The notes under the pieces were generated by a model, which was not told the origin of the DNA, made no database searches, and worked only from the letters and a program-made list of their open reading frames with translations. Below, in pieces: positions 1-64,000 of a stretch of DNA of 64,000 nucleotides; within the stretch, counting starts at the first letter, position 1, and each line of letters begins with the position of its first letter. The stretch spans positions 62,001-126,000 of the forward strand of contig JAJFFH010000037.1 in assembly GCA_021776735.1 (NCBI GenBank). Reading direction: 5' to 3'. A program made the translations under genes and the position numbers. The DNA comes from Planctomycetota bacterium (GTDB taxonomy: Bacteria > Planctomycetota > PLA2).

Positions 1-841
1 CACTTGAAGCAACCACGACCGCCCCCCGCAGATCGATGCCGCCCCCTTCGCTCACCACACGTCCGGTGATCCGCGCGGGCGCGGGTTTCGGCTCGACGGT
101 CATCACCCCAAAGTCCGCGTCCTGCCCCGGCTTCAGCACGACCATGAGTTGCGCTGGATAGTGCGAGGCCGAAGTGAACTTCACGACAACCTGCCGGCGC
201 ACGCGGGTGTTCAGGGGATCGGACGTAAAGACTCCATGCGCGGGGACAGCGGTGGACCCGGACCACCAGCGGTTCCCACGAAAAATACGGTAGGCGATGA
301 CTCCGTTGACCAGTTCGCCGCCATCGCCGGCCACGATCCGACCGCGGATTCTCGTCGCCGGATAGAGCACGATGCGCACCAGGTTTCGCGGCTTCCCCCA
401 AACGGTCCGATCGGACTCACCGACACCCACGTCCGGATGATGAGCATGGATCACGTCCACCCGGGTCTTCGAGAACGAGAGCCAGTACCGCCCGTATGCA
501 TCCGTGCGGGCGGTGTTCTCTCCATGTCGCACGGTAACCCCTGCAACCGGCTCGCCGACGGGATCGACGACGATACCGACGCAGCCCTCGTGGTCGGCCT
601 CGGTCGGCACCAACGCCGCGGTCGAAGACAGCCTGCTCGCTGTAACCGGGGAAGGCTTTCGAGTCTTGGGCGGCGCGTCTCGCGCGCCCTTCGCGGTGCG
701 GTGTGCGTCCGTGCGCGGGCGCGGCGAGTCCGGTGCGCGGACAATCCAGAGGGTCCACAAGACCACAAGCCCCAGCACGCCGAGTACGGGGCCCGTCCGA
801 AGGAGTCCCGATGTCCGACGCTTCCGCTTCACCCGGTCCAT
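1..841 (-). CDS. Exported carboxypeptidase-regulatory-domain protein, partial (3' end outside window)
   Basis: The reading frame starts at ATG 841 and runs off the left edge; 280 residues are visible. The N-terminus is basic and then has one hydrophobic segment (about residues 17-34), so the protein is probably anchored in the membrane by its N-terminus and faces the periplasm. From about residue 88 it has a CarboxypepD_reg-like beta-sandwich pattern (GIVVDPVGEPVAGVTV, then TDAYGRY), and further beta-rich repeats follow. It is a clear paralogue of the next gene upstream (889-2691): both share blocks such as LYPATRIRGRIV, GDGGELV and DADFGVMTVEPKPA. The gap between the two genes is 47 bp on the same strand, so they look like a tandem duplication in one operon. 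Specific function unknown. Confidence 0.8.
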   Translation of the reverse strand, partial: MDRVKRKRRTSGLLRTGPVLGVLGLVVLWTLWIVRAPDSPRPRTDAHRTAKGARDAPPKTRKPSPVTASRLSSTAALVPTEADHEGCVGIVVDPVGEPVAGVTVRHGENTARTDAYGRYWLSFSKTRVDVIHAHHPDVGVGESDRTVWGKPRNLVRIVLYPATRIRGRIVAGDGGELVNGVIAYRIFRGNRWWSGSTAVPAHGVFTSDPLNTRVRRQVVVKFTSASHYPAQLMVVLKPGQDADFGVMTVEPKPAPARITGRVVSEGGGIDLRGAVVVASS

Positions 842-888
842 GTTAGCCGGGGCTGGACTTCGCGGGGTGCTGCTCGGGGCCGGTCCGG

Positions 889-2691
889 TCACTTCGAACG
901 CGGGCGCAGGTTGACGACGATGTCCGTCGGCTCAAATCCCTGGATCGCTGCGTTGTGAAACCTCGCGCCCGCAAGACTCACCTGCAGCGTGAGATTCGCC
1001 GGGGCCGCATGGGGGAATGCGAAGTGTCCCTTGTCGTCGGTGCGCGTCTCTTCGCGATAGCCCGTGGGCTCGCCCGCGCTGCGGAGCAAGCGCACCAGCG
1101 CGCCCGCCGCCGGTTTCTTGTTCGGACCATAAACCGTGCCCTCGACCGGGCGCCCGGGCTGCATTTCCACGTTCAGCGCACGAACGTGCCGGCTTGCCGA
1201 TTTCGAAAAGAGGAGTTGCAGCGACGTGGCGCGATTGCGGGCGCGCACGACGAGGTAGTGGCCGGGTCCGTCCGGCCGTACGAACGAAAACTCGCCGTTC
1301 GCCTCGACCCGGATCGGTACGCGGACGCCATCGGCACGGATGAGTTCGGCACGCAGATCGCCAAGTTTCTTCCGCTCCTTGTCCACGATTCGGCCGCGTG
1401 CAGAATCCAGAGAGGGAAGGCGAATCACGGCCTCGTTCGCGCCGCTGCCGACATCGACCGCAACGGGCCGCATCCAACCCTGCACGCGGTGGTGGCCACG
1501 CGGATGGGCTTGCCCGGTCGCGGCGACAAGGTAGGGCCCCGGGATGAGGTCCGGTATCGAGAAGCGTCCCGCCGCATCGGTCACGCCCGCGCCTCCGTGG
1601 CGCAGGCGGCGCAGCTGGGCTACGCTTGACGTGGGTACGGCGCTCGCCACGACCGATACGCCGGGGACCGGCAGGCCCGCGTGATCAACGACGCGACCGG
1701 CCAGGACGCCATCGGGCCGCACCGTCAGCACATAGTCGCGCACCCAGGCGCCCGGTCCGACCGCGACACGCGGTCCAAGCGCCAGGAGCTGAAGGTCGCC
1801 GGAACCCGAGCGCAGGCGCAACTGGACGATCCCCGGCTTAAGATCGCGCACGTCGAATGTGCCGTCGCGTTCGATCGTGAATCCCCTGCTCCCCACGACA
1901 CCGTTCGCGCGTTCCGAAACAAAGCCCGGCACGTCGCTCACCACGCGACCCGTGATCCGGCCGCGCGCCGGCTTCGGCTCGACGGTCATCACGCCGAAGT
2001 CCGCGTCCCGGCCTGGCTGGAGGGCCACGGCCATCCGGGCTGAGTCGTGTGATGCCGAATGAAACGACACAACCACGCGCCGACGCATCCGCGTGTACAG
2101 GGGCTGGGAAACGACCACGCCATGCGCTGGAACCGGACTCCGGCCGGACCACAAGCGGTGTCCGCGTACAAACCCGTACGCGATGAACGCATCGACCAGC
2201 TCGCCGCCGTCGTTCGTCACGATCCGTCCGCGGATCTTTGTCGCCGGATAGAGGACGATGTGCGACTTGGCCCACAGATGCCCGGTCGATTCTCCGGCGC
2301 CGACACGAGGATGAAAGGCGTGAATCGCACCCACCGCGTTCTCCGGGAGCGCCAATCGGAATCGTCCGCGTTCGTCGGTCTGGGTTGACTTCTTGGCGTA
2401 GCGCACTGTCGCGCCCGCAACCGGTTGACGCGCTGAATCGAGCACAATGCCGGTGTAGCCCTCAAGGTCGCGCCCTGCGGCTTTCGGCTGATTCGGCTGC
2501 GGTCGATCCGAGTCCTCGGCTTTCTTTGCGGAAGCCGAGGACGGCTGTTTGTCCTGTGCCGGAGCGTTCGCCGGTTGCTCGGCGCTGCCGCGTGCGCCCA
2601 CGCGCGGGCGCGGGGCGTCCGGCTCCCGAAGAAACCAGACGCCGACCGCGACGGCGACAAGAACAAGGCCAGCCTGCAACAGGCGTTTCAC
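889..2691 (-). CDS. Exported protein with repeated carboxypeptidase-regulatory-like domains
   Basis: 600 residues from GTG 2691. I chose this start because it begins directly before a hydrophobic N-terminal anchor (MKRLLQAGLVLVAVAVGVWF) and a GGAG lies just upstream; the open frame continues further upstream, but through a dispersed repeat and non-protein-like sequence. A low-complexity Ala/Pro/Gln/Lys stretch (about residues 25-70) links the anchor to at least three CarboxypepD_reg-like modules near residues 75-115, 345-420 and 510-590. Each reads G.V.D..G.PV.GA.V followed by TD..GRF. Such modules are usually passive Ig-like or transthyretin-like domains on secreted proteins; no catalytic domain is visible. 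It is a paralogue of the truncated gene at the left edge. Confidence 0.8.
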   Translation of the reverse strand: MKRLLQAGLVLVAVAVGVWFLREPDAPRPRVGARGSAEQPANAPAQDKQPSSASAKKAEDSDRPQPNQPKAAGRDLEGYTGIVLDSARQPVAGATVRYAKKSTQTDERGRFRLALPENAVGAIHAFHPRVGAGESTGHLWAKSHIVLYPATKIRGRIVTNDGGELVDAFIAYGFVRGHRLWSGRSPVPAHGVVVSQPLYTRMRRRVVVSFHSASHDSARMAVALQPGRDADFGVMTVEPKPARGRITGRVVSDVPGFVSERANGVVGSRGFTIERDGTFDVRDLKPGIVQLRLRSGSGDLQLLALGPRVAVGPGAWVRDYVLTVRPDGVLAGRVVDHAGLPVPGVSVVASAVPTSSVAQLRRLRHGGAGVTDAAGRFSIPDLIPGPYLVAATGQAHPRGHHRVQGWMRPVAVDVGSGANEAVIRLPSLDSARGRIVDKERKKLGDLRAELIRADGVRVPIRVEANGEFSFVRPDGPGHYLVVRARNRATSLQLLFSKSASRHVRALNVEMQPGRPVEGTVYGPNKKPAAGALVRLLRSAGEPTGYREETRTDDKGHFAFPHAAPANLTLQVSLAGARFHNAAIQGFEPTDIVVNLRPRSK

Positions 2692-2717
2692 GGCGCTCCA
2701 TGCTACGCCTCCCGAGA

Positions 2718-2734
2718 CATCGCCGTCCGTTTGC
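2718..2734 (-). repeat. Dispersed GCAAACGGACGGCGATG repeat, intergenic
   Basis: Perfect 17-bp copy, 27 bp upstream of the start at 2691 and in the same orientation as that gene. Confidence 0.95.
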
Positions 2735-2755
2735 TTTTTCTTGGGGGTCTTCTGC

Positions 2756-3874
2756 CTACTTCTCTGCGAACGGGAAGCGCCAGCCGTTGTCGTACCGGTT
2801 GTCGAAGCCGAAGTCGTCGATGGGCGCAAGCGACGGCTTGTTGAGCGTAACGACGACCGGCTGGAAGAGTTGCCCCAGGACGAGACCGTCGTGGATGCTC
2901 TCGAGGCAGTGCTCGACGTACATGGTCTCGCCGAGACCGAGCACGCTCGCGACCGTCGCGCAACCACCGTGGCCGGCGCACAGGATCAGCATCGGATCGA
3001 GGTTCACGTTCATCATCAGGATGCCGGCGTCCTCGTACGGCCCGAGCGTTTCCTTCGGGCCAAGTTCGCCCTTGGCGCGGGCGTCGCTCATGATCATCTC
3101 GTCCGTCGTGCGCCGGAATGTCGTCTTGCCGTGGCCGCGCAGGCGGATGCCGGCTTCAGGCGGCTCACAAACTCCCGGCTCAATGAGGTAGTGGTCGCTC
3201 TTTTGTGCGGGGAAATGCCAGCGGAACCGGGCTGGAAGTTCCGCCGCCGGCGCGCCTTCCATGATGCGACGCGCGATCGGATCCGCCAGCGGATTGCGGA
3301 ACGGCGAGCCGATGACGATTACCGCACCGCCCTTGTTGTCCTTGCAGTACTTGTCGAGACGGGCCTCCGCGCCGACTCGGTCGAGGTCGAGCGACACGGA
3401 CTCACGGTGACCGACAATCACCACTTCAGCCCGTTCCCGCAAGACATCCCTGAGCCGCGCAAGCGCCTCGCTGTCGCGCTCCCCCATCACGCGGCTACAG
3501 ATGCCGCGCAGGGACGATGACACCGGCACGTCGCGGTGGCCGAGGACGGCCAACACGGGAGCGTTCGGGACCCATGAGTCCCACGGAACGAACCAATGCT
3601 CAAAGTCCACGAGCATCCCCGCGGGCATCTTCATCTTCCGCAGGCACTGCGCGAGACACCCGATGTCGGGAATCCTGCGCGCCTTGACCGCCATCGCCTT
3701 GCGCCGGTACTCGCCCCGGATCCCGTACAGGTTCAAGAACCCGTCCATCGTCAGTCCGGACGCCTCGCACAACTTCTCGACGGCCCGATGCACGGTCGTA
3801 GCAACCTGTGCCTCGTTCTCCCGATCGGGTCCGATCAGATAGACCAGATACTGGTGGAGCTTGCTGATGCCCAT
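2756..3874 (-). CDS. Protein of unknown function, divergent from the Ub/Pup operon
   Basis: 372 residues from ATG 3874, chosen because GGGAGG sits six bases upstream; an in-frame ATG at 3901 lacks such a site. I do not recognise the family. Visible features: a helical N-terminal part with a GIRGEYRRKAMAVKARRIPDIGC segment, then two alternating strand/helix stretches. The first includes VVIVGHRES. The second includes GAVIVIGSPFRNPLADPIA, and near the C-terminus comes an apolar segment with AGHGGCATVASVLGLG. The GSP and AGHG loops suggest a Rossmann-like or ligand-sensing fold rather than a membrane protein. It starts 186 bp from the Ub/Pup operon on the opposite strand, so the two may share a control region. 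A sensory or regulatory role is a guess from position only. Confidence 0.7.
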   Translation of the reverse strand: MGISKLHQYLVYLIGPDRENEAQVATTVHRAVEKLCEASGLTMDGFLNLYGIRGEYRRKAMAVKARRIPDIGCLAQCLRKMKMPAGMLVDFEHWFVPWDSWVPNAPVLAVLGHRDVPVSSSLRGICSRVMGERDSEALARLRDVLRERAEVVIVGHRESVSLDLDRVGAEARLDKYCKDNKGGAVIVIGSPFRNPLADPIARRIMEGAPAAELPARFRWHFPAQKSDHYLIEPGVCEPPEAGIRLRGHGKTTFRRTTDEMIMSDARAKGELGPKETLGPYEDAGILMMNVNLDPMLILCAGHGGCATVASVLGLGETMYVEHCLESIHDGLVLGQLFQPVVVTLNKPSLAPIDDFGFDNRYDNGWRFPFAEK

Positions 3875-4059
3875 GTCATCCTCCCGCTCTGGGGCGCTCA
3901 TGCGCCCACCTTACGCCTGTGCGGACGCGCGCACAGGGCGGCGCGGCCCGCGATGAAACCTTGGTCAAATGTAGTCGCGTTACAGACCGAGGCGCGTGCG
4001 GGGTCTGGTTCATTAGAACCGGCTTCGCACGTGCCGCCATAACAAAAGGAGCAACCGCG
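3875..4059. promoter_or_regulatory. Divergent intergenic region upstream of the Ub/Pup operon
   Basis: This 185-bp gap separates the leftward unknown gene (start 3874) from the rightward operon (first ATG 4060), so it must hold both promoters. The right end has a good ribosome-binding site (AAGGAG at 4046-4051, eight bases before ATG). I see no convincing -35/-10 pair and no clear operator. Confidence 0.4.
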
Positions 4060-4680
4060 ATGGCGCACCTTTGGGTCGAAGAGAAGCTTGAAGTAGTCCT
4101 CGAAGCAGCAAAAGGGGGGGGCGGAGGCGGCCGCAAAGATGTCGCGGATGACGTCCAGGAAACTGAACGTTGGGCGGTCGCGCCGCTCGACGGCGCCCGC
4201 TTCGCGCTGGCTGACACACCCCGGCGCATCGACGCGAACGACGACGCCACCGACGTCGCCGACATCGTGCTCATGCGGCTCGCGCCGCGCAACGAGTGGG
4301 TCTTGCTTGCGGCGGGCAGCCGCACGGTCCGCGTCAACGGCACCGCGGTTCCCGGCATGCGCCGGCTCCTTGATCGGGACGAGATCACCGTGACCAGCAG
4401 CGCCAGGAGCACCAAGACGGCGCGGAGCAACGCACGGTTCTTCTTCACCTCCGAAAGGCTCGCACAAGTCGCGGCGTTCCCTGTTTCGCCGCGAAAGATT
4501 CTTTGTCCGCGCTGCAAGACCGAGGTCGAAGAGGGCGAGCCGGCGGTGCGTTGCCCCGGTTGCGACCTTTGGCACCACCAGGGCGAGCGTTCGTGCTGGA
4601 CTTTTGCGGAACGCTGCGCGGGTTGCGACCACCCCACGGAGTTGCCGGCCACGTTTCGCTGGACGCCGGACACGTTCTAG
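4060..4680 (+). CDS. FHA-like / RING-type treble-clef protein, candidate E3-like factor
   Basis: 206 residues; ATG 4060 has AAGGAG eight bases upstream. After a Gly-only run (residues 19-24) comes a beta-rich middle part ending in VNGTAVPGMRRLLDRDEITV (about 92-111). This resembles the last strands of an FHA domain, which often carries V.G..L..GD.I.V. The C-terminus is a cysteine/histidine cluster: C149-x2-C152, C165-x2-C168, H172-H173, C179, C186-x2-C189. That spacing fits a binuclear treble clef of the RING/zinc-ribbon class. Treble-clef proteins are known next to E1/E2/JAB genes in bacterial ubiquitin-like operons, where they are proposed to act as E3 adaptors. As the first gene of this operon it is the best E3 candidate, by inference from context. 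A G-tract at 4114-4128 encodes the Gly run. Confidence 0.7.
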   Translation: MAHLWVEEKLEVVLEAAKGGGGGGRKDVADDVQETERWAVAPLDGARFALADTPRRIDANDDATDVADIVLMRLAPRNEWVLLAAGSRTVRVNGTAVPGMRRLLDRDEITVTSSARSTKTARSNARFFFTSERLAQVAAFPVSPRKILCPRCKTEVEEGEPAVRCPGCDLWHHQGERSCWTFAERCAGCDHPTELPATFRWTPDTF

Positions 4681-4704
4681 AAAAACTTCTAGAAAAACTT
4701 CTAG
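4675..4704 (+). repeat. Two and a half tandem 12-bp repeats between the RING-like gene and the E1 gene
   Basis: The unit TTCTAGAAAAAC occurs at 4675-4686 and 4687-4698, followed by TTCTAGG. The stop codon of the upstream gene (TAG 4678-4680) lies in the first copy. The A/T-rich, palindromic TTCTAGAA core stands out in this high-G+C region and precedes the E1 ribosome-binding site (GGGAGAG), so it may act in mRNA processing or as a protein-binding site. Confidence 0.75.
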
Positions 4705-4725
4705 GAGAACCAACGGGAGAGTCTC

Positions 4726-5796
4726 GTGAAGATCGTCGTCGTCGGGCTCGGGAACATCGGGTCGCACCTGGTCGGGCATCTGGCACGGATGCCCGTGGTC
4801 TCAGCGCTCGTGCTGGTCGATCCGGACCGGTATGACGAAGACAACGTACGCTCCCAAGACATCGGGCGCGGCGCCGTGGGCCGCATGAAGGTTCACGCCC
4901 AGGCTGCCCGAATGCGGCGAATCCGCGCCGATATCGCCGTAAACGCCCATGCCGTGCGGGTCGAGGAGGTTCCGCTCGGACTGCTGCGCGCGGACGCCAT
5001 CCTCGCCTGCGTCGATACGCGCGAGGCGCGGCGGCGCATCAACCGGGCCGCGTGGCGCCTCGGCGTGCCGTGGATCGACTCCGGCGTCGCCGCGGACGGA
5101 CTCCTCGCGCGCGCGGTGGTCTACGTCCCCGGTCCGGACAAGCCGTGTCTCGAATGCGCCTGGTCCGACGACGACTACGCGCTGCTTGAGGCGCGTTACG
5201 CCTGCGGAGCCGCACGCGGCGCCCATGCAAGCGCCCCGGCGAGTGCACCGACGAGCGCCCCGGCGAGTCTCGGCGGGCTCGCGGCTTCGCTCCAGGCGCT
5301 CGAATGCGGCAAACTCCTGGCGGGCGGCGCCATCGGCCCCGACCACGCCGTCGAGCCGGGCAAGACGGTACTCATCGACGCCGCGCACCACACGCTGCTG
5401 ACGACGCGCCTGAACCACAATCCGAACTGCCGCTTCGACCATCGCACGTGGGACGTCCAGATCGTGCCGGCAAGCGACCTGCCGCGCGAACGGATCGCCC
5501 TGCCGCGAGGCCGGATCACCGTCGAGGAGCGGCCCTTCGCCACGCGGCTGTCCTGCCCCGACTGCGGCACGCGGCGCGCGGTCCTCCGCCTCCGGGATCG
5601 CCTGACCGGAGCGCGCCGTACATGTCGCACGTGCGGCGGCTCGATGGCAGCAACCGGTTTCGACCTCGCCGACAGCATCGAAACGGCGCGAAGGGCCGGC
5701 GCCGGGCGCACAACCGCGCGCACGCTCGGCCTGCGACAGGGCGACATCTTCGCACTCGAAGACAACGGCACGCGCCGCCATTACGAGCTGGCCTAA
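4726..5796 (+). CDS. E1-like (ThiF/MoeB-fold) ubiquitin-like-protein activating enzyme
   Basis: 356 residues from GTG 4726, with GGGAGAG upstream. The Rossmann nucleotide-binding motif is GLGNIG (residues 7-12). The family signature follows as DPDRYDEDNVRSQDIG (32-47, equivalent to the D.D.v..sNL.RQ region), and the ATP/Mg2+ Asp lies in ACVDTREARRRIN (Asp97). A Cys-containing crossover loop (CLEC at 141-144, then YAC with Cys160) corresponds to the region that carries the thioester or acyl-disulfide Cys in ThiF/MoeB; Cys160 is the best catalytic candidate. An Ala/Ser/Pro linker (168-182) is unusual. The C-terminal extension has a zinc ribbon (C277-x2-C280, C300-x2-C303). Predicted role: adenylates the C-terminal Gly of the 7187-7486 Ubl and passes it to the E2 encoded next. 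Confidence 0.88.
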   Translation: MKIVVVGLGNIGSHLVGHLARMPVVSALVLVDPDRYDEDNVRSQDIGRGAVGRMKVHAQAARMRRIRADIAVNAHAVRVEEVPLGLLRADAILACVDTREARRRINRAAWRLGVPWIDSGVAADGLLARAVVYVPGPDKPCLECAWSDDDYALLEARYACGAARGAHASAPASAPTSAPASLGGLAASLQALECGKLLAGGAIGPDHAVEPGKTVLIDAAHHTLLTTRLNHNPNCRFDHRTWDVQIVPASDLPRERIALPRGRITVEERPFATRLSCPDCGTRRAVLRLRDRLTGARRTCRTCGGSMAATGFDLADSIETARRAGAGRTTARTLGLRQGDIFALEDNGTRRHYELA

Positions 5797-5859
5797 ACAC
5801 GTGCGCGCGTCCGCACACACCCGCGCGGGCGAGCACGCGGAGCGGCTAGGTTGGTCGTC

Positions 5860-6378
5860 ATGGGCACGACGACACAAATGCACACGTGGCTGATCCGGCA
5901 GCTCGAAGAAAGCCGCGCGCTCGCCGAGCAGAGCGACATGATCCGGCTCGCGGCGCTGTCTACAGACGACGACAGTCCGCCGGAGCGCTTCATGGTCGAG
6001 TTCTTGTGCCGCACACTGGTGCGCGACCCCGATACGCTCGGCATCAGCGAGTGCACGCGCACGGGAATCGGATTCAGGTTCCACCCGGAGTACCTGGACA
6101 TCGCGCGCCCGCTAGACACCGTCACGCTGCTCGGCCCGCCGCACGTCTTTCACCCGAACGTCGGCTTCCCGTTCGTCTGCGTCGGCCGCATGCCGCCCGG
6201 CACGCCGCTGGTGGACCTGATCTACCAATGCCACGAGATGCTGAGCTTTCAGCGCGTCACACCGGAGGACCCGCTCAACAAGATCGCCGCGGAGTGGTGG
6301 CGCCGCAACCAGGACCGTTTCCCGCTCGACACCCGCCCGCTCAAGAGCCGGACGCCGCCCCCGGAGGCCGCCCAATGA
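5860..6378 (+). CDS. E2-like ubiquitin-conjugating-fold protein
   Basis: 172 residues from ATG 5860; a TTG nine bases upstream is possible, but GGCTAGG is better spaced for the ATG. The core has the E2 hallmark order: HPN at 98-100 (VFHPNVG), a following PFVCVG with Cys107 as the predicted thioester cysteine, PPGTPLVDLIYQCHEML (the helix after the active site), and then DPLNKIAAEWWRRN (residues 137-150), as in the DPLN..A segment of eukaryotic E2s. The stretch before HPN is beta-rich (FRFHPEYLD...VTLLGPP). It should accept the Ubl from the E1 and hand it to substrate, perhaps with the treble-clef protein. The stop codon overlaps the next ATG (ATGA), indicating coupled translation. Confidence 0.85.
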   Translation: MGTTTQMHTWLIRQLEESRALAEQSDMIRLAALSTDDDSPPERFMVEFLCRTLVRDPDTLGISECTRTGIGFRFHPEYLDIARPLDTVTLLGPPHVFHPNVGFPFVCVGRMPPGTPLVDLIYQCHEMLSFQRVTPEDPLNKIAAEWWRRNQDRFPLDTRPLKSRTPPPEAAQ

Positions 6379-7190
6379 TCCACCCGACGATCGAATCCAC
6401 CCTGGGCAAGATCGCGTCGGACGTGAAGCCGCGCGACGCCGGCTGGGACTTCACCCTCAAGAACGGCTGCGTGGTCCCGGCGCACGCCGAACTCGAAAGC
6501 GACTGGCTCACGCTGCGCGCCGCTCCGCAAGAGGTTCGCCGCCGCCCGAGCGCATGGCGACTCCTCGAACTCAACGGCACCCTCGCCGGCGGCGCACGCG
6601 TCTCGAGCACCCCCGCGGGCCGGTTGGCTCTCGGCGCTTCCATTCCGTCGGAACACGCGCACGACACGCTCAAGGCAACGTGCGACGGGCTGCTCGCAGG
6701 CGCCGGCTGGCTGGCAGGCTCCACCAAAACCGATCGAAACAAATCGAACGGACAGCAGACGGACGGCGATGCCTCCGACATGTCGGAAGCGCTGCGCAGC
6801 GGCGGGTGGACCGTCACCGACGACGGATCGATCGACCTCGACGGCGACGCTATGGCCACGATCGCGCACGGGCGCGTCACGGCGCGGCTGTTTGGCGAAG
6901 ACGAAGTACCGGCAAAGGCGCGCGCCGCCGTCGGACTGCTCGGGCTCGCGCTCAACCACGTCGTGCGCGGAGTCCGGGTCGCGCGCGTGGACGGCGCGGT
7001 AGTCCTCGAGGCCGACGTGCATCGCCGTCCCGCCGCTGTTTTCACGATGTGTGCCCTCCAAGCCGTCTACGTCGCGGTGCGGCTGGGGGCCTTTGAACTG
7101 CGCGCGCTTCGCGACAAGGACTGCGCCCGCGCGTTTTTGGACGTGCGCGGCGAAAAACTCTCAGGCTTTGAACAAGGACTTCGCAAATGA
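6375..7190 (+). CDS. Unknown two-module protein embedded in the Ub/Pup operon
   Basis: 271 residues; ATG 6375 overlaps the E2 stop and its own stop overlaps the Ubl start, so it is translationally coupled on both sides and clearly part of the system. I do not recognise the family. It appears to hold two related alpha/beta modules (about 1-115 and 140-265). Each has a helix, a strand hairpin and a hydrophobic helix: compare GRLALGASIPSE..HDTLKATCDGLL with GRVTARLFGEDEVPAKARAAVGLLGLAL. The layout recalls YbjN or type-III-secretion-chaperone-like folds, but that is tentative. The linker between the modules (residues 118-138) is hydrophilic and contains a copy of the dispersed 17-bp repeat read as QTDGD. 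A substrate adaptor or chaperone role is possible but unproven. Confidence 0.75.
   Translation: MIHPTIESTLGKIASDVKPRDAGWDFTLKNGCVVPAHAELESDWLTLRAAPQEVRRRPSAWRLLELNGTLAGGARVSSTPAGRLALGASIPSEHAHDTLKATCDGLLAGAGWLAGSTKTDRNKSNGQQTDGDASDMSEALRSGGWTVTDDGSIDLDGDAMATIAHGRVTARLFGEDEVPAKARAAVGLLGLALNHVVRGVRVARVDGAVVLEADVHRRPAAVFTMCALQAVYVAVRLGAFELRALRDKDCARAFLDVRGEKLSGFEQGLRK
6755..6771 (+). repeat. Dispersed repeat copy, in coding sequence
   Basis: GCAGACGGACGGCGATG; encodes QTDGD in the linker of the 6375-7190 protein. Confidence 0.95.
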
Positions 7191-7486
7191 CCCCGAACGA
7201 CGACACCCTCACCCTCGAGATCACCGACGTCTCCCTGCAAAAACGCATCCGCAAGCACAACGTGCGGCGCGACGCGAGTGTGGGCGACCTCGTGCAGGAG
7301 TCCCTGCCGGAGCTGCGGCTGCCGGCGACCTCCAGCAACGGCGAGCCGCTCACCTACCATGTGCGCCTGGAGCGCGAAGGGCGGCACCTGCACGCGTCCG
7401 AGCGCATCGGCGACGCCGTGCGGGCCGACGACAGCGTGATGCTGCTCCCCAACGTCGATGCCGGCGCGGGCGGGGAGGCGCGGTGA
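7187..7486 (+). CDS. Ubiquitin-like (beta-grasp) modifier with a Gly-Gly tail
   Basis: 99 residues; ATG 7187 overlaps the preceding stop and its TGA overlaps the next GTG. The pattern fits a beta-grasp fold: strand LTLEITD, basic turn, VGDLVQESLPEL helix, then YHVRLEREGRHLHASERIGDAVRADDSVMLLPNV. This resembles the YukD/ubiquitin arrangement of a helix after beta2 and a final strand ending in LLP. The C-terminal tail ends GAGG-EAR, with Gly95-Gly96 followed by three residues. Eukaryotic ubiquitin precursors also need the residues after GG removed. Here the adjacent JAB peptidase is the likely processing enzyme, and the E1 (4726-5796) the likely activator. It is unrelated in sequence to the Pup of the same operon. 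Confidence 0.83.
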   Translation: MTPNDDTLTLEITDVSLQKRIRKHNVRRDASVGDLVQESLPELRLPATSSNGEPLTYHVRLEREGRHLHASERIGDAVRADDSVMLLPNVDAGAGGEAR

Positions 7487-8496
7487 CCCCGCACCGTTTC
7501 CTGGTCGAGCTGTACCGCGACGGGCAGTTGCTCACGCAGCGCCCGGTCCCGACGGAGAGTCTCGATCCCGCGCTGGAGTGGCTCCAGTTCGAAGGCGTCC
7601 GGCAGGGCGTCCTCCCGGCACGGTTGGGGGGGCGCTCGCCCGCGGCGGCGGAGCCGGTCTGGCATCCCGACGACGGCGAACCGTTCGTCGAGGGGATCGG
7701 GTTCGCCGGCGTCGAGGCGCGGGTGCCGACTGCGTACTTCCGCGAAGTGGCCGAGACGGCGTCGAGCGAGCTCGTCGAGCGCGGCGACCTCAAGGAGGGC
7801 GATCCGTTTACCTACCGCGTGCTGGCGTTTCCGGGGAACGAAACCGGCCAACAGCAAACGGACGGCGATGTCGGCGACGTTGTCGAGATTCCGCAGGAGC
7901 TTGATGCGCCCGAGGTGGCGCTCGCGGAATTGCTGGATGGTGCGGAACAGCACGGGCCCGCGGTCGAGCGCGAGATGCCGGTCGTGATTCCACATGAGGT
8001 TCTCGACGAGGTCGATGCCTGCAAGCTCGCGGCGGGCGGGGTCGAAACCGGCGGCGTCCTGGTCGGTCGTCTTCACCGTGACCGTGACACACACGAGCTG
8101 TGTCTTCGGGTCGCGGCGCAGATTCCCGCGCGGCACGCCGAGGCGCAGGCGATGCGATTCACGTTCACGCCGGAGACCTGGGGCTCGGTGCGCGACATCA
8201 TCGACCTGCGCGGTCGCGACGAGATCATGGTCGGCTGGTGGCACACGCATCCCGCCCGCGAATGGTGCAAGGAATGCGCGCCCGAGCGGTGGCTCACCTG
8301 CCCGCTCGCGCGCTCGTTTTTCAGCGCCGAGGACGGCCGCCTGCACCGGATGGTCTTTCCGCGTGCGTACAGCGTGGCGCTGGTCGCGGGCGACCACGTG
8401 CGGGACGACCGGAGTTGGGAGTCGGTTCTCGCGCTCTACGGCTGGCACCAGGGGCTGGTGCAGCGCCGCGGCTACTACGTCATCCAGAACGCCTAG
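7483..8496 (+). CDS. JAB/JAMM metallopeptidase, predicted Ubl-processing and deconjugating enzyme
   Basis: 337 residues; GTG 7483 overlaps the Ubl stop (GTGA). The C-terminal half (about 165-337) is a JAB domain: Glu188 in VETGGVLVGRL, the metal-binding H254-T-H256 in GWWHTHP, and the third metal ligand Asp284 in FFSAED. Between HTH and that Asp there are 27 residues rather than the usual ten. The extra loop carries Cys262, Cys265 and Cys273 and may hold a structural metal. The N-terminal part (1-160) is a separate, mostly beta-rich region, joined by a linker holding a copy of the dispersed repeat read as QQTDGDV (residues 125-130). Expected function: cleaves the Ubl after Gly-Gly and removes it from targets with Zn2+ catalysis. 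Confidence 0.88.
   Translation: MTPHRFLVELYRDGQLLTQRPVPTESLDPALEWLQFEGVRQGVLPARLGGRSPAAAEPVWHPDDGEPFVEGIGFAGVEARVPTAYFREVAETASSELVERGDLKEGDPFTYRVLAFPGNETGQQQTDGDVGDVVEIPQELDAPEVALAELLDGAEQHGPAVEREMPVVIPHEVLDEVDACKLAAGGVETGGVLVGRLHRDRDTHELCLRVAAQIPARHAEAQAMRFTFTPETWGSVRDIIDLRGRDEIMVGWWHTHPAREWCKECAPERWLTCPLARSFFSAEDGRLHRMVFPRAYSVALVAGDHVRDDRSWESVLALYGWHQGLVQRRGYYVIQNA
7854..7870 (+). repeat. Dispersed repeat copy, in coding sequence
   Basis: GCAAACGGACGGCGATG; encodes QTDGD in the linker of the JAB protein. Confidence 0.95.
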
Positions 8497-8525
8497 ACAC
8501 CTGGGCACCTAGAAGGGAATCGCAC

Positions 8526-10187
8526 ATGGCCAACCCGACGATCGACCCCGAGGTCCTCGAACTGATTCTGCACCCCGAGCTCGAGATGGACATGAAGCTC
8601 ATGGCCGCGCGAAACGCGCGAGGGGAATCGACCGATCACGCCGAGGCGCTCGACCGCGTGCTCATCGAGACGGCCGGGCGTGCCCGCACGGGTCTGCGGG
8701 AGGCGCAAAAAACCCAAAACAAGCTCCGGGCGCTGCTCGAGAAGCTCACCACGCCGCCGTGGCACGTCGCAACGTACCTCGCAATGGTGCAGACCCCGCA
8801 CGGTCCGCGACTCGAAGTGATCCTGGGCAACGCGCGCCACGTGGTCAATCTCGGCGACAACGTGGATCTCGAAGAGCTGCACTGCGGCGACGAGGTCTAC
8901 ATGAACGGCGAGAACAACGTCGTCGTGGGCCTCTGCAAGACCCTGCCGTTCGGGGACACCGCGACGTTCGACCGTGTGTTGCCGGACGGACGCCTCGTGG
9001 TCCGGGTCCGCGACGAGGAGGTGGTCACGCTGCCCGCGGGGCGCCTCGACACCGAGCCGCTCACCGAAGGAGATCTGGTCCGCCACGATCGCAAGACCGG
9101 CTTTGCCCACGAGGTCGTCGGCAACTCGCGCGCCGAGGCGCTGTTTTTGGAAGACACCCCCGAAGAAACGTTCGCGCAGGTCGGCGGCCTCCGCGAACAG
9201 ATCGAGGAAATCCGCGAGACGATCCAACTGCGCTTTCAGCACCCGGAGCTGGCGCGACGCTTCAAGCTGCGGCCCGCGCAGTCGATTCTGCTCGTCGGCC
9301 CTCCCGGCACGGGCAAGACCCTCCTCGCCCGCGCGCTCGCGCACGAACTCGCCGGCATGGCCGGTTCCGGGCGCAGTCGCTTCTTGTACGTCAAGCCGGG
9401 CAGCCTCAACTCGATGTGGTACGGCCAGACCGAACAGCAGTACCGCGAAGTCTTTCGCGTGGCGCGCGAGGCGGGCGAGCGCGACCCCGACATTCCGTGC
9501 GTGATCTTTTTCGACGAGGTGGACTCGGGTGCTGCGGCGCGCGGCACAAGCCTCAACCGCGTCGATGACCGGGTCCTGACGGCGTTCGCCGCCGAACTCG
9601 ACGGACTCACCAAGCGCGGCAACATCCTGGTCGTCGCGGCGACGAACCGCCCCGACGGCATCGACCCCGCGCTCCTGCGCCCCGGCCGGCTCGGCGACCG
9701 AATGATCACGGTCCCCCGCCCCGGCCGTGCGGCGGCGCGCGACATCGCGAGCAAGCACCTCGACAAAGATATTCCCTACGCCGAGGACCGCAACACGCTG
9801 CTCGACGCGCTCGTCTCGCATGTCTACGCGCCGAACGGGCGCCCGCCGCTCGCCACGATCCGTTTCGCGGACGGCAGCCGCCGAAAAGTCATCGCCGGCG
9901 ACCTCACGAGCGGTGCGGTGCTGCGCAGCATCGCGGACAAGGCGCGCAACGCGGCCTGCGTGCGCGCGGCCCGCTCCGCAGGAAACGGCGCGAACGGCGT
10001 CCCGGGCCTGACCCTGACCGATCTGCTCGACGCGGCGGCGTCGGTCTACGACGAGACCGCAAGCATCCTGACCCGCCACAACTGCCCCACCCACGTCACG
10101 GACCTGCCCGAAGGGCTGTCCATCGCCGCGGTGGAACGAACCAAGGTCAAGGTGCGGCGCCCGCACCGCTTCCTGAGGACCGCATGA
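8526..10187 (+). CDS. AAA+ proteasome-associated ATPase (Mpa/ARC family) without a QYL tail
   Basis: 553 residues from ATG 8526. An N-terminal helical/coiled-coil region (about 20-75) is followed by an OB-type beta region (about 78-200) and one AAA+ module. Walker A is GPPGTGKT (258-265), Walker B VIFFDE (326-331), and the arginine finger lies in LLRPGRLGDR. A substrate-pulling loop is suggested by SLNSMWYGQTEQQ. Order and composition match Mpa/ARC, which unfolds pupylated proteins and feeds them to the 20S core. The C-terminus ends FLRTA, whereas proteasome-activating Mpa ends in a docking QYL-type motif. With no prcBA nearby, it may act as an unfoldase without a proteasome or partner another peptidase. 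Its stop overlaps the start of the next gene. Confidence 0.9.
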   Translation: MANPTIDPEVLELILHPELEMDMKLMAARNARGESTDHAEALDRVLIETAGRARTGLREAQKTQNKLRALLEKLTTPPWHVATYLAMVQTPHGPRLEVILGNARHVVNLGDNVDLEELHCGDEVYMNGENNVVVGLCKTLPFGDTATFDRVLPDGRLVVRVRDEEVVTLPAGRLDTEPLTEGDLVRHDRKTGFAHEVVGNSRAEALFLEDTPEETFAQVGGLREQIEEIRETIQLRFQHPELARRFKLRPAQSILLVGPPGTGKTLLARALAHELAGMAGSGRSRFLYVKPGSLNSMWYGQTEQQYREVFRVAREAGERDPDIPCVIFFDEVDSGAAARGTSLNRVDDRVLTAFAAELDGLTKRGNILVVAATNRPDGIDPALLRPGRLGDRMITVPRPGRAAARDIASKHLDKDIPYAEDRNTLLDALVSHVYAPNGRPPLATIRFADGSRRKVIAGDLTSGAVLRSIADKARNAACVRAARSAGNGANGVPGLTLTDLLDAAASVYDETASILTRHNCPTHVTDLPEGLSIAAVERTKVKVRRPHRFLRTA

Positions 10188-11860
10188 CCCACAGCAAGAC
10201 AAGCAATCCCATTCCGAGGCGGGGCGGGGGCGGAATCCCGAAGCTCTGCGGGGGCGACATCGAACTCGCCAACTTCATCTTCGGCGCCCCCACCACGGGC
10301 AACGGCATCGGCAGCGGGACCGGCGCAGAAGCCGCGCGCGCTTTGCTGCGCCAGATCGAGGGCGTGGCGGCGGGCAGTTTCTACACGCGCCCGGCCACAT
10401 CGTCCGGACACTCCGGCTGGTCGTTCGGAACCGGCTACGCCCCGAGCTACGGATACGGCAACTCCTATCGTGCGGGCTACGGCTATGGCTACGACTCGGG
10501 CTACGGCACCGGATGGCCGCGGGCGTCCGAGGAGAACCCACAAGACATCGACCGCCGTTTCCTGACGACCAACGGCGGCTGCGCGTACATCGACCTCTCG
10601 CACCTGGAGGTCTGCCTGCCGGAAGTCCGCAGCGCATACGACCACGTCGCCTGCTGGCACGCCTTGTTGCGCATGGTGCGCGACGCCCAGGTACGCGCGA
10701 ACCAGGAACTCCCGGAGGGCCAGACCGTCAAGGTGCTCGCGAACAACAGCGACGGCAAGGGCCACTCCTACGGCAGCCACTTGAACTTTCTCCTGACGCG
10801 CACCTGCTGGGACAACCTGTTCAAGCGCCGTCTGCACCATGCACTCCACATCGCCACGTACCTCGCCAGCTCGATCCTGTTCGCGGGCGCCGGCAAGGTC
10901 GGCGCGGAATCCGGCGAGAGCGTGCCGTTTCAAATCTCGCAGCGCGCCGACTTCTTCGAGTCGCTCACTGCCACCCAAACAACCTACGACCGCCCGCTGC
11001 TCAACAGCCGCGACGAAAGCCTCGCCGACTCCGACATGGCGCGCTTTCACCTCATCTTGTTCGACAGCACGCTGCAGCACGGCGCCAGCCTGCTCAAGGT
11101 CGGCGTCACCCAGATCGTTCTGGCGATGCTCGAACAGGGCCAGACCGATCCGCTTCTGTTTCTGGACGATCCCGTGGAAGCGCTGCACACGTGGAGCAGG
11201 GATCCGGACCTGGAGGCCACCGCGACGACAGCAGACGGACGGCGATGTACCGCGCTGGACGTGCAGTGGATGTTTTTTGAACGCGCCACGCGCTTTGTCG
11301 CCTCAGGGTGCGCGGAACCGGTCGTACCGCGGGTCCACGAGATCATGGCGCTGTGGGAAGACACCCTCACGCGGCTCGGCGACGGCCGCGTGGAAACACT
11401 CACCGGACGGCTCGACTGGGTCTTGAAGCGTTCGTTGCTGCGCCGTGCGATGGACGCGCACGGACTCGCCCCGGACGCGCCCGCTCTGCAGGTGCTCGAC
11501 CAGACGTATCACTCCCTCGACCCGGACGAGGGGCTTTATTGGGCTTGTGAACGTGCGGGTGGCCTTGAGCGATACGTCCCGGAAGAACGGATTTGCCACT
11601 TCACGAAAGAGCCCCCGGAAGACACACGCGCGTGGACCCGCGCGCACCTGCTGCGCCGCGGCGACGTCGAAGCGGTCGATTGGGACCGGCTGCGCTTTGC
11701 AGACGACCGCATCGTCTGGATGCGCGACCCGCTCCGCTTCACGCGCCAGGAAACCGGCGCACTGTTCGAACAGGACCTGCCGCCGGGGCAGCTCCTGGAC
11801 CAGCTCGAGAGCACCCTCTCCCCCCCGACCCCCCACACCCCCACTTCAGAAAGGATCTGA
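10184..11860 (+). CDS. Dop-like member of the Pup ligase/deamidase family
   Basis: 558 residues; ATG 10184 overlaps the ATPase stop. It has the glutamine-synthetase-like fold of Dop/PafA: GGDIELANF (residues 23-31) stands in place of the usual G-x-E-T-E-Y, so the first acidic residue is Asp. The catalytic Asp is Asp137 in AYIDLSHLE. The nucleotide/Pup region is NNSDGKGHSYGSHLNFLL, the arginine region NSRDESLAD, and C-terminal domain landmarks include LDWVLKRSLL and LDQTYHSLDPDEGLYW. Between the first two strands sits a long Gly/Tyr/Ser-rich insert (about 76-111) at the place where actinobacterial Dop has its Dop-loop. That, plus the order ATPase-Dop-Pup-PafA, favours deamidase/depupylase over ligase. 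One dispersed-repeat copy lies at residues 350-355. Confidence 0.82.
   Translation: MTHSKTSNPIPRRGGGGIPKLCGGDIELANFIFGAPTTGNGIGSGTGAEAARALLRQIEGVAAGSFYTRPATSSGHSGWSFGTGYAPSYGYGNSYRAGYGYGYDSGYGTGWPRASEENPQDIDRRFLTTNGGCAYIDLSHLEVCLPEVRSAYDHVACWHALLRMVRDAQVRANQELPEGQTVKVLANNSDGKGHSYGSHLNFLLTRTCWDNLFKRRLHHALHIATYLASSILFAGAGKVGAESGESVPFQISQRADFFESLTATQTTYDRPLLNSRDESLADSDMARFHLILFDSTLQHGASLLKVGVTQIVLAMLEQGQTDPLLFLDDPVEALHTWSRDPDLEATATTADGRRCTALDVQWMFFERATRFVASGCAEPVVPRVHEIMALWEDTLTRLGDGRVETLTGRLDWVLKRSLLRRAMDAHGLAPDAPALQVLDQTYHSLDPDEGLYWACERAGGLERYVPEERICHFTKEPPEDTRAWTRAHLLRRGDVEAVDWDRLRFADDRIVWMRDPLRFTRQETGALFEQDLPPGQLLDQLESTLSPPTPHTPTSERI
11231..11247 (+). repeat. Dispersed repeat copy, in coding sequence
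   Basis: GCAGACGGACGGCGATG in the Dop-like gene, in another frame (ADGRRC). Confidence 0.9.
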
Positions 11861-11862
11861 CC

Positions 11863-12084
11863 ATGAACACCCGTGAACGACGACCCGACGACAACCGTGA
11901 CGACAACCCGGGCGAACCGGGAATGACTCCCCCCGCCGATTTCATTCAGCGAGTGGGCTCGCTGGCGAACGCCCGTCGGGAAGGGCAGGGCCTCGCCTCC
12001 GCGGGCGATGACGCGATTCGCAAAAGCCTCTCGTTGAACAGCGAGACGTGGCTCGGCGCGAACCGGCAGGAAGGCGGGCAGTAG
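11863..12084 (+). CDS. pup: Pup, prokaryotic ubiquitin-like protein ending in Gly-Gly-Gln
   Basis: 73 residues from ATG 11863, two bases after the Dop-like stop, with AAGGA at 11851-11855. The first half is highly charged and disordered-looking (MNTRERRPDDNRDDN), as in Pup and the related UBact proteins. The second half has a weak helix, and the protein ends in EGGQ. The GGQ end is the Pup form that needs deamidation of Gln to Glu by Dop before PafA can join it to lysines. At 73 residues it is slightly longer than mycobacterial Pup (64). The middle is divergent from actinobacterial Pup, so identity rests on the GGQ end, composition, size and position between the Dop-like and PafA-like genes. 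The longer open frame that begins upstream inside the Dop-like gene is not the real start. Confidence 0.92.
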   Translation: MNTRERRPDDNRDDNPGEPGMTPPADFIQRVGSLANARREGQGLASAGDDAIRKSLSLNSETWLGANRQEGGQ

Positions 12085-12086
12085 AC

Positions 12087-13742
12087 GTGACGCGCCGCCG
12101 CCTGTTCGGACTCGAGACCGAGTACGCGTTCAGCGCCTTCGATTCCACGGGCGGGGCGCTTTCGCGCGAGCACTTTCTCGGCAAGTTTTTTCACCTCGTC
12201 CTCAAGCGTGTCCCCCACCTCCCGGGGATGCGCTGCGGCGGGGTCTTTTTGGAAACCGGTGCGCGGTTCTACATGGATACCGGTCACCACCCGGAGTTCG
12301 CGTCGCCGGAGTGCACGACCCCCGACGAGCTCGTGTGCGCCGTGCGCGCAGGGGATCGACTCTTGGCGGAGACGGTCGCCGAGATGCAGGCCGCGGTCAC
12401 GAGTCCCGCCGAGCTCGCGCTGCTCACCGGCAACGTCGACTACGCCAGCGGCGCTACGTGGGGCAGCCACGAGAGCTATCACCACCGCGCCGACCCGACT
12501 AGTCTGCCCCGCGATTTGATTCCGCACTTTGTGTCGCGCGTCATCTACACCGGCGCGGGTGGCTTCGACAACAAGCATCCCGGCCTGCGGTTCCTGGTGT
12601 CCCCACGCGTGCCGCATCTCGTGTGCGCGGTGTCGAACGAGTCGACGGCCCACCGTTCGATCTACCACACGCGCGACGAGAAACTCGCGGGCGACGGGAA
12701 CCACCGAATGCATGTCATCTGTGGCGAGAGCCTGCGCTCGGACCGCGCCCTTTGGTTGCGCGTCGGCACCACGGCGCTGATTCTTGCGCTGGCCGAAGCC
12801 GGGCGCGCCCCGGGTAGCAAGGTCAGGCTGAAACATCCGCTCAAGGTCATGCAGGCGTTCGCCGCCGATCCGACTTGCCGGGTTCGGAGTGAGAGACGGA
12901 CGGCGATGCAGATTCAGCGCCACTACCTCAAGTGCGTCGAAGCCGAACTCGCGACCGACCTCCTGCCGGAGTGGGCTACAGCACTGTGCGCGGAGTGGCG
13001 CCGCGTTCTCGACCTCACGCAGAAAACGCCGGACGCGCTCGAGAACGTGCTCGATTGGCGCATCAAGTGGGCGCTGTACAAAGCGCACGCCGCGCGGCGT
13101 GGTTTTGACTGGGAGATCGTGGAGCGCTGGAACGAGCTGCTCCAGACACAGCGGTGGGTGCAGATTGAGGCGCAGCGACCGCGCCGGCCGGCGCGGAAAC
13201 ATCCCGAACCGTTCATTTCAGCCAAAGAGGAAGCAGCGGCCGACGCCGCCCTCGCCGGCGCGCTGGAGGAGGAATTCACACGACGAGGCCTGCGCCAAGA
13301 GGATCTCGACGGATTCTTGAAGCTGCGCGCGGAATTGTTCGAACTCGACACGCGGTTTGGCCAGCTCGGCCCGCGCGGCACGTTCGCCAGCCTCGACGAG
13401 GCCGGGGTCCTCGACCACCGCGTCCCGACCATCAGCGCAGCCGAATCACTCGCAGCGTTGAACACCCCGCCAGCCACGACCCGAGCCGCCCTGCGCGGCC
13501 ACGCGATTAAGGAGCTGCGACAACGAAATCCGGGCGAAACAGCCCCGACGGATTTGGGCGGCCGAAATGGAAGTCGCGGACCGCGGGCAAGCTGGACGGG
13601 GGTCTGGGACCTCGACGACCGCCGCATGATCGACCTGTCGAATCCGTTCGCCCAAGAGGCCCAATGGCAGCCGATGCCCCAACCGGAACCCGATCCGATC
13701 CAGGAAGCGCCCGCCACGGAACAGAACCAGCCGAGAGATTGA
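12087..13742 (+). CDS. PafA-like Pup ligase
   Basis: 551 residues. GTG 12087, two bases after the Pup stop, places the family signature G-L-E-T-E-Y (residues 8-13) right at the N-terminus, as in PafA; the open frame further upstream is overlap with pup. The catalytic Asp is Asp64 in YMDTGHHPE, followed by FASPEC and the NVDYASGATWGSHESYHHR nucleotide-site region. There is no Dop-loop insert, which supports a ligase assignment. It should use ATP to link the C-terminal Glu of deamidated Pup to substrate lysines. About 100 extra C-terminal residues, rich in Pro, Gln and acidic residues, extend beyond the usual ligase length (450-480) and have no recognised fold. A partial dispersed-repeat copy lies near residue 270. 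Confidence 0.85.
   Translation: MTRRRLFGLETEYAFSAFDSTGGALSREHFLGKFFHLVLKRVPHLPGMRCGGVFLETGARFYMDTGHHPEFASPECTTPDELVCAVRAGDRLLAETVAEMQAAVTSPAELALLTGNVDYASGATWGSHESYHHRADPTSLPRDLIPHFVSRVIYTGAGGFDNKHPGLRFLVSPRVPHLVCAVSNESTAHRSIYHTRDEKLAGDGNHRMHVICGESLRSDRALWLRVGTTALILALAEAGRAPGSKVRLKHPLKVMQAFAADPTCRVRSERRTAMQIQRHYLKCVEAELATDLLPEWATALCAEWRRVLDLTQKTPDALENVLDWRIKWALYKAHAARRGFDWEIVERWNELLQTQRWVQIEAQRPRRPARKHPEPFISAKEEAAADAALAGALEEEFTRRGLRQEDLDGFLKLRAELFELDTRFGQLGPRGTFASLDEAGVLDHRVPTISAAESLAALNTPPATTRAALRGHAIKELRQRNPGETAPTDLGGRNGSRGPRASWTGVWDLDDRRMIDLSNPFAQEAQWQPMPQPEPDPIQEAPATEQNQPRD
12896..12908 (+). repeat. Dispersed repeat core, in coding sequence
   Basis: ACGGACGGCGATG in the PafA-like gene, encoding RRTAM. 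Confidence 0.8.
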
Positions 13743-13779
13743 CACGCCCGGGCGGCCCCCTAGACTTTCCGGACCATAT

Positions 13780-13856
13780 GGGGGTGTAGCTCAGCTGGTT
13801 AGAGCGCTAGCCTGTCAAGCTAGAGGCCGCGGGTTCGAGTCCCGTCACTCCCGCCA
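13780..13856 (+). tRNA. tRNA-Asp (GTC)
   Basis: 77 nucleotides including an encoded CCA. The acceptor stem is GGGGGTG paired with CACTCCC (one G-U), and the positions 8-9 TA, the D-arm GCTC...GAGC and the T-loop TTCGAGT are all present. The anticodon loop CTGTCAA reads GTC. It lies 37 bp after the end of the PafA-like gene and is immediately followed by a tandem repeat that reuses its last 28 bases. Confidence 0.97.
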
Positions 13857-14490
13857 GTATTCAAAGCGAGTCCACCCGTTCAACCATCAGAGGGCGCAAG
13901 AGAGCACCCGGGGAAGACTCGAATCACCTCGGCCTCTGTGGGGGTAGCCAGCGGCGGAAGCCGATGGCGAAGGGGGGCGCTGCCCCCCTTTAGACGCTGC
14001 CGCTTGGCGAAGCCAGGCACCGAAGGTGCCGTTTAGGCTTTGCGGGTTCGAGTCCCGTCACTCCCGCCAATGTAAACGCGAGTCCACCCGTCCAACCATC
14101 AGAGGGCACGAAGAGAACCCGGGGAAGACTCGAATCACCCCGGCCTCTGTGGGGGTAGCCAGCGGCGTAACCGCAGGCGAAGGGGGGCCCTGCCCCCCTT
14201 TAGACACTGCCGCTTGGCAAAGCCAGGCACCAAAGGTGCCGTTTAGGCTGAGCGGGTTCGAGTCCCGTCACTCCCGCCAGTATTCAAAGCGAGTCCACCC
14301 GTTCAACGAACCGAGGACATGATGAGCGCCAGGGGAGGACTCGAATCCACCCGGCCTCTCGTAGGGGTAGCCAGCGGGGGAAGCCGATGGCGAAGGGGGG
14401 CGCTGCCCCCCTTTAGACACTGCCGCTTGGCAAAGCCAGGCGCCGAAGGCGCCGTTTAGGCTTTGCGGGTTCGAGTCCCGTCACTCCCGC
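13829..14490 (+). repeat. Three tandem ~212-bp units, each ending in a copy of the tRNA-Asp 3' part
   Basis: The last 28 bases of the tRNA (13829-13856, starting GCGGGTTCGAGTCCC) recur at 14042-14069, 14252-14279 and, lacking the last two bases, 14465-14490. The spacings are 213, 210 and 213 bp. The intervening parts are also repeated with scattered changes, many of which preserve base pairing: GGCACC/GGTGCC in units 1 and 2 becomes GGCGCC/GGCGCC in unit 3. There is no protein-like reading frame. The layout matches the E. coli tyrT region (rtT repeats carrying the tRNA 3' end), but the sequence is unrelated. Confidence 0.9.
13940..14490 (+). ncRNA. Candidate structured RNAs in the tRNA-Asp downstream repeats
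   Basis: Each repeat holds, in order: GGGGGTAG, which could pair with the CACTCCC of the copied acceptor stem (six pairs in units 1 and 2); a GCCAGCGGC...GCCG..GGC hairpin; a GGGGGG-CGCT-CCCCCC hairpin; a TGCC..TTGGC-GAA-GCCAGGCA hairpin; GGCACC-GAA-GGTGCC; and the T-arm. Approximate units are 13940-14069, 14151-14279 and 14363-14490. Paired-position changes between copies support an RNA that folds, perhaps as a tRNA mimic with an enlarged middle. A conserved GACTCGAA in each unit (13916-13923 in the first) is complementary to the T-arm TTCGAGTC and could form an alternative pairing. Confidence 0.6.
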
Positions 14491-14805
14491 TCCGCGTGCC
14501 GTGCCGCGCGTGAAACGCGCGGCGGCGGTCGTCCTTCCTTGGCCCCAGGGGCATCCGTATTCCGGCCACAACCTGATCGTCCGACGCTGCGGTCGAAGAC
14601 GGTGCCGGGAGTGCCACCGGTGTCAACGGACAGCCCGCCATCCCCAGGTTCGCCTACACCAAGCCGAACTCCGCGGGCAGTCAGCCCTTCCGGTTGCACG
14701 CGCGGTCCGGGTCACCTAGGCCTGGATCGAGCCGACGTTCCAACAAGGCGGTGCCCTTCTTCCGGGGGCCCGGAATGCCCGCCGCCACTTCTTTCAGCGC
14801 CTGAC
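14491..14805. other. Intergenic stretch after the tRNA repeats
   Basis: No convincing gene is seen. It contains one perfect 8-bp hairpin, CCGCGCGT-GAA-ACGCGCGG (14504-14522), just after the last repeat. It could end the tRNA/repeat transcript, although no T-run follows. Confidence 0.4.
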
Positions 14806-14839
14806 TTGACCCCATAACGTTATGCGTTATGGTGACGTA
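14806..14839 (+). promoter_or_regulatory. Probable promoter/operator of the HigBA-like module
   Basis: TTGACC (14806-14811) and TATGGT (14828-14833) are 16 bp apart, a sigma-70-like arrangement. Between them, CATAACGTTATG is a perfect 12-bp palindrome, and a further TTATG follows, as expected for an antitoxin-bound operator. Confidence 0.55.
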
Positions 14840-15121
14840 GTGATCCGGTCGTTTCGTTGCCGTGATACCCAGGCGATCTGGCGCGGCAACATCTCCCGGC
14901 GGTTTCCGCGTGACATCCAGCGCGTCGCGCGGCGGAAACTGAGAATGCTGAACAACGCACAAACGCTCGAGGACCTACGAGTTCCTCCCGGCAACCGGCT
15001 GGAGCGATTGAAGGGCGAAAGAGCGGGGCAGTACAGCATCCGGATCAACCAGCGTTGGCGCATCTGCTTCGAGTGGAGGCAGCGCGACGCATACGAGGTC
15101 GAAATCGTCGACTATCACTAG
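14840..15121 (+). CDS. higB: HigB/RelE-family toxin
   Basis: 93 residues from GTG 14840; I chose this over an ATG at 14822 because the protein then begins VIRSFRCRDTQAIW, matching the MI.SF.....E..F start of HigB proteins. The HigB core is present: helical RRFPRDIQRVARRKLRMLNNAQTLEDL, then PPGNRLERLKGERAGQYSIRINQRWRICFEW and the C-terminal EVEIVDYH. HigB toxins are ribosome-dependent mRNA endonucleases; the conserved R..W(R)I.F and terminal D-Y-H are where the family's active surface lies. The antitoxin gene follows four bases downstream, in the toxin-first order typical of hig loci. Confidence 0.88.
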   Translation: MIRSFRCRDTQAIWRGNISRRFPRDIQRVARRKLRMLNNAQTLEDLRVPPGNRLERLKGERAGQYSIRINQRWRICFEWRQRDAYEVEIVDYH

Positions 15122-15125
15122 ACCC

Positions 15126-15428
15126 ATGAGTCGCAAGCTGCCGAACATCAGTCCCGGAGAAGTACTCCTTGAGGAGTTCTTGCTGCCGCTTGGGTTGAGT
15201 CAGAGCAAGCTTGCGCGGGACTTGGGCGTTTCGCCGCGGCGGATCAACGAGATCGTGCTGGGCAAGCGCGCGATCACGCCCGACACCGCGCTGCGGTTGG
15301 CGCGGTACTTCGTGATGTCGGAGCGGTTCTGGCTGGGCCTGCAGCTCGACCACGACCTCGAGGACGCGCAACGGCGTCTTTCCGCGCGCGTGAAGCGCGA
15401 AGTCAAGCCGCGGTCCCCTGTCGTCTAG
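15126..15428 (+). CDS. higA: HigA-family antitoxin (XRE helix-turn-helix)
   Basis: 100 residues. The sequence follows the HigA pattern closely: ISPGEVLLEEFLLPLGLSQSKLARDLGVSPRRINEIVLGKRAITPDTALRLARYF, with the helix-turn-helix around residues 24-45, then SERFWLGLQLDHDLEDAQRR, the W-L-L/Q segment that contacts the toxin. It should neutralise the HigB encoded just upstream and repress the shared promoter at 14806-14839. The C-terminus (VKREVKPRSPVV) is short and basic. The two genes form a complete type II toxin-antitoxin pair. Confidence 0.9.
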   Translation: MSRKLPNISPGEVLLEEFLLPLGLSQSKLARDLGVSPRRINEIVLGKRAITPDTALRLARYFVMSERFWLGLQLDHDLEDAQRRLSARVKREVKPRSPVV

Positions 15429-15547
15429 TCTAGTTTCGACGAAGTCCGCGGCACGCTCCGCGAACTCGGATGTGCAGGCCTGCGCTGACACGTCACGCCC
15501 CGCAGCCAGCTCCTCTGCGACCTTGAAACCCATGCTGAAGTTTCGCC

Positions 15548-15575
15548 TTGGGATAACCGAAAAATATGCTATAGT
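15548..15575 (+). promoter_or_regulatory. Probable sigma-70-type promoter of the DUF6088-like gene
   Basis: TTGGGA (15548-15553) and TATAGT (15570-15575) are separated by 16 bp within an A/T-rich stretch, ending ten bases before the ATG at 15586. The leader would be very short. Confidence 0.5.
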
Positions 15576-15585
15576 TTCTGACACG

Positions 15586-16203
15586 ATGTCGATTCAGGGT
15601 CGTATCCTCGCGCGCATTCGAGCCAAGTCGCGCGGATCCGTGTTCGTGCCTATTGACTTCTTGGACTTGGGGGGCAGAGCGGCCGTGGACCAGGCTCTGT
15701 CGCGATTGGTGCGCGGCGGGGTCCTCCGCCGGATCGCGCGTGGTGTTTACGACCGACCGGTGCATCATGCTCGGCTGGGACCGCTCTCGCCTTCTCTGCC
15801 GGACGTGGCGGCTGCGATCGCGCGTTCGACGGGGAGTCGGCTGCAGGTATCCACTGCGGCAGCGGCGAACCAACTCGGGCTTTCCGCTCAGGTTCCGGCG
15901 CGGCTCTGCTACCTGACGGATGGGACAACGCGCACCATTCGTGTCGGCAACCAGGCGATCGAGTTCCGATGCGCTTCGCCGCGCGCGCTCGCCGGCGCGG
16001 GGAGCGCTGCCGGACTGGTCATTCAAGCACTGCGCTACCTTGGGCAAGACGGGATCGCCGCCGATGTCATCACTCACATCCGTGGCGCGCTTACGGACAA
16101 GGACCGAGCGGCAGTAGGAAGACACATTCTGAGCGCGCCCGCATGGATGCGTTCAGCTCTCCGGGCAATTGCCGAAGCGACGGGGGCGGCGACGGTCGCA
16201 TAG
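15586..16203 (+). CDS. DUF6088/AbiEi-like winged-helix protein (orphan antitoxin-like)
   Basis: 205 residues from ATG 15586, the first codon after a plausible promoter; the open frame extends upstream without protein-like sequence. The N-terminus has the pattern of type IV antitoxin AbiEi-like proteins: ILARIRAKSRGSVFVPIDFLDLGGRAAVDQALSRLVRGGVLRRIARGVYDRP, a winged helix ending in the G.Y..P wing. The remaining alpha/beta part (LSPSLPDVAAAIARSTGSRLQVSTAAAANQLGL) matches the DUF6088 family. Relatives usually precede an AbiEii-type nucleotidyltransferase toxin. Here the next gene lies on the opposite strand and encodes a histidine kinase, so no partner toxin is present. Confidence 0.8.
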   Translation: MSIQGRILARIRAKSRGSVFVPIDFLDLGGRAAVDQALSRLVRGGVLRRIARGVYDRPVHHARLGPLSPSLPDVAAAIARSTGSRLQVSTAAAANQLGLSAQVPARLCYLTDGTTRTIRVGNQAIEFRCASPRALAGAGSAAGLVIQALRYLGQDGIAADVITHIRGALTDKDRAAVGRHILSAPAWMRSALRAIAEATGAATVA

Positions 16204-16268
16204 GCACGTACTGCGGGCCAGGTAGGGACGGACGAGACTCCGCGACTTGAGAAGTGGCGCAGCCCGCT

Positions 16269-17558
16269 CTACCGGGCGAGCGTAATCCGGAACATCGCAC
16301 CTCTTCCGGGTTCGCTCTGTACTTCGATCGTTCCGCCTTGGGCTTCTACGGCTCGCTTCGCGATGGCCAGGCCCAGGCCCGTGCCGCCCGTGTTTCGGGC
16401 TCTCGATTCGTCGATTCTGTAAAAGCGGTCGAAGATTCGATTCAGTTGCTCCGCGGGGATGCCCTCGCCCTTGTCCGTGACCTCTATGGTGCCGTCCGAT
16501 TGGACTCTTACTTCTACTTCGTCGGGGGTCTGGCGGATGGCGTTGTCCAGTACGTTGCCGAGGGCCTGGCTCAGGAGGTCGGGGTCGGCGCTCACCGTGA
16601 CCGCTTCGTCTGCCTGCAGGTGGACGGCGATGCCGAGGCGGTCGATCAGTTCGCGTACGAACGTTCCGAGATCGACTTGCTCCAGCTTGGGCTCTGCGGC
16701 GCCGTCGGTGCGGGCCAGGCGCAACAGGCCGTCGACCAGGCGGGTCATGCGTTCGACCTCTTCCAGCATGCTCGCGATGGCGTCTCTTGCGTCCGTTTCC
16801 GGATCCCGGAGGCAGACCTCCCCCACGCTGCGCAGGACTGTCAGCGGCGTGCGTAACTCGTGGGCGGCGTCGCCGGTGAAGCGCTTCATCTCGTCAAACG
16901 AGCGCTGGAGCCTGACAAACATCTCGTTGAACGTCGTCGCGAGGCGGCCCAGTTCGTCGCTGGGGTTCTCTACCGGCAATCGATCGGTGAGGCGGTCTGC
17001 AGTGATCGTCTGTGCGCGATCGACGATGCGTTCGACCGGGGCCAGGGTGCGGAGCGCGAGAAAATAGCCCGCGGCGCAGAGTGCAGCCACGGCGAGGGGG
17101 AGCGTGATGGCCAAGACGAGCAGGAACTCGTCGAGTTCGTGTCGCAACTGCCCTTCGGACCTCGCTACGCGGATTGTCACGGGGGCGCCGTTCACTTTGT
17201 AGCGGCCGCTCAACACGCGCACGTGGTCGCCGTTCGCGAGCGTCACCGACCGGGTGCCTGCGTCCGCCGTCTTGGGCAACACCGCCTTGGGGCCGTCGCC
17301 GTGGATCAGCTTGCCGTCTTCGCCGCGGACTTCGATCCAGCGCTCCGGCTCATGTTCATCGCCGTCGTGCAGCTTCCCCGAACTTCCACCCGCGGCCAAC
17401 GCCTCGGCGGCTTCGAAATCCATCCGCAACGTGCGGTCCATCTCCGCGTGAAGACGGTGGCGCAAGAACGCGTACGCGCCTCCCGCGTACAGCACGAGGA
17501 CGACCGCGAGCACGGCCGCGTACCAAAGCGTCAGGCGTCCGCGCACGCTCGTGATCAT
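16269..17558 (-). CDS. Sensor histidine kinase
   Basis: 429 residues; ATG 17558 overlaps the response-regulator stop (ATGA). Two membrane segments (about 9-30 and 149-172) flank a periplasmic region of roughly 115 residues with no recognised sensor fold. A HAMP segment (ALRTLAPVERIVDRAQTITADRL) follows, then the H-box DAAHELRTPL with the phospho-acceptor His, and the ATPase domain with the N-box VLDNAIRQTP, G1 DKGEGIP, F-box FYRID and G2 GTGLGLAIAKR. It is built like CusS/QseC-type kinases of the OmpR group. Predicted to phosphorylate the regulator encoded directly upstream in the same operon. The stimulus cannot be read from the sequence. Confidence 0.93.
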   Translation of the reverse strand: MITSVRGRLTLWYAAVLAVVLVLYAGGAYAFLRHRLHAEMDRTLRMDFEAAEALAAGGSSGKLHDGDEHEPERWIEVRGEDGKLIHGDGPKAVLPKTADAGTRSVTLANGDHVRVLSGRYKVNGAPVTIRVARSEGQLRHELDEFLLVLAITLPLAVAALCAAGYFLALRTLAPVERIVDRAQTITADRLTDRLPVENPSDELGRLATTFNEMFVRLQRSFDEMKRFTGDAAHELRTPLTVLRSVGEVCLRDPETDARDAIASMLEEVERMTRLVDGLLRLARTDGAAEPKLEQVDLGTFVRELIDRLGIAVHLQADEAVTVSADPDLLSQALGNVLDNAIRQTPDEVEVRVQSDGTIEVTDKGEGIPAEQLNRIFDRFYRIDESRARNTGGTGLGLAIAKRAVEAQGGTIEVQSEPGRGAMFRITLAR

Positions 17559-18235
17559 GCGTCCTCCGCCCGCAGGATGAAACCGACGCCGCGCACGGTA
17601 TGAATGTGGCGCACGCGGGCGCCGTGGTCCACCTTGCGCCGCAGGCGCGCGATGTGCACGTCGATGACGTTGTCGAGCGGGGTTACGCGCGCCGTTTCTT
17701 TCCACACGTCGCGGACCAGCATCTCGCGCGAGACGACGCGGCCCGCGTGGCGCATCAGGAACTCGAGCAGCTCGAACTCGCGGAGCGTGAGGTCGATGGC
17801 CTCGCCATCGAGCAGGACCGTACGCGCCAGTCGGTCCATTTCCAGCTCGCCGACGCGCAGGTGCGTCTCGTCGGTGGCGCCGCGGCGCAAGAGCGCCCGC
17901 ACGCGCGCGACGAGCTCCGCGAACGCAAACGGCTTCACGAGGTAGTCGTCCGCCCCGGCGTCGAGACCCGTGACGCGGTCCTCGACCGTGTCGCGCGCCG
18001 TCAGGACGAGCACCGGTGTCTCGTGTCCGCGCGCGCGCATGGTCTTGAGGATTTCGAGGCCACCGCGTCCCGGGAGCATCAGGTCGAGAATGACGAGGTC
18101 GAAGCTCTCGTCGTGCAGGCGAAAAAACCCGTCCTCGCCGGTCAGGGCGAGAACGGCTTCGAACCCCTCCTGCTCGAGTCCCTCCTTGAGGGCGCCGGCC
18201 ACCTTGGGTTCGTCTTCTACGACGAGAATGCGCAC
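17555..18235 (-). CDS. OmpR/PhoB-family response regulator
   Basis: 226 residues. The receiver domain (1-115) has acidic residues VVEDE, phospho-acceptor Asp51 (LVILDLMLPG), the switch Thr in VLVLTARD and Lys in DDYLVKPF. The C-terminal winged helix (about 125-226) carries LTLREFELLEFLMRHAGRVVSREML and the DNA-reading VDVHIARLRRKVD, ending in IHTVRGVGFIL. It is co-translated with the kinase (4-bp overlap) and starts only seven bases after the stop of the redoxin gene transcribed before it (18243-19370), so the three genes probably form one operon. It may respond to redox or envelope stress, by association only. Confidence 0.94.
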   Translation of the reverse strand: MRILVVEDEPKVAGALKEGLEQEGFEAVLALTGEDGFFRLHDESFDLVILDLMLPGRGGLEILKTMRARGHETPVLVLTARDTVEDRVTGLDAGADDYLVKPFAFAELVARVRALLRRGATDETHLRVGELEMDRLARTVLLDGEAIDLTLREFELLEFLMRHAGRVVSREMLVRDVWKETARVTPLDNVIDVHIARLRRKVDHGARVRHIHTVRGVGFILRAEDA

Positions 18236-18242
18236 GGAGAGA

Positions 18243-19370
18243 TCATCGCAGACCGTACGTCAATACGGTTGCGGTTTCGGTCGTGCTCACGCCGTCGATC
18301 ACCGTCTTGGTGACGCGTCTCACTTCGTGGCCCGGAATCGAGTCGGAGGTCCACGTCTTGGTCTCGGTTCGGCCGGACGTCCACGTCGTGATCGTTTCTG
18401 CAACGCGGCAATCGACCTTCCAGACACCCTGGGACACCGTCTTGCTCCACTTCAGCAAACGGTAGGCTCGCTTGATCTGGCCGCCGTCCGGTGCCACCTC
18501 GACCGTCTCGCGGCGCAGCAGCACGCCATGCGCGATCCAGCTGCGCTCCCGAATCGTCTTGTCGTTGCGCTTCCACGTGGCGTCGAACACACCCGCCTTC
18601 ACTTCCCGCCCGTCGATGTGCAGGGTCTCCCGCGGGCGCTCAACGCGATCAACCTTCGTGTCCGTGTGGTCCAACGGCTCGCGAAACAGCTTCACTTCTT
18701 TTTCCTCGCCCCGGATCGTCACGCCGTCGGGCGACACCTTCTTCAGAACCCGGGTCTCGGTACGCGGCGGCGCCCTCCCCTCCGTGCGCACCTGGACCCA
18801 CGCGCCGCGGTGGAACTTGCGCCATCCGTCGTCGGCCCGCTCACAAAACAGGCCCGTATCGACAAGCGCCCGGAGCTCCTCGCGGAGCGTCTTCATGCGC
18901 GGCATGTAGCGGTAGGTGCGAAGGACGCGACCGGCTCCGTCCACGACCAGCGCGTGCGGCACACCCGGGAACCGCTTCCGTGTGGGATCCTCGAGCGGTC
19001 CGGCCGTGCCATCGAGAACGGCGTAGTCCATCTTGTGTTTCGCGACCTGCCGGCGCAGCTCGGCTGCATGGTCGGCCACGCCGCCACAGGAAGCAACGTA
19101 GATGGCGACGACGGAGAGGTCCTTGCGCGAAAACGCCTTCTGGAGCACCGACAACTTCGGCGCCAATACCTCCGAGGGCGGTCACGGGATACCCTGGTAG
19201 ACGATCAGCAGATAGCGCGACTTGAAATCGTGAACCCCGTAGGAGCGCCCTCCCGGAGTCGGCAACTTGAACGAGATCTTCTCGGTCTTCGCCGGGCTCC
19301 CGGGGTTCTTGGGCGCGGGGCCCGCGGCGGCGGCGACAGCCAGAGCGGAGAAAGCCAGCAGGGTTCGCAT
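18243..19370 (-). CDS. Exported redoxin with in-frame TGA at the catalytic position (candidate selenoprotein)
   Basis: Read through TGA 19182-19184, the frame is 375 residues from ATG 19370. A signal peptide (MRTLLAFSALAVAAAAGPA) is followed by a thioredoxin/peroxiredoxin-like domain: GVHDFKSRYLLIVYQGIP-U-PPS, then VLAPKLSVLQKAFSRKDLSVVAIYV and later FPGVPHALVVDGAGRVL. The TGA (codon 63) falls exactly where peroxiredoxin-like proteins have the first Cys of YRG.WCPYC. A hairpin at 19145-19163 (seven pairs, loop AGUUG, 25 bases after the TGA) fits the bacterial SECIS pattern of a G in the first two loop bases. The C-terminal 230 residues are beta-rich and unknown. Alternative: a nonsense mutation. 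Neighbouring genes use TGA as a normal stop. Confidence 0.65.
19145..19163 (-). promoter_or_regulatory. SECIS-like hairpin downstream of the in-frame TGA
   Basis: On the mRNA, GCGCCGA pairs with UCGGUGC (seven pairs, one G-U) around the loop AGUUG. The loop begins 25 bases after the UGA and has G as its second base. These values fall in the range described for bacterial SECIS elements. It has not been tested by folding software. Confidence 0.5.
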
Positions 19371-19452
19371 GCCTCTTAACACGCCGCGGAGCGCCGTTAT
19401 CCCGCTGAACAGTACCTGAAGTCTGCTTCAGTGTCCGCGAGAGCCGGCGCCC

Positions 19453-20616
19453 TCACGGTTCCGTTTCCGCCTTTAGTAGATCGAGATACGCCGCATAGGC
19501 GAACAGGCGATCGCGTTTTTGGCCCGTGGTCTCGGCCAGCACCCCGGCCTTGACCAAGGTGTTGACCGCCTTCGCCGCGGTCGGGCGCGTCGTGTCGAGG
19601 ATCTTCATGGCGCGCGCAACCGTGACAACCGGATGCGCCGGCAACACCTCGAACAGCCGCAGCGACATGACCGAACTCGACGCGACGGCGAGCACCCTCT
19701 CGCGATCGGCACGAATCAGCGCGAACAGGTCGCGCGCGCTCTGAACGGACTCGTTCGCAATCGTGGCCACGCCCGTCAGGAAGTAGAGCGTCCAGCCCTC
19801 CCAGTCCCCTTCCGTTCGAACGGCGCCGAGCCGGCGATAGTACTCCTCGCGGTGACGCTTGAAGTACAGGCTCAGATACAAGAGCGGCTCGGAAAGCAAC
19901 TTCCAGTGCTCGAGCAGCAGCGTCACCAAGAGCCGGCCGATGCGCCCGTTTCCATCCAGATACGGGTGGATCGTCTCGAACTGCACGTGAAGCAGACCGG
20001 CCCGCACGAGCGGCGCAAGGTCGCCCGGAACATGCATGTACTTCTCGAGGGAGGACAACGCCTCGGCAAGCGCGTGCGGCGGCGGAGGAACGAACATTGC
20101 ATCGCCGGGCCGAGTCCCGCCGATCCAGTTCTGACTGGTACGGACCTGGCCGGGCAACTTGTCCTCGCCCCGGGCGCCCCGCATCAGCCGCTCATGGGTC
20201 CCGTTGAGCAGACGCATCGTCAGCGGAAGCCCGGTGCCGCTTCCAAGCTGCCCGCGGGCATACGCCAACGCGTCGATGTAGTTGCAGACCTCATGGACAT
20301 CCGCATCGCCGGCAACGGCCGTACCCCGCGCCTCGAACTCGACGAGATCGACCAGCGATGCCTGCGTGCCCTCGATCTGCGAGGAAACGACTGCCTCCTT
20401 GCGCACGAACGCGTATAGGAACCAATCGAGAGAGGGAACCATCTCACCGGCCAGCTCGAGCCCGCGCAGCGCGCCCTCGGCCAACGCGAGTCGTTCCTGT
20501 GCCTCGGCGCCCAGCCTCAGCGGAGGCTTCGCCGGGGGAAGGGCGAAAGGAACGAAGGCATCGACGGACTCGCCGCCCACCGTTGTGCGCTCATAGATTC
20601 CGGTGACTCTCGGCAT
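19453..20616 (-). CDS. Fic-domain protein (AMPylase type), class II autoinhibited
   Basis: 387 residues from ATG 20616, chosen for AGGGAG just upstream. The Fic motif is complete: HPYLDGNGRIGR (217-228) with the catalytic His217. The inhibitory-helix motif S-x3-E-G is at residues 78-83 (SSQIEG), N-terminal to the Fic core, which defines class II. The ATP-side flap GGTRPGDAMFVPPPP is also present. After the Fic core a winged-helix region (about 310-380, TVARAMKILDTTRPTAAKAVNTLVKAGVL) suggests DNA binding. Fic proteins of this layout transfer AMP (or another nucleotide) to target proteins and often regulate their own gene; a palindrome lies upstream at 20687-20706. No separate antitoxin gene is present or needed. 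Confidence 0.92.
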   Translation of the reverse strand: MPRVTGIYERTTVGGESVDAFVPFALPPAKPPLRLGAEAQERLALAEGALRGLELAGEMVPSLDWFLYAFVRKEAVVSSQIEGTQASLVDLVEFEARGTAVAGDADVHEVCNYIDALAYARGQLGSGTGLPLTMRLLNGTHERLMRGARGEDKLPGQVRTSQNWIGGTRPGDAMFVPPPPHALAEALSSLEKYMHVPGDLAPLVRAGLLHVQFETIHPYLDGNGRIGRLLVTLLLEHWKLLSEPLLYLSLYFKRHREEYYRRLGAVRTEGDWEGWTLYFLTGVATIANESVQSARDLFALIRADRERVLAVASSSVMSLRLFEVLPAHPVVTVARAMKILDTTRPTAAKAVNTLVKAGVLAETTGQKRDRLFAYAAYLDLLKAETEP

Positions 20617-20665
20617 GGGGCTCCCTACGAAAGAAGTCTTACCCATCCGGGCCGAAAGTAAAGGG

Positions 20666-20706
20666 TTCTTTCTTAGCTCGGCCGCATAAGAAAGGAGCCT
20701 TTCTTA
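20666..20706. promoter_or_regulatory. Palindromic operator upstream of the fic gene
   Basis: TAAGAAAGG-AG-CCTTTCTTA (20687-20706) is a perfect 9-bp inverted repeat, and a further half-site TTCTTTCTTA lies at 20666-20675. The site is 50-90 bp before the Fic start and about 50 bp before the divergent lipoprotein gene, so it could control one or both. The winged helix of the Fic protein is a candidate binder. Confidence 0.6.
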
Positions 20707-20717
20707 CAGCCGACGAG

Positions 20718-20734
20718 CATCGCCGTCCGTTTGC
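20718..20734 (-). repeat. Dispersed repeat copy, intergenic
   Basis: Perfect copy between the fic gene and the divergent beta-helix lipoprotein gene. Confidence 0.95.
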
Positions 20735-20752
20735 TCTTATCGTGGTTCCGCC

Positions 20753-22297
20753 ATGGCTTTGCTCATCGTTGCTCTGTTCTCGCTGGCGTTTTTTGGGGGG
20801 TGCGGGGGCTCGCCCGCTCCCGAGGCGGTCACAGTCGAAGAATCCGGGGCGACCGGCGGCGAGCCGAACGAGCCCCCGGTGGACGAGCCCGCCGAGGACG
20901 AACCGGCCCCCGAACCGCCCCCGACGCGCCGGATGTCCGAATACGAAGTCGAGCCGCCGTACATCGGCGACACCGAAGCGTTTTGGGCGCGGACCGATGT
21001 CTACGTCATGCGGCCCGACGTCGAGCCGCTCGACTTGTGGCCCGACGAGGTGCAGCACCCTTCGGATCACGGAATTCGCATCATCGTCTTGCTGGCCGGC
21101 GACTATCGCGCGCGGTCGAACGGATCGCTTCCGCCGGGGGTGTTGTACATCCCGGATTCGGGCACGAAAGAGGAGCCGCTACTCGTGACGTACGCGCCGG
21201 CCGAGGGTGCGGACATCTTGGCGGCGGCGCATCCGGCCGAGCGCTTGGGCCAGAGCCAGGCGCAGCTCACGGCGATTCGCATCTGGAACGAGCAGTACCA
21301 GTACTTTCACGGCCTGACGTTCGCGAACGGCGTCAGCGCGTGCCTCATGCGCCAGACGAGCGGCAGCGTGATCGATCGGTGTCTGTGGCACGAGACCGCC
21401 GCGCAACCGCTGCGCATCCGCTTTGATACACACCACAACCTTGTCCAGCGCTGTGTCATGCGCCGCTTCGATCCGGCGCGCTGGGGCACCGGGGACACCG
21501 TCGCGATCCAGGTCAGCGACGCCGCGTGCACGCACAACAGGATCGTCAGCAACGTGATCCTCAACTACACCGACTCGTACCAGCACACCGATCGCGCCGA
21601 CGAGGACTACGGGCTGGGCGCGGGCACGATCCTCGACAACAACTTCATGGGGTTCACCGAAGAGGCGTACGTCCAGGACGAAACCGGTGAACTCCTGTGC
21701 GGCGAGAACTCCCTCGACTTCAAGATGGGCGGCACGGAAGAAGAGCCGGTCCTCGTCACCAACAACATCTTCTTCGGTGCGCGCGCCGCCAAAAAGGGCT
21801 GCGCCGCGTCCGGCTCCGGCGGCTACGCCGTCGCGTTTCACCGCCGCGGCACGTGGATCGAGCTGCGCGGCAACCTGTTTCTCGACAACGACTCGGGCCT
21901 GTTCCTGAACACGTTTTTCCTCAACGTCGACCAGGCCCAGGGCCGCATCGACCCGCACCTGACGATCACCGGCAACGTGTTCTCCGGCGTGCATAGTTTC
22001 GCCACCGCCTTCCCGAGCCGCACGGGCCGCATCATGTCCGGCCTGAGTCCCGCCGTATTCAGCCAAAACCAGATCATCGACAGCGACCGCCTGATGGAAT
22101 CCGAACCGTTCGCCGGCCTCGGCCCCCTGGCCATCAAAGACAACAAGATCCACGGCACGCTGGAACTCGCCCCCCGCGACGAAGCCGACCTGAAAGCCGA
22201 CGGCAACATCTTCAACTCCGAGAGCGGGGGCGTCCCCACCGTCCTCCAAATCCCGTGGGTCGATCGCACGCTTCGCTACACCGCACCACCGCAGTAG
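20753..22297 (+). CDS. Lipoprotein with right-handed parallel beta-helix
   Basis: 514 residues. The N-terminus is a lipoprotein signal (MALLIVALFSLAFFGGC, lipobox FGGC) followed by a Pro/Glu-rich spacer (about 20-60). From about residue 100 there are successive short strand turns with N/D/G-rich bends: YFHGLTFANG, SVIDRCLWHET, HNLVQRCVMRR, NRIVSNVIL, TILDNNFMG, LVTNNIFFG, ELRGNLFLDN, TITGNVFSG, FSQNQIID. This is typical of pectate-lyase-like or CASH parallel beta-helix proteins. No catalytic triad of a known polysaccharide lyase can be recognised, so it may bind or modify carbohydrates on the outer surface. A dispersed-repeat copy lies 18 bp before the start and another 22 bp after the stop. 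Confidence 0.82.
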   Translation: MALLIVALFSLAFFGGCGGSPAPEAVTVEESGATGGEPNEPPVDEPAEDEPAPEPPPTRRMSEYEVEPPYIGDTEAFWARTDVYVMRPDVEPLDLWPDEVQHPSDHGIRIIVLLAGDYRARSNGSLPPGVLYIPDSGTKEEPLLVTYAPAEGADILAAAHPAERLGQSQAQLTAIRIWNEQYQYFHGLTFANGVSACLMRQTSGSVIDRCLWHETAAQPLRIRFDTHHNLVQRCVMRRFDPARWGTGDTVAIQVSDAACTHNRIVSNVILNYTDSYQHTDRADEDYGLGAGTILDNNFMGFTEEAYVQDETGELLCGENSLDFKMGGTEEEPVLVTNNIFFGARAAKKGCAASGSGGYAVAFHRRGTWIELRGNLFLDNDSGLFLNTFFLNVDQAQGRIDPHLTITGNVFSGVHSFATAFPSRTGRIMSGLSPAVFSQNQIIDSDRLMESEPFAGLGPLAIKDNKIHGTLELAPRDEADLKADGNIFNSESGGVPTVLQIPWVDRTLRYTAPPQ

Positions 22298-22319
22298 TGC
22301 GGCAACAAACCGACCGTCA

Positions 22320-22336
22320 GCAAACGGACGGCGATG
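22320..22336 (+). repeat. Dispersed repeat copy, intergenic
   Basis: Perfect copy 22 bp after the stop of the beta-helix lipoprotein gene. Confidence 0.95.
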
Positions 22337-22351
22337 CCTCGACGCCGGTCG

Positions 22352-22631
22352 TCAACGAGCGACGCGTCGTCGCAGCTCGACAGGAGCGGCGGGACCGTCC
22401 GGGCCCTCGCCGGCGCACCAGCGCTCGATCATTCCCCAGTCGATCGAATGGCCGGACGCCACCAGCACGGCCTGGTCCATGTATTCGCGACTCTTGTAAT
22501 GGATGAATCCGGCGAGGCGATCGCGGACACAGTCCGTTGGCGCAAGAATCTTGATCTTGAACTCCGCGACTCTCAAGGTGCGCCGCGACGAAGCGCCAGA
22601 GTTCCTCGACCGTGCACTCGGAGTAATTCAA
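22352..22631 (-). pseudogene. Nucleotidyltransferase-type toxin remnant, internally deleted and frameshifted
   Basis: The first 25 codons from 22631 (MNYSECTVEELWRFVAAHLESRG) match the start of small DUF6036/AbiEii-like nucleotidyltransferases. After a junction near 22570 only the C-terminal part continues, in another frame: ILAPTDCVRDRLAGFIHYKSREYMDQAVLVA and IDWGMIERWCAGEG. The central catalytic region with its G-S and D-x-D is missing. The complete protein would be about twice this length. The partner-like wHTH gene upstream is intact and ends one base before, so this is a decayed two-gene module whose enzyme half has been lost. Confidence 0.7.
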
Positions 22632-22632
22632 G

Positions 22633-22935
22633 TCACATTCCTTGCCGAATGACCGGCTTGCCCCGGCGGCGCGGGCGACGCCTAGCGGGGAACAACCGCT
22701 CGCGTTCCTTGGTGGTCATCGCCTCATAGAAAACCCGGATCAGATCCTTGAGCTTCGCCGTCGCCGGGTGCCGCGGATCAAACGAGTACAAACGTGTGTT
22801 CCCAACCATTCTGGAAACAAGCAGCCCGGCGTTCTCGAATTTGTCGAGTTGTCGCTGAACGGCGCTGACGGCAATGCCCAAGTCCCTCCCCGCACCACGA
22901 GCGTACGCCTCCTGGTAGTGGAAGAGGTAGAGCAT
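22633..22935 (-). CDS. ArsR-like winged-helix protein next to a broken nucleotidyltransferase
   Basis: 100 residues from a start at 22935. The sequence fits a small winged helix: LYLFHYQEAYARGAGRDLGIAVSAVQRQLDKFENAGLLVSRMVGNTRLYSFDPRHPATAKLKDLI, with the recognition helix SAVQRQLDKFENAG and the wing GNTRLYSFD. Such proteins are commonly encoded just before a nucleotidyltransferase-like gene (here 22352-22631, degraded) and act as the DNA-binding, antitoxin-like half. The C-terminus is short and strongly basic (PARRRPRRRGKP). Confidence 0.75.
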   Translation of the reverse strand: MLYLFHYQEAYARGAGRDLGIAVSAVQRQLDKFENAGLLVSRMVGNTRLYSFDPRHPATAKLKDLIRVFYEAMTTKERERLFPARRRPRRRGKPVIRQGM

Positions 22936-22983
22936 CAGATCAAACAGACTCTAGTCGAGGTCGATATGCACAAGTCCCAGTCG

Positions 22984-25083
22984 TCAACGGCCGGAGCGAC
23001 GCGCTTTCCTGATCGCTCTTTCGAGCGTCTCGCGCTCGTCCGCCGTGAGCCGCGCCAGAGCAGCGGCGACGTGCGGACCCGCGGCACGGTCCATTTGGGC
23101 GAGCGCCGTGATGGCGATTTCATGCCCCCGCGCCCCCCTCTTCACCAACTCCGGAACCGTTCGCTCCGCCAATTCGGTCAACGACGCGAACGCTGTCGCG
23201 ACGGTCTTCTCCGCGAAGGTCGGCGGATCGTCCAACGCCTCGAGTAGCTGCGGGATCGCGGTGGCGGCAAGGGCGCCGCACTGGCCGAGGGCCCCGATCG
23301 CGGCTTCCTTCTGCCAGCGCACGGCGTTCGGCGAGCGCAGCAGGTCGATACTCGCCCGGACCACCTGTTTGGTCGCCTGGCCACGGTCGGCGAGGTATTC
23401 GATGCCCTTTTGAACCACGGCGGGCTTGGAGTCCGACAGTGCGCGCTCGAACGCATCGCGCGTACGGAGCCGATCCGGGTATCGTTCGGCCAACACGTCG
23501 AGAGCGGCAAACCGTACCTTGGGCGCCTCGTCCGACGCGCACGCAAGAACCGCTTCCAGGATCGCGTCGCCGCGTGCGTGCCACTTCAGGCGGTTCAGGA
23601 CCGTCACGCGGAACTTCGCATCACCGGTGAGAGTCAACGCGGCCACCGGCGCCTCCAGAAGGGCGGCCCTCTCACCAAGCGCAAGTACGCACTCGAGCGC
23701 GGTGAGGCGTTCGGCCTCGCTGCCTTCGGTCAACCACGACTTGAGATGGGGCAGGGTCTCGAGCGGTAGCGCGTCATCCCTGTTCAGGGAGTCAGCGCAC
23801 GCCAGGCGCACCGATACGTCCGGATCGCCGAGGCACGCGCGGAGGCGCTCGCGGCAAGCCGCGCCGGGACTTGCGAAGGGTTGCAGCCCTTTCGCCGCCT
23901 CCAGCCGGACGCGTGCATCCGGGTCGTCGAGCGCAGCGACGAAACGCGGCCGCCAGTCAGGATCGGGCGCGTCGGAGGATTCGACAGACTCGCGCGCCAC
24001 GCGCAGAACGGCCGTACGCACGACCGGGCTCTGGTCGTCGAGATACGGCAGCACGTCGGCCTTGACGTCGCCGCCGAGCTCCGCCCGGGCGAGCGCGGCG
24101 TTGCCTCGGATGTAGTCGACTTCATTCGGATTCGACAAGCAAGCGAGCAGGGGAGCCGTCGGGATCGACAGCTCATCATGATCCGCAAGCTGCGCCAAAG
24201 TCTGGACCGCCCGGCCGCGAACCCCAGGATCCGGGTCGGACAGCATCGGGACGGTCCGATCCACCGCGACACGCCCGCGCACGACCACGCTTGCCTCGGC
24301 AGCCTCGCGCGCCCGGTCGTCCTCGTAGACATTGGTGGCCCGCGCGATGACCCATCCCGGGACGACCGCCACGGCCACTCCACGGACCACGGAATTTTCG
24401 TCCGCCAGCAGCCTGGTGAGTGCCGCGCCCTCCTCATCCAGCGTCGCCTCCAGCGCCAAGAAAATCTCTACGTGCGCGGACGACCCCCAAGCATGGATAC
24501 TCGGTGCCGGCGTCGCGTCCAAGGCCAGGGCGAGCGCGCGCCGAATCGAATCGTCCACTCGAAACAAGCCCTCGCCGGCCAAGGCCGAGATCGTTGTCGC
24601 GACAGTGCCCCGGGTGTCCTCGTCCGGACTCCGCAGGAACACCAGAAACAGTCGTCGCCGGTCGTTTCCGCGGGCGATCCACATCACCAAGTCGAACGCA
24701 CCAACGTGCCGCCCGTGCTCCGCGTCGAGTTGCATCGCCGCCGCCTCCAGCGCCGGGAGCGCACGCGCGCCAAGGCTGCCAAAGAACTCGCGGTACGGAA
24801 ACCAATCGGCCGTCAGCGACGCGACCACCGCTGCAATGAGCCTATCCGAAACCGGCCCGGGTTCGCGAAGCGCCGTCCCAGCTCTCGCCCGCGCCTCGCC
24901 GTCCGCTCCCTTGAACCAGACCATGAACGCTTCCGGCTCGACCGGAAACTCGGACGCCCGCGCCTCGCCCTCCGGCGCAGCCCGCTCCCGCACCGTTCGC
25001 TCGGATCGGGGTTGCTGCCGCCACAAGACCGTCCCGATCGCCACGACCAGCAACACGCCAAAGAAAACGCGACGAACGCCCAC
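22984..25083 (-). CDS. HEAT-repeat protein with N-terminal membrane anchor
   Basis: 699 residues from GTG 25083. An N-terminal hydrophobic segment (VFFGVLLVVAIGTVLW, residues 6-21) is followed by a charged linker. From about residue 55 to the end there are many helical HEAT/PBS-lyase-type repeats, for example SDPDPGVRGRAVQTLAQLADHD, DDPDARVRLEAAKGLQPFAS, GDPDVSVRLACADSLNRDD, and CASDEAPKVRFAALDVLAERYP. It is probably an envelope-located scaffold for protein interactions; no enzyme domain is seen. Exported HEAT proteins of this kind are frequent in Planctomycetota. It stands alone, with 110 bp to the sigma-factor gene upstream. Confidence 0.85.
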   Translation of the reverse strand: MGVRRVFFGVLLVVAIGTVLWRQQPRSERTVRERAAPEGEARASEFPVEPEAFMVWFKGADGEARARAGTALREPGPVSDRLIAAVVASLTADWFPYREFFGSLGARALPALEAAAMQLDAEHGRHVGAFDLVMWIARGNDRRRLFLVFLRSPDEDTRGTVATTISALAGEGLFRVDDSIRRALALALDATPAPSIHAWGSSAHVEIFLALEATLDEEGAALTRLLADENSVVRGVAVAVVPGWVIARATNVYEDDRAREAAEASVVVRGRVAVDRTVPMLSDPDPGVRGRAVQTLAQLADHDELSIPTAPLLACLSNPNEVDYIRGNAALARAELGGDVKADVLPYLDDQSPVVRTAVLRVARESVESSDAPDPDWRPRFVAALDDPDARVRLEAAKGLQPFASPGAACRERLRACLGDPDVSVRLACADSLNRDDALPLETLPHLKSWLTEGSEAERLTALECVLALGERAALLEAPVAALTLTGDAKFRVTVLNRLKWHARGDAILEAVLACASDEAPKVRFAALDVLAERYPDRLRTRDAFERALSDSKPAVVQKGIEYLADRGQATKQVVRASIDLLRSPNAVRWQKEAAIGALGQCGALAATAIPQLLEALDDPPTFAEKTVATAFASLTELAERTVPELVKRGARGHEIAITALAQMDRAAGPHVAAALARLTADERETLERAIRKARRSGR

Positions 25084-25194
25084 AGGTCCAGCTTACTTTG
25101 AATACCGCATCGACAACCCGGTGTTCGTGTCGCTGTGGCCGCCCCCGCCCCTCCTTCTGCATCGCTTGAGAGTCCTTTCGCGAACGCCACAACG

Positions 25195-25731
25195 CTACGC
25201 GTCGCGGATGAGGGCGTAGACCTTGCGGAACCTCTCCATCGCGCGCAAGCGGGCCCGCTGGGCTGCGGCAGGAGAGATGTTCAGGCTTGACGCGATGGCT
25301 TCGATGTCGAGGCCCGCGCTCATCATGCGGACGAGGGCGCGGTCGCGCGCGGGGAGGCCGGCCATGGCCAGCGTCGCGCGTTGAATCTGCTCGTTGCGCG
25401 ATGCGTGCGTGACGGGTCCCGTTTCCGTGGCCGGGGGCTCGATGCCCGCGCCGCTGAAGGTGATGCGCAGCATCGGGCCGGCGTCGCGCTTGAGGGCTTT
25501 CCAATGGGCGATGCGGTCGGAGAGGTGCTGGCGCGCGAGTGCGAGAAGCCAGCCGATGAACTGCGGCTCGCCCTGGTACTCGAACCGCTCGCCGTGCTTG
25601 ATGGCGTGAAGATGCACACCTTGCGCGAGATCCTCCGCCGCCTCGTAGCGCCGCAGGGGCGTCGCGTTTTTTTCGAAGTACCGGACCAGTGTGTCCCGGT
25701 GGTTCGCCAGGAGACTCACAAGCTTCGTCAC
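25195..25731 (-). CDS. RNA polymerase sigma-70-family factor coupled to the kinase gene
   Basis: 178 residues. GTG 25731 overlaps the stop of the kinase-FGE gene (GTGA), fixing the start; upstream frame is only a shadow of the kinase. Region 2 is recognisable as LRRYEAAEDLAQGVHLHAIKHGERFEYQGEPQFIGWLLALARQHLSDRIAHWKAL. Region 4 is TLAMAGLPARDRALVRMMSAGLDIEAIASSLNISPAAAQRARLRAMERFR, a helix-turn-helix typical of ECF-like factors. ECF factors encoded with Ser/Thr kinases are known in Planctomycetota, where the kinase is thought to control the factor. Here the kinase is translated first and this gene directly after it. Confidence 0.85.
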   Translation of the reverse strand: MTKLVSLLANHRDTLVRYFEKNATPLRRYEAAEDLAQGVHLHAIKHGERFEYQGEPQFIGWLLALARQHLSDRIAHWKALKRDAGPMLRITFSGAGIEPPATETGPVTHASRNEQIQRATLAMAGLPARDRALVRMMSAGLDIEAIASSLNISPAAAQRARLRAMERFRKVYALIRDA

Positions 25732-28619
25732 GGCTCCCGCCTGAACACGAGCCGAAACCCGTGGTTGTGCGAGGCGACGTCGGGAGCCGCGTGCAGCCCG
25801 CCCCAGAGGTTGAACTCGTCCGGGTTCGTCATGCCCCATGACGAGCCGCCGAGACGCCGATAGCCGCGCTTTTTGTCGAACCAGTCGTCGAGCCACTCCG
25901 CCGCGCTGCCGCACATGTCGTACGCGCCGTAGGGCGACTCGTCGATCGGGTACCGCATCACCGGTTCGGGGCTGGCGCTCGGGCGCGCAAAACAGGACTT
26001 GAGCCACTTCGGACGAAACACGTTGCCCCATGTGTACGCGCGCTTCATGTCGCCATCGGCAGCGCGGACCCACTCGGCGCGGGTGGGCAGCGCGTAGGTG
26101 CGTCCGTCACGCCGCCCGCGCCACGCCGCGTACTCAACGGCGTCGTCGTACGACACCCCGATCACCGGCCAGTCCGGGTGCCAGTCGTCCGGCACCGCGA
26201 ACGATCCATCGGCACGCGCGGCCCAACGGTCGCGGCCGTGGCGCGGCACGCGCGTGGATCTCTCGGCCGCGGGCAGCGCATTGAGAAACTCGACGTACTC
26301 GCGACACGTCGTTTCGCGCTCCTGAATCCAGTATTCGCCGTAGGCGACGTAGACAAAACCGGCGGGAGTCGCTCCGACGCGATTGAGCCAGCGAACATGG
26401 CCGAACTCGTGCGCCGGCTGCGGCTCGCAACTCCACAACAGATCTTCAAACCCCTTGCGTCGAAACAGGACCTGTATCGGACCCGGCTCGACACTGACCG
26501 TACAAGGCGTGCGACCGACGAGAGCGGACGCGTGCAAGAAACGCGGCGCCGCCGTTACCCGCACGGTCAGACCCGGAGGCAGCTGCACGACGGCGAGTCT
26601 TGCTCCGCGGTAGACCCGCGCCGCAACCCCGCCGCGCTCGGCAAGCTGCGCCGGAGTCATGCAGCGCGACGAAAGAGCGCGGACTTCGCCCGCACCCGCA
26701 AGAACGAAACGAGCATCGCCGTCCGTTTGCTTCCCCAAGTCGGTGATGCTTCGTACAGCCTCCCCGTCGATGGACAGGAGCCGGTCGCCGTCTTTCGTCA
26801 GGACGCAATCGCGGATCGGATGGCCGGCCACGTCGAGAATCAAGTCGCCCGGCGCGATGTCGCCCGCGCCACGCACGACGCGCAGTGCCCACGACCCGAA
26901 CGGTAGCGATGACGGATCGACGCCGGCGGGGACCGGCACGAGGCGCCGCTCCCCGCCTTCGCGCAGCATTGCCAGCTCCCGGAAGCGAAACAGAAAGACG
27001 TCGGCGCCGGGTGGGTCCGTGATCAGGTTGAGCTGCGCGCGGACACGTAGGTGCGCGGTCGCGACTCCGTCGGGGTCGTGCCGGTCGATGAGCCCGCGAT
27101 ACAGCGTCACGCTCGCGAAGTCTCGCGCCGCGGCGGCCTCTTCCATCTTTTCGAGGTAGAGTCGGGCGCGCACCGCGTCCGCCCCCGGGACCGACGGGTC
27201 GAGTTTTTCCGCCAGGCGCAACAGGTCGAGCACGCGTAGGAACGAGGCTTGGCGCGCGCGGGTCAGAGCCTCGCGCCGATCAACGACCGCCTCGAACTCG
27301 CGGTCCTCCTTGTTGGTGCGGTAGCTCGACTCGGTCGCGCCACGGAGCCACTCGTGCCGCGTCTCGGCTTTGAGGAGCTCGCCGCGCGACGCGCGATACT
27401 CGACCAGAATTCGTTTCGCCGTCGCGACGCGATCGCGCGCGTCGTCCTGTTTTTTTCGCGTCTCGCTCCAGCGTGCGTGGACCAGGTAGGCCGCGAACAC
27501 GAGGGCCGCCACAGCGACTGTCGCGATCGTGGCCGCGCGGGCCGGATTGCGGTTCGCGTAACGGCGGACACGCGCCCGGGCGCTCGGCGGTCGCGCGCGG
27601 ATCGGCTGCGCGTGAAGAACCGCTTCGAGATCCGCGGCGAGTTCGGTCGCACTCTGGTATCGGTCCTCCGGCCGTTTCTCCATGGCCTTGAGCGTGACCA
27701 CGTCGATCGCCGGCTCGACCGCCGGATTGAGCTTGCGCGGCGGCGGAGGATCCTTCGTCAGGATTTGCCGGAAGAGCGCCTCCATCGTGCCGCCCGCGAA
27801 CGGCAGGCGGTCGGTCAGGCACTCGTACAACGAGACGCCCAACGCGTAGACGTCAGTCCGCGCATCGACCTCACCCAGGCCGAGCTGCTCCGGCGCCGCG
27901 TACGAGGGCGACCCCGCGAAGCTGCGCGTGAGGGTTGTTGCCTCGACCTCGGTCAGGTGCGCCATGCCGAAGTCGAGCAGGACCGCGCGGTCGTCCGGCG
28001 TGATGAGGATGTTGGCGGGCTTCACGTCGCGGTGGACGACACCCTCCTTGTGCGCGGCATCGAGCGCGCCGGCAACCTGCCGGATCCAACCGAGGATGCG
28101 CGGCACCGGCGGTCGCTCCCCGGCCGCTCCGGAGGCCGCCACGATCTCGCTCAGGGGCTGCCCGGGCACGAACTCCATCGCGAGGTAGCGAACGCCATGC
28201 GCGTTCCCCAGCTCGTACACGGTGACCACGTTGGGGTGGCGCAGCTTGGCGATGGCGAGCGCCTCGCGTTCGAAACGCTTGAGGACCGTTTCGGACGCCT
28301 GCAACTCCGGCCGAATGACTTTGAGCGCGACGAGGCGACGCGGCGCGTCCTGCTCGGCGACGTAGACCGTGCCCATGCCGCCGCCGCCGAGCCGTTTCAA
28401 GAGCCGATAGGCGCCGAGCCGTTCGAACGGGAGCTTGTCCCCCGACGCCTCACCGAGCACACGATGGAGCGCACGAATCTGCTGGCGCTCGCCGGTCTCG
28501 ATGCCGGGCTGGCGTGCGAAGAACGCGTCCGGATCCTCGGCGCCGCCTGCGCGGCAGGCGTCGAGGTAGAGGTCGTAGAACGGCTCTACGTCCGGAGGCG
28601 TCGTGTCACGGCGGCCCAT
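25728..28619 (-). CDS. Membrane Ser/Thr protein kinase fused to an FGE-sulfatase (SUMF1-like) domain
   Basis: 963 residues. The kinase domain (about 70-335) has glycine loop LGGGGMGTVY, Lys100 (ALKVI), HRDVKPAN (196-203), DFG (216-218) and APEQ. One membrane segment lies at about 360-382, then a helical coiled region. A PDZ-like part (about 585-650, GDLILDVAGHPI) includes a copy of the dispersed repeat read as QTDGD (630-635). After a PEGA-like stretch (PRFLHASALVGRTPCTV) the last 210 residues are a formylglycine-generating-enzyme-like fold: ETTCREYVEFLN, WPVIGVSYDDAVEYAAWRG, YALPTRAEW, GAYDMCGSAAEWLDDW and GGSSW. It probably senses an extracytoplasmic signal with the FGE-like part. The sigma-factor gene overlaps its stop codon. 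Confidence 0.92.
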   Translation of the reverse strand: MGRRDTTPPDVEPFYDLYLDACRAGGAEDPDAFFARQPGIETGERQQIRALHRVLGEASGDKLPFERLGAYRLLKRLGGGGMGTVYVAEQDAPRRLVALKVIRPELQASETVLKRFEREALAIAKLRHPNVVTVYELGNAHGVRYLAMEFVPGQPLSEIVAASGAAGERPPVPRILGWIRQVAGALDAAHKEGVVHRDVKPANILITPDDRAVLLDFGMAHLTEVEATTLTRSFAGSPSYAAPEQLGLGEVDARTDVYALGVSLYECLTDRLPFAGGTMEALFRQILTKDPPPPRKLNPAVEPAIDVVTLKAMEKRPEDRYQSATELAADLEAVLHAQPIRARPPSARARVRRYANRNPARAATIATVAVAALVFAAYLVHARWSETRKKQDDARDRVATAKRILVEYRASRGELLKAETRHEWLRGATESSYRTNKEDREFEAVVDRREALTRARQASFLRVLDLLRLAEKLDPSVPGADAVRARLYLEKMEEAAAARDFASVTLYRGLIDRHDPDGVATAHLRVRAQLNLITDPPGADVFLFRFRELAMLREGGERRLVPVPAGVDPSSLPFGSWALRVVRGAGDIAPGDLILDVAGHPIRDCVLTKDGDRLLSIDGEAVRSITDLGKQTDGDARFVLAGAGEVRALSSRCMTPAQLAERGGVAARVYRGARLAVVQLPPGLTVRVTAAPRFLHASALVGRTPCTVSVEPGPIQVLFRRKGFEDLLWSCEPQPAHEFGHVRWLNRVGATPAGFVYVAYGEYWIQERETTCREYVEFLNALPAAERSTRVPRHGRDRWAARADGSFAVPDDWHPDWPVIGVSYDDAVEYAAWRGRRDGRTYALPTRAEWVRAADGDMKRAYTWGNVFRPKWLKSCFARPSASPEPVMRYPIDESPYGAYDMCGSAAEWLDDWFDKKRGYRRLGGSSWGMTNPDEFNLWGGLHAAPDVASHNHGFRLVFRREP
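26714..26730 (-). repeat. Dispersed repeat copy, in coding sequence
   Basis: Perfect copy in the kinase-FGE gene, encoding QTDGD. Confidence 0.95.
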
Positions 28620-28684
28620 GGAAGCCCAGGGGCTCCCAGCATACCGAACGCGGCGATGGGTTCCGCAGAGGAGTGGATCGTCGG

Positions 28685-30844
28685 CTATTCAGCGACGACA
28701 GGAAGGGGAACCGAAGCATCGAGCTCGACGTCATCGAAGTCAACCCAGCCGAAGACGGGATCGCCTTCGGCGGTGTAGTAAACGACCTTGAACCGGCCCC
28801 GGTTCGTGTGGATGCCCAGCACGACGATCTTGTCCGTGTCCACAATGAGCAACTCGATCCCACCCTCGGGTAGCGAATGGAGAATCGTGGGCGCGCCGGA
28901 GTTCAGACAGGCAATCACCGGGTTCGGCGAAGCGAGGACGGCAAACGAAGGCAGGCCGTCGTTCGGGTCGAGGGTTCCAGAGAGATTCCATAGGACCGAG
29001 AACGGCTCGCCGGGCAGGATGAACGGCTCGAGCTGCAGCGTGATGGTCGTCGGAAACCCGACCTCGTCGAGAAGCAGCGGGGGCGAGGGGGTCGCAAGCT
29101 CGAAGAACCGGTCTTGAAACGTCCCGAGATACCGGTTCGGGAGTATCTGCGCGCCAAACAGCGGATTGAACTCGAAGATCTCGATGGTCAGTCGTTGACC
29201 GTTGACGAGGACAAACCACTGTAGCGACTGGGAACCTCCCGGACGCTCGAAGACAGTGTCGAAGGCTTGGCCGAATCCCGCGACGGGAAACGTGCCGTCC
29301 ACCAGCTTGTTCGCGAACGCAGGAACCACGTTGGCGCCCAGGATCGCTTCACTAGCGGGATTGCTCACCGTCGGAATGCTCGCCAGGAAGTTCCCCTGGC
29401 CCACGTCCCGCTCGGCGAAGCAGTGGATCTTGCCCTCGGGATCCCGATAGTAGGTGCACCGGCCCACGCCGCGGGGAAGAACCTGGCGCGTCTTCGACCC
29501 TTCCTTCTCGAGCGATTCCAGGACGGCCAACCCGAATTCCACGCTGCCGAAGAACGTCACGAGCAGAACTTCGGCCTCGGTCAACCCCGCCAACTGGGAT
29601 GCAGCCTCGAAAGCGAAGCCATCGACGTCTTCGGCCACCTGCGTCGTCGTGCCGGCGGCAAAATCGATCTGATACAGGTTCGGAGCGAGTGCCGAGTCGG
29701 CCACATACGCCAGCGACCGATCGCTCGGGGCCCAGTCGAACGAGCCGATGAAGGTGTGGCGGCCGTGCTCGATCGGCGGCGCGTCCCCGTCGGTCGTGTA
29801 GATCGCAGCGGCGTCCTTGAAAGCGACGCGCGAGCTGTCGTGGCTCCATTGAAACAGTCGCACGGACCCGGCACTGCCTGAGATGCGGCGCGCGTCGCCG
29901 CCCACTTTGGAGACCTGAAACAGCGCGTGGTCGTCGGTCGCTGCGTCCTTGCGGCGATAGGCCAACGCCGAGCCGTCCGGCGACCAGTCAAAATCGAACG
30001 CCCCGACGCTGCCGGTCGTCCCCGCCTCTATCGATACGCGAGCCTCCGCCCCACCCCCGTCGATATCGACGACGTAGAGATCCCGAACCCCCTCGGTCTC
30101 GAGGTCGGCACCGAACGCGATGCAGTTCGCCACGGGTGACCAGGCATAGGCGACGAACCGTACGCCTGTCGTCGCCGTCATGCCCGCAATGCGCCTCAAG
30201 CCGGAGCCGTCCGCGCGCACCACCCAAAGATCGTGCTGTCCAGCCGTATCGCGGTCCCAGCGAAACGCGAGCCACTGCCCGTCGGGCGACCAGGCGATCC
30301 GCGTGAAGACTTCCGCGACGCCGCCGGTCACGTCGAGAAGACCCGTACCGTCCGGCGCGATCAAGAAAAGCTGCGCCGGACTGGCGCTGGCCCGATAGGC
30401 GATGACACTGCCGTTGGGCCGCCACGCGAGCTCCTCCACGACCACATTGCGGGGCCCGATCGGCACCGGCGTGTCGTCGTTGACCGGCGAGATAAACAGT
30501 CCCGGGTCGGCCACGCCCTCCGCGCCGTACGCGACCTGCCGCTGATCCGGAGAGAGCGCAAACTCGTCCACATGCACGGCGTCACCGAGCGAGTGCGAGA
30601 GGTCGAGAACGCCGCCGGCCGTGTTGATGGCAAAGAGCTGGCGCACGCCGTCGAGTTTGTTGTCCGCGGTATAGACCGCCGCGACAAACGGCCCATTCGC
30701 GGGAATTCCCCCGCCGCCGGCGCCTCCACCGCCTCCGCCACCGGCGCCGGCGCCGGCACCACCCGTCCCGTTGTTGCCGTTGCCCGAGGAACGGTGGCAG
30801 CCGATCGCCCCGGCAAGAATCAGCAGCAAGAAAGTCCAGCGCAT
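28685..30844 (-). CDS. Lipoprotein with WD40/TolB-like beta-propeller
   Basis: 719 residues. The N-terminus is a lipoprotein signal (MRWTFLLLILAGAIGC) followed by a Gly/Ala-rich linker (about 20-47). From about 50 to 400 there are repeated propeller blades of the WD40-like/PD40 type, recognised by A.SPD...V.Y and W.PDG..LAF phrases: FALSPDQRQVAYG, AWRPNGSVIAYR, AWSPDGQWLAFRW, DWSPDGSALAYRR and DWAPSDRSLAYV. The remaining 300 residues are a separate beta-rich region of unknown fold. It probably acts in the periplasm or at the outer membrane as a binding protein. No partners are apparent. The poly-Gly linker is encoded by a GCC/TCC-rich low-complexity stretch at 30700-30770. Confidence 0.82.
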   Translation of the reverse strand: MRWTFLLLILAGAIGCHRSSGNGNNGTGGAGAGAGGGGGGGAGGGGIPANGPFVAAVYTADNKLDGVRQLFAINTAGGVLDLSHSLGDAVHVDEFALSPDQRQVAYGAEGVADPGLFISPVNDDTPVPIGPRNVVVEELAWRPNGSVIAYRASASPAQLFLIAPDGTGLLDVTGGVAEVFTRIAWSPDGQWLAFRWDRDTAGQHDLWVVRADGSGLRRIAGMTATTGVRFVAYAWSPVANCIAFGADLETEGVRDLYVVDIDGGGAEARVSIEAGTTGSVGAFDFDWSPDGSALAYRRKDAATDDHALFQVSKVGGDARRISGSAGSVRLFQWSHDSSRVAFKDAAAIYTTDGDAPPIEHGRHTFIGSFDWAPSDRSLAYVADSALAPNLYQIDFAAGTTTQVAEDVDGFAFEAASQLAGLTEAEVLLVTFFGSVEFGLAVLESLEKEGSKTRQVLPRGVGRCTYYRDPEGKIHCFAERDVGQGNFLASIPTVSNPASEAILGANVVPAFANKLVDGTFPVAGFGQAFDTVFERPGGSQSLQWFVLVNGQRLTIEIFEFNPLFGAQILPNRYLGTFQDRFFELATPSPPLLLDEVGFPTTITLQLEPFILPGEPFSVLWNLSGTLDPNDGLPSFAVLASPNPVIACLNSGAPTILHSLPEGGIELLIVDTDKIVVLGIHTNRGRFKVVYYTAEGDPVFGWVDFDDVELDASVPLPVVAE

Positions 30845-30925
30845 GGCGTCCTCCTACCTCCCCAAAAACGGCAAGCACCACGAGGCCAGACACCGCCCCC
30901 AAAAAAAACCCCGGCCTGCCGGTAC

Positions 30926-30986
30926 GGTGCCAGGCAAATCTGCCGCTTCGAGCCGGCCGATACAGGTGCCAGGCAAAACCTGCCGC
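30926..30986 (+). repeat. Two copies of the GGTGCCAGG dispersed motif
   Basis: Copies at 30926-30946 and 30964-30986, 38 bp apart, consensus GGTGCCAGGYAAANCTGC. The same family recurs inverted at 37549-37674. Confidence 0.75.
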
Positions 30987-31006
30987 AGCGGACTTGTCAC
31001 CACGCT

Positions 31007-31101
31007 TTGGCGCGCATGGCGGGAGTTGGCGCGCATGGCGGGAGTTGGCGTGCGCGGCGGGAGTTGCCGCGCATGGCGGGAGTTGGCGCGCTTGGCGCGG
31101 G
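31007..31101 (+). repeat. Tandem array, five 19-bp units
   Basis: Unit TTGGCGCGCATGGCGGGAG. Units 1 and 2 (31007-31044) are identical, and units 3, 4 and 5 carry two, one and several changes. The 19-bp period is not a multiple of three and there are no spacers, so it is neither coding nor CRISPR. Confidence 0.9.
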
Positions 31102-31141
31102 TCGGCGGCGTGTGTAGCCGAACAGGGGTCCCGGCGCCGCG

Positions 31142-31786
31142 CTATGCCGACGGCAGGCGCCGGATGCGGACAACGCCACCGCAAAACGACATCTGTTCGC
31201 AGGTCGCTTCCAGTCCGCGCCGTTGGCATGCCGTCATTAGCTCGTCGGCCGCCCAGTAGTGCTCTTCGTCGTCCCAGAGATCTCGGCATCGGGTCCGCGC
31301 CAGCCGGCGCGCCGCGCAATCAGGAAAGAGCACGTCGCCGATGATGACACAGCCGTCGGACTCCAGCGGTCCGTCGATCAGTTGTTCGATCAGGTCCAAG
31401 CTCTCTCTGAGTGGGAACTCGTGGAACAGATAGCTGGCCACGACACAGTCGCACGCCGCCTGGTCGAGCGCCCAGTTGGGCCGACGCACGTCCGCCCAAC
31501 TGAGCTTCGCGTCCGGGCAGCGCTCTCCCGCGCGCACCAACATGGCGTGCGAAAAGTCCACTCCGATCAGCAAGCAGCCGGCCGCAAGACACCGCTCCGT
31601 CAGACGACCCGTTCCGACACCGAGCTCAAGGACATGACGCCCAGCCAGTGGCTCGGCCCGTTGCGCCAAGCGCTGCAACACGGCCTCGTAGCCGGCGAAC
31701 GGAAATCGGCTCCCCGCATCGGACTCGTCCACCGACGCGTCATAGCGCCCTGCCCACTCCTCGAAGAGTTCCCGGCGTGTCCCCAC
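31142..31786 (-). CDS. Class I SAM-dependent methyltransferase
   Basis: 214 residues from GTG 31786. The Rossmann methyltransferase motifs are clear: motif I VLELGVGTGRLTERCL (about 52-67), motif II LIGVDFSHAML with the acidic residue, the post-I segment LSWADVR and motif IV CDCVVASYLFHEFP. The N-terminus (RRELFEEWAGRYDASV) resembles YrrT/UbiE-type small-molecule methyltransferases. The substrate cannot be told. It is the last of a leftward run with a 12-bp gap to the preceding gene (31799-32653), so it may share a transcript. Confidence 0.85.
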   Translation of the reverse strand: MGTRRELFEEWAGRYDASVDESDAGSRFPFAGYEAVLQRLAQRAEPLAGRHVLELGVGTGRLTERCLAAGCLLIGVDFSHAMLVRAGERCPDAKLSWADVRRPNWALDQAACDCVVASYLFHEFPLRESLDLIEQLIDGPLESDGCVIIGDVLFPDCAARRLARTRCRDLWDDEEHYWAADELMTACQRRGLEATCEQMSFCGGVVRIRRLPSA

Positions 31787-31798
31787 GTTGCCCGCCGG

Positions 31799-32653
31799 CT
31801 ATTCGTCGTCGGGTGCGGGGCCGAGTGCTTTGGCGCGGTCCGTGATGCGACGAAAGAGCTCGGTGTTCGGGCTGTTCGGCACGTTCTGGATCTCGGTGGG
31901 ATCGACACCCCACTCCTCGAACTCCTTGAACTGCGCCTTGGACCAGTCGCGCTTGAACGTCGTGCGCATCGATGTCTTGATCGACTCGATCTGCGCCACG
32001 TAGGTCTGATTCGTACCAGGAACCTTCTCGCTCGCGACGCGCGCGAACCAACGGCCAAACCCGTGATCCTTGCCGGGCTGCGCAATTCCCCTGGCCATGA
32101 TCTCGACAAGTTCGTCCATCAGGCTCGAGCCGCCCGCGGTCGGAATCGCCAGAACCGCGTGGAGCTTTCGCTGCCCGTCGACCACCACGCGCTCCGCCGC
32201 CTCGCGCTGTTCGTTCGTAAGCTCAAGCGCCGAAGCGAATACCTTCATCCCGGGCTTCTTGTTCGCCTTGACGCGCAGCTCCTCCAGAACGCGCTTCGTC
32301 TTGCGATCGACCGCGTCATCGACGATCGCCGCCAACGCCTTGTTGTCCCCGGCGGTGCCGGACAGCCCGTCGGGATCATCGCCGTCCGTCTGCTCTTCGT
32401 CCGGGTTCATTCCGTCCGCCGGGTTGACGCCCGCGGAGCCCCGCCGTCCCGTGGACCCCGGTTGCGCCAGGACATCGAGTTTGCGCATGAGTTCCACGAC
32501 CTGCAATTGCAACGCCGTCACGCGGGGATCCGGCGCGGTTCCCCGTTCCCGCACCGGCGCGCGTTCACGGCGCGGGCGCTCCCGCATGACGCCGTAGGTG
32601 GCCAGGCCAAGCGCGAGAGCGGAGAATACAAGCGCGATGCCACCGGTCTTCAT
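31799..32653 (-). CDS. Hypothetical membrane-anchored or exported protein
   Basis: 284 residues from ATG 32653; this start puts a hydrophobic segment (GGIALVFSALALGLATYGV, residues 4-22) at the N-terminus. After a basic stretch comes a helical segment (VTALQLQVVELMRKLDVLA), a low-complexity linker (about 70-100) that includes a dispersed-repeat copy read as EEQTDGDD (85-92), and a mainly helical domain (LELTNEQREAAERVVVDGQRKLHAVL ... WSKAQFKEFEEWGVDP). That last part resembles the periplasmic helical proteins of the Spy/CpxP or DUF-type that sense stress, but the match is weak. Function unknown. Confidence 0.72.
   Translation of the reverse strand: MKTGGIALVFSALALGLATYGVMRERPRRERAPVRERGTAPDPRVTALQLQVVELMRKLDVLAQPGSTGRRGSAGVNPADGMNPDEEQTDGDDPDGLSGTAGDNKALAAIVDDAVDRKTKRVLEELRVKANKKPGMKVFASALELTNEQREAAERVVVDGQRKLHAVLAIPTAGGSSLMDELVEIMARGIAQPGKDHGFGRWFARVASEKVPGTNQTYVAQIESIKTSMRTTFKRDWSKAQFKEFEEWGVDPTEIQNVPNSPNTELFRRITDRAKALGPAPDDE
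32378..32394 (-). repeat. Dispersed repeat copy, in coding sequence
   Basis: GCAGACGGACGGCGATG in the linker of the 31799-32653 protein, encoding QTDGD. Confidence 0.95.
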
Positions 32654-32670
32654 GCCGCCATGATACGCCG

Positions 32671-33018
32671 CTATTCGTCGTGTTGCGCGAGACGCAATTC
32701 CAGGCGTTGAATCGCGCGCAGGATCGCGTTGCGGTCGAGCCGGCTGTAGTACCACGTCTTCAGCATGCCGACGCCGACGCTCGCCCAGAGGAATAGCCCG
32801 GCGTAGGCGACGAGTCCCTTCACGTCCGCAGTATCGGTCTGAAAAAACCGGACCGCCGCCCAGACCGAGAGGGCGAAGATCGCGGGGGCCGCGATCCAGA
32901 CAACAATGATCAACCAGCGCTGGTGGCCGCGAAAGCTCGCCACGACCTCCGCGCGCATGGTCTCGTCGTAGTCCGCGTCGAACGCGTCGCGCAGGTTTTC
33001 GTCAGAAAAATCCGTCAT
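32671..33018 (-). CDS. DUF6768-like small membrane protein, partner of the ECF sigma factor
   Basis: 115 residues; its ATG overlaps the stop of the ECF gene (33015-33018). It has an acidic N-terminus, then two membrane segments (about 35-58 and 68-86: LIIVVWIAAPAIFALSVWAAV, GLVAYAGLFLWASVGVGML), and a short basic helical tail (RNAILRAIQRLELRLAQHDE). Proteins of this size and layout sit directly after ECF sigma genes in Planctomycetota and are annotated DUF6768. They may act as an anti-sigma-like membrane regulator, although there is no zinc-binding HxxxCxxC motif. Confidence 0.75.
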   Translation of the reverse strand: MTDFSDENLRDAFDADYDETMRAEVVASFRGHQRWLIIVVWIAAPAIFALSVWAAVRFFQTDTADVKGLVAYAGLFLWASVGVGMLKTWYYSRLDRNAILRAIQRLELRLAQHDE

Positions 33019-33542
33019 TTCAATCGCTCCTTGATCTGCTGCCGGGCGTGGTGGAGCCGCGACTTCACCGTGCCGGCGGGAATGTGCAACAGGGCGGCGA
33101 TCTCGGTGATCCCGAAGCCGTCGCGGTAGAAGAGTGCCAGCACTTCGCGGTGCATCGGCGCCAAGGCGCGCAAGGCGCGAACGAGAGCGCTTGTTCCGCC
33201 CGTGTCTTCGGCCACGCGCGGGGCGGCGCGGCGACCGGCCTCCTCGATCGCGTCGCGCTGGCGGCGGTCACGCCGCACGAGATCCGCGCTCTTGCGCCGC
33301 ACGATCCGATGCGCCCACATCTCGAACCGGGCCGTGTCGTGCAGACGTTGCAGCCCGCGCACGATCGCGAGCCACGCCTCCTGCAACGCATCCCACGCAA
33401 GATCATCCCGACCCGTCACGCGCCGCGCATGCCGCCAGAGCGGTTTTTGCCACCGCGCGACAAGGCGCTCAAAAGCGCGCACATCGCCGTCCTGACAAGC
33501 GAGGACGAGTAGTTCGTCGGCAATCTCCCGCGGCGTGCGCAT
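33015..33542 (-). CDS. ECF-type RNA polymerase sigma factor
   Basis: 175 residues from ATG 33542. Region 2 is complete: LACQDGDVRAFERLVARWQKPLWRHARRVTGRDDLAWDALQEAWLAIVRGLQRL, then FEMWAHRIVRRKSADLVRR. Region 4 is LRALAPMHREVLALFYRDGFGITEIAALLHIPAGTVKSRLHHARQQIKERL with a clear helix-turn-helix. It lacks region 3, as usual for ECF factors. It is co-translated with the small DUF6768-like membrane protein, which may hold it inactive. The CATCGCCGTCC stretch at 33482-33492 encodes the normal QDGDV of region 2 and is probably not a genuine dispersed-repeat copy. Confidence 0.93.
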   Translation of the reverse strand: MRTPREIADELLVLACQDGDVRAFERLVARWQKPLWRHARRVTGRDDLAWDALQEAWLAIVRGLQRLHDTARFEMWAHRIVRRKSADLVRRDRRQRDAIEEAGRRAAPRVAEDTGGTSALVRALRALAPMHREVLALFYRDGFGITEIAALLHIPAGTVKSRLHHARQQIKERLK

Positions 33543-33615
33543 CGTGTACCCGTATGTCGCACGAGAGCCCGGGAAGGTTCAAAGAAAACCTCGGCAGGAA
33601 TACCCATCCGAAAAC

Positions 33616-33669
33616 AGCAAACGGGCCTGCCCGCGCCGAAGCGCGTGGCGCGAAGGCGGGACGGCGATG
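33616..33669 (+). repeat. Dispersed repeat copy split by a 35-bp insertion
   Basis: AGCAAACGG (33616-33624) and GACGGCGATG (33660-33669) are the two halves of the motif, separated by 35 bp. The insert is itself an imperfect inverted repeat (CCCGCGCC ... GGCGCG..GGCGGG). Confidence 0.6.
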
Positions 33670-33683
33670 TATCCGGGAGCGGA

Positions 33684-34637
33684 TCAGTCCCCGTAGGCTT
33701 TTCGCGGATACGGGAGTCGCTTGGCGCGGAGCTGTTTGCCTCGCGGCGTCCAGTCGGCGTAGAAATCGACGCCCGTGACTCCCGCGGCGTAGAACTGGTT
33801 CAGCGTCGCAGCCACGTGCTTGAACGGCACCTTGTTGTTCGCCTTGATCGTTCCCCTGCACTTGAGTTTTTCCTTGCGCGCTTCGTCTCGCCGCTTGCGG
33901 ATCGTCTTTCCGACCTGGGCGGGGTCGTCCACAACCGGGTCGGTCCAGACGCGATAGCGGATGACGGTGGGCATCATGACCCTGCCCGCGTTCTTCCACT
34001 CCCGCGGGCGTTCCGTGCGACCCAGGATGTGGACCCCGATGAACACCCCCGGCTGTTGAATCGGCGATCGATCGATGGGCAGAAACATCTTCAGCCTTCC
34101 CTCGAGCTGCGGCTTCTTGGGCGCCGCCACGTCCTTGCGCTCAACCGAGAGCGCCTTCGCCTCCTCCGCTGTGTACGAGCGGTCCGCGACGAGCTTGACG
34201 CCGAAGTGCAGCTTGTAGAACCTGCTCTGGGCCACCGTGATCATGATGGCCTGAACATGCTTCCACGGCGCGTCTTTGTCGACGCGGAGCAGAACGTGCA
34301 GCTTCGAGATCGGGGTACTGAGCGTCTTCTTCTTGAGGCCCGCCTTGCCCCTCTTCTTCATGATCGCGTGATAGCGATCGCGCGCCGACACGAGCTCGAA
34401 GCGGAGCTCGCTGAGAGAGAGAGCCGGCGACTTCTTGGGGGCCTCGGGACGAGCGAACGCCGCTTGGCTAGGGCGAAAGTAGATCTCCCCGTGCTTGGTC
34501 AGCGTGATGATGACCCGGGGCTCGCCACCGTCGCCCTTGTCCTCGACTCCTGCGGGAGCAACCGGCAGCGTGACCGGAATCAGGTCGTGGGCGAACAGGT
34601 GTCCGGCAAACAGCACGAAGACGGCAAGCGCGCGCAT
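33684..34637 (-). CDS. Exported protein with two ExbD/TolR-like periplasmic domains
   Basis: 317 residues. A signal peptide (MRALAVFVLFAGHLFAHD) replaces the usual ExbD transmembrane anchor. Two ExbD/TolR-like modules follow. The first has VIITLTKHGEIYFR and, after an insertion, LHVLLRVDKDAPWKHVQAIMITVAQSRFYKLHFGV. The second has CRGTIKANNKVPFKHVAATLNQFYAAGVTGVDFYAD. In ExbD the phrase L..D..a.y..v..v...a...gi..i.f describes the periplasmic fold that contacts TonB systems. No ExbB/TolQ motor gene is nearby, so this looks like a soluble relative. A dispersed-repeat copy (34665-34681) lies 27 bp upstream of its ATG in the same orientation. Confidence 0.75.
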   Translation of the reverse strand: MRALAVFVLFAGHLFAHDLIPVTLPVAPAGVEDKGDGGEPRVIITLTKHGEIYFRPSQAAFARPEAPKKSPALSLSELRFELVSARDRYHAIMKKRGKAGLKKKTLSTPISKLHVLLRVDKDAPWKHVQAIMITVAQSRFYKLHFGVKLVADRSYTAEEAKALSVERKDVAAPKKPQLEGRLKMFLPIDRSPIQQPGVFIGVHILGRTERPREWKNAGRVMMPTVIRYRVWTDPVVDDPAQVGKTIRKRRDEARKEKLKCRGTIKANNKVPFKHVAATLNQFYAAGVTGVDFYADWTPRGKQLRAKRLPYPRKAYGD

Positions 34638-34664
34638 GGGCGCATCCTACCTCGCCCGAGCGCG

Positions 34665-34681
34665 CATCGCCGTCCGTTTGC
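34665..34681 (-). repeat. Dispersed repeat copy, intergenic
   Basis: Perfect copy 27 bp upstream of the ExbD-like gene start at 34637, same orientation as the gene. Confidence 0.95.
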
Positions 34682-34731
34682 TTCTTTGCTCTGGACCTTC
34701 AACGCCATCGATGGCCGATACCCCGCCGGTG

Positions 34732-36072
34732 CTACGAAACCCGTGCGGGCACGGGCGCGGCTTCGCGTTCTCTTGTGGGCGGGCCTGCGCCCATTTCCAT
34801 GAGGCGCGCGATGCGTTCGTCGAGCGACGGATGAGTCGAGAACAGCTCGCGCAAACGGCGCAGAAACGCGACCGGGGCGCGCTTGCGGTCGCCGATGGGT
34901 GCGATGGCCAGGGGCGTCACGGAGCGCGGCATCGCCGTCGCCTTCGTGGCGTCGTCGCGCAGCTTGCGCAGGGCCTCGACGAGTCCGTCGGGATTGCGCG
35001 TGAGTTCGACCGCGGATGCGTCGGCCGTGAATTCCTGATTGCGCGAAACGGAGAGCCGGAGCAGCAGGAGCACGAATGGAAACACGGCACCGAGGAGCAG
35101 GATGGCCGAACCGGCGACGAGCCCGACCGGTGCGAAAATCAGGAGGCCGAGCGGGCCGGGCCGCTTTTTTTTCGGCTCTCGCTCCTCGTGGCCCGCGAGC
35201 TTCCACAACTCCCACGCGGCGAGCGCGAGCGCGATCCACGGCAGGTAGCGAATCAGGGTCGTGAACACGAACATGACCAGTATGGAGAAGGCCAGTCCGA
35301 CCGCCATCACGGCGATGCCGAGTATTGGCGCGCCCAACGCAAACAGCACCTTCGTCTTGGTCGTAAACGGTCCCTTGGGTAGGCGCGCCTTGATCCTTTC
35401 GCGCTGCCGAGCAGGCCAGGACTCGTCGTTCCGGTTCGGATCCCGCGCGTTCGCCACGATCGCCACGAGCGGCCCAAACGCGAACGCCGCGGTCATCCTC
35501 AGCACGCGTGCCATTCCGAACATGACGGTCATCAGCGTCGTGTCGCCGTTGCGGATGTGGCCAATCTCATGCGCGACGACGCCCTGGAGCTCGTCGCGGT
35601 CGAGCCGTTCCAGCAGTCCGCTGGTCACGACCACGGCCGTCCGCTCGCCCAACCCGCAGGCGAATGCGTTGAGCGACGCGTCGTTCACGACGTAGAGCGA
35701 CGGCGCACGGATCCCCGCGGCCAAAGAGATCTCGCTGGTGACGTTGCGCAGTTGAAGATCCCGCAGCCTCCGGCCCCCGACGAGCGACAGCAGGGTCCAC
35801 GCGCCGCGCCGCCGGATGCGCAGGTACTGAACAAACACCAAGAGCACGAGCGCCACGGCGAGTTGGTTGGGGTAGTCGCGATACCAGGGCTGCCGCGCGG
35901 TCCCGTCAAAGGGCTCGCCGTACGCCTCGTAGTACGCGCCGTCCCCCCAGAGCCGATCGAAGCTGACCCCCAGCGTGTGCCCGGCAAACGCCGTGAGCCC
36001 GAAGACCAACAACAACAGGAAGCGAAGCTTCCTGTTGTTGTTGCGAATGTGCTCCCGAAATCCGACGCGCAT
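34732..36072 (-). CDS. HtpX-like M48 zinc metalloprotease, membrane-bound
   Basis: 446 residues from ATG 36072; I prefer this to upstream ATGs because the protein then begins FREHIRNNNRKLRFLLLLVFGL, like the N-terminal anchor of HtpX-type proteases. Zinc site: HEIGH in ELQGVVAHEIGHIRNGD, with the third ligand Glu probably in NQEFTADASAVELTRNPDGL. There are two N-terminal membrane segments (about 17-35 and 82-100) and further hydrophobic stretches in the middle (LFALGAPILGIAVMAVGLAFSILVMFVFTTLI and AILLLGAVFPFVLLLL). The C-terminus has the family's FSTHPSLDERIARL phrase. It should degrade misfolded membrane proteins. A perfect 17-bp inverted repeat lies inside codons 10-22. Confidence 0.9.
   Translation of the reverse strand: MRVGFREHIRNNNRKLRFLLLLVFGLTAFAGHTLGVSFDRLWGDGAYYEAYGEPFDGTARQPWYRDYPNQLAVALVLLVFVQYLRIRRRGAWTLLSLVGGRRLRDLQLRNVTSEISLAAGIRAPSLYVVNDASLNAFACGLGERTAVVVTSGLLERLDRDELQGVVAHEIGHIRNGDTTLMTVMFGMARVLRMTAAFAFGPLVAIVANARDPNRNDESWPARQRERIKARLPKGPFTTKTKVLFALGAPILGIAVMAVGLAFSILVMFVFTTLIRYLPWIALALAAWELWKLAGHEEREPKKKRPGPLGLLIFAPVGLVAGSAILLLGAVFPFVLLLLRLSVSRNQEFTADASAVELTRNPDGLVEALRKLRDDATKATAMPRSVTPLAIAPIGDRKRAPVAFLRRLRELFSTHPSLDERIARLMEMGAGPPTREREAAPVPARVS
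36007..36043. repeat. Perfect 17-bp inverted repeat inside the M48 protease gene
   Basis: CAACAACAACAGGAAGC (36007-36023), spacer GAA, then its exact complement (36027-36043). On the mRNA this is a very stable hairpin 30-66 bases into the coding region, encoding NNNRK-L-RFL. A perfect arm this long is not expected by chance in coding sequence. Confidence 0.95.
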
Positions 36073-36223
36073 GGCCCCGGGTCTCTTTCGGGTTTTCGAC
36101 GGGCGGCGCTTGACCATGCCTCTTGAGCCCGCCCCCGCGCCCCCCTTTTGCTGCCCTCCGGCTCCTGCGGGTTTCCGTTCGGATTTCGGCGCGAAGAGGC
36201 ACCCCGCAACCGTTTTCATCACC

Positions 36224-37450
36224 ATGCTACGCAGCTCGATCGGGATCCTGGTGGCGCTGTGCGTCGTCTTGCCGGTCTCCCTCGCGTTCGGGCGCGGGGC
36301 CGGGGAGGACGCCTATCTGGTGGCCGCCGGCAAGACCGTCGCCAAGCTGGGCGCGGCGGACCACGCGGACCCGATTCATTACGACTGCATCGCGCGCCGG
36401 ATCTACCGCTTCGACTATCCGCAGATGATCTGCACCGATTTTGCGGGCAAGGTCTTGTGGAAGTACAAGCTGAGAATGCAGCGCGGCCAGTGGGTGCGGG
36501 CCGTGTTTGACGGCGATCCGCATGTCGTGTGCGTGTGGACCGGGCACGAGTTCACGGGGCTCGACAAGATGACCGGCAGACTGCGCTACCAGGTGGACCC
36601 GGGCAACCCGTACTGGACGCGCACTCGGGGTGGCGCGGTGTACTTCGTGGGTCATGCGAGCAGCGATCAGGTGCGGCGGTTCAATCCGGGGACGGGCAAG
36701 GTCGTCTGGAGCGCCGAGCCGGTTCCGGGGAAGGCGAACTGGTGTCCGATCCGCCGGCTCGGGGATGGCTTTGTGCAGGGCCTCGATCTGCGCCACCACT
36801 ACTTCGATCGGGCCACGGGCAAGCCGCTGCCGATGGTGTTCCCGGCGTCGAAGACGCGACGGGTGGTGGTTGCCGCGGATCGCATCTTCCACCTGTCGAA
36901 GGATCGTCTGATCGCCTACCCGCGCGCCGGGGGTGATCCGCTCTGGTCCATGAAACGTCCGGACGGGGCCGACCGATTGCTGGAGCCGTTCGCGCACGGG
37001 CGGTTGATCGTCGCCGGCAAGAAACTCGCGCACATTTTCGACTGCGCCAACAAACGGGTGCTGTTCACGATCCCGATCGAACAGAAGTACGTCCTGCCGG
37101 AAATGCGACAGACCAGGGACCGTGTTCTCGTCCACAATCAGACATCGATCCGCTGCATCGATGCCGTTACCGGAGCCCTCCGCTGGCGCACGCCGCGCGT
37201 CCGGATCTGCGAAATGCAATCGGGCCCCAAAGGCACGGTCCTGCGCATCGTGTGGAACAAGATCCGACCGCGCAACAGGCCGGAGCGAACCGAGGGCATC
37301 GTCTTCGCGCACCGAATCTCGGACGGCAAGGTGCTGTGGAAATGGACGGCACCGCCATTCGCGAATCCGCACTACCTCTTCGCCGGTATCGCCGCAGAAG
37401 AGTGCCGTGGGCGACTGCTGCTGCGGGTGAAGTGGCACCTGCTCGACTGA
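36224..37450 (+). CDS. Exported PQQ-like beta-propeller protein
   Basis: 408 residues from ATG 36224, which opens a signal peptide (MLRSSIGILVALCVVLPVSLAFG); the frame is open further upstream only as a shadow of the divergent M48 gene. Repeated propeller blades of the PQQ/YncE type are visible: ICTDFAGKVLWKYKL, GLDKMTGRLRYQVD, RFNPGTGKVVWSAEP, IAYPRAGGDPLWSMKR, CIDAVTGALRWRTP and AHRISDGKVLWKW, each with the ...G...W pattern. It is more likely a structural or binding protein than a PQQ dehydrogenase, since no dehydrogenase active-site motifs are seen. It is divergent from the M48 protease gene, with a 151-bp gap, and no partners are apparent. Confidence 0.82.
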   Translation: MLRSSIGILVALCVVLPVSLAFGRGAGEDAYLVAAGKTVAKLGAADHADPIHYDCIARRIYRFDYPQMICTDFAGKVLWKYKLRMQRGQWVRAVFDGDPHVVCVWTGHEFTGLDKMTGRLRYQVDPGNPYWTRTRGGAVYFVGHASSDQVRRFNPGTGKVVWSAEPVPGKANWCPIRRLGDGFVQGLDLRHHYFDRATGKPLPMVFPASKTRRVVVAADRIFHLSKDRLIAYPRAGGDPLWSMKRPDGADRLLEPFAHGRLIVAGKKLAHIFDCANKRVLFTIPIEQKYVLPEMRQTRDRVLVHNQTSIRCIDAVTGALRWRTPRVRICEMQSGPKGTVLRIVWNKIRPRNRPERTEGIVFAHRISDGKVLWKWTAPPFANPHYLFAGIAAEECRGRLLLRVKWHLLD

Positions 37451-37494
37451 ACCAAAGTCGTTTCGCCCCGGCATGGGCTGAGTCGGACGTCAGG

Positions 37495-37508
37495 AACGGA
37501 CGGCGATG
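37495..37508 (+). repeat. Dispersed repeat copy, intergenic (CAGGAACGG variant)
   Basis: AACGGACGGCGATG preceded by CAGG. Confidence 0.9.
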
Positions 37509-37548
37509 CCTTCGACAAGATCGCCCAGCACGCACCTCAGCCAGGATC

Positions 37549-37674
37549 GCAGCAGGTTTACCTGGCACTCGTACCCCGGAACCCCGTACCCCGGAACCCG
37601 AACCCGGCCCGACAATGCGGCAGGTTTACACGGCACCCGACACGGCGGCATTGCAGCAGCTTTACCTGGCACCG
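37549..37674 (-). repeat. Three copies of the GGTGCCAGG dispersed motif
   Basis: Copies at 37549-37568, 37617-37637 and 37653-37674, read on the minus strand as GTGCCAGGTAAACCTGC with small changes. The core CAGGTAAACCTG is a palindrome with a two-base centre. The family also occurs at 30926-30986. Confidence 0.75.
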
Positions 37675-37744
37675 TACGGCGGCGGGCACCGTACGGCGGG
37701 CGGGCGGGCGGTGCGAATGCGCTGGGTCTGCTACTTTTGGGGGC

Positions 37745-38726
37745 ATGTTCGTTCGTGCGCTGCTTTTGCTTTTCCTGGTGCCTGCTCTCGGTCTCGTTCG
37801 CGCGCAGGAAGCAGATGCCGCGGCGCCCGCCGGGACGATTCGACCAGGTCGGTCGCCTGCTGATTCAGTGGGACAAGGGCGAAGGCACGGTCGCCTTCGA
37901 CGACTTCCGCCTCGTGCGCGGCACGCGCGGCGAGCGGAGTTGCCTGCCCACGGTTGACGAGCGCCTGACCCTCGCGTTTCCCGGCGGAAAGGGGCACCGG
38001 TTTGTCTCCGACAACTTCATCGTGCTGACCGATGTGCCGGGGATCAACGCTGCATCCGTCAAGCCGCTGCTCAAGCGGCTTGAGTCGGGCCTCACGCTGC
38101 TTCACGAGCGCTATCGCGTACCGCGTCGCATGCTCGGGCGCGCGCCGCTCTGCATCTTCGCCCGCAAGGAAGACTACGTCGCATTCTTCGCACGCCTCGG
38201 CAAACACTTCGGCGTCGGCCTCGCGCCCCCCAGCGCCGACGGATACAGCGCCCTCGGCTACGGCGCCAGCACCTGGGATCCGAAACAGGGACTCGACCGG
38301 CCGGTCTTTGTGCATGAGGCGATGCACGCCGCCCTCGAACAGTTGCTGCACCTCGCGTCCGACGGCAACTGGATCCAGGAGGGCCTCGCCAACGCCGTTC
38401 AGGCGCGCCTGCACCTCGAGTCGACGAAGGCGGACCGGAGCGATCTGTTCGCCCGGCGCGCTCGGGGCGAAAGTGTCTTCCAGCCGCTCGGAGTCCTCCT
38501 CGCCATGCGGCGACCCGGCACACAACGCTATCTGCAACTCGCTACGTTCCTCGAGTTCCTCGCCGACAAGTACGCCGCGCAACTCCCGACGTTCTGGAAC
38601 AAGGTCACCACGTCCTGGAAGCTCCCCCACGATTCGGGCCGTCTTGCCCTCGAAGCCGCCCTGGACCAACCGATCGAGACCATCGGCACCGCATGGATCA
38701 CTTGGGGTAGGACGTACTACCGCTAG
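37745..38726 (+). CDS. Exported peptidase-MA/DUF1570-like zinc peptidase, with apparent frameshift
   Basis: A signal peptide starts at ATG 37745 (MFVRALLLLFLVPALGLVRAQ). The rest of the protein lies in another frame, entered near 37825-37840 (reading on as GRFDQVGRLLIQWDKGEG), so one base appears gained or lost within a C/G-rich stretch. The main part has the gluzincin motif HEAMH in PVFVHEAMHAALEQLL, followed by GNWIQEGLANAVQ, in which the Glu is the likely third zinc ligand. The preceding beta-rich part carries LGRAPLCIFARKEDYVAFF, as in DUF1570/peptidase-MA proteins. Either a sequencing error in a homopolymer or a recent mutation explains the shift. Without it the protein would have about 325 residues. 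Confidence 0.72.
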
Positions 38727-38876
38727 CACCGCTGGTCCCTTCCCTCCCCGTCCCCTCCCTTCCCCCTCCTTGTCAACCGCCGTCAACGAGGTAAGGAACC
38801 GTCTGGTCACCGCGTCTAGGAGATCGTAGGCGCGAATCGGCGCGCCATCGTCCCTCACACGCAAGGAGACCGAACG

Positions 38877-39254
38877 ATGAACTTCCGTTTCGTAACGAAG
38901 CGAATCCACGCTTTTCTCGACTATCCCGTCGCCTTGGTTCTCATCGCGGCACCGTTCCTCCTCCACTTGGGCGACTCGGCTCCCATGGCCAAGTGGCTGT
39001 CCGTCGCCACCGGGGTCGCTGCGCTGGTGCTGACCGTTTTCACGGACCACCATCTCGGCATCGTCCGCGTGTTGCCCTACAAGCTTCACCTGAAGGTGGA
39101 CTCTCTTGTCGCGCTCGTCTTTCTGGCCGCCCCCGTGCTCTTCGGATTCGCCGGTCTCGATCGGACTTACTACTGGGCGAACGGTGCCGCCCTCCTGATC
39201 GTAGTCAGCCTCCATCAGCCCGAACAGCCCGTCGCAATCGCAGCGACCGCGTAG
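38877..39254 (+). CDS. Small four-helix membrane protein (SPW-like)
   Basis: 125 residues with four hydrophobic segments: about 14-30 (FLDYPVALVLIAAPFLLHL), 38-55 (WLSVATGVAALVLTVFT), 74-92 (SLVALVFLAAPVLFGFAGL) and 97-112 (YYWANGAALLIVVSLH). The first half and second half look like a repeat, each with a L-AAP-L/V-F motif, as in SPW-repeat proteins of bacterial membranes. Function unknown. An AGGAGA ribosome-binding site lies before ATG 38877. Confidence 0.8.
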   Translation: MNFRFVTKRIHAFLDYPVALVLIAAPFLLHLGDSAPMAKWLSVATGVAALVLTVFTDHHLGIVRVLPYKLHLKVDSLVALVFLAAPVLFGFAGLDRTYYWANGAALLIVVSLHQPEQPVAIAATA

Positions 39255-39325
39255 GCCGTCGACACCAACGGGCGGGTCCGCGGATCCGCCCGCACTCGCC
39301 CGCGTCCATCCTGTATCTTGACCGC

Positions 39326-40687
39326 ATGAGACGGATGACTGTGGCAACGGTACTGCTCCTAGCGCAACTCGGCACTGCGGAAGAGGCACCGCCGTTCAAG
39401 AATCTCAAGCAGGCGAAGGCCGCCGTCAAGGAGTTCCGCGCGGCCACGTTGAAACGACTCGACCGGGGGCGGCTCCTGATTCCGGAGGTTTTTTTGGAAG
39501 CCGACGCCAAGAGCCGCGAGGCACTCGGCGCCTGGTGGGGCAAGCGGTTCGAGGAGGCCCTGGCGACCTACGACCAGGCATGGGCGCGATACTCGCAATG
39601 CCTCGGGCTCGCCGAGAAGCAACACGCGAGCCTGACCGCGTTGCGCGAGAAACGACCGCCCGAACTTCGGATCGCATTCAAGCAGCGCAAAGCGGTGCAC
39701 TTCGCGCTCGAATGGCTGGCGAAGCATCAGGATCCGCTCGGCCGCTGGGACTGTGTCGGATTCATGAAGCACGATCCGAACGACGACCGGTGCGACGGCG
39801 GCGGGCTGCCCGCGTACGACGTCGGCGTGACCGCGCTCGTATTGCTCACGTTCCTGGAAGCCGGGTACACGGATCGGAACAACCACTACGCGCTGGAGGT
39901 GTACCGCGGGCTCCAGTGGCTGCGGGCGCAGCAAGACAACAACGGCCTGTTCGGTCCCGACAAAACACACTTCTTCTTCTACAACCACGCCATCGCCACG
40001 CTCGCCTTGGCCAAGGCGTTCGCACTCACCAAAGACAAGCGCTTCGAGCCGTGCATGAAGCGTGCAACCGCTCTCATCCTGAAGGCGCGTTCGCCGGGAC
40101 GGGGCGGATGGCGCTACGAGATCGGTGGAGACGAAGTCGATACATCCATGACAACCTGGTGCGTCCGCGCGCTGACGGCGGCGAGGGACGCGGGCGTGGC
40201 GATCGACACGTCCGCGGCGGAAAAAGGCTCGCGGCGGTGGCTGGACTCTATGACGCTCGCCGACGGTCGCGTCGGCTATCAATACAAGGGCAACCTCGCA
40301 CGCCCCGAAAGAAAGGAACGGTTCCCCGAGGATCGATCGCGCGCCATGACCGCGGCGGGCACCGTGCTGCGCCTAGCCCTGGACGGCAAGAAACACGACA
40401 AGGCGCTGGTCCTCCGCAGCCTGGACCGCTGCCTCGAACGGCCGCCCAACTGGAGCTCCGACGGCAGCATCGACATGTACTACTGGTACTACGGCACGCT
40501 CGCGGTCAGAATCGACAAGAAGCGCGCCCGCAAATGGAAGACGCCACTGCACAAGGCGCTCTTGGGTCGTCAGCACCGCAAGGGCGCTTGCGCCGGCTCG
40601 TGGGACCCGGTCGGCGTCTGGGGCGTGGAGGGCGGCCGCGTGTACGCGACGGCGACCCTCGCACTCGCCCTGATCCACGCCGGCTAG
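39326..40687 (+). CDS. Exported alpha/alpha-toroid (squalene-cyclase/prenyltransferase-like repeat) protein
   Basis: 453 residues from ATG 39326, which begins a short signal peptide (MRRMTVATVLLLAQLGTAEE). After a helical region (30-120) the protein has repeated terpenoid-cyclase-type helical repeats: AVHFALEWLAKHQDPLGRWDCVGFMKHD, ALEVYRGLQWLRAQQDNNGLFG, YNHAIATLALAKAFALT, and AMTAAGTVLRLALDG. The D-x-D-D acid of true squalene cyclases is not evident, so it is probably not a cyclase. It is a paralogue of the protein at 55207-56664: both share GRWDC(V/D)GFMKH, MYYW and AGSWDP.GVWG. Proteins of this layout are common in Planctomycetota; their job is unknown. Confidence 0.85.
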   Translation: MRRMTVATVLLLAQLGTAEEAPPFKNLKQAKAAVKEFRAATLKRLDRGRLLIPEVFLEADAKSREALGAWWGKRFEEALATYDQAWARYSQCLGLAEKQHASLTALREKRPPELRIAFKQRKAVHFALEWLAKHQDPLGRWDCVGFMKHDPNDDRCDGGGLPAYDVGVTALVLLTFLEAGYTDRNNHYALEVYRGLQWLRAQQDNNGLFGPDKTHFFFYNHAIATLALAKAFALTKDKRFEPCMKRATALILKARSPGRGGWRYEIGGDEVDTSMTTWCVRALTAARDAGVAIDTSAAEKGSRRWLDSMTLADGRVGYQYKGNLARPERKERFPEDRSRAMTAAGTVLRLALDGKKHDKALVLRSLDRCLERPPNWSSDGSIDMYYWYYGTLAVRIDKKRARKWKTPLHKALLGRQHRKGACAGSWDPVGVWGVEGGRVYATATLALALIHAG

Positions 40688-40695
40688 AACCTTCC

Positions 40696-40709
40696 GCCCC
40701 CGCCCCCCC
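40696..40709 (+). repeat. G/C-tract motif GCCCCCGCCCCCCC
   Basis: Directly after the stop of the 39326-40687 gene. It belongs to a dispersed family: reverse-complement form at 43391-43404, and similar tracts at 4114-4128, 36131-36145, 42696-42710, 45945-45958 and 56146-56160. Confidence 0.6.
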
Positions 40710-40862
40710 TTCTACTCTTTCCGGATCGTCTCGACCGCTCCCATCAACTTCGCACGAGTCATGCCCGGTTGGATCGCGCCAGCGTAGGCTACCGAACCAT
40801 TCCCTGCTGGATCAACGGCTTCCTGGATGCGGCCCCCGCTGGAGTCAACCGTCGACGACAGG

Positions 40863-40876
40863 AACGGACGGCGATG
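40863..40876 (+). repeat. Dispersed repeat copy, intergenic (CAGGAACGG variant)
   Basis: AACGGACGGCGATG preceded by CAGG, 58 bp before the gene start at 40935. Confidence 0.9.
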
Positions 40877-40934
40877 TTTCCTTGTTTCTACGAATTATGA
40901 CGAACCCGGTTCGGGCGTGCCCGTCTAATAGGGC

Positions 40935-41780
40935 ATGAAGACCTCGCTGTGTGTTGTCGCGCTCGCCCTGTTGTCAACCGTCGGCGTCGGGGAAGACGAC
41001 GAGGTCAACCAGAAGTGGCTCGCGATGGACCGGCAGGTCGTCAACCGAGTTCGAGCGACCGTCCCACCCAACAAGATCACGGCGGCGGAGTTCATCAAGC
41101 GGCTACAGGGCTCCGACGTTCGCGAGAACCGCGACATCGGATTCGGCGCCCGCCGGATGCGGATCGTGCTCTACGGCGGGCACATGTCGGCGTGGGTGCG
41201 ACTCCTGATCGTCGATAAGAAGATCGCCGCACTACGCATTCACTTCGACGAAGGTGGCGCGGTTGGCGATCTTCTCCTGAAGCAGTGGAACAAGAAAGCG
41301 GAGCGCCAAAAGAACGGCTCGTTTGTCTACCGCTACAACAACAAAAAGCTGCTCGCACGAATCCGCGCCGCCGCCACGAAGACGCTCGGCAAGGCTTCGC
41401 CCGAGCAGCCCGAGAAGGATCTGGACAAGGTGCTGCTCCGGCACTGGCGAACGCTCACCGATCCGATGAAGGTCTACGACTTTGGGTGGCTGTGCTATGA
41501 GGACGGCTCCGCGCCCGCCGGCGCGGCGGCGATCGAGGCTCTGCTCGCCGCCAAGCGCCTCGACCTCGTGCGCGCGGTCTTGCGCAGCCCGAATCCGGAG
41601 GGCCGCGTCTTCGCCGTGCACGCTTTGCTTGCCGCGAAAAAGAAGGGCGCAAAGCTCGCGAAGGAGGACAAGAAAGCCATCGCCTTCGTACGCGAGTCCC
41701 TCGTTCCCATCTCGTGTTGCTCGGGCTGCCTGGTTTCCACGACGACCGCCAAGAAAGCCTTGGCCGACGCGGCCCGCTGA
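40935..41780 (+). CDS. Exported hypothetical protein
   Basis: 281 residues with a signal peptide (MKTSLCVVALALLSTVGVGED). The remainder is alpha/beta: a basic stretch (KITAAEFIKRLQGSDVRENRDIGFGARRMRIVLYGGHMSAWVRLLIVDKKIAALRIHFDE), then a helical half with HEAT-like helices (AAIEALLAAKRLDLVRAVLRSPNPEGRVFAVHALLAAKKKGA), and a terminal Cys-rich phrase SCCSGCLVST. I do not recognise the family. A dispersed-repeat copy (40863-40876) lies 58 bp upstream in the same orientation. Confidence 0.75.
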   Translation: MKTSLCVVALALLSTVGVGEDDEVNQKWLAMDRQVVNRVRATVPPNKITAAEFIKRLQGSDVRENRDIGFGARRMRIVLYGGHMSAWVRLLIVDKKIAALRIHFDEGGAVGDLLLKQWNKKAERQKNGSFVYRYNNKKLLARIRAAATKTLGKASPEQPEKDLDKVLLRHWRTLTDPMKVYDFGWLCYEDGSAPAGAAAIEALLAAKRLDLVRAVLRSPNPEGRVFAVHALLAAKKKGAKLAKEDKKAIAFVRESLVPISCCSGCLVSTTTAKKALADAAR

Positions 41781-41864
41781 GGCCGCGCAAGACCGGGAGG
41801 CGCGGCGCCCGCGCGTGCATATCGGGCGACACCGTATAGTGTCGGACGCAGATCGAGCCGTTGC

Positions 41865-42680
41865 ATGGGCGAAGAGCGCGACTACATCCTCGGAACCGAC
41901 TCGGCGGAGATCAGGCGTCTGCGTTTTCAGCACGAGGCGTGGCTCGCGTACGCGCAAGCGTGCTGGCGTCGCGCCGGGATCGGCGCCGGGGACATCGTCC
42001 TGGACCTCGGGTGCGGTCCCGGGTACACGACGTTCGACTTGGCCGCGCTCGTGACCGGGAGCGGCAGGGTGATCGCGCGCGACATCAGCCACCGCTTCCT
42101 CCATGCGATCGAGACGCGGTGCGCGGAACAGGACGTGCGACACGTCGAGACAAGCCTCGGTTCGGCCGAAGACCTCGCGCTACCGGCGGGATCCCTGGAT
42201 GCGGCGTATTCGCGATGGATGCTCTGCTGGCTCGTCGATCCGCAGCCGGTGCCAAAACGGGTCGCGCACGCACTGAAACCGGGCGGCGTGTTCGCGATCC
42301 AGGACTACCTCGATTGGGGCGCGATGTCGCTCCTGCCGAACGACGACACGTTCGACCGCGCCATCGCGGGGTGCATGCGGAGTTTCGCTGCCACGGGCGC
42401 CGAGATCGACGTGGGTCGATTGCTGCCCACGTTCGCCCGTCGCGCCGGACTTGAGGTGATCCACCTGAAGCCGATCGTGCGCATCGGCGCGGCCGGGTCG
42501 GACGAGTGGCGCTGGCTCGGCGCGTTCCTCTCGGACTATCTGCCGAAGGTGGTGCGCGAGGGACACCTGACCGCGGCCGACCACGAACGGTTCACGCAGA
42601 TGTGGCGCGACCGGACGGACGCGGGCGAGACCTACATCCACACGCCCACGATGTTTGAGCTGCTGCTCCGCAAGCCGTAG
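41865..42680 (+). CDS. Class I SAM-dependent methyltransferase
   Basis: 271 residues from ATG 41865. Motif I is VLDLGCGPGYTTFDLAAL (about 45-62); motif II is RVIARDISHRFLHAIE, and GSAEDLALPAGSLDAAYSRWMLCWLVDP gives motif IV with its hydrophobic strand. HALKPGGVFAIQDY is motif VI. It matches ubiE/arsenite-type small-molecule methyltransferases in length and layout. The C-terminal half (120 residues) is helical and probably shapes the substrate site. There is no cofactor or pathway gene next to it, so the substrate is unknown. Confidence 0.87.
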   Translation: MGEERDYILGTDSAEIRRLRFQHEAWLAYAQACWRRAGIGAGDIVLDLGCGPGYTTFDLAALVTGSGRVIARDISHRFLHAIETRCAEQDVRHVETSLGSAEDLALPAGSLDAAYSRWMLCWLVDPQPVPKRVAHALKPGGVFAIQDYLDWGAMSLLPNDDTFDRAIAGCMRSFAATGAEIDVGRLLPTFARRAGLEVIHLKPIVRIGAAGSDEWRWLGAFLSDYLPKVVREGHLTAADHERFTQMWRDRTDAGETYIHTPTMFELLLRKP

Positions 42681-42721
42681 CGCCTCGCGCCGCCTGCCCC
42701 CGCCCCCCCCGTTTCTGCAGG

Positions 42722-43342
42722 TCAGCAGCCCTTCATGTACTTCCAGTTTCGCGGCTTTCCTTCGACCATCCATTCGACCGCGGTGGCGATACGTTTTTGC
42801 CGCGTCGCCTCGCGCTTCGCCTCGGTGACCCACTCCACGTACTCGCGTTTTTGCGACGGCGAGAACGCCTTGTAGGTCGCCAGCGCGCGCTTGCTGCGCT
42901 TGAGTGCGGCCATCAGGTCGGCCGGTGCCTTCGGCGCGGGCCGCGGCGCTCTCTTCTTGCCCGACGACGGCGACGCCTTCACGCCCTGCTCGTTCAGCTC
43001 GACCGCTTCTCGCACATAGGCGACAAACACCTTGTCCGCCGGGAGGTCCTTCACGGTCGACGCCTTGATCCGGAACGGACTCGCCTTGGGTTCGCCGCCA
43101 AAAATCCCCTCCGGATCGCGCATCGCCTTGGCCTTCCAGAACCCCCACGACACGTGCTTCTTGAACGCGCCCATCCCGAAAACGATGCCCTTGTGCTCAA
43201 ACGTCGGGGAGCTCCACTTCATGTTCTCCTGGATCGCGGGAAAGCCGCGATGCACAAGCCGGCGCAGCTTCTCGAGGATCGGCTGCGCAAAGTCCGGCGC
43301 GCCGTCGATGTATTCGTCGATTCGCGGATCCGTGTTTCTCAT
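42722..43342 (-). CDS. DUF1801/YdeI-type protein
   Basis: 206 residues. The N-terminal half is a DUF1801 (YdhG-like) fold: IDEYIDGAPDFAQPILEKLRRLVHRGFPAIQENMKWSSPTFEHKGIVFGMGAFKKHVSWGFW. The C-terminal half is the bacteriocin-protection/YdeI type: LMAALKRSKRALATYKAFSPSQKREYVEWVTEAKREATRQKRIATAVEWM. A Lys/Pro linker (about 120-140) joins them. YdeI-type proteins are linked to iron or envelope-stress responses in some bacteria; here there is no further clue. The combination of the two domains in one protein is common. Confidence 0.83.
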   Translation of the reverse strand: MRNTDPRIDEYIDGAPDFAQPILEKLRRLVHRGFPAIQENMKWSSPTFEHKGIVFGMGAFKKHVSWGFWKAKAMRDPEGIFGGEPKASPFRIKASTVKDLPADKVFVAYVREAVELNEQGVKASPSSGKKRAPRPAPKAPADLMAALKRSKRALATYKAFSPSQKREYVEWVTEAKREATRQKRIATAVEWMVEGKPRNWKYMKGC

Positions 43343-43486
43343 ACCGCCAAAGTACGTTCTTGGCGGGCGTAGGGAGTGTTGTTTTTTGGAGGGGGGGCGG
43401 GGGCCGCGCCCCCCGGCCAGCGTCTCAACTTCGTCGTGATCGTGGCTCCCCGTTCCTCACCGGACTCCAACGGTAGAATCGACGGC

Positions 43487-44968
43487 GTGAAGGATGCGGC
43501 GGAGATCGATGCGCGCATGGAGCGCGACGGCTTCCCCGAGATGGAAAGGCTCTGGACGCGTTTCAAGCGCCGGCGCAAGCCGATTCCGGACAACGCGACG
43601 TTGCGTCGTTGGCGCCGTGCGCACATGGCCGCGCGTTGGCTCCCGGTCGTGCTGGGCGTGACCGCGGGCATCGCGTTCCCACTGCCGATGTCCGTCGGCG
43701 TGGCGTTTCTTACGTGGTACGCCGTTCTCTCCATACAGCGTTACGTGATCTCGCCGTTCGCCCGAATCATGGAGTGCGATCTCGCGTTCATGCTGTCGGG
43801 CGGTGATTTTGTTCGGCCGCGGGACGGCATGCACGACGTGCATCCGCTGTGGGACAACCCGGCGTACCGATCACCGCCATTGCCAGACCCTACGGAGTTC
43901 GTGCGCGCGTGTCTGCGCGATCTGCTCGGATGCAAGGTGGACCGCAGGTTTCGCCCGGGTCGATTCCACGACAGCCTGCGCGACAAGAAACAGTCGGTCA
44001 CGCGGTTCGTCAAGACCTTCGGCGACCGCCTGCGCAAGCCCGACGCCAACCTCCTCCGGGAGCTGCGCGCCGAGGTGTTGCCCGAGAGCCCCGGCGCGAA
44101 CCGCATCGCGGAAGCGCTGCGCGCGATCGACGAGGGCCACTACCTCGTGGCAAGCGAGGTGCGCGCCGAGATCTGGCAGCGCGACCCCTGGATCGATCTG
44201 ACCCACCAGGAGGAGTTCTTCAGCTCGGCGTCGCTGCGCGGGGTCAAGTGGATCGGCCGCGGGCCCAAGGGCCGGATCGGTACGTTCGGGTACCTGCGCA
44301 ACCCGTCGATTTCCGCGCTCGACTTTCGCACGAAAGACGGGCGCCAGGTGCGCGCGCGCATCGCACTCGCCGAAACGGAAACCGGGACGGACTCAGGACC
44401 GGGCATCTCGCTGCGGGTGCTGTTTGTCGATGGCGTCGAGGGCACCAACGCGATTGCGCCACGGATCATTCTCGAGGGACTGCGCGACTATGCGGTCGCC
44501 ATGGGCGTCGCAGCGGTCGTGTTCAACGGCCACACGCACAACATGGTGCCGAAGCGGATCTTGCGCCACCTCGACGCACCCGTACGCGAGGTGAAGCTGC
44601 GCTACCTCGACGACACCGAGCGCGAGTACCTCGACGCCTTCACGCTGCCCATCGAACCGTTCGAGTACGCGTATCCGCGCGGCACAGTGGTCGGTCCCGT
44701 TGTTGATCTGGACTCCGGAGGCGATCCGGAGCCCGGCGACCTGGACTCCGAACGCGGCGCCGTGGTCGGTCGCGCGCCACGCCCCCTGTCGCGCGTACTC
44801 GCCGCGCTCCGGCTCCAGGCACTGTGGCTCTTCACGCTTCCGGCATTCGGCGCCGCGCTCTGGATGGTTGCCCGCGAACGCCCCGAGATGCTCTGGGGTC
44901 TCGGGACGTTCTTCGCCCTCGGCGTCGTACTGCACTTGGTTTTTCAACGGCGCAGTCTGTCTTCGTGA
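43487..44968 (+). CDS. Unknown protein with N- and C-terminal membrane segments
   Basis: 493 residues from GTG 43487; an ATG at 43376 reads through a G-tract and is unlikely. One or two membrane segments lie at about 45-80 (WLPVVLGVTAGIAFPLPMSVGVAFLTWYAVL) and two near the C-terminus (LWLFTLPAFGAALWMVA, LWGLGTFFALGVVLHLVF). The long central region, about 350 residues, is alpha/beta and has phrases such as GTFGYLRNPSISALDF, LRVLFVDGVEGTNAIAPRIILEGLRDYAVAMGVAAVVFNGHTHNMVPKRILRHL, perhaps an acyltransferase- or GNAT-like fold, but no family was recognised. It stands alone between opposite-strand genes. Confidence 0.72.
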   Translation: MKDAAEIDARMERDGFPEMERLWTRFKRRRKPIPDNATLRRWRRAHMAARWLPVVLGVTAGIAFPLPMSVGVAFLTWYAVLSIQRYVISPFARIMECDLAFMLSGGDFVRPRDGMHDVHPLWDNPAYRSPPLPDPTEFVRACLRDLLGCKVDRRFRPGRFHDSLRDKKQSVTRFVKTFGDRLRKPDANLLRELRAEVLPESPGANRIAEALRAIDEGHYLVASEVRAEIWQRDPWIDLTHQEEFFSSASLRGVKWIGRGPKGRIGTFGYLRNPSISALDFRTKDGRQVRARIALAETETGTDSGPGISLRVLFVDGVEGTNAIAPRIILEGLRDYAVAMGVAAVVFNGHTHNMVPKRILRHLDAPVREVKLRYLDDTEREYLDAFTLPIEPFEYAYPRGTVVGPVVDLDSGGDPEPGDLDSERGAVVGRAPRPLSRVLAALRLQALWLFTLPAFGAALWMVARERPEMLWGLGTFFALGVVLHLVFQRRSLSS

Positions 44969-44993
44969 CACTACGTGGACGATCCGGCGTCTC

Positions 44994-45242
44994 TCATCCG
45001 CGATCTTTCCACGCCGGCAGCTTGGCCATCATGCCGGCGGCCATCTTGCGGGCCGCGTCGGCGTCCACGCCCTGCGAGTCGATCATGAACCGGCTCATAC
45101 CGGCCAGCACGTCGTCGTAGCTCTTCATCGTGCCGTCGGGCGCGGAACAGTGGTGACAGTGCGTCGCGTTCGCATCCCCGCCGCCGTGTTCCTCGTCGGT
45201 TCGCATGGGCATGCCGCAACTGATACAGGTGTTGTCGCTCAT
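44994..45242 (-). CDS. Small zinc-ribbon protein
   Basis: 82 residues; ATG 45242 overlaps the stop of the TetR gene (45239-45242), so the two are translationally coupled. It begins with a putative zinc ribbon, C-I-S-C-G-MPM...C-H-H-C (Cys6, Cys9, Cys29 or His, and Cys32 region), a layout found in small zinc-ribbon proteins often fused to or next to transcription regulators. The rest is helical (YDDVLAGMSRFMIDSQGVDADAARKMAAGMMAKL). It may serve a function under TetR control; the activity is unknown. Confidence 0.75.
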   Translation of the reverse strand: MSDNTCISCGMPMRTDEEHGGGDANATHCHHCSAPDGTMKSYDDVLAGMSRFMIDSQGVDADAARKMAAGMMAKLPAWKDRG

Positions 45243-45856
45243 CGGTTCTTCTCCTCTTGCGACCGCACGAGCCGCAGAAAATGGTTGGTCAGGGTCCGCC
45301 CGTGCCTCGCGATCACGGACGCGCCGGGCGCGAACAGCTCGCGGTTGGCGAGGTAGTGGTGCACGAGGCCGATCCAGGTGTTGAACAGGAGGGCCTGCGG
45401 CATCTTGCGCAGCGTGCCCGCGCGCATCTCGGCGCGCACGACCTTGGCCATGTGGGTCGAGATCGCGGACTGGATCCCGACCCACGCGGTCCGCGCGTCG
45501 TTGGGCAGAAGCGGCAGCTCGGTCAGGATGTTGCGATACAGATCCTCGCGCTCCTCGATGCAGCGAAGATGCGCGCGCAGAACCTGCCGCAACGAAGCAC
45601 GATCGGCCGCCAGCTCATGCAGCCGATCGGTAATCGCCCGCCCGATCTCGCCCGCCACGGCGCGCACCAGCGCGTCTCGCGATCCAAAATGCATGAAGAC
45701 CGCGCCGTGCGAGACACCCGCCGCCCGCGCGATCTGCGCGGTGGTCGTCCGCGCGAACCCACGCCGCGAAAACAGCCGCACGGCACGATCCATGAGCCGC
45801 TGTCGCGTTTCCATCTTCTGCTCGGCACGGGTCTTTCGCTCGGTACGCGTTACCAT
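45239..45856 (-). CDS. TetR/AcrR-family transcriptional regulator
   Basis: 205 residues. The N-terminal helix-turn-helix is typical: ETRQRLMDRAVRLFSRRGFARTTTAQIARAAGVSHGAVFMHFGSRDALVRAVAGEI. The ligand-binding half (about 75-200) is helical and divergent, so the inducer is unknown. The gene is followed by a co-translated small zinc-ribbon protein. Its own start codon lies next to an operator-like palindrome (45858-45875), which implies self-repression. Confidence 0.92.
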   Translation of the reverse strand: MVTRTERKTRAEQKMETRQRLMDRAVRLFSRRGFARTTTAQIARAAGVSHGAVFMHFGSRDALVRAVAGEIGRAITDRLHELAADRASLRQVLRAHLRCIEEREDLYRNILTELPLLPNDARTAWVGIQSAISTHMAKVVRAEMRAGTLRKMPQALLFNTWIGLVHHYLANRELFAPGASVIARHGRTLTNHFLRLVRSQEEKNR

Positions 45857-45857
45857 A

Positions 45858-45890
45858 ACTGAGCTTATACTCAGTGAGTCGATACTCAGT
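45858..45890. promoter_or_regulatory. TetR operator
   Basis: ACTGAG-CTTATA-CTCAGT (45858-45875) is an inverted repeat with a 6-bp spacer directly before the TetR gene, and a third half-site ATACTCAGT follows at 45882-45890. This is the expected autoregulatory site. Confidence 0.65.
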
Positions 45891-46171
45891 CAAGAAACCT
45901 CGGAGGTTCGGCCCAGAAAAGCCCGAACGGGCGCACACCGCCCGGCCCCCGCCCCCCCTGACCCAACTCGTAGGCCTCCCCGGTCCGAGGCCCGCCAATA
46001 GTCCGCGGGAATTCGCGCACAGCAGCGAGAGTGCGCGCTTTCTTGCGCGGTCGGCGCGCATTGAGAGCACGGTATAGGGCTTGCGCGGGGCGCGGGGTCA
46101 GAGCTTGCAGCGGCGGGGGGCGTGCGCTCGTGGGGAGTGTTGCGCGTCCGCCGTTTTTGGAGGGCCCATTC
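45891..46171. other. Intergenic region before the porin gene
   Basis: No gene is visible. It contains a G/C-tract motif (45945-45958) and, at its right end, a strong ribosome-binding site (TGGAGGG) for the ATG at 46172. Confidence 0.6.
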
Positions 46172-47488
46172 ATGCGCGTACTGTTTTTTGTTTCCGTCGC
46201 TACCGCGCTGCTCGCACTGCCCGCGGTCGCGGACGACGGGTTGCGGGAGGATGTCAAGCGGCTCCAAGACCAGGTCGCTCAGCAGCAACGGCAGATCGAG
46301 ACTCTCTCGTCGCAACGCCAGGCAAACCTGTCCGAGGAGGTGAACGCCTACCTGTCGAAGGGCGGGATTCTTGCGGGCGCGGACGGCGACGCCAACCCGC
46401 TGGAGGGAATCACCGTCGCGGTCCGTTTCACCGGCGTGGTCCAGAGCCCGGTCGGTTACGACCCCGGCAACCGCACCGTTGCCGACGGCGACGTCGATCT
46501 CGACTTCACGTTCAAGATCACGGAGCGCCTGACGCTCTGGCTCATGCTCACCGCGAACACGGCGAGTTCCGAGGACGATCCCGGGACAATCTTCAACACG
46601 ACCCCGACCGGGAACGGACTGCCGGCGTTTCTTCTGCCCCCGGGCGCCAAGACGCTGAGCGGGCTGACCGACGGCATCGGCGTGGACGGTGCGCAGCCGA
46701 CCGACCCCGGCTCCATCACGGTCTACGAGGCCGCGTTTATGTGGCAGATCGTCGACGGCCAGGACTGGTTCTTTTTGGGCGGCAACCTCGACCCGCGGCG
46801 CTGGGCGGCGCAGAACGCGTTCGCCGACGACGAGAACACGCAGTTTCTCAACAACCTGTTCGACGACCCGGCATCGGTCATCTGGGTCACGGACGCGTCC
46901 GGCCGCACGGTGTTCGCCGGGGTCTTGTACGGCAAATTCGGCGCCGACAAGCAGTTCGACCTCACACTGGCCTGGTTCAACGTGCCGGGACGATTCTTCG
47001 ACAACGGCAAGTTCGTGATCCAGGTCGGCTGGACCGGCCAAGTCTCGGGCCGTGACTCCCATGTGCGGGTCTACGGATTCGTCGACGGCTTCGACATGGA
47101 GGAAGCGGGCGGCGGAGTGTCGTGGGACTGGTGGGCGACCGAGAAGATCGGCGTGTTCGTCCGCATCGGCGCGAACGGCAACACCATCAACCCGGTCGAC
47201 TTCGACGCGCAGCTCGGCGCGGTCTTCACCGGCCTCGTCGGCAGCCGCCCGGACGACACGTTCGGCATCGGCCTCGGCTTCATAACGACGCGCGACGACA
47301 GCGTCATGGGCAACGTATTCCCCGACGAAACCGAGGTCACGATCGAACTCTACTACCGCTTCATGCTCGAAGGTGGCAAGCTGCAGATCACGCCGGACGT
47401 CCAGTTCATCACCGATCCGGGCGGCGGCCTCGGCTTCACCGAAGACACCCTGGTACTGCTCGGCATCCGAGTGTTCGTGGAGTTCTAG
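46172..47488 (+). CDS. Outer-membrane beta-barrel, carbohydrate-porin (OprB)-like
   Basis: 438 residues from ATG 46172, with TGGAGGG upstream. A signal peptide (MRVLFFVSVATALLALPAVA) is followed by a periplasmic coiled coil (LREDVKRLQDQVAQQQRQIETLSSQRQ, about 25-55), a feature of porins that bind the cell wall. The rest alternates strands and turns, for example ITVAVRFTGVVQSP, LDFTFKITERLTLWLMLTANTA, YEAAFMWQIVDGQDWFFLGG, and the C-terminal GIRVFVEF ends in the aromatic residue recognised by the BAM machinery. The layout matches OprB-type carbohydrate porins, so it probably forms a diffusion channel. The N-terminal coiled coil and terminal Phe are seen directly; OprB kinship is moderate. Confidence 0.82.
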   Translation: MRVLFFVSVATALLALPAVADDGLREDVKRLQDQVAQQQRQIETLSSQRQANLSEEVNAYLSKGGILAGADGDANPLEGITVAVRFTGVVQSPVGYDPGNRTVADGDVDLDFTFKITERLTLWLMLTANTASSEDDPGTIFNTTPTGNGLPAFLLPPGAKTLSGLTDGIGVDGAQPTDPGSITVYEAAFMWQIVDGQDWFFLGGNLDPRRWAAQNAFADDENTQFLNNLFDDPASVIWVTDASGRTVFAGVLYGKFGADKQFDLTLAWFNVPGRFFDNGKFVIQVGWTGQVSGRDSHVRVYGFVDGFDMEEAGGGVSWDWWATEKIGVFVRIGANGNTINPVDFDAQLGAVFTGLVGSRPDDTFGIGLGFITTRDDSVMGNVFPDETEVTIELYYRFMLEGGKLQITPDVQFITDPGGGLGFTEDTLVLLGIRVFVEF

Positions 47489-47587
47489 CGGGCGGGCACC
47501 GGACCGTGGATACTCCGCAGCCTCGTTGGCGCCCTTCCTCGTTCGGGGGAGGGGCGCTGTTTTTTTGCAACAACGTCGGGCGTCAGG

Positions 47588-47601
47588 AACGGACGGCGAT
47601 G
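47588..47601 (+). repeat. Dispersed repeat copy, intergenic (CAGGAACGG variant)
   Basis: AACGGACGGCGATG preceded by CAGG, between convergent gene ends. Confidence 0.9.
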
Positions 47602-47614
47602 TCGGCGCGGACCC

Positions 47615-48679
47615 CTACGTTTCCGGCGCTTCGTCGGCGGCGGGATCGCCGCCCGCGTTGCGCTGGGCCTTTCGTCCGCGCTTGTGCTTGGCCTTGCTCG
47701 ACCGCTTGAGGGTTCTTTGCAAGGTCGCGAGTTCCTCCACGGAGACGAGTCCACGGTCGAGGATTTTCTCCGTGGCCTCCTCCTCCTTCCCCTTCTTCTT
47801 GGCGGCCTTCATCCACTTGAGGTCGATCTTCAGGTATCCGTAGTCGCTCTCCTCGCAAACAAACGCCGTGTATTCGGCGCTGTAGCGGCTCCGTCCTTTC
47901 CGCGGCGGATCGAGCAGAACCTCGTTGTCGCCCTCTCCGGCGGCCGTCCGCAACGCATCGCCATCTACCTCCGGCAGTCTTGCCAGGAGCTCGGGCTCCA
48001 TCCAGACCCCCAGCCCCTCGTGGAAGGGCGTCGAAACCGACTCCATTACCAGAAGACCCGCGAAGCCGGCGATAAGGACGAATTCGATGACCCATGTGGC
48101 GTAGGCGAGAAAACCCGACAATGGGAGCGACCCGGATCGGCCCAGCGTCCAGCCCGCATCGGCCCGCAGCGTGATGTAGTCGCCCAGCGGAAAGCGCTCC
48201 TTCGCGGTGGCCAAATCCCCACCGCTCTTGGCGATGGCGATGAACTCCTTTCGCTCCATCTCCGTGAGATCCCCGGCACCGTTGATTGTCTCGGCGATCT
48301 GCTCGTCGGACCAGGTCAGGGCCTCCGGCGAGGTGTCCTCGGCACCGCTGATCCAGTCCTCGATCTCGTCGGCCATGAATCGGTCGTAGGCATAGTGGAA
48401 ACACATGGCGTTTCCGACTACGCCCGACACCGCGGCGATACCGACCGCCAGGACGACGCTCCGGCACTTGCCGGCGCGCGCGGCATACCCGACAGCGAGC
48501 CCTATGACGGCGCCGAACCCCATTGTCGCGAGGATATTGAGATAGAAGAACGGAACGTGGTCGATGATCGCCTGATAGAGCCAACCGACGGCTCCCGCGA
48601 CCGCGACGCCGGTCACGACACAAAGCGGAATCGCGGCGGGACCGAACTTTCCGGACGGACGATATGTCTCGAATGCCAT
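47615..48679 (-). CDS. Polytopic membrane protein, unknown
   Basis: 354 residues from ATG 48679; this start begins a cytoplasmic segment before the first helix. Hydrophobic stretches at about 15-35 (AAIPLCVVTGVAVAGAVGWLY), 45-62, 70-90 (VVLAVGIAAVSGVVGNAMCF) and about 195-220 (LAYATWVIEFVLIAGFAGLLVM). The loop between them is acidic (EIEDWISGAEDTSPEALTWSDEQIAETINGAGDLTEMERKEF). The C-terminal third is soluble, with a final Lys-rich, then Pro/Glu tail. No family recognised. Confidence 0.72.
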   Translation of the reverse strand: MAFETYRPSGKFGPAAIPLCVVTGVAVAGAVGWLYQAIIDHVPFFYLNILATMGFGAVIGLAVGYAARAGKCRSVVLAVGIAAVSGVVGNAMCFHYAYDRFMADEIEDWISGAEDTSPEALTWSDEQIAETINGAGDLTEMERKEFIAIAKSGGDLATAKERFPLGDYITLRADAGWTLGRSGSLPLSGFLAYATWVIEFVLIAGFAGLLVMESVSTPFHEGLGVWMEPELLARLPEVDGDALRTAAGEGDNEVLLDPPRKGRSRYSAEYTAFVCEESDYGYLKIDLKWMKAAKKKGKEEEATEKILDRGLVSVEELATLQRTLKRSSKAKHKRGRKAQRNAGGDPAADEAPET

Positions 48680-48795
48680 GTGTGCCTCCCCCAATGATAA
48701 CGAAAACCGGCGCTCACTGGTCTGCCCCCGGGCCCCTCGATTCTTTTCAGTTGGGCTACCGAAACCGCTTCGGTCTGTCCGTGTTTGAGCAGGAC

Positions 48796-49830
48796 ATGAA
48801 CCGTGTGCTTGTCTCTCTCGCCTTGCTCGTGGCCACGACGTTTAGTCAGGACAACCGGGCCGATCCGAAGAACGCGGTCGAGTCCGCATTTCTTGCGCGG
48901 GACAAGAACGGCGACGGGAGGTTGACCCAGGCCGAGTTCGGCGAGTCGGGGCTGTTTCAGCGACTCGACCAGAACGACGACGGCTTCGTCACGCGCAAGG
49001 AGGCGCACGCGTTCTATGCCGGGCGCAGCGGCCGCCGGCACCGTAGAGCGAAGACTCCGGCCGGCTCCGGGACAATCCGGATCAATCGCGACATCTCGTA
49101 CTCACGCGTGAAAGGCGTCGACAGGAAACTGCTCAGTCTCGATCTCTACGCACCCAAGAGCAAGGGGCCGCATCCGGTCATGGTCATGGTCCACGGCGGC
49201 GGATGGAGCGTCGGCGACAAGGCGCACAAGAGCATGACACAAGACAAGGTGCCGCACTTCACGGGGGCCGGCTACGTCTACATCTCGATCAACTACCGGC
49301 TGTCGCCGGCCGTTGTGCATCCAGTTCATGCGCAGGACGTGGCTTGCGCGCTCGCGTGGGTGCACGACAACGTGACGCGCTACGGCGGCACCCCCGACCG
49401 CATCTTCATCATGGGCCATTCTGCGGGCGCGCATCTCGTGGCGCTCGTCGCGACGGACGCCCGCTATCTGCACGCCAACCGAGAACCGCTCGCGATTCTC
49501 AAGGGCGCCGTACTCCTGGACTCCGCGGCCTACAACATTCCGCGACTCCTCGGCGGCCTGGGCGGGCCGAAGACCGTGGCCCTGTACAAGAACGCCTTCG
49601 GCTCCGATCCGAAGGCGTGGCGCGGAGCGTCGCCCCTGTTTCACGTCGCCCCCAAAAAGCACGTCCCGCCGTTCCTGATCTTTCACACCCAACGCGAGAC
49701 CGCCGCCTCGATTTCGCGCGAGTTCGCCAAGGCGCTGTCGAAGGCCGGCGTCCCCGCGCGAACGGTCAATGCACCGGACCGCGATCACGGCGGCATGAAC
49801 CGCTGCATCGGCAAGAAGAACGACCCCTAG
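48796..49830 (+). CDS. Exported EF-hand-containing alpha/beta hydrolase (carboxylesterase-like)
   Basis: 344 residues from ATG 48796, which begins a signal peptide (MNRVLVSLALLVATTFSQ). Two EF-hand loops follow: DKNGDGRLTQAE and DQNDDGFVTRKE (about 35-70). The hydrolase domain has the oxyanion segment HGGGWSVGDKA, the nucleophile elbow GHSAGAH (Ser) and a C-terminal His in DRDHGGMN; this fits the carboxylesterase/lipase family with HGGG. EF-hands with alpha/beta hydrolases are frequent in Planctomycetota exported enzymes and suggest calcium-dependent stability. Its stop TAG overlaps the convergent stop of the next gene. Confidence 0.88.
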   Translation: MNRVLVSLALLVATTFSQDNRADPKNAVESAFLARDKNGDGRLTQAEFGESGLFQRLDQNDDGFVTRKEAHAFYAGRSGRRHRRAKTPAGSGTIRINRDISYSRVKGVDRKLLSLDLYAPKSKGPHPVMVMVHGGGWSVGDKAHKSMTQDKVPHFTGAGYVYISINYRLSPAVVHPVHAQDVACALAWVHDNVTRYGGTPDRIFIMGHSAGAHLVALVATDARYLHANREPLAILKGAVLLDSAAYNIPRLLGGLGGPKTVALYKNAFGSDPKAWRGASPLFHVAPKKHVPPFLIFHTQRETAASISREFAKALSKAGVPARTVNAPDRDHGGMNRCIGKKNDP

Positions 49831-50444
49831 TTCTGTCCGCCCTCTTCGCCGTAAATCCGTTCCATGTCCGGCAGCTCCGTACAGTAATAGTGCACCCAGA
49901 TGTACGCGTGCGTAAAGCCCGCCGAGATCAGCGCGGCGCGGGAACTCCACCACAGTCCCGGCAGCCACATCAGCAGCATCGCGTAGGTGTACATCCCGTT
50001 GCGCGTGAAGCGGAAGATTCCCTGGCTTACGAGGGGCGCGCCGCGATACGCCGTGTCGAAGTGGTCGATCCCGACGGCACGCCGGAACGTGAAGTAGCGC
50101 GCGACCGAGTACAGCGCGAACCCGGCGGGCAGCGCGACAAGACCTGCGAGCCATCGAAGGTCGGCCGCCATCGTGTCGGCGGTGACGACCGCAAGGCCGA
50201 CCATCGTGACGAAGCGCGCGCCGCCCCACGCCGCAAACCCGAACCCAAACGCGCGAAACCCGGGACGCGGGCGGACATCGAACAGTTGCGCGCGCCAGCA
50301 GTACCAGACAAACACCTGATGCCCGACCGGCGCGGCCAGCGACGCCCAGAACCACGCCGGGGCGACCGTCGCGCGGCCCAACCACGCGGCGACCGCAAGC
50401 AACCCGCCCAGCGCGACGAGGTGGATTCCCTGGCGCTCGAACAT
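49827..50444 (-). CDS. Isoprenylcysteine/phospholipid methyltransferase-like membrane protein
   Basis: 205 residues with four or five hydrophobic segments (for example LVALGGLLAVAAWLG, WFWASLAAPVGHQVFVWYC, FVTMVGLAVVTADTM, WLAGLVALPAGFALYSVARYF). The C-terminal region TRNGMYTYAMLLMWLPGLWW and HYYCTELPDMERIYG contains the R/E and ...E.PD....YG pattern of the ICMT/PEMT group, where these residues bind S-adenosylmethionine and the substrate. It probably methylates a lipid or membrane small molecule. The gene runs against the EF-hand hydrolase gene and shares the four bases CTAG at the stops. Confidence 0.78.
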   Translation of the reverse strand: MFERQGIHLVALGGLLAVAAWLGRATVAPAWFWASLAAPVGHQVFVWYCWRAQLFDVRPRPGFRAFGFGFAAWGGARFVTMVGLAVVTADTMAADLRWLAGLVALPAGFALYSVARYFTFRRAVGIDHFDTAYRGAPLVSQGIFRFTRNGMYTYAMLLMWLPGLWWSSRAALISAGFTHAYIWVHYYCTELPDMERIYGEEGGQN

Positions 50445-50455
50445 GCGCGCTCATC

Positions 50456-50914
50456 CTACCGATCCGGACGCAACGACCGCTCCATGAACTCGAGGTCCTC
50501 GTCGGCGCCCGGCTGCGGCTGCCCTTCAAACGGCACAAACCCGAGCTTGCCGTACACATGCTTCGCCCGCGCGTTGTACCGCGCAACGTCGAGCCACAGC
50601 CGCGTGCGCGGAAAGTGAACCTCGCAATAGCGAACGACCTCGCCCAGCACGACCTGCCCGATGCCCCGGTCGCGCCGCGCCACGACGATGCGCCGCAACT
50701 CAACGCTGACCCCGTCCGGATCGAGCACGAGAATCAGGAACCCGACGAGTTCGCCACCGTCGTCGATCGAGAGATACGTCACGTGATCGAGCGCAAGCAG
50801 GCGCACGTGCTCTGCAAGCGGGTAGGTGCCGACGAAAGGCGACGCCTCGGATTCGGTCTCGAACGCCGTGAACCGGGACAACTCTTCGAGCCGCGACGCC
50901 CGCACCACAATCAT
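50456..50914 (-). CDS. GNAT-family N-acetyltransferase
   Basis: 152 residues. The GNAT core is clear: VGFLILVLDPDGVSVELRRIVVARRDRGIGQVVLGEVVRYC (the R-x2-G-x-G acetyl-CoA loop is RDRGIG), then LWLDVARYNARAKHVYGKLGFVPFEGQP, ending in the family's K-LGF motif. The N-terminus is not distinctive, so the substrate is unknown. It lies 11 bp upstream of the membrane methyltransferase gene (50444 start), so the two may be co-transcribed. Confidence 0.92.
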   Translation of the reverse strand: MIVVRASRLEELSRFTAFETESEASPFVGTYPLAEHVRLLALDHVTYLSIDDGGELVGFLILVLDPDGVSVELRRIVVARRDRGIGQVVLGEVVRYCEVHFPRTRLWLDVARYNARAKHVYGKLGFVPFEGQPQPGADEDLEFMERSLRPDR

Positions 50915-50943
50915 TCAGTGATCGTAGCGCCTCCCGGGCGAAA

Positions 50944-50960
50944 GCAAACGGACGGCGATG
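50944..50960 (+). repeat. Dispersed repeat copy, intergenic
   Basis: Perfect copy in the divergent gap between the GNAT and phosphotransferase genes. Confidence 0.95.
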
Positions 50961-50994
50961 CATTGCCCGCGCGGGTCGCTACACTTCGGGCACA

Positions 50995-51783
50995 ATGAAC
51001 AGGCCCCCTCCGGTCCGGGTTCTGCGGGCGTTTGGAATCGCCAGCGCACCGACGCGCCTGGCCGGAGGCCGAGGCCGGACCTGGCGCGCCGGCGACATCG
51101 TGCTGAAGCCGTGCGACGACCAGGAAGAATGGCGCTGGCTCGCCGAACACCTTCCCACGGTGACGCAGGATGGCTTTCGCCTGGCGGAGCGGCTGAAGAC
51201 CCAAGACGGCCGCTGGGACGTCGAGGGCTGGTGCGCGCAGACCGTTCTCTCCGGCAGCCACCCTACCGGCGACCACTGGGCCGAGGTGCTCGCGGCATGC
51301 GATCGCTTCCACCGAGCGGCCCGAATACTGCCGCGGCCGCCGTCTCTTCATGCTCGCACCGACCCCTGGAGCGTCGGCGACCGGACGGCGTGGGGCGAAG
51401 CCACCGTGCCGGATCATCCGCTGGTCCGGACGCTGGCAAATGCGCGGCGCATGCTCGACCTTCCACCGCAGTTCGTGCACGGTGACATGACGAACAATGT
51501 GCTCTTCGATTCCGGTACGCCCGGAATCATCGACATCGCGCCGTACTGGCGTCCGGCCGGGTTCGCCAACGCCATCGTCGTGGCGGACGCAATGTGCTGG
51601 CACGCCGCCGATCCGTCCATGCTGCTCGATGTCGTCGCCCATCTGCGGGAGTTTCCGCAACTGCTCGTGCGCGCGCTGCTCTACCGGATGACGACAACCA
51701 TCGAGTCCGCCGCGAAAGCCGTGGACCTGGATGGGTACCGGTCCGCCGTGGATTGGACGCTCCGCCTGGCGGAGGATCGCTAG
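50995..51783 (+). CDS. Phosphotransferase of the aminoglycoside-phosphotransferase fold
   Basis: 262 residues from ATG 50995. The catalytic loop is VHGDMTNNVLF (His-Gly-Asp), followed by the Mg2+-binding IIDIAPYWRP (DFG-equivalent Asp) and AHLREF. The N-terminal lobe has TWRAGDIVLKPC, with the ATP-binding Lys. This is the minimal APH/choline-kinase fold used for small molecules such as antibiotics, thiamine or amino acids. No neighbouring gene points to a substrate. A dispersed-repeat copy (50944-50960) lies 34 bp upstream in the same orientation as the gene. Confidence 0.87.
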   Translation: MNRPPPVRVLRAFGIASAPTRLAGGRGRTWRAGDIVLKPCDDQEEWRWLAEHLPTVTQDGFRLAERLKTQDGRWDVEGWCAQTVLSGSHPTGDHWAEVLAACDRFHRAARILPRPPSLHARTDPWSVGDRTAWGEATVPDHPLVRTLANARRMLDLPPQFVHGDMTNNVLFDSGTPGIIDIAPYWRPAGFANAIVVADAMCWHAADPSMLLDVVAHLREFPQLLVRALLYRMTTTIESAAKAVDLDGYRSAVDWTLRLAEDR

Positions 51784-51793
51784 GGCTCGAGAG

Positions 51794-52213
51794 TCACGAC
51801 GTCTCGCAGCGTCGCTTGAGGCCCCTGTTTTCCTGCTTCAGGGATCGACGGATGGACGCGCGCATGAACGGCCAGAGCAAGCGGGCGACAAGACCGGACA
51901 ATTCGACGCGCAGCAGACTCTTCGTGCCCGTTTCGGTGGCACTCAGCTCATGGGTGGCGCGCATTTGGATGCCTCGGATCCGGGTCTCCCAGGTGAAACA
52001 TTCGCCGGGACGGAACTCGCTCACGGACCAACGGGCTTCGGGAAGTCCCGGCTGCTTGATCAAGGCGACGCTGTCTATTCCAAACGGCCCTTGATCCACA
52101 CGCTGGACCGACTTCACGGTCGGCGCCCATTCGGGCCAACGCTCGACGTCCGCGGTTACTTCCCAGACGACCTGCGGTGTCGCGTGAATGTGAATGACAT
52201 TTTCCAGCTTCAT
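51794..52213 (-). CDS. SRPBCC (Bet v1/polyketide-cyclase-like) protein
   Basis: 139 residues from ATG 52213; the long open frame upstream is a shadow of senA. The START/SRPBCC pattern is clear: MKLENVIHIHATPQVVWEVTADVERWPEWAPTVKSV, the long beta hairpin region with VALIKQPGLPEARWSV and ATHELSATETGTKSLLRVELSGL, then a C-terminal helix (RASIRRSLKQENRGLKRR). Such proteins bind hydrophobic ligands or act as simple enzymes. It is encoded 17 bp after the stop of senA on the same strand, so it may belong to the same unit. Confidence 0.87.
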   Translation of the reverse strand: MKLENVIHIHATPQVVWEVTADVERWPEWAPTVKSVQRVDQGPFGIDSVALIKQPGLPEARWSVSEFRPGECFTWETRIRGIQMRATHELSATETGTKSLLRVELSGLVARLLWPFMRASIRRSLKQENRGLKRRCETS

Positions 52214-52230
52214 GAAGGCACCGTGGCCGC

Positions 52231-53523
52231 TCAACGTGCGCAGGTGCGGAAGCTGACGTAGACGTCGCGGCGGTCGGGCAGATACGACTGGCGATAGCTG
52301 TTGCGGATCAGGCACGACGAGGTCGCACACGAGCCGCCCTTGGCGACCTTGTGATCGCCGAACTGCAGCGTGGACATGAACGGGTACATGTCGACCTTGA
52401 AACCGTCGTACGGCAGGAACTGGGTCGAGGTCCATTCCCAGGCGGTACCCAGCATCTGCACGCAGCCCTCCGGCGTTGCGCCGCCGGACAACGCGTGGAC
52501 CGGCGCGCGGCCGAGCAGCGTGCCGTCCATGTCAACGCACTCGCGGTCCGCCTCGTCCATGTCGTCGCCCCAGGGATATCGCCGTCCGTCCGCTCCCCTC
52601 GCGGTGGCTTCCCATTCCGCTTCGGTCGGTAACCGCCGGCCCGCCCAATTGCAGAAGGCCTCGGCTTCCCAGTAGCTCACGTGCATGACGGGAGCATCGG
52701 GGGCAAGGTCGGCCCACTGGTCGAACCAGCGCGACTGCCAACGGTCGTCGTCCGCGCGGCGCCAATAGAGCGGGTGCTTCGTCCTCGACTCGCGGAGCCA
52801 GCACGCGCCGGTGTAGCTCCAGGCGTCGGTGTTCTCATAGCCGCCCGCCTCGACGAACGCGAGGAACTCGCGGTTGGAAACGAGCGTGCGCGAGATCGCG
52901 AAGGGCTCCAGCTCGGTCTGATAGCCGGGCATTTCCGCGTCGAACGCAAACCCGCGGCCCGCGAAGTGCTCGGAATCCGCGGGCATGCCCAACGGATAGC
53001 GGCCGCCCGGGATCACAGCGTCGCCCGTGGCAAGCTCCGGGCCGGCGGGCGCAACAAGCTCCGCGGCGGACGGCGGCGGCGGATACCCGAGGGTTTGCCG
53101 GCACCAGACCAGCGACTCCAGGTGCATGTTCTGGTGGCACACGGAATAGCGCGCGAGGTAGTGCTCTCGCGGCGACAGGTCGTGCGTTTCGATCCAGTCG
53201 CGCGTCTCGTTGAGAACCGTCGCGTAGTAGTCCCACGCCGCCTGCCGGTCCGGCACCTCGCCCGAGCGCCAGCGCACGCGGTGCGGGATTTGAAACGAAT
53301 CCCAGACCGCGTCGGAGCCGGGCATGCGCGGCTCGCCGGAACCGACCACGCGCAGGAAAAAGTACTCGGTAAAAAACGCCGCGTGGCCGAGCTCCCACAC
53401 GGGCGGGTTGATCCCGGGCTCGTACGGCACCGCGAGTTGGGCCTCGTCGAGGCTCGTGATCAGCTCGCGCGTCCGCTGATCGGTCCGGTTGAGTTCGGCG
53501 AGAAGTTCGGCTTTCGTGTTCAT
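52231..53523 (-). CDS. senA: SenA, selenoneine synthase (EgtB-like nonheme iron enzyme)
   Basis: 430 residues. Like EgtB it combines an N-terminal DinB-type four-helix domain with a C-terminal FGE-sulfatase fold. The iron-binding His triad region is conserved: His47 in VWELGHAAFFTEY and the H130-x3-H134-x-E136 motif (HQNMHLESLVW). The FGE part has SYWEAEAFCNWAGRRLPTEAEWEATARG and CVQMLGTAWEWTSTQFLPYDGF, ending RNSYRQSYLPDRRDVYVSFRTCAR. Its ATG overlaps the stop of the SenB gene (53520-53523), and SenB supplies the seleno-glucose. SenA then couples it to hercynine, so together they make selenoneine. The order senB-senA in one operon matches described sen clusters. Confidence 0.85.
   Translation of the reverse strand: MNTKAELLAELNRTDQRTRELITSLDEAQLAVPYEPGINPPVWELGHAAFFTEYFFLRVVGSGEPRMPGSDAVWDSFQIPHRVRWRSGEVPDRQAAWDYYATVLNETRDWIETHDLSPREHYLARYSVCHQNMHLESLVWCRQTLGYPPPPSAAELVAPAGPELATGDAVIPGGRYPLGMPADSEHFAGRGFAFDAEMPGYQTELEPFAISRTLVSNREFLAFVEAGGYENTDAWSYTGACWLRESRTKHPLYWRRADDDRWQSRWFDQWADLAPDAPVMHVSYWEAEAFCNWAGRRLPTEAEWEATARGADGRRYPWGDDMDEADRECVDMDGTLLGRAPVHALSGGATPEGCVQMLGTAWEWTSTQFLPYDGFKVDMYPFMSTLQFGDHKVAKGGSCATSSCLIRNSYRQSYLPDRRDVYVSFRTCAR
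52577..52593 (-). repeat. Near-match to the dispersed repeat in senA
   Basis: GCGGACGGACGGCGATA, two differences from the consensus. It encodes DGRRY, which is normal for this enzyme family, so it may be chance or an adapted copy. Confidence 0.4.
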
Positions 53524-54524
53524 CGGTTCACGTCACGCAAGAGTGATCGGTCCGGTGTCTCGTTCAGCTCCGCGACCAGACTACGCCAGGCCTCGCGTTC
53601 GCGCTCCGGAGCAAACTGCGCCGCGGTGCGCGCCGTCCAGGCGTGCAGCTCGGCCAGGAACGCGGCGTCGGATTCCGCGCGTGTCATCAGGTCCGCAAGC
53701 TGCCCGGTGGCGCCCGCATCGAAGAGCCCGGGGTAGTCGTCGCCGAGAAGGGCGAGGGCGGCGTCGTTGCGGGCCGCGAGAACGGGCGTACCAACGACCA
53801 CGGATTCGCCGATGGCGCGCGCGCCCCCCTCGTGAAACGACGACACGACCGAGAGGGTGCTCGTCGCGAGGGTCCGCGAGACCGCGGCGGGCGCAATCTC
53901 GCCGAGCCACTCATAGCGCGGACTCTCGTCCCGCTCTTGCTCGACAAGCGAACGATACCGCTCCTCGATAACCGCGCCCATATGCAGCACGCGAATTCGC
54001 GAAGCCTCCGGAAGAAGCCTCGCAGCCGCGGCCGCCCGCAGAGGGTCCTTGACCTCGCGCAGATGGGCGACGACGCAGATATCAAACGCTCCGGAAGCCA
54101 CCGGCGCTTCCGCCATGTCGGACGCATCGACCTCGCCCGCGGCCTGCACGATGACCCGCAGCTTCGCGCGCGCAACAGCCGGCACCCGCGCGCGGACGCG
54201 CTCCTGCAATCCCACAATCCAGTCGGAAGTGCGTATCGACGCGATCGCGTCCGGGCCGGGCTCCGGATACACGTCCGTACCCGTCAGCACCACGACGATC
54301 CGCGTCCGCGGCAACGTCCGCCTCACCGCCGCAATCGCCGCACAACTCTTCACCGCATGCAGCGCGACCAGGACGTCGGGCGCCCCGGAAACGTCGGGCG
54401 CGTACGACTCCGCCACCTCGGTGTCATGCCCGAGTGCGCGCAGCAATCGCGCAAACTGATCCGCCGTGCTGCGATTCCCCGTCCGAACGCGCCCCTGCAC
54501 GGGCGTAAGAATGAGAAATTTCAT
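53520..54524 (-). CDS. senB: SenB, selenosugar synthase (glycosyltransferase family 4-like)
   Basis: 334 residues from ATG 54524, chosen because it opens the family's MKFLILTPVQGRVRTGNRSTADQFARLL; upstream frame is not protein-like. The GT-B fold is recognisable: N-terminal PDVLVALHAVKSCAAIAAVRR and VVVLTGTDVYPEPGPDAIASIRTSDWIVGLQERV. The second Rossmann half has FDICVVAHLREVKDPLRAAAAARLLP, RYEWLGEIAPAAVSRTLATSTLSVVSSFHEGGARAIGESVVVGTPVLA and LLGDDYPGLFDAGATGQLADLM. These phrases match SenB, which makes a seleno-glucose from selenophosphate and UDP-sugar. It is co-translated with senA. The third gene, the selenophosphate synthetase senC/selD, is not in the window. Confidence 0.88.
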   Translation of the reverse strand: MKFLILTPVQGRVRTGNRSTADQFARLLRALGHDTEVAESYAPDVSGAPDVLVALHAVKSCAAIAAVRRTLPRTRIVVVLTGTDVYPEPGPDAIASIRTSDWIVGLQERVRARVPAVARAKLRVIVQAAGEVDASDMAEAPVASGAFDICVVAHLREVKDPLRAAAAARLLPEASRIRVLHMGAVIEERYRSLVEQERDESPRYEWLGEIAPAAVSRTLATSTLSVVSSFHEGGARAIGESVVVGTPVLAARNDAALALLGDDYPGLFDAGATGQLADLMTRAESDAAFLAELHAWTARTAAQFAPEREREAWRSLVAELNETPDRSLLRDVNR

Positions 54525-54604
54525 GGGACGGCGGATGTGCCCCCGCCAGACCCAAGAGCGCGGGGCGCCCCATGTTACCAACCGAAACGGCCGAGCAGAC
54601 GTAA

Positions 54605-54621
54605 GCAAACGGACGGCGATG
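54605..54621 (+). repeat. Dispersed repeat copy, first of an inverted pair
   Basis: Perfect copy; pairs with 54637-54650. Confidence 0.95.
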
Positions 54622-54636
54622 CCCGTCATTCAAGCG

Positions 54637-54650
54637 CATCGCCGTCCGTC
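54637..54650 (-). repeat. Dispersed repeat copy, second of an inverted pair
   Basis: GACGGACGGCGATG on the minus strand; the GCAA end is separated by two extra bases. Confidence 0.9.
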
Positions 54651-54723
54651 CTTGTTTGGCGGGGTTCTGCCCGCCCCCCGGCTCATACTAAGAAAACGTC
54701 GGCGGCGACGTTTTCATGGGTTT

Positions 54724-55089
54724 TCAGCCGATGTACTTGCGCAGAGCATCCTCAAGATGATTCGAGAGAATGATTTCGATGCTCTTCTCCGTCTCCTCGA
54801 GGAACTGCACGATGTCGCGCATCTTGCGCTTGTTCTTGTGGTGCAGGCGAACCTTGCGCATGACCTTGAGCAGTTCGTCGATCTCGAAGACCTCCGGATG
54901 CGCGTCGCGCGACAGGGAGATTGTCAGCTTCTCGCCGTTCATCTCGAGGCGCGTGCCATTATCGGACGGCGAGAGGTCGACGCTGGGCGTCACCCTCGTC
55001 TTCTTCTTGCTCGGCGTCGTGGCCTTCGTGTTCTGGGATTTCTTGGTCGCCGCCCGTCGGCGCGACGTGGATTTGCTGCGCGTGGCCAT
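54724..55089 (-). CDS. Small protein with a basic, low-complexity N-terminus
   Basis: 121 residues from ATG 55089 (a GTG/ATG further upstream is possible). The first 35 residues are Lys/Arg/Ser/Thr-rich (MATRSKSTSRRRAATKKSQNTKATTPSKKKTR), which could bind nucleic acid or be disordered. The rest (about 45-121) is a small alpha/beta domain: RLEMNGEKLTISLSRDAHPEVFEIDELLKVMRKVRLHHKNKRKMRDIVQFLEETEKSIEIILSNHLEDALRKYIG. No family recognised. It is followed by a repeat hairpin and then senB. Confidence 0.75.
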   Translation of the reverse strand: MATRSKSTSRRRAATKKSQNTKATTPSKKKTRVTPSVDLSPSDNGTRLEMNGEKLTISLSRDAHPEVFEIDELLKVMRKVRLHHKNKRKMRDIVQFLEETEKSIEIILSNHLEDALRKYIG

Positions 55090-55206
55090 GCCTGTCTTTT
55101 CGGCGTGATCGCCCCCCCAAGACAAGGCGGAACAGCGCTTCCGACACCGCGACGGGCGTCTCGTTTCGAGACACCGGGCGAGAGCGCCAAAAACCGCGGG
55201 CGAACG

Positions 55207-56664
55207 CTACCGGATGGCCTTGTCGTAACGCTGCACGACCTGCAGCGACATCGCCATCAGTGCGGTCGAAACGACGCGGCCACCGTCGCCGCCCCAGGCG
55301 CCGGCGGGATCCCAAGAGCCCGCCGCGGCGCCCTTCTTGCGCTGGTGCGGCACGACGGCGTCCGCGAGTGCCGCGTTCCAGCGTTGCCACGCCTTGCCTC
55401 CGACGTGGTACAGGGCCATCGTGCCGATGAACCAGTAGTACATGTCGATCGTGCCGGCCGACTCGTCCCACTGGGGCTCGACGTCTAGGCACAGCCGCGT
55501 CCCCTTCGTGATTGACTCTGACTGGCGGGGTTTTTGTCCGCAGTGGATGCGCGTCAGGATGCCGGCGGCGGTCATCGCCTGGGATTTTTCCCCCGGGAAC
55601 CGGTCCTGCTTGCCCTCCGGCCGGGCGACCGAACCGCCGGGGAAGTTGTAGCCAACCTGCCCGTAGTTCGCGTCGGTCATCTTGTCGATCCAGTTGAGCG
55701 AGCCCTTGAGCGCGCGTTCGATCTCCTTGCGGTCGTTGTCCGTCACAAGGCCCGCAGCCAGCGCCGACTTGAGCGCCATCACGCACCACGACGTTACGGA
55801 TGTGTCGTTTTCGCCGCCGCGAGGCTCGTAGCGCCAGGCCATGTACGGATTGCGCGCCCTGAGCAGGAAGGCGAGGCCACGTTGCGCGGGCTTCTTGTAA
55901 CGCGGGTTCTTGGTGATGACGTACGCCTCGGACATCGCCAGCGTCGCCATCGCGTGGTTGTACATGAACGAATGGGTCGCGCGTGTACCGAAGCAGCCGT
56001 CCTCGTCCTGCGACGACGTGAGGTAGCGCAGCCCCATCCGAACCGTCTTGGCGTAGCGGTTGTCCGCCTTCGACGCGCGATCGCCGTGGCCCGCTCCCAA
56101 GAATGCCAGTAGCGCGAGCGAGGTGGCACCGACGTCGTGGAGCGCGCCCCCGCCCCCCCCTGCATTCTTCGCCCCGGCTTCGCCGTTATGCTTCATGAAC
56201 CCGTCGCAGTCCCACTTGCCGTCGCGATCGACGTCCTGGTGTCCGGCAAGCCATTTCAGCGCGGACTTGATCGCCTCTTCGCGCGCGGCGGCGGGGATCT
56301 CCTCCAACTTGCGGCGCGACCCCGTGCGTCGCTTTCGCGTCGGTTTTCTGACCCCTCCGGCACCGCCGGCGATCTCGACAACGATCTTTCCCGCGGGCTG
56401 CTGGAGCCGGCTCCAGCCCTTCTTGGCCTCTTCGAAGATCGCGACGGCTTTTGCGTAAGCGCGCTGGGAGCCATCGAGGTCGCCCTTCGCCCGCAGTAGA
56501 TCGCCGAGCTTGATCTGGGTCTCCATGGCCTTCTTGGCCAACGCGATCCGGGCCGCTTCGACGCCCCCCGCAATCGCCGCAGCGTCCTCGATCTTCTCCG
56601 GCTCCTCCGCCGGGGCCGGCACGGGCAAAGCGAAAACCAGCAGGACAAGGGCGATTTGGCGCAT
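55207..56664 (-). CDS. Exported alpha/alpha-toroid (squalene-cyclase/prenyltransferase-like repeat) protein, paralogue
   Basis: 485 residues from ATG 56664, with GGAGGAGG upstream. A signal peptide (MRQIALVLLVFALPVPAPAEE) leads to a helical, basic N-terminal region (about 25-120) and then terpenoid-cyclase-type repeats: AIKSALKWLAGHQDVDRDGKWDCDGFMKHN, TVRMGLRYLTSSQDEDGCFG, YNHAMATLAMSEAYVIT, AMTAAGILTRIHCGQ, ending AAAGSWDPAGAWGGDGGRVVSTALMAMSLQVV. The FMKH, YNHA, MYYW and AGSWDPxGxWG blocks are shared with the 39326-40687 protein, so these are paralogues. A G/C-tract (56146-56160) encodes the central Gly-run AGGGGGALHD. True cyclase Asp motifs are lacking. Role unknown. Confidence 0.85.
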   Translation of the reverse strand: MRQIALVLLVFALPVPAPAEEPEKIEDAAAIAGGVEAARIALAKKAMETQIKLGDLLRAKGDLDGSQRAYAKAVAIFEEAKKGWSRLQQPAGKIVVEIAGGAGGVRKPTRKRRTGSRRKLEEIPAAAREEAIKSALKWLAGHQDVDRDGKWDCDGFMKHNGEAGAKNAGGGGGALHDVGATSLALLAFLGAGHGDRASKADNRYAKTVRMGLRYLTSSQDEDGCFGTRATHSFMYNHAMATLAMSEAYVITKNPRYKKPAQRGLAFLLRARNPYMAWRYEPRGGENDTSVTSWCVMALKSALAAGLVTDNDRKEIERALKGSLNWIDKMTDANYGQVGYNFPGGSVARPEGKQDRFPGEKSQAMTAAGILTRIHCGQKPRQSESITKGTRLCLDVEPQWDESAGTIDMYYWFIGTMALYHVGGKAWQRWNAALADAVVPHQRKKGAAAGSWDPAGAWGGDGGRVVSTALMAMSLQVVQRYDKAIR

Positions 56665-56735
56665 GAAAAGGACCTCCTCCCCGGGTGCAACGAGAGGGCA
56701 GCACACCTAGTTCGAAAATACCGCCCGGATTATTA

Positions 56736-56780
56736 TTGAACGCGTTCAGATTACCGATACTATTATTTGAACGCGTTCAA
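56736..56780. promoter_or_regulatory. Two TetR-type operators in the divergent promoter region
   Basis: TTGAACGCGTTCA (56736-56748) and TTGAACGCGTTCAA (56767-56780) are two near-identical palindromes starting 31 bp apart, three DNA turns. They are the likely sites of the TetR protein of the same operon (57614-58288), and lie 38 bp or more before the ATG at 56818. Confidence 0.75.
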
Positions 56781-56817
56781 TTTCTGGACGTGCGACGAAA
56801 AAAAGGAGCGAGAGCCC

Positions 56818-57219
56818 ATGAGTCCCCTCTTCATCACCTATCTGCTGTATTTGGCCATCAGCGTCGGCCTCACCATCTGGGTGGCCCAGACGCTCAGCAA
56901 GAACGGGCTGCCGTTCCTGGTCGATGTGTTCTCCGGCAACGAGGCCATCGCCAACTCGATCAACCATCTGCTGGTCGTCGGCTTTTACCTGATCAACCTG
57001 GGGTATGTCTGCCTGGCGCTGAAAGTCGGCGCGGTAGTCGTCGACGCCACGGGCTCGGTCGAAGTGCTCTCTCAAAAGATCGGTGTGGTCATGCTCGTGC
57101 TGGGCGGCATGCATTTCTTCAACCTGTGGCTGTTCTCGAAGATCCGCGGCCGCGCGATCATGCGCGACGCCCCCCCGCCGGTCCGCCCGGACGACTTCGT
57201 CGCGATGGAGAAGGCTTGA
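56818..57219 (+). CDS. Small membrane protein of a TetR-controlled operon
   Basis: 133 residues from ATG 56818, with AAAAGGAG upstream; a GTG/TTG nearer the palindrome would lie in the operator. Three hydrophobic segments: about 5-27 (FITYLLYLAISVGLTIWVAQ), 48-68 (INHLLVVGFYLINLGYVCLALKV) and 90-112 (IGVVMLVLGGMHFFNLWLFS). The stop overlaps the next gene (TGATG). No family is recognised with certainty, but such three-helix proteins are encoded next to DCC1-type thiol oxidoreductases and TetR regulators elsewhere, which suggests a role in envelope redox or lipid changes. Confidence 0.78.
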   Translation: MSPLFITYLLYLAISVGLTIWVAQTLSKNGLPFLVDVFSGNEAIANSINHLLVVGFYLINLGYVCLALKVGAVVVDATGSVEVLSQKIGVVMLVLGGMHFFNLWLFSKIRGRAIMRDAPPPVRPDDFVAMEKA

Positions 57220-57611
57220 TGGCGGCCACGAAGGCACCCGACGCGCCGCCGATGGTGAGGACGACGGAGACCGGCCTGACCGTGCTCTACGACGCGTCGT
57301 GCCGGGCGTGTTGCCGCGCCAAGCGGTGGCTGGAAACCGAGCCGAAGTGGATCGCCGTGGAGTTCATCGGCGCGCGAACCCCGCATGCCCGCCGGCGCTT
57401 CCCGTCCGTGGCCGCCGCAAACGAAACCGAGCCGTGCGACCCGATCACGGTGATTGCAAGCGATGGCTCGATCTACCGCCACGACAAGGCGTGGCTGATC
57501 TGTCTGTGGGCGCTGAGGCGCTACCGGCGCTGGGCGCTCAAGCTCGGGACTCCCGAGCTGCTACCCTCGGCGCGCAAGTTCATCAACGGCGTCTCCAGGA
57601 ATTCCAGGTAG
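57219..57611 (+). CDS. DCC1-like thiol-disulfide oxidoreductase (DUF393)
   Basis: 130 residues; ATG 57219 overlaps the preceding stop. The hallmark is VLYDASCRACCRAKRWLETEP (about residues 20-40) with the DxxC-x2-C pattern; DCC1 proteins share Y-D-x-x-C-x2-C at this place and have a thioredoxin-like fold. The remaining part (ITVIASDGSIYRHDKAWLICLWALRRYRRWALKLGTPELLPSARKFINGVSRNSR) has the family's DG.IYRH.KAW phrase. Predicted to act as a disulfide reductase or oxidase in the envelope. It is part of a TetR-controlled operon with the small membrane protein. Confidence 0.85.
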   Translation: MAATKAPDAPPMVRTTETGLTVLYDASCRACCRAKRWLETEPKWIAVEFIGARTPHARRRFPSVAAANETEPCDPITVIASDGSIYRHDKAWLICLWALRRYRRWALKLGTPELLPSARKFINGVSRNSR

Positions 57612-57613
57612 CA

Positions 57614-58288
57614 ATGACCACGGCCGGCTCCCGAACCCGCAAGGGCGAACAAACCAAGGCGCGCATCGTCGAAGCGGCGCTCGAACTCTTTCGGGAGTCC
57701 GGTTACGACGACACGACGATGCGCGCCGTCGCCCAAAACGCCGGGGTTTCGCTCGGCAACGCCTACTACTACTTCAAGAGCAAGGAGCACCTGCTCCACG
57801 CGTACTACGCCCGCATCCACGCCGCCCATGCCGAAGCCGCCGCACCCGCCCTCGAAAACGAAAGCGACCTGCACAAGCGCCTGCTCGGGGTCTTGAAGAC
57901 CAAACTCGAAGTCATCGAACCGTTCCACCGGTTCTCCGGCCTGCTATTCCGCACGGCCGCCGACCCCAAGAGCCCGCTGAACCCGTTTCACGAGGACTCC
58001 GCCCCGGCCCGCCAGGAAGGCACGCAACTGTTCGCGCGCGTGCTCGAAGGCAGCCGCGTAAAGATCCCGAAAGACATCGCCCAAAAGGTCCCGCACCTGT
58101 TGTGGGTCTACTCGATGGGCATCGTGCTCTTCTGGCTGCACGACGACTCCAAAGACCGCGCCCGCACGCACGCCCTGGTCGAACAGAGCTCCGAACTCGT
58201 CGTCAAGATGATCAAGATGCTTTCGAATCCGCTTCTGCGCCCGTTGCGGAAGAGCGCGTTGAAGTTGCTGAACGAAATCGATGTGTGA
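57614..58288 (+). CDS. TetR/AcrR-family transcriptional regulator
   Basis: 224 residues from ATG 57614, two bases after the preceding stop. The helix-turn-helix is RTRKGEQTKARIVEAALELFRESGYDDTTMRAVAQNAGVSLGNAYYYFKSKEHLLHAYYARIHAAH. The ligand-binding half (90-224) is helical and resembles regulators that respond to acyl compounds, but the inducer cannot be told. It is the third gene of the operon and probably binds the twin palindromes at 56736-56780, repressing its own operon and perhaps the divergent 55207-56664 gene. Confidence 0.93.
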   Translation: MTTAGSRTRKGEQTKARIVEAALELFRESGYDDTTMRAVAQNAGVSLGNAYYYFKSKEHLLHAYYARIHAAHAEAAAPALENESDLHKRLLGVLKTKLEVIEPFHRFSGLLFRTAADPKSPLNPFHEDSAPARQEGTQLFARVLEGSRVKIPKDIAQKVPHLLWVYSMGIVLFWLHDDSKDRARTHALVEQSSELVVKMIKMLSNPLLRPLRKSALKLLNEIDV

Positions 58289-58306
58289 CCAAAGTCCGAG
58301 AGAGCC

Positions 58307-58319
58307 AACGGACGGCGAT
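58307..58319 (+). repeat. Dispersed repeat copy, intergenic, imperfect
   Basis: AACGGACGGCGAT followed by T in place of the final G. Confidence 0.8.
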
Positions 58320-58553
58320 TAACGCTGGCGGACGAACTATGTGCCCGCGTACGCTGCGGGCCGCCGGACCCGAACGGTCCCCCTTCCGGAAATCGGGGTC
58401 GGAGAACTTGGCACGAGCGTTTCTCCCGCGCGTTGATTCATGCCTCTCTCCTGCCTTCGTGCTCTCGAGCGCGCTTGCCCACGATCCCGGTCACCAGCAA
58501 GCGACACGTGAACGTCGCTCGTGAACCTGAACCTGAACGGGTGCGGGCTCGGA

Positions 58554-58570
58554 CATCGCCGTCCGTCTGC
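58554..58570 (-). repeat. Dispersed repeat copy, intergenic
   Basis: GCAGACGGACGGCGATG on the minus strand, flanked on the plus strand by a T7 run. Confidence 0.95.
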
Positions 58571-58652
58571 TTTTTTTGTGTGGGTGTTCCCCCTACAAAT
58601 GCCGAAGGCCGCGGCCACACCCTGTGACCGCGGCCCCGACTCTTATCAGGAT

Positions 58653-60758
58653 CTACCCGTTGGTGAGGCGCGGGCAGATGCCGTCCGGAATCTCGCCGTC
58701 GAACGCTTCCAGGATCTTGTCCCGGATTTGTGCGCCGGAGATGTTGATCGTGGTCGTCTCCTGGTCGGAGAGCGCCGCGCACAACGCCTTGGCGCGCGGA
58801 TCGTTATCGACGTCCAGCAGGGCGCACAGCGCCGTCACGTCCACGTTGCAGACAATCTCGACCGGCCCAGCGTACTGGATGTCCTGTGTCACGGTGCCGC
58901 ATGGCTCCGAGAAAGTGAACGTCGCCGTCGCGCTGATCGAATCCGTGTCGAGTTCGCAGTCGACGTCGAGATCACTCTCGAGGAACGTCAAGTCGATGCC
59001 GCTCAGGTCAGCGACGATCGACACCTCGATCTTGCCGCTGATCGGGCACGGGCAGTCTTCGATCGGCAACTGGAAGTCCAGCGGGCCGGCCGGGTTCTGC
59101 ACGCCGTCGCCCCAGGCGAGCGTCCCGTTCACGGGGCCGTTGGCGTAGGTTCCGCTGCCGCTGGTGGTCAGGCTGTCTTCGCCGATGGTCACGGTCATCG
59201 TGTCGATCGTGAGGTTCGTGTCGAACGCCGGGTTGCCCTGGCGCTGGAACACCAGCCCGCCCGCCGATCCGATGTCGAATTCGCCCGAGCCGGGGGCGCC
59301 GGTCCTGGTCACCGTGACGGCGCCCGCGAGTTGCGCGTTGCCGATCTGGAAATCGCTCTCGAACGTGATCGAGAGGCTCCCCTCGCCCTCGCCCTGGATC
59401 GAGACCGTGCCGTTCGCGTTGGCGCACGCGGTCAGGTCGAGATCGATGCGGTTGTCGTCGGGGTCGCCCAACGCGCCGCGGTCCAGCGTGATGCCGATGC
59501 AATCCGCGCTGGGTCCGGTCAGCAGACTCAGGATCGTGCCGCTGCCCAAGAACTCGGCCACGCGTTCGTTCCCCGCGATGAAGGCCAGCGCGTCGAGTGC
59601 TGCTCCGATCGCCGCGGCGGCGCGCGCCTCCGGCTCGGTGTTCGCGACCGTCGGAGCCGCCTGGAGCAGGCTTGTAAGGCGCGGGCAGATTCCCGCCGGA
59701 AGTTCGTCGCCGATGGCCTCGAGGATGGCCGCCCGGATTTGCGCCGCGGTGATCGTCACCGTGAGGTCGTCGCTCTGGGTCTCGCAGAACGCGATCGCCT
59801 GGGGCGTCGCGTCGGGTCCAAGCAGAAACGCGCAGACGTCTTCCTTCGACACGGTGCACGTCACGCTTGTCTCTTGGTCAAGCTGCGCCTCGACCGTGAC
59901 CTGGCCGCACTCCGGCCCGAAGATGAAATGGACGACGCCGGTCACCTGCGCCGGATTGACCTCGTTGCACACGACCGTGAAGTCCTCGAGCTCGAAGGTC
60001 AGATCCAGGTCGCTGAACGTGATTCCGACAGTCACCGAGATGCGGCCTCCTACGGGACACGGGCAATCGGCCACGGGCAGGGTGCGCGTGATCGGATCGC
60101 TTCCGTCCGGGCCGCCCCAGAAAAACTCGCCGGTCACGCTGCCGACCGTGAATGTGCCGCGACCGACCACCGTAAGCGTGCCCGCCGCGGTGTCGAAAAC
60201 GACCTGCGCCGTCGTGATGCTGACCGGCACGCCGGCGGACTGGGCCAGCGCCCCCTTCGTGATCACGAGCGGCGTTGCGCCCGTGCTGATCGAGAAACCC
60301 TGGGCCTCGCGCGTGACCGTCGCGGTGCCGGCGACGTGCGTATCCCCGACCACGAGGTCTTGAAACTGAACCGTGAACGCGCCCGTCCCCAGGCCCGCAC
60401 TCGTGATGGTCACGACCCCGTCCTGGTCGGGACAATCACTGAAGTCGAGTGTCAGGGTCGGAGCCGGCAGGAGGGAAAACGCGACCGCGACGCAGTCGGA
60501 CACCTGCGCCAGCGAAGAGTTTCCCGCGAGCTGGCCGGTTGCAAGCACCTCCTGCGCCGCCGTTCCGCCGAGCGCGGACGCCAGCGCGTCTTCCGTGGAC
60601 GCGGCAGCTTCGGCCCCGGCCGCCTCCTCCCCCGCGTCGGCCGTGCGCGCGGCCTCCGTCTTGAGTTCGCCGTTTTGGTTTCCGCCGCCGCTGCTGCATC
60701 CCAGGCCGAGTACCCCGGCCGCGAGCAGCGCGAGCAGCTTCCTTGTCGTTCCAAACAT
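58653..60758 (-). CDS. Lipoprotein made of two homologous halves
   Basis: 701 residues from ATG 60758, giving a lipoprotein signal (MFGTTRKLLALLAAGVLGLGC, lipobox LGLGC). After a low-complexity stretch (25-85) two similar beta-rich halves follow. Compare CPCPVGGRISVTVGITFSDLDLTFELEDFTVVCNEV (about 205-240) with CPCPISGKIEVSIVADLSGIDLTFLESDLDVDCEL (about 565-600), and LTVTITAAQIRAAILEAIGDELPAGICPRLT (330-360) with TINISGAQIRDKILEAFDGEIPDGICPRLT (670-700). The internal duplication is thus about 340 residues. The family is unknown; such repeats are typical of secreted planctomycetal proteins. Cysteine pairs within each half suggest disulfides. Confidence 0.8.
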   Translation of the reverse strand: MFGTTRKLLALLAAGVLGLGCSSGGGNQNGELKTEAARTADAGEEAAGAEAAASTEDALASALGGTAAQEVLATGQLAGNSSLAQVSDCVAVAFSLLPAPTLTLDFSDCPDQDGVVTITSAGLGTGAFTVQFQDLVVGDTHVAGTATVTREAQGFSISTGATPLVITKGALAQSAGVPVSITTAQVVFDTAAGTLTVVGRGTFTVGSVTGEFFWGGPDGSDPITRTLPVADCPCPVGGRISVTVGITFSDLDLTFELEDFTVVCNEVNPAQVTGVVHFIFGPECGQVTVEAQLDQETSVTCTVSKEDVCAFLLGPDATPQAIAFCETQSDDLTVTITAAQIRAAILEAIGDELPAGICPRLTSLLQAAPTVANTEPEARAAAAIGAALDALAFIAGNERVAEFLGSGTILSLLTGPSADCIGITLDRGALGDPDDNRIDLDLTACANANGTVSIQGEGEGSLSITFESDFQIGNAQLAGAVTVTRTGAPGSGEFDIGSAGGLVFQRQGNPAFDTNLTIDTMTVTIGEDSLTTSGSGTYANGPVNGTLAWGDGVQNPAGPLDFQLPIEDCPCPISGKIEVSIVADLSGIDLTFLESDLDVDCELDTDSISATATFTFSEPCGTVTQDIQYAGPVEIVCNVDVTALCALLDVDNDPRAKALCAALSDQETTTINISGAQIRDKILEAFDGEIPDGICPRLTNG

Positions 60759-60834
60759 CTGAGTTCTCCTCGTTTGTCCGTCCCATCGCTGGGACAACCC
60801 GTTGCGTGTCGAATCGCAGGACGCGGTTCCGGGC

Positions 60835-61407
60835 CTAGCGGCCGCGGCGTTTTTCGTCCGGCTCCTCGATCACGTTGCCCTTCGCCGGCTTGGCGAAGAG
60901 GGAGAGCGGGCGCACCACGTAGTGCGCCTTGATCCCGCGCCTCGTTCGAAGTCGCTTCGCGCGAACGCGCAAAGCGATTTTTTTCAGCGGCCTCTTGGCG
61001 TCGTCCTTGGCCTTGTCTTCCCGCTTCAGGATCGTGTTGAGCTCCGCGAGCTGACGGGGTCCAAGGAGGATGCGAACGAGTCCGCGCCGCCTGATGCGGG
61101 CCCGCCCTTTCGCCGACCGGTACTGCAGCGGCGTGAGCCGGATCCAAACCAGCTCCGTCGCCTTCTCGCCCTTCTTGGACGGCTTGACTTTCGTCACGAA
61201 GACGATCCGCGCCTTGTCCGGAACCTTCTTGCCGTCCCTCTTGCCCTTCTTCCCCTTCTCCCCTTCCTCGGGCTTCTTCTCGGGTTTCTCTTCGGGTTTC
61301 TTTTCGGGGGGTTTCTTCGGCTTCGGTTCTTCTTTTTTCTCACCGTCGCCCGCGAGAACCGCCGCGGCGCCAAGGGTCAGAAATGCAAGTCGAGCGAGTT
61401 GCTTCAT
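60835..61407 (-). CDS. Exported basic protein with a Lys/Pro/Glu repeat
   Basis: 190 residues from ATG 61407, which starts a signal peptide (MKQLARLAFLTLGAAAVLAGD). It is followed by a KPEEKPEKKPEE-type low-complexity stretch (about 25-60), then a basic domain of about 110 residues with IVFVTKVKPSKKGEKATELVWIRLTPLQYRSAKGRARIRRRGLVRILLGPRQLAELNTILKRED. No family recognised. The many Lys/Glu repeats may form a flexible spacer. It lies 76 bp upstream of the lipoprotein gene on the same strand. Confidence 0.7.
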   Translation of the reverse strand: MKQLARLAFLTLGAAAVLAGDGEKKEEPKPKKPPEKKPEEKPEKKPEEGEKGKKGKRDGKKVPDKARIVFVTKVKPSKKGEKATELVWIRLTPLQYRSAKGRARIRRRGLVRILLGPRQLAELNTILKREDKAKDDAKRPLKKIALRVRAKRLRTRRGIKAHYVVRPLSLFAKPAKGNVIEEPDEKRRGR

Positions 61408-61570
61408 CGTGTTCACCACGACGGGCCAATCGCGAAACACGGACCACAACGAAAAGCCGGCGTTTCCCCCCGAAAACCGTCAGGTGGAGCAGACGGTCGG
61501 CGTGCACGCGCTGTCAGGCATTCCGGACGGAAGCCTGTTCAGCGGCGCCCGCGTTCTTTAGATTGTGGCC

Positions 61571-63115
61571 ATGACGGCCGGGCGCGATGAGCACGATGTA
61601 CTGCTCCGCGAGCATGGCTTGCTTCTCCGCATCCTCGAACTCGGCCACTGCCCCGATGTTGAACCGTTCTTGAAGGACACGCTGCGGCTGCTCGTCGAGG
61701 TCGCGAACGCCAAGCGCGCCTACCTTGAAGTGTTCGATCCTGCCGGCGGCGAACCCGACCTGGCGTGGACCACCTCGGAGGGCTGTTCAGAAGACGACCT
61801 CGCTTCGATCCAGGCGGGTGTGTCACGCAGCATCATCGAGCGATCGTTGCGCGACGGCGAGATGATGCGAACAATCTGCGCCCGGGACGACGCCCGGTTC
61901 TCGGACCGTTCCAGCGTGAAGCAGGGCAATGTCGAGGCGGTCTTGTGCACGGGCATCGGCGAGCCGCCCGTCGGCGTAATCTACCTGGAGGGCGAACGTG
62001 GCCAGGGTGGCTTCGACGACGAGGCGGCGCGCATGGTCGCGCTGGTTGCCCGACACGCCGCGCCCTTCGTTCCCGGCCTCGCGGCGCGTCGCCGGTTCGA
62101 GTCGATGACGGACCACACGGCCGCGTGGCGCGAACGTCTGAAGATCGACGGGATCGTGGGCCGCAGCCGGGCGCTCGCCGGGGTGCTGAAGACGATCGAC
62201 ACCATCGCGCGTTTTCGGACGAGCGTGCTGATCACCGGCCCGTCGGGCAGCGGCAAGACGGCACTCGCCCGCGCCCTCGCCATCAACAGCCACCGCGCAC
62301 TCGCTCCGTTCGTACACGTCAACTGCGGCCAGATTCCGGAGGGCCTCATCGCGACCGAGCTGTTTGGGGCGGAAGCCGGCGCGTACACCGGTGCCGCGGC
62401 GCACGCCCGCACCGGCAAGGTCGAGGAAGCGGACGGCGGCACGCTCTTTCTCGACGAGGTCACGACGCTGCCTGTGTCGGCGCAGGCCGCACTCCTGCAG
62501 TTCCTCGACAACGGCGAGTTCGCACGCGTCGGCGACCCCAAGACGTACCGCGCGGACGTACGCCTGATCGCCGCCACGAACGCGGACATCCGGGAGGAAA
62601 TCGCGGCCGGCAGATTCCGCGAGGATCTCTACTACCGCCTGGCCGAGGTCACCGTCGCCATTCCGCCCCTCGCCGAGCGTATTGACGACATCGGCCCGCT
62701 GTGCCACCACTTCTGCGAACAGTTCCCGAGCGAGGAGGCCCAGCTCGCCCCGGTCCGCATGTCGCTGGCCGCGATCGCCGCGGCGGAGACCCGCGACTGG
62801 CCGGGCAACGTCCGCGAACTCGCCAGTGCCATCCGCGGGGCGGTGCTGCGCGCCCACCACGAAGGCGTACGCGCCGTCGAACCCCGCCACCTGTTTCCCG
62901 ACGACGACACCGACGACGCGCACGACCCGAGCGACACCGACAACCCCGGCCTCGACTTCCGCGCCTCCACGCGCCGCCACCAACGACGCCTGCTCGAAGG
63001 CGCCCTCGACAGGGCCCGCGGCAACAAGACCAGGGCCTGCGCGCTCCTCGGCTTGTCGCGCGCGCACTTCTACAGCCTGCTCGATCAGCACGGGTTGCGT
63101 GCAAACACGAAATGA
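61571..63115 (+). CDS. Sigma-54-type AAA+ transcriptional activator with GAF domain
   Basis: 514 residues from ATG 61571. An N-terminal GAF-like sensor domain (about 20-175: LRILELGHCPDVEPFLKDTLRLLVEVANAKRAYLEVFDP, VGVIYLEGER) is followed by the AAA+ domain: Walker A GPSGSGKT (about 221-228), the sigma-54-contact loop AEAGAYTGA (Tyr for the usual Phe in GAFTGA), Walker B GGTLFLDEVTTL, and the sensor II region with DWPGNVREL. The C-terminal helix-turn-helix is of the Fis type (RRLLEGALDRARGNKTRACALLGLSRAHFYSLLDQHGL). It should drive sigma-54 promoters in response to a small molecule. A dispersed-repeat hairpin follows 32 bp after the stop. Confidence 0.92.
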   Translation: MTAGRDEHDVLLREHGLLLRILELGHCPDVEPFLKDTLRLLVEVANAKRAYLEVFDPAGGEPDLAWTTSEGCSEDDLASIQAGVSRSIIERSLRDGEMMRTICARDDARFSDRSSVKQGNVEAVLCTGIGEPPVGVIYLEGERGQGGFDDEAARMVALVARHAAPFVPGLAARRRFESMTDHTAAWRERLKIDGIVGRSRALAGVLKTIDTIARFRTSVLITGPSGSGKTALARALAINSHRALAPFVHVNCGQIPEGLIATELFGAEAGAYTGAAAHARTGKVEEADGGTLFLDEVTTLPVSAQAALLQFLDNGEFARVGDPKTYRADVRLIAATNADIREEIAAGRFREDLYYRLAEVTVAIPPLAERIDDIGPLCHHFCEQFPSEEAQLAPVRMSLAAIAAAETRDWPGNVRELASAIRGAVLRAHHEGVRAVEPRHLFPDDDTDDAHDPSDTDNPGLDFRASTRRHQRRLLEGALDRARGNKTRACALLGLSRAHFYSLLDQHGLRANTK

Positions 63116-63147
63116 TGCGGGAGTCCGGACGAAGACGCGAGGCAGGG

Positions 63148-63160
63148 ACGGACGGCGATG
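63148..63160 (+). repeat. Dispersed repeat copy, first of an inverted pair
   Basis: ACGGACGGCGATG, preceded by CAGGG. Confidence 0.9.
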
Positions 63161-63171
63161 TTTTCCGGAGA

Positions 63172-63188
63172 CATCGCCGTCCGTTTGC
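63172..63188 (-). repeat. Dispersed repeat copy, second of an inverted pair
   Basis: Perfect 17-bp copy. Confidence 0.95.
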
Positions 63189-63237
63189 TGTTTTCATGGT
63201 GTCTTGCCACCCTCGAACGGATCCGGAGAACTGAGCC

Positions 63238-64000
63238 TTGGACGTGCGCTGGGATCCGGGGAGCACGTTCCTGCACCTGTCGATCGAGCGGCTGATCGGA
63301 CGCGGCGGGTTTGCACGCGTGTACCTCGCCACCGACAACGTGATCGGGCGGCGGGTCGCGCTGAAGGTTCTCGCACCGCCGGTTGCGGGAGACGTGGACA
63401 GCGACACGGGCGACGAGCCTCCGGACGTCGTGGCCGAGGCGCGCCTGATCGGTCAGCTCAACCATCCGCACGTCGTCACGCTGTATGGCGCGCACGAGAT
63501 TCCCGGCGGCGGGTGGGCGCTCGAGATGGAGTACATGGACGGCGGGTCGCTCGCGGACCTGCTCGCGGCCGAGCATCCTCCGACGCCGGCGCGCTGCAGC
63601 GAGATCGCAACCGAAATCGCCCGCGGTCTTGCGAGTGCGCACGCCGCCGGGATCGTGCACGGCGACGTCAAGCCCGGCAACGTGCTGCTCGACGCCGCGG
63701 GTCTCGTCAAGCTCGCCGACTTCGGGCTCGGCCGCCTGCTGCGCGATCCGGGGCTCGCGACGAGCACGCGCGCCGACCTGCAGGGCACGCCGCGCTACAT
63801 GGCGCCCGAAGTCCTGATGGGGCGGCGCGCGGGCATGGCTGCCGACGTCTGGAGCTTCGGGGTCTTGCTCCAGCATCTCCTGGCCGGACGCGCCCCGTTC
63901 GAGGAGTCGGTCTGGTTCGCGACGTTTCACGCGATCTTGAACCACCCGGCGCCACCGCTTCCCGCGCATGTGCCGCCCGGTCTCACGCGGCTCGCGCAGC
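63238..64000 (+). CDS. Ser/Thr protein kinase, partial (3' end outside window)
   Basis: 254 codons are visible from TTG 63238 (GGAG about 11 bases upstream; a GTG at 63244 is an alternative). Kinase features: glycine loop LIGRGGFARVYLA (19-31), Lys43 in VALKVLAP, the catalytic HGDVKPGN (141-148; Gly replaces the usual Arg of HRD), DFG (161-163), and GTPRYMAPEVL. Sequence to the edge covers the kinase domain almost completely. The HGD form is unlike the kinase at 25728-28619, which has HRD, and such non-RD kinases are often not regulated by activation-loop phosphorylation. It follows the sigma-54-type activator gene and may be under separate control, since a terminator hairpin lies between them. 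Confidence 0.9.
   Translation, partial: MDVRWDPGSTFLHLSIERLIGRGGFARVYLATDNVIGRRVALKVLAPPVAGDVDSDTGDEPPDVVAEARLIGQLNHPHVVTLYGAHEIPGGGWALEMEYMDGGSLADLLAAEHPPTPARCSEIATEIARGLASAHAAGIVHGDVKPGNVLLDAAGLVKLADFGLGRLLRDPGLATSTRADLQGTPRYMAPEVLMGRRAGMAADVWSFGVLLQHLLAGRAPFEESVWFATFHAILNHPAPPLPAHVPPGLTRLAQ

Follow-up and report, generated by a model that had tools for sequence, protein, structure and literature searches.

A candidate DNA-uptake sequence dispersed through the genome of a Planctomycetota bacterium

Uptake sequences are known from only two families, both proteobacterial, Neisseriaceae and Pasteurellaceae, according to excerpts of a 2025 paper (PMC12616744), and the excerpted text of a survey of frequent terminator words across thousands of genomes (PMC13020248) reports them in the same two. 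The 2025 excerpts place an inner CTG in the DUS of the former and an inner GCGG in the USS of the latter, and describe the Pasteurellaceae USS receptor itself as only predicted. From excerpts of two further papers, the plus-minus order of paired copies in DUS and USS genomes gives a terminator A and T tails on its two sides (PMC1852404), extended flanks and plus-minus terminator pairs are described for both kinds of sequence (PMC1852404, PMC2346458), and in Neisseria genes reportedly start inside the DUS (PMC2346458). No report of uptake sequences in Planctomycetes or Myxococcota was found in the open literature, nor one of natural transformation in the planctomycete group in open papers; as a text string, the word described below appears in one open paper, which concerns a human enzyme.

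The word is ACGGACGGCGATG. Neither it nor its complement contains CTG/CAG or GCGG/CCGC, and it is not a Neisseriaceae DUS or a Pasteurellaceae USS proper. The window in which it was noticed (the whole 64-kb stretch of DNA analysed) holds 19 exact copies, and 21 when up to one mismatch is allowed, compared with a mean of 0.45 and a maximum of 4 in 100 dinucleotide shuffles. A sequence-only reading of the window had listed about 20 copies, 12 on the plus and 8 on the minus strand, and had judged such a number of 13-mers improbable by chance, as the shuffles bear out. All 20 were recovered, 19 as exact copies and the one at 58308 with one mismatch; the exact copies divide into 11 plus and 8 minus, or 12 and 8 once 58308 is counted. 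The starts given earlier are off by 0-4 bases because the AGCA flank was sometimes counted in. The core copies are as follows:

2718..2730, minus strand: exact, non-coding
6759..6771, plus strand: exact, within a called gene
7858..7870, plus strand: exact, within a called gene
11235..11247, plus strand: exact, within the Pup-ligase/Dop-family gene 10184-11860
12896..12908, plus strand: exact, within the second Pup-ligase-family gene, 12048-13742
20718..20730, minus strand: exact, non-coding
22324..22336, plus strand: exact, non-coding, shortly past a gene end at 22297
26714..26726, minus strand: exact, within the kinase/FGE-sulfatase gene 25728-28619
32377..32389, minus strand: exact, within a called gene
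34665..34677, minus strand: exact, non-coding
37496..37508, plus strand: exact, non-coding by the home-made calls; the motif ATG is the start of ORF 37506-38726
40864..40876, plus strand: exact, non-coding
47589..47601, plus strand: exact, non-coding
50948..50960, plus strand: exact, non-coding by the home-made calls; the motif ATG is the start of ORF 50958-51485
52577..52589, minus strand: one mismatch (last G to A), absent from the earlier list
54609..54621, plus strand: exact, left arm of an inverted pair with 54637; coincides in part with a minus-strand gene's called start
54637..54649, minus strand: exact, right arm of the pair with 54609; pair fold -35.0 kcal/mol, z -4.79
58308..58320, plus strand: one mismatch (last G to T)
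58554..58566, minus strand: exact, non-coding
63148..63160, plus strand: exact, left arm of an inverted pair, downstream of the plus-strand gene 61565-63115
63172..63184, minus strand: exact, right arm of the pair with 63148; pair fold -33.4 kcal/mol, z -6.28

The pair 63148/63172 is followed by a T-rich tail, TTTGCTGTTTTC, and is terminator-like. Inverted pairs had been said to follow genes: both pairs are real, and 63148/63172 does follow one, but 54609/54637 does so only loosely. Similarly, an intergenic share of about 70 percent is close to what the window gives (12 of 19 exact copies non-coding by the home-made calls), but the larger sample from the same genome gives a lower one (101 of 202). 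The two Pup-ligase/Dop-family genes (10184-11860 and 12048-13742) are neighbours with one core copy apiece; none of 8 relatives tested has the family, which suggests that the two genes were acquired and have gained the motif since. A separate G/C-tract word, GGGGGGCGGGGGC, occurs five times in the window (40696, 42696, 43392, 45945 and 56146) and 51 times in the genome sample, and a similar one, CCCCGGAGCCCC, is frequent in the relative G001; possibly, these are G-quadruplex-forming spacers.

Genome-wide, the 5.97-Mb draft assembly of 71 contigs contains 1,202 exact copies of ACGGACGGCGATG, i.e. about one per 5 kb on average, with no general strand bias (589 forward, 613 reverse). Markov models predict 1.2-4.9 copies per genome (orders 1-5; 1.4 at order 3 and 4.9 at order 5). 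The reversed pattern, taken as a control, has no copy in the genome; when one mismatch is tolerated, the word has 1,916 copies and the control 8. The excess counted on both strands is thus enormous, and abundance beyond the window is nowhere near chance. Placement and consensus statistics were drawn from 59 stretches amounting to 1,102,139 bases (18.5 percent of the genome) with 202 exact copies, a partly non-random sample in that 11 stretches were chosen for prepilin or competence genes and contigs C8-C10 for their absence from the motif listing. Genes were called by a home-made hexamer method and therefore the labels coding and non-coding are approximate.

The signal is larger than its core, the fuller form being AGC-NN-ACGGACGGCGATG-YYTY. 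Eleven of the 13 core positions are nearly invariant: among the 116 one-mismatch copies that the sample holds besides the 202 exact ones, 32 have C2A and 56 differ at the last base, leaving 27 spread over the other 11 positions. Upstream, AGC stands at -5 to -3 in 98 of 163 copies and CAGG[AG] in 28 of 163, and one or the other precedes 159 of the 202. In about 22 of the 32 C2A copies, AGC or AGT lies one base closer, and therefore an AG-type half-site appears to lie 3 or 4 bases before GGACGGCGATG. The downstream consensus is YYTY. Information spans about -7 to +16, with a weak purine preference farther upstream in the non-coding copies.

Non-coding DNA makes up 17 percent of the sample and holds 101 of the 202 exact copies, a density ratio of 4.85 by the home-made gene calls; the roughly fivefold enrichment outside called genes agrees with what had been noticed in the window. 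Coding copies number 101, against the 0.17 predicted by codon use, and occupy all six frames (51, 21, 9, 9, 6 and 5). The commonest frame, read as TDGD, accounts for 51 of the 101, and codon use favours both it and the next commonest; three frames for which codon use predicts about 2 percent hold 20 copies. This spread points to selection acting on the DNA and not on the protein. In six cases in the sample the ATG of the motif is a called start codon, while the distances that separate copies from gene starts and ends vary broadly. Spacings of 80-500 bp occur less often than chance would give (4 seen, 15.9 expected; no simulation out of 2,000 reached so low a number). Pairs closer than 80 bp number 6 where 3.3 are expected, all six in plus-minus, i.e. 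head-to-head inverted, order, so that the inverted pairing first seen in the window recurs; the remaining spacing classes fit chance. Pairs that form hairpins are nevertheless only about 6 among 202 copies, most of which are unpaired.

The possibility that related species share the sequence was not borne out. None of 118 relatives has more than 5 copies of the exact core (genomes of the same family have 0 or 1), and 293 further genomes from the phylum have no more than 3 each of the form GGACGGCGATGYYTY, against 753 in the own genome. A 20-base form, of which 812 kb of the own genome contain 13 copies, was matched once, in Dyella, among about 85,000 species genomes, a set that may omit the own genome and very near ones. 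The comparison set contains no genus mate, and the order of the genome is represented in it by 17 genomes in 2 families, unlike those of Neisseriaceae or Pasteurellaceae. The absence of the motif from relatives does not contradict the reading as an uptake sequence. A search for other uptake-like words gave none in 230,760, 74,820, 280,508 and 60,000 bases of the relatives G001, G002, G003 and G006, and neither word nor dialect in 33 stretches of 20 kb from G001, G003, G006, G007 and 20 further genomes; applied to the own genome, the 20-kb test detected the motif in 27 of 28 stretches. Among the test stretches, L210 gave A/T-rich tracts only, and L095 one word in 5 bins where 0.20 were expected. 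The word CAACATCTGACGATGTT was seen 4-5 times in 80 kb of the same-family genome G003 (C24, L101-L104); as an uptake sequence it was rejected, being too rare in 280 kb of that genome. An 18-base form matched viral contigs 11 times, once each. Nine of these matches (L114, L115, L118-L124) have a longer sequence in common, ATGAGCAAACGGACGGCGATGTAGTGAATCTC, often near the contig start; it is a conserved phage site that has nothing to do with the motif of the genome. PSCyt2 domains, a hallmark of Planctomycetota, number 58 in one genome of the phylum and 1 in the own genome, so that the phylum looks planctomycete from its other members.

Within the genome the motif is not everywhere. Nine of 18 readable contigs chosen irrespective of it have no copy, where 1.5 such contigs were expected; together with C8-C10, the zero-copy set comprises 12 of the 59 stretches (154 kb). 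Protein scans covered 10 proteins of C8-C10 and 20 of the others, several of them giving no match, and revealed genes of mobile or defence type on 6 of the 12 contigs:

C8 and C19: integrases; C19 also ParB (protein scan)
C9: type I restriction; C10: TIR-ankyrin and kinase (protein scan)
C13: RHS; C33: pPIWI-associated nuclease (protein scan)

Rarity in recently acquired or mobile DNA, as looked for in an uptake sequence, is thus seen as an excess of zero-copy contigs. Contig C27 (1-20000) has no core copy in 20 kb and a composition like that of the main genome; it encodes a kinase matching PD-T4-6 defence models. Some zero-copy contigs may be contaminants, the reported contamination of the assembly being 0.35 percent.

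Competence and pilus genes, which an uptake sequence would call for, were found: ComEC (798 aa), DprA, a ComEA-like ORF of 152 aa with a hydrophobic N-terminus and a helix-hairpin-helix domain, PilT above the cut-off, PilB and a secretin just below it, and 18 prepilin matches. Motif-free relatives carry such genes as well, ComEC being present in 16 of 18 genomes, the own one included, and DprA in 5 of 6; competence genes do not discriminate the motif-bearing genome from its motif-free relatives. Each of the 17 prepilins extracted is matched in the motif-free same-family genome G003 by a protein 47-70 percent identical to it, and therefore no pilin stands out as an obvious private receptor. No ComP was recognised in the genome. 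Two minor pilins have a strongly basic globular part (pI 11.4 and 10.4, against 4.1-6.1 for the other 15 prepilins) and lie in clusters that we take to be PilV/PilX/PilW-like; encoded on C67 (at about 115.8-116.4 kb) and on C53 (at about 23.3-24.0 kb), they are candidate receptors, to be treated as leads only.

What else could such a word be? One possibility is a chromosome-maintenance site, whether Chi-like, KOPS-like or bound by a nucleoid protein. Its presence throughout the genome, its fairly even spacing, its location inside as well as between genes and its absence from some mobile-looking contigs would suit such a role. However, the 589/613 split gives no sign of strand polarity, and orientation shows no link with local GC skew (r = 0.10 in 10-kb pieces, polarity being judged via skew alone in a draft without a mapped replication origin). 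Terminator-type inverted pairs and the denser intergenic placement suit a DUS better, and known chromosome-maintenance sites are shorter or far fewer than ACGGACGGCGATG. We consider such a site unlikely. The contigs that bear restriction and defence genes without any copy could also bring to mind a self-recognition tag, by which a defence or modification system spares tagged DNA, but PADLOC scans of 10 proteins found no candidate protein, and methylase sites are shorter than a strict 13-base core with extended flanks, which makes a defence tag very improbable. Even less can be said for an element of protein coding or transcription, i.e. a promoter site, a terminator or a peptide motif that many proteins share. 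The predominance of the TDGD frame (51 of 101), favoured by codon use, and the terminator-like folds of some pairs would agree with it; the use of six frames and both orientations, the non-coding half of the copies, the broad distances to gene starts and ends and the unpaired state of most copies do not, and this explanation is already largely refuted.

The sequence-only reading had itself named a mobile short repeat as an alternative that would be betrayed by a RAYT-type transposase and conserved extended flanks. Such a repeat (REP/BIME or MITE) would have been spread by a RAYT-like Y1 transposase, and the genome does have 7 Y1/RAYT-like matches, at one of which an exact core lies on either side. 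Yet the 17 kb surrounding all seven matches contain no exact core besides these two, where 3.1 are expected; one further core there has one mismatch. Shared flanks seemed at first sight to exist, as 13 alignments of at least 50 bp between unmasked 213-base flanks (beyond self-overlapping pairs), but this was rejected: after masking of the core, 2 pairs (4 of 195 sites) share at least 50 bp, fewer than in any of 10 sets of random segments, which gave 3-29 pairs. Neither a transposase link nor conserved extended flanks emerged, and membership of a REP/BIME family with RAYT is contradicted by the lack of a conserved longer hairpin unit and of a cognate Y1 transposase; a single copy is not a hairpin. 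On C53 (L147, at about 81 kb) a Y1 transposase gene has, by eye, its own, different repeat blocks on either side. A few copies do adjoin another repeat, a dispersed REP-like hairpin ending in TAGCGGGGCG or TAGCGGAGCG and distinct from the motif, which has 10 matches in the sample (among its places are L036 at about 11743, L127 at about 13339, L191 at about 1243, L046, L128 and L131), 5 of them within 90 bp of a core. Taken together, we hold a mobile repeat to be highly improbable.

We therefore favour, with a probability of roughly 0.8, the reading of the repeated word as a DNA-uptake sequence, a self tag that would give kin DNA preference through a type IV competence pilus. All distribution tests run are consistent with it, and the motif appears to behave as a DUS or USS does; the excess beyond chance and the pattern resemble the self tags of Neisseria and Haemophilus, so that this is probably a new, independently evolved case. 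The idea of a new uptake sequence put forward in the sequence-only reading thus gains support from the excess, the intergenic density, the inverted pairs and the competence and pilus genes. It also seems likely that this would be the first uptake-sequence system outside Neisseriaceae and Pasteurellaceae, arisen independently in a Planctomycetota lineage, and that its bipartite signal of 22-23 bases (AG-type half-site, 3-4-base spacer, GGACGGCGATG, pyrimidine tail) would be recognised by a minor pilin that is basic and not related to ComP. A putative receptor on the cell surface, for which a minor pilin located at the type IV pilus tip is the likeliest candidate, would bind AGC-N(3-4)-GGACGGCGATG-YYTY; retraction driven by PilT would draw the DNA through the secretin, and the ComEA-like protein and ComEC, the genes for all of which are present, would bring one strand inward, to be recombined by DprA (gene present) and RecA. 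Judging from the distribution, biased uptake and recombination may then both spread copies across the genome and restore them, irrespective of frame and with a preference for intergenic DNA, and transcription termination may have co-opted some of the inverted pairs. If this is true, another phylum would supply a third case, unrelated to the other two, which would mean that self-tagging of genomes for uptake evolves repeatedly. Why uptake sequences accumulate (uptake bias or selection for kin DNA) could then be tested independently, and a planctomycete group would by implication be naturally transformable. With its private distribution, one genome among 294, the motif would allow the origin of such a system to be studied.

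How close the resemblance to described systems goes can be judged point by point, as far as the excerpted accounts describe them. Like the Neisseriaceae DUS, for which ComP is the receptor, ACGGACGGCGATG is a short asymmetric word in more than 1,000 copies, equally shared between the strands and dense between genes; plus-minus inverted pairs appear to serve as terminators with tails taken from the extended motif, and genes begin in it. It differs from the DUS in its unrelated sequence, its longer strict core (13 bases plus flanks), the GC-rich genome of another phylum, the small share of copies, a few percent, that form exact inverted pairs and the lack of a recognised ComP; unlike the dialect families of the DUS, no dialects are seen in relatives of the motif-bearing genome. 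With REP elements and their RAYT it has in common that copies are interspersed, partly intergenic and at times in inverted pairs, but a single copy forms no hairpin, and neither a conserved longer unit nor a transposase link is seen. With the Pasteurellaceae USS it shares a core with weaker extended flanks, many genic copies and a genome-wide spread; its sequence is unrelated, and where the USS has A/T tracts on one side, the planctomycete word has AGC or CAGG upstream and YYTY downstream.
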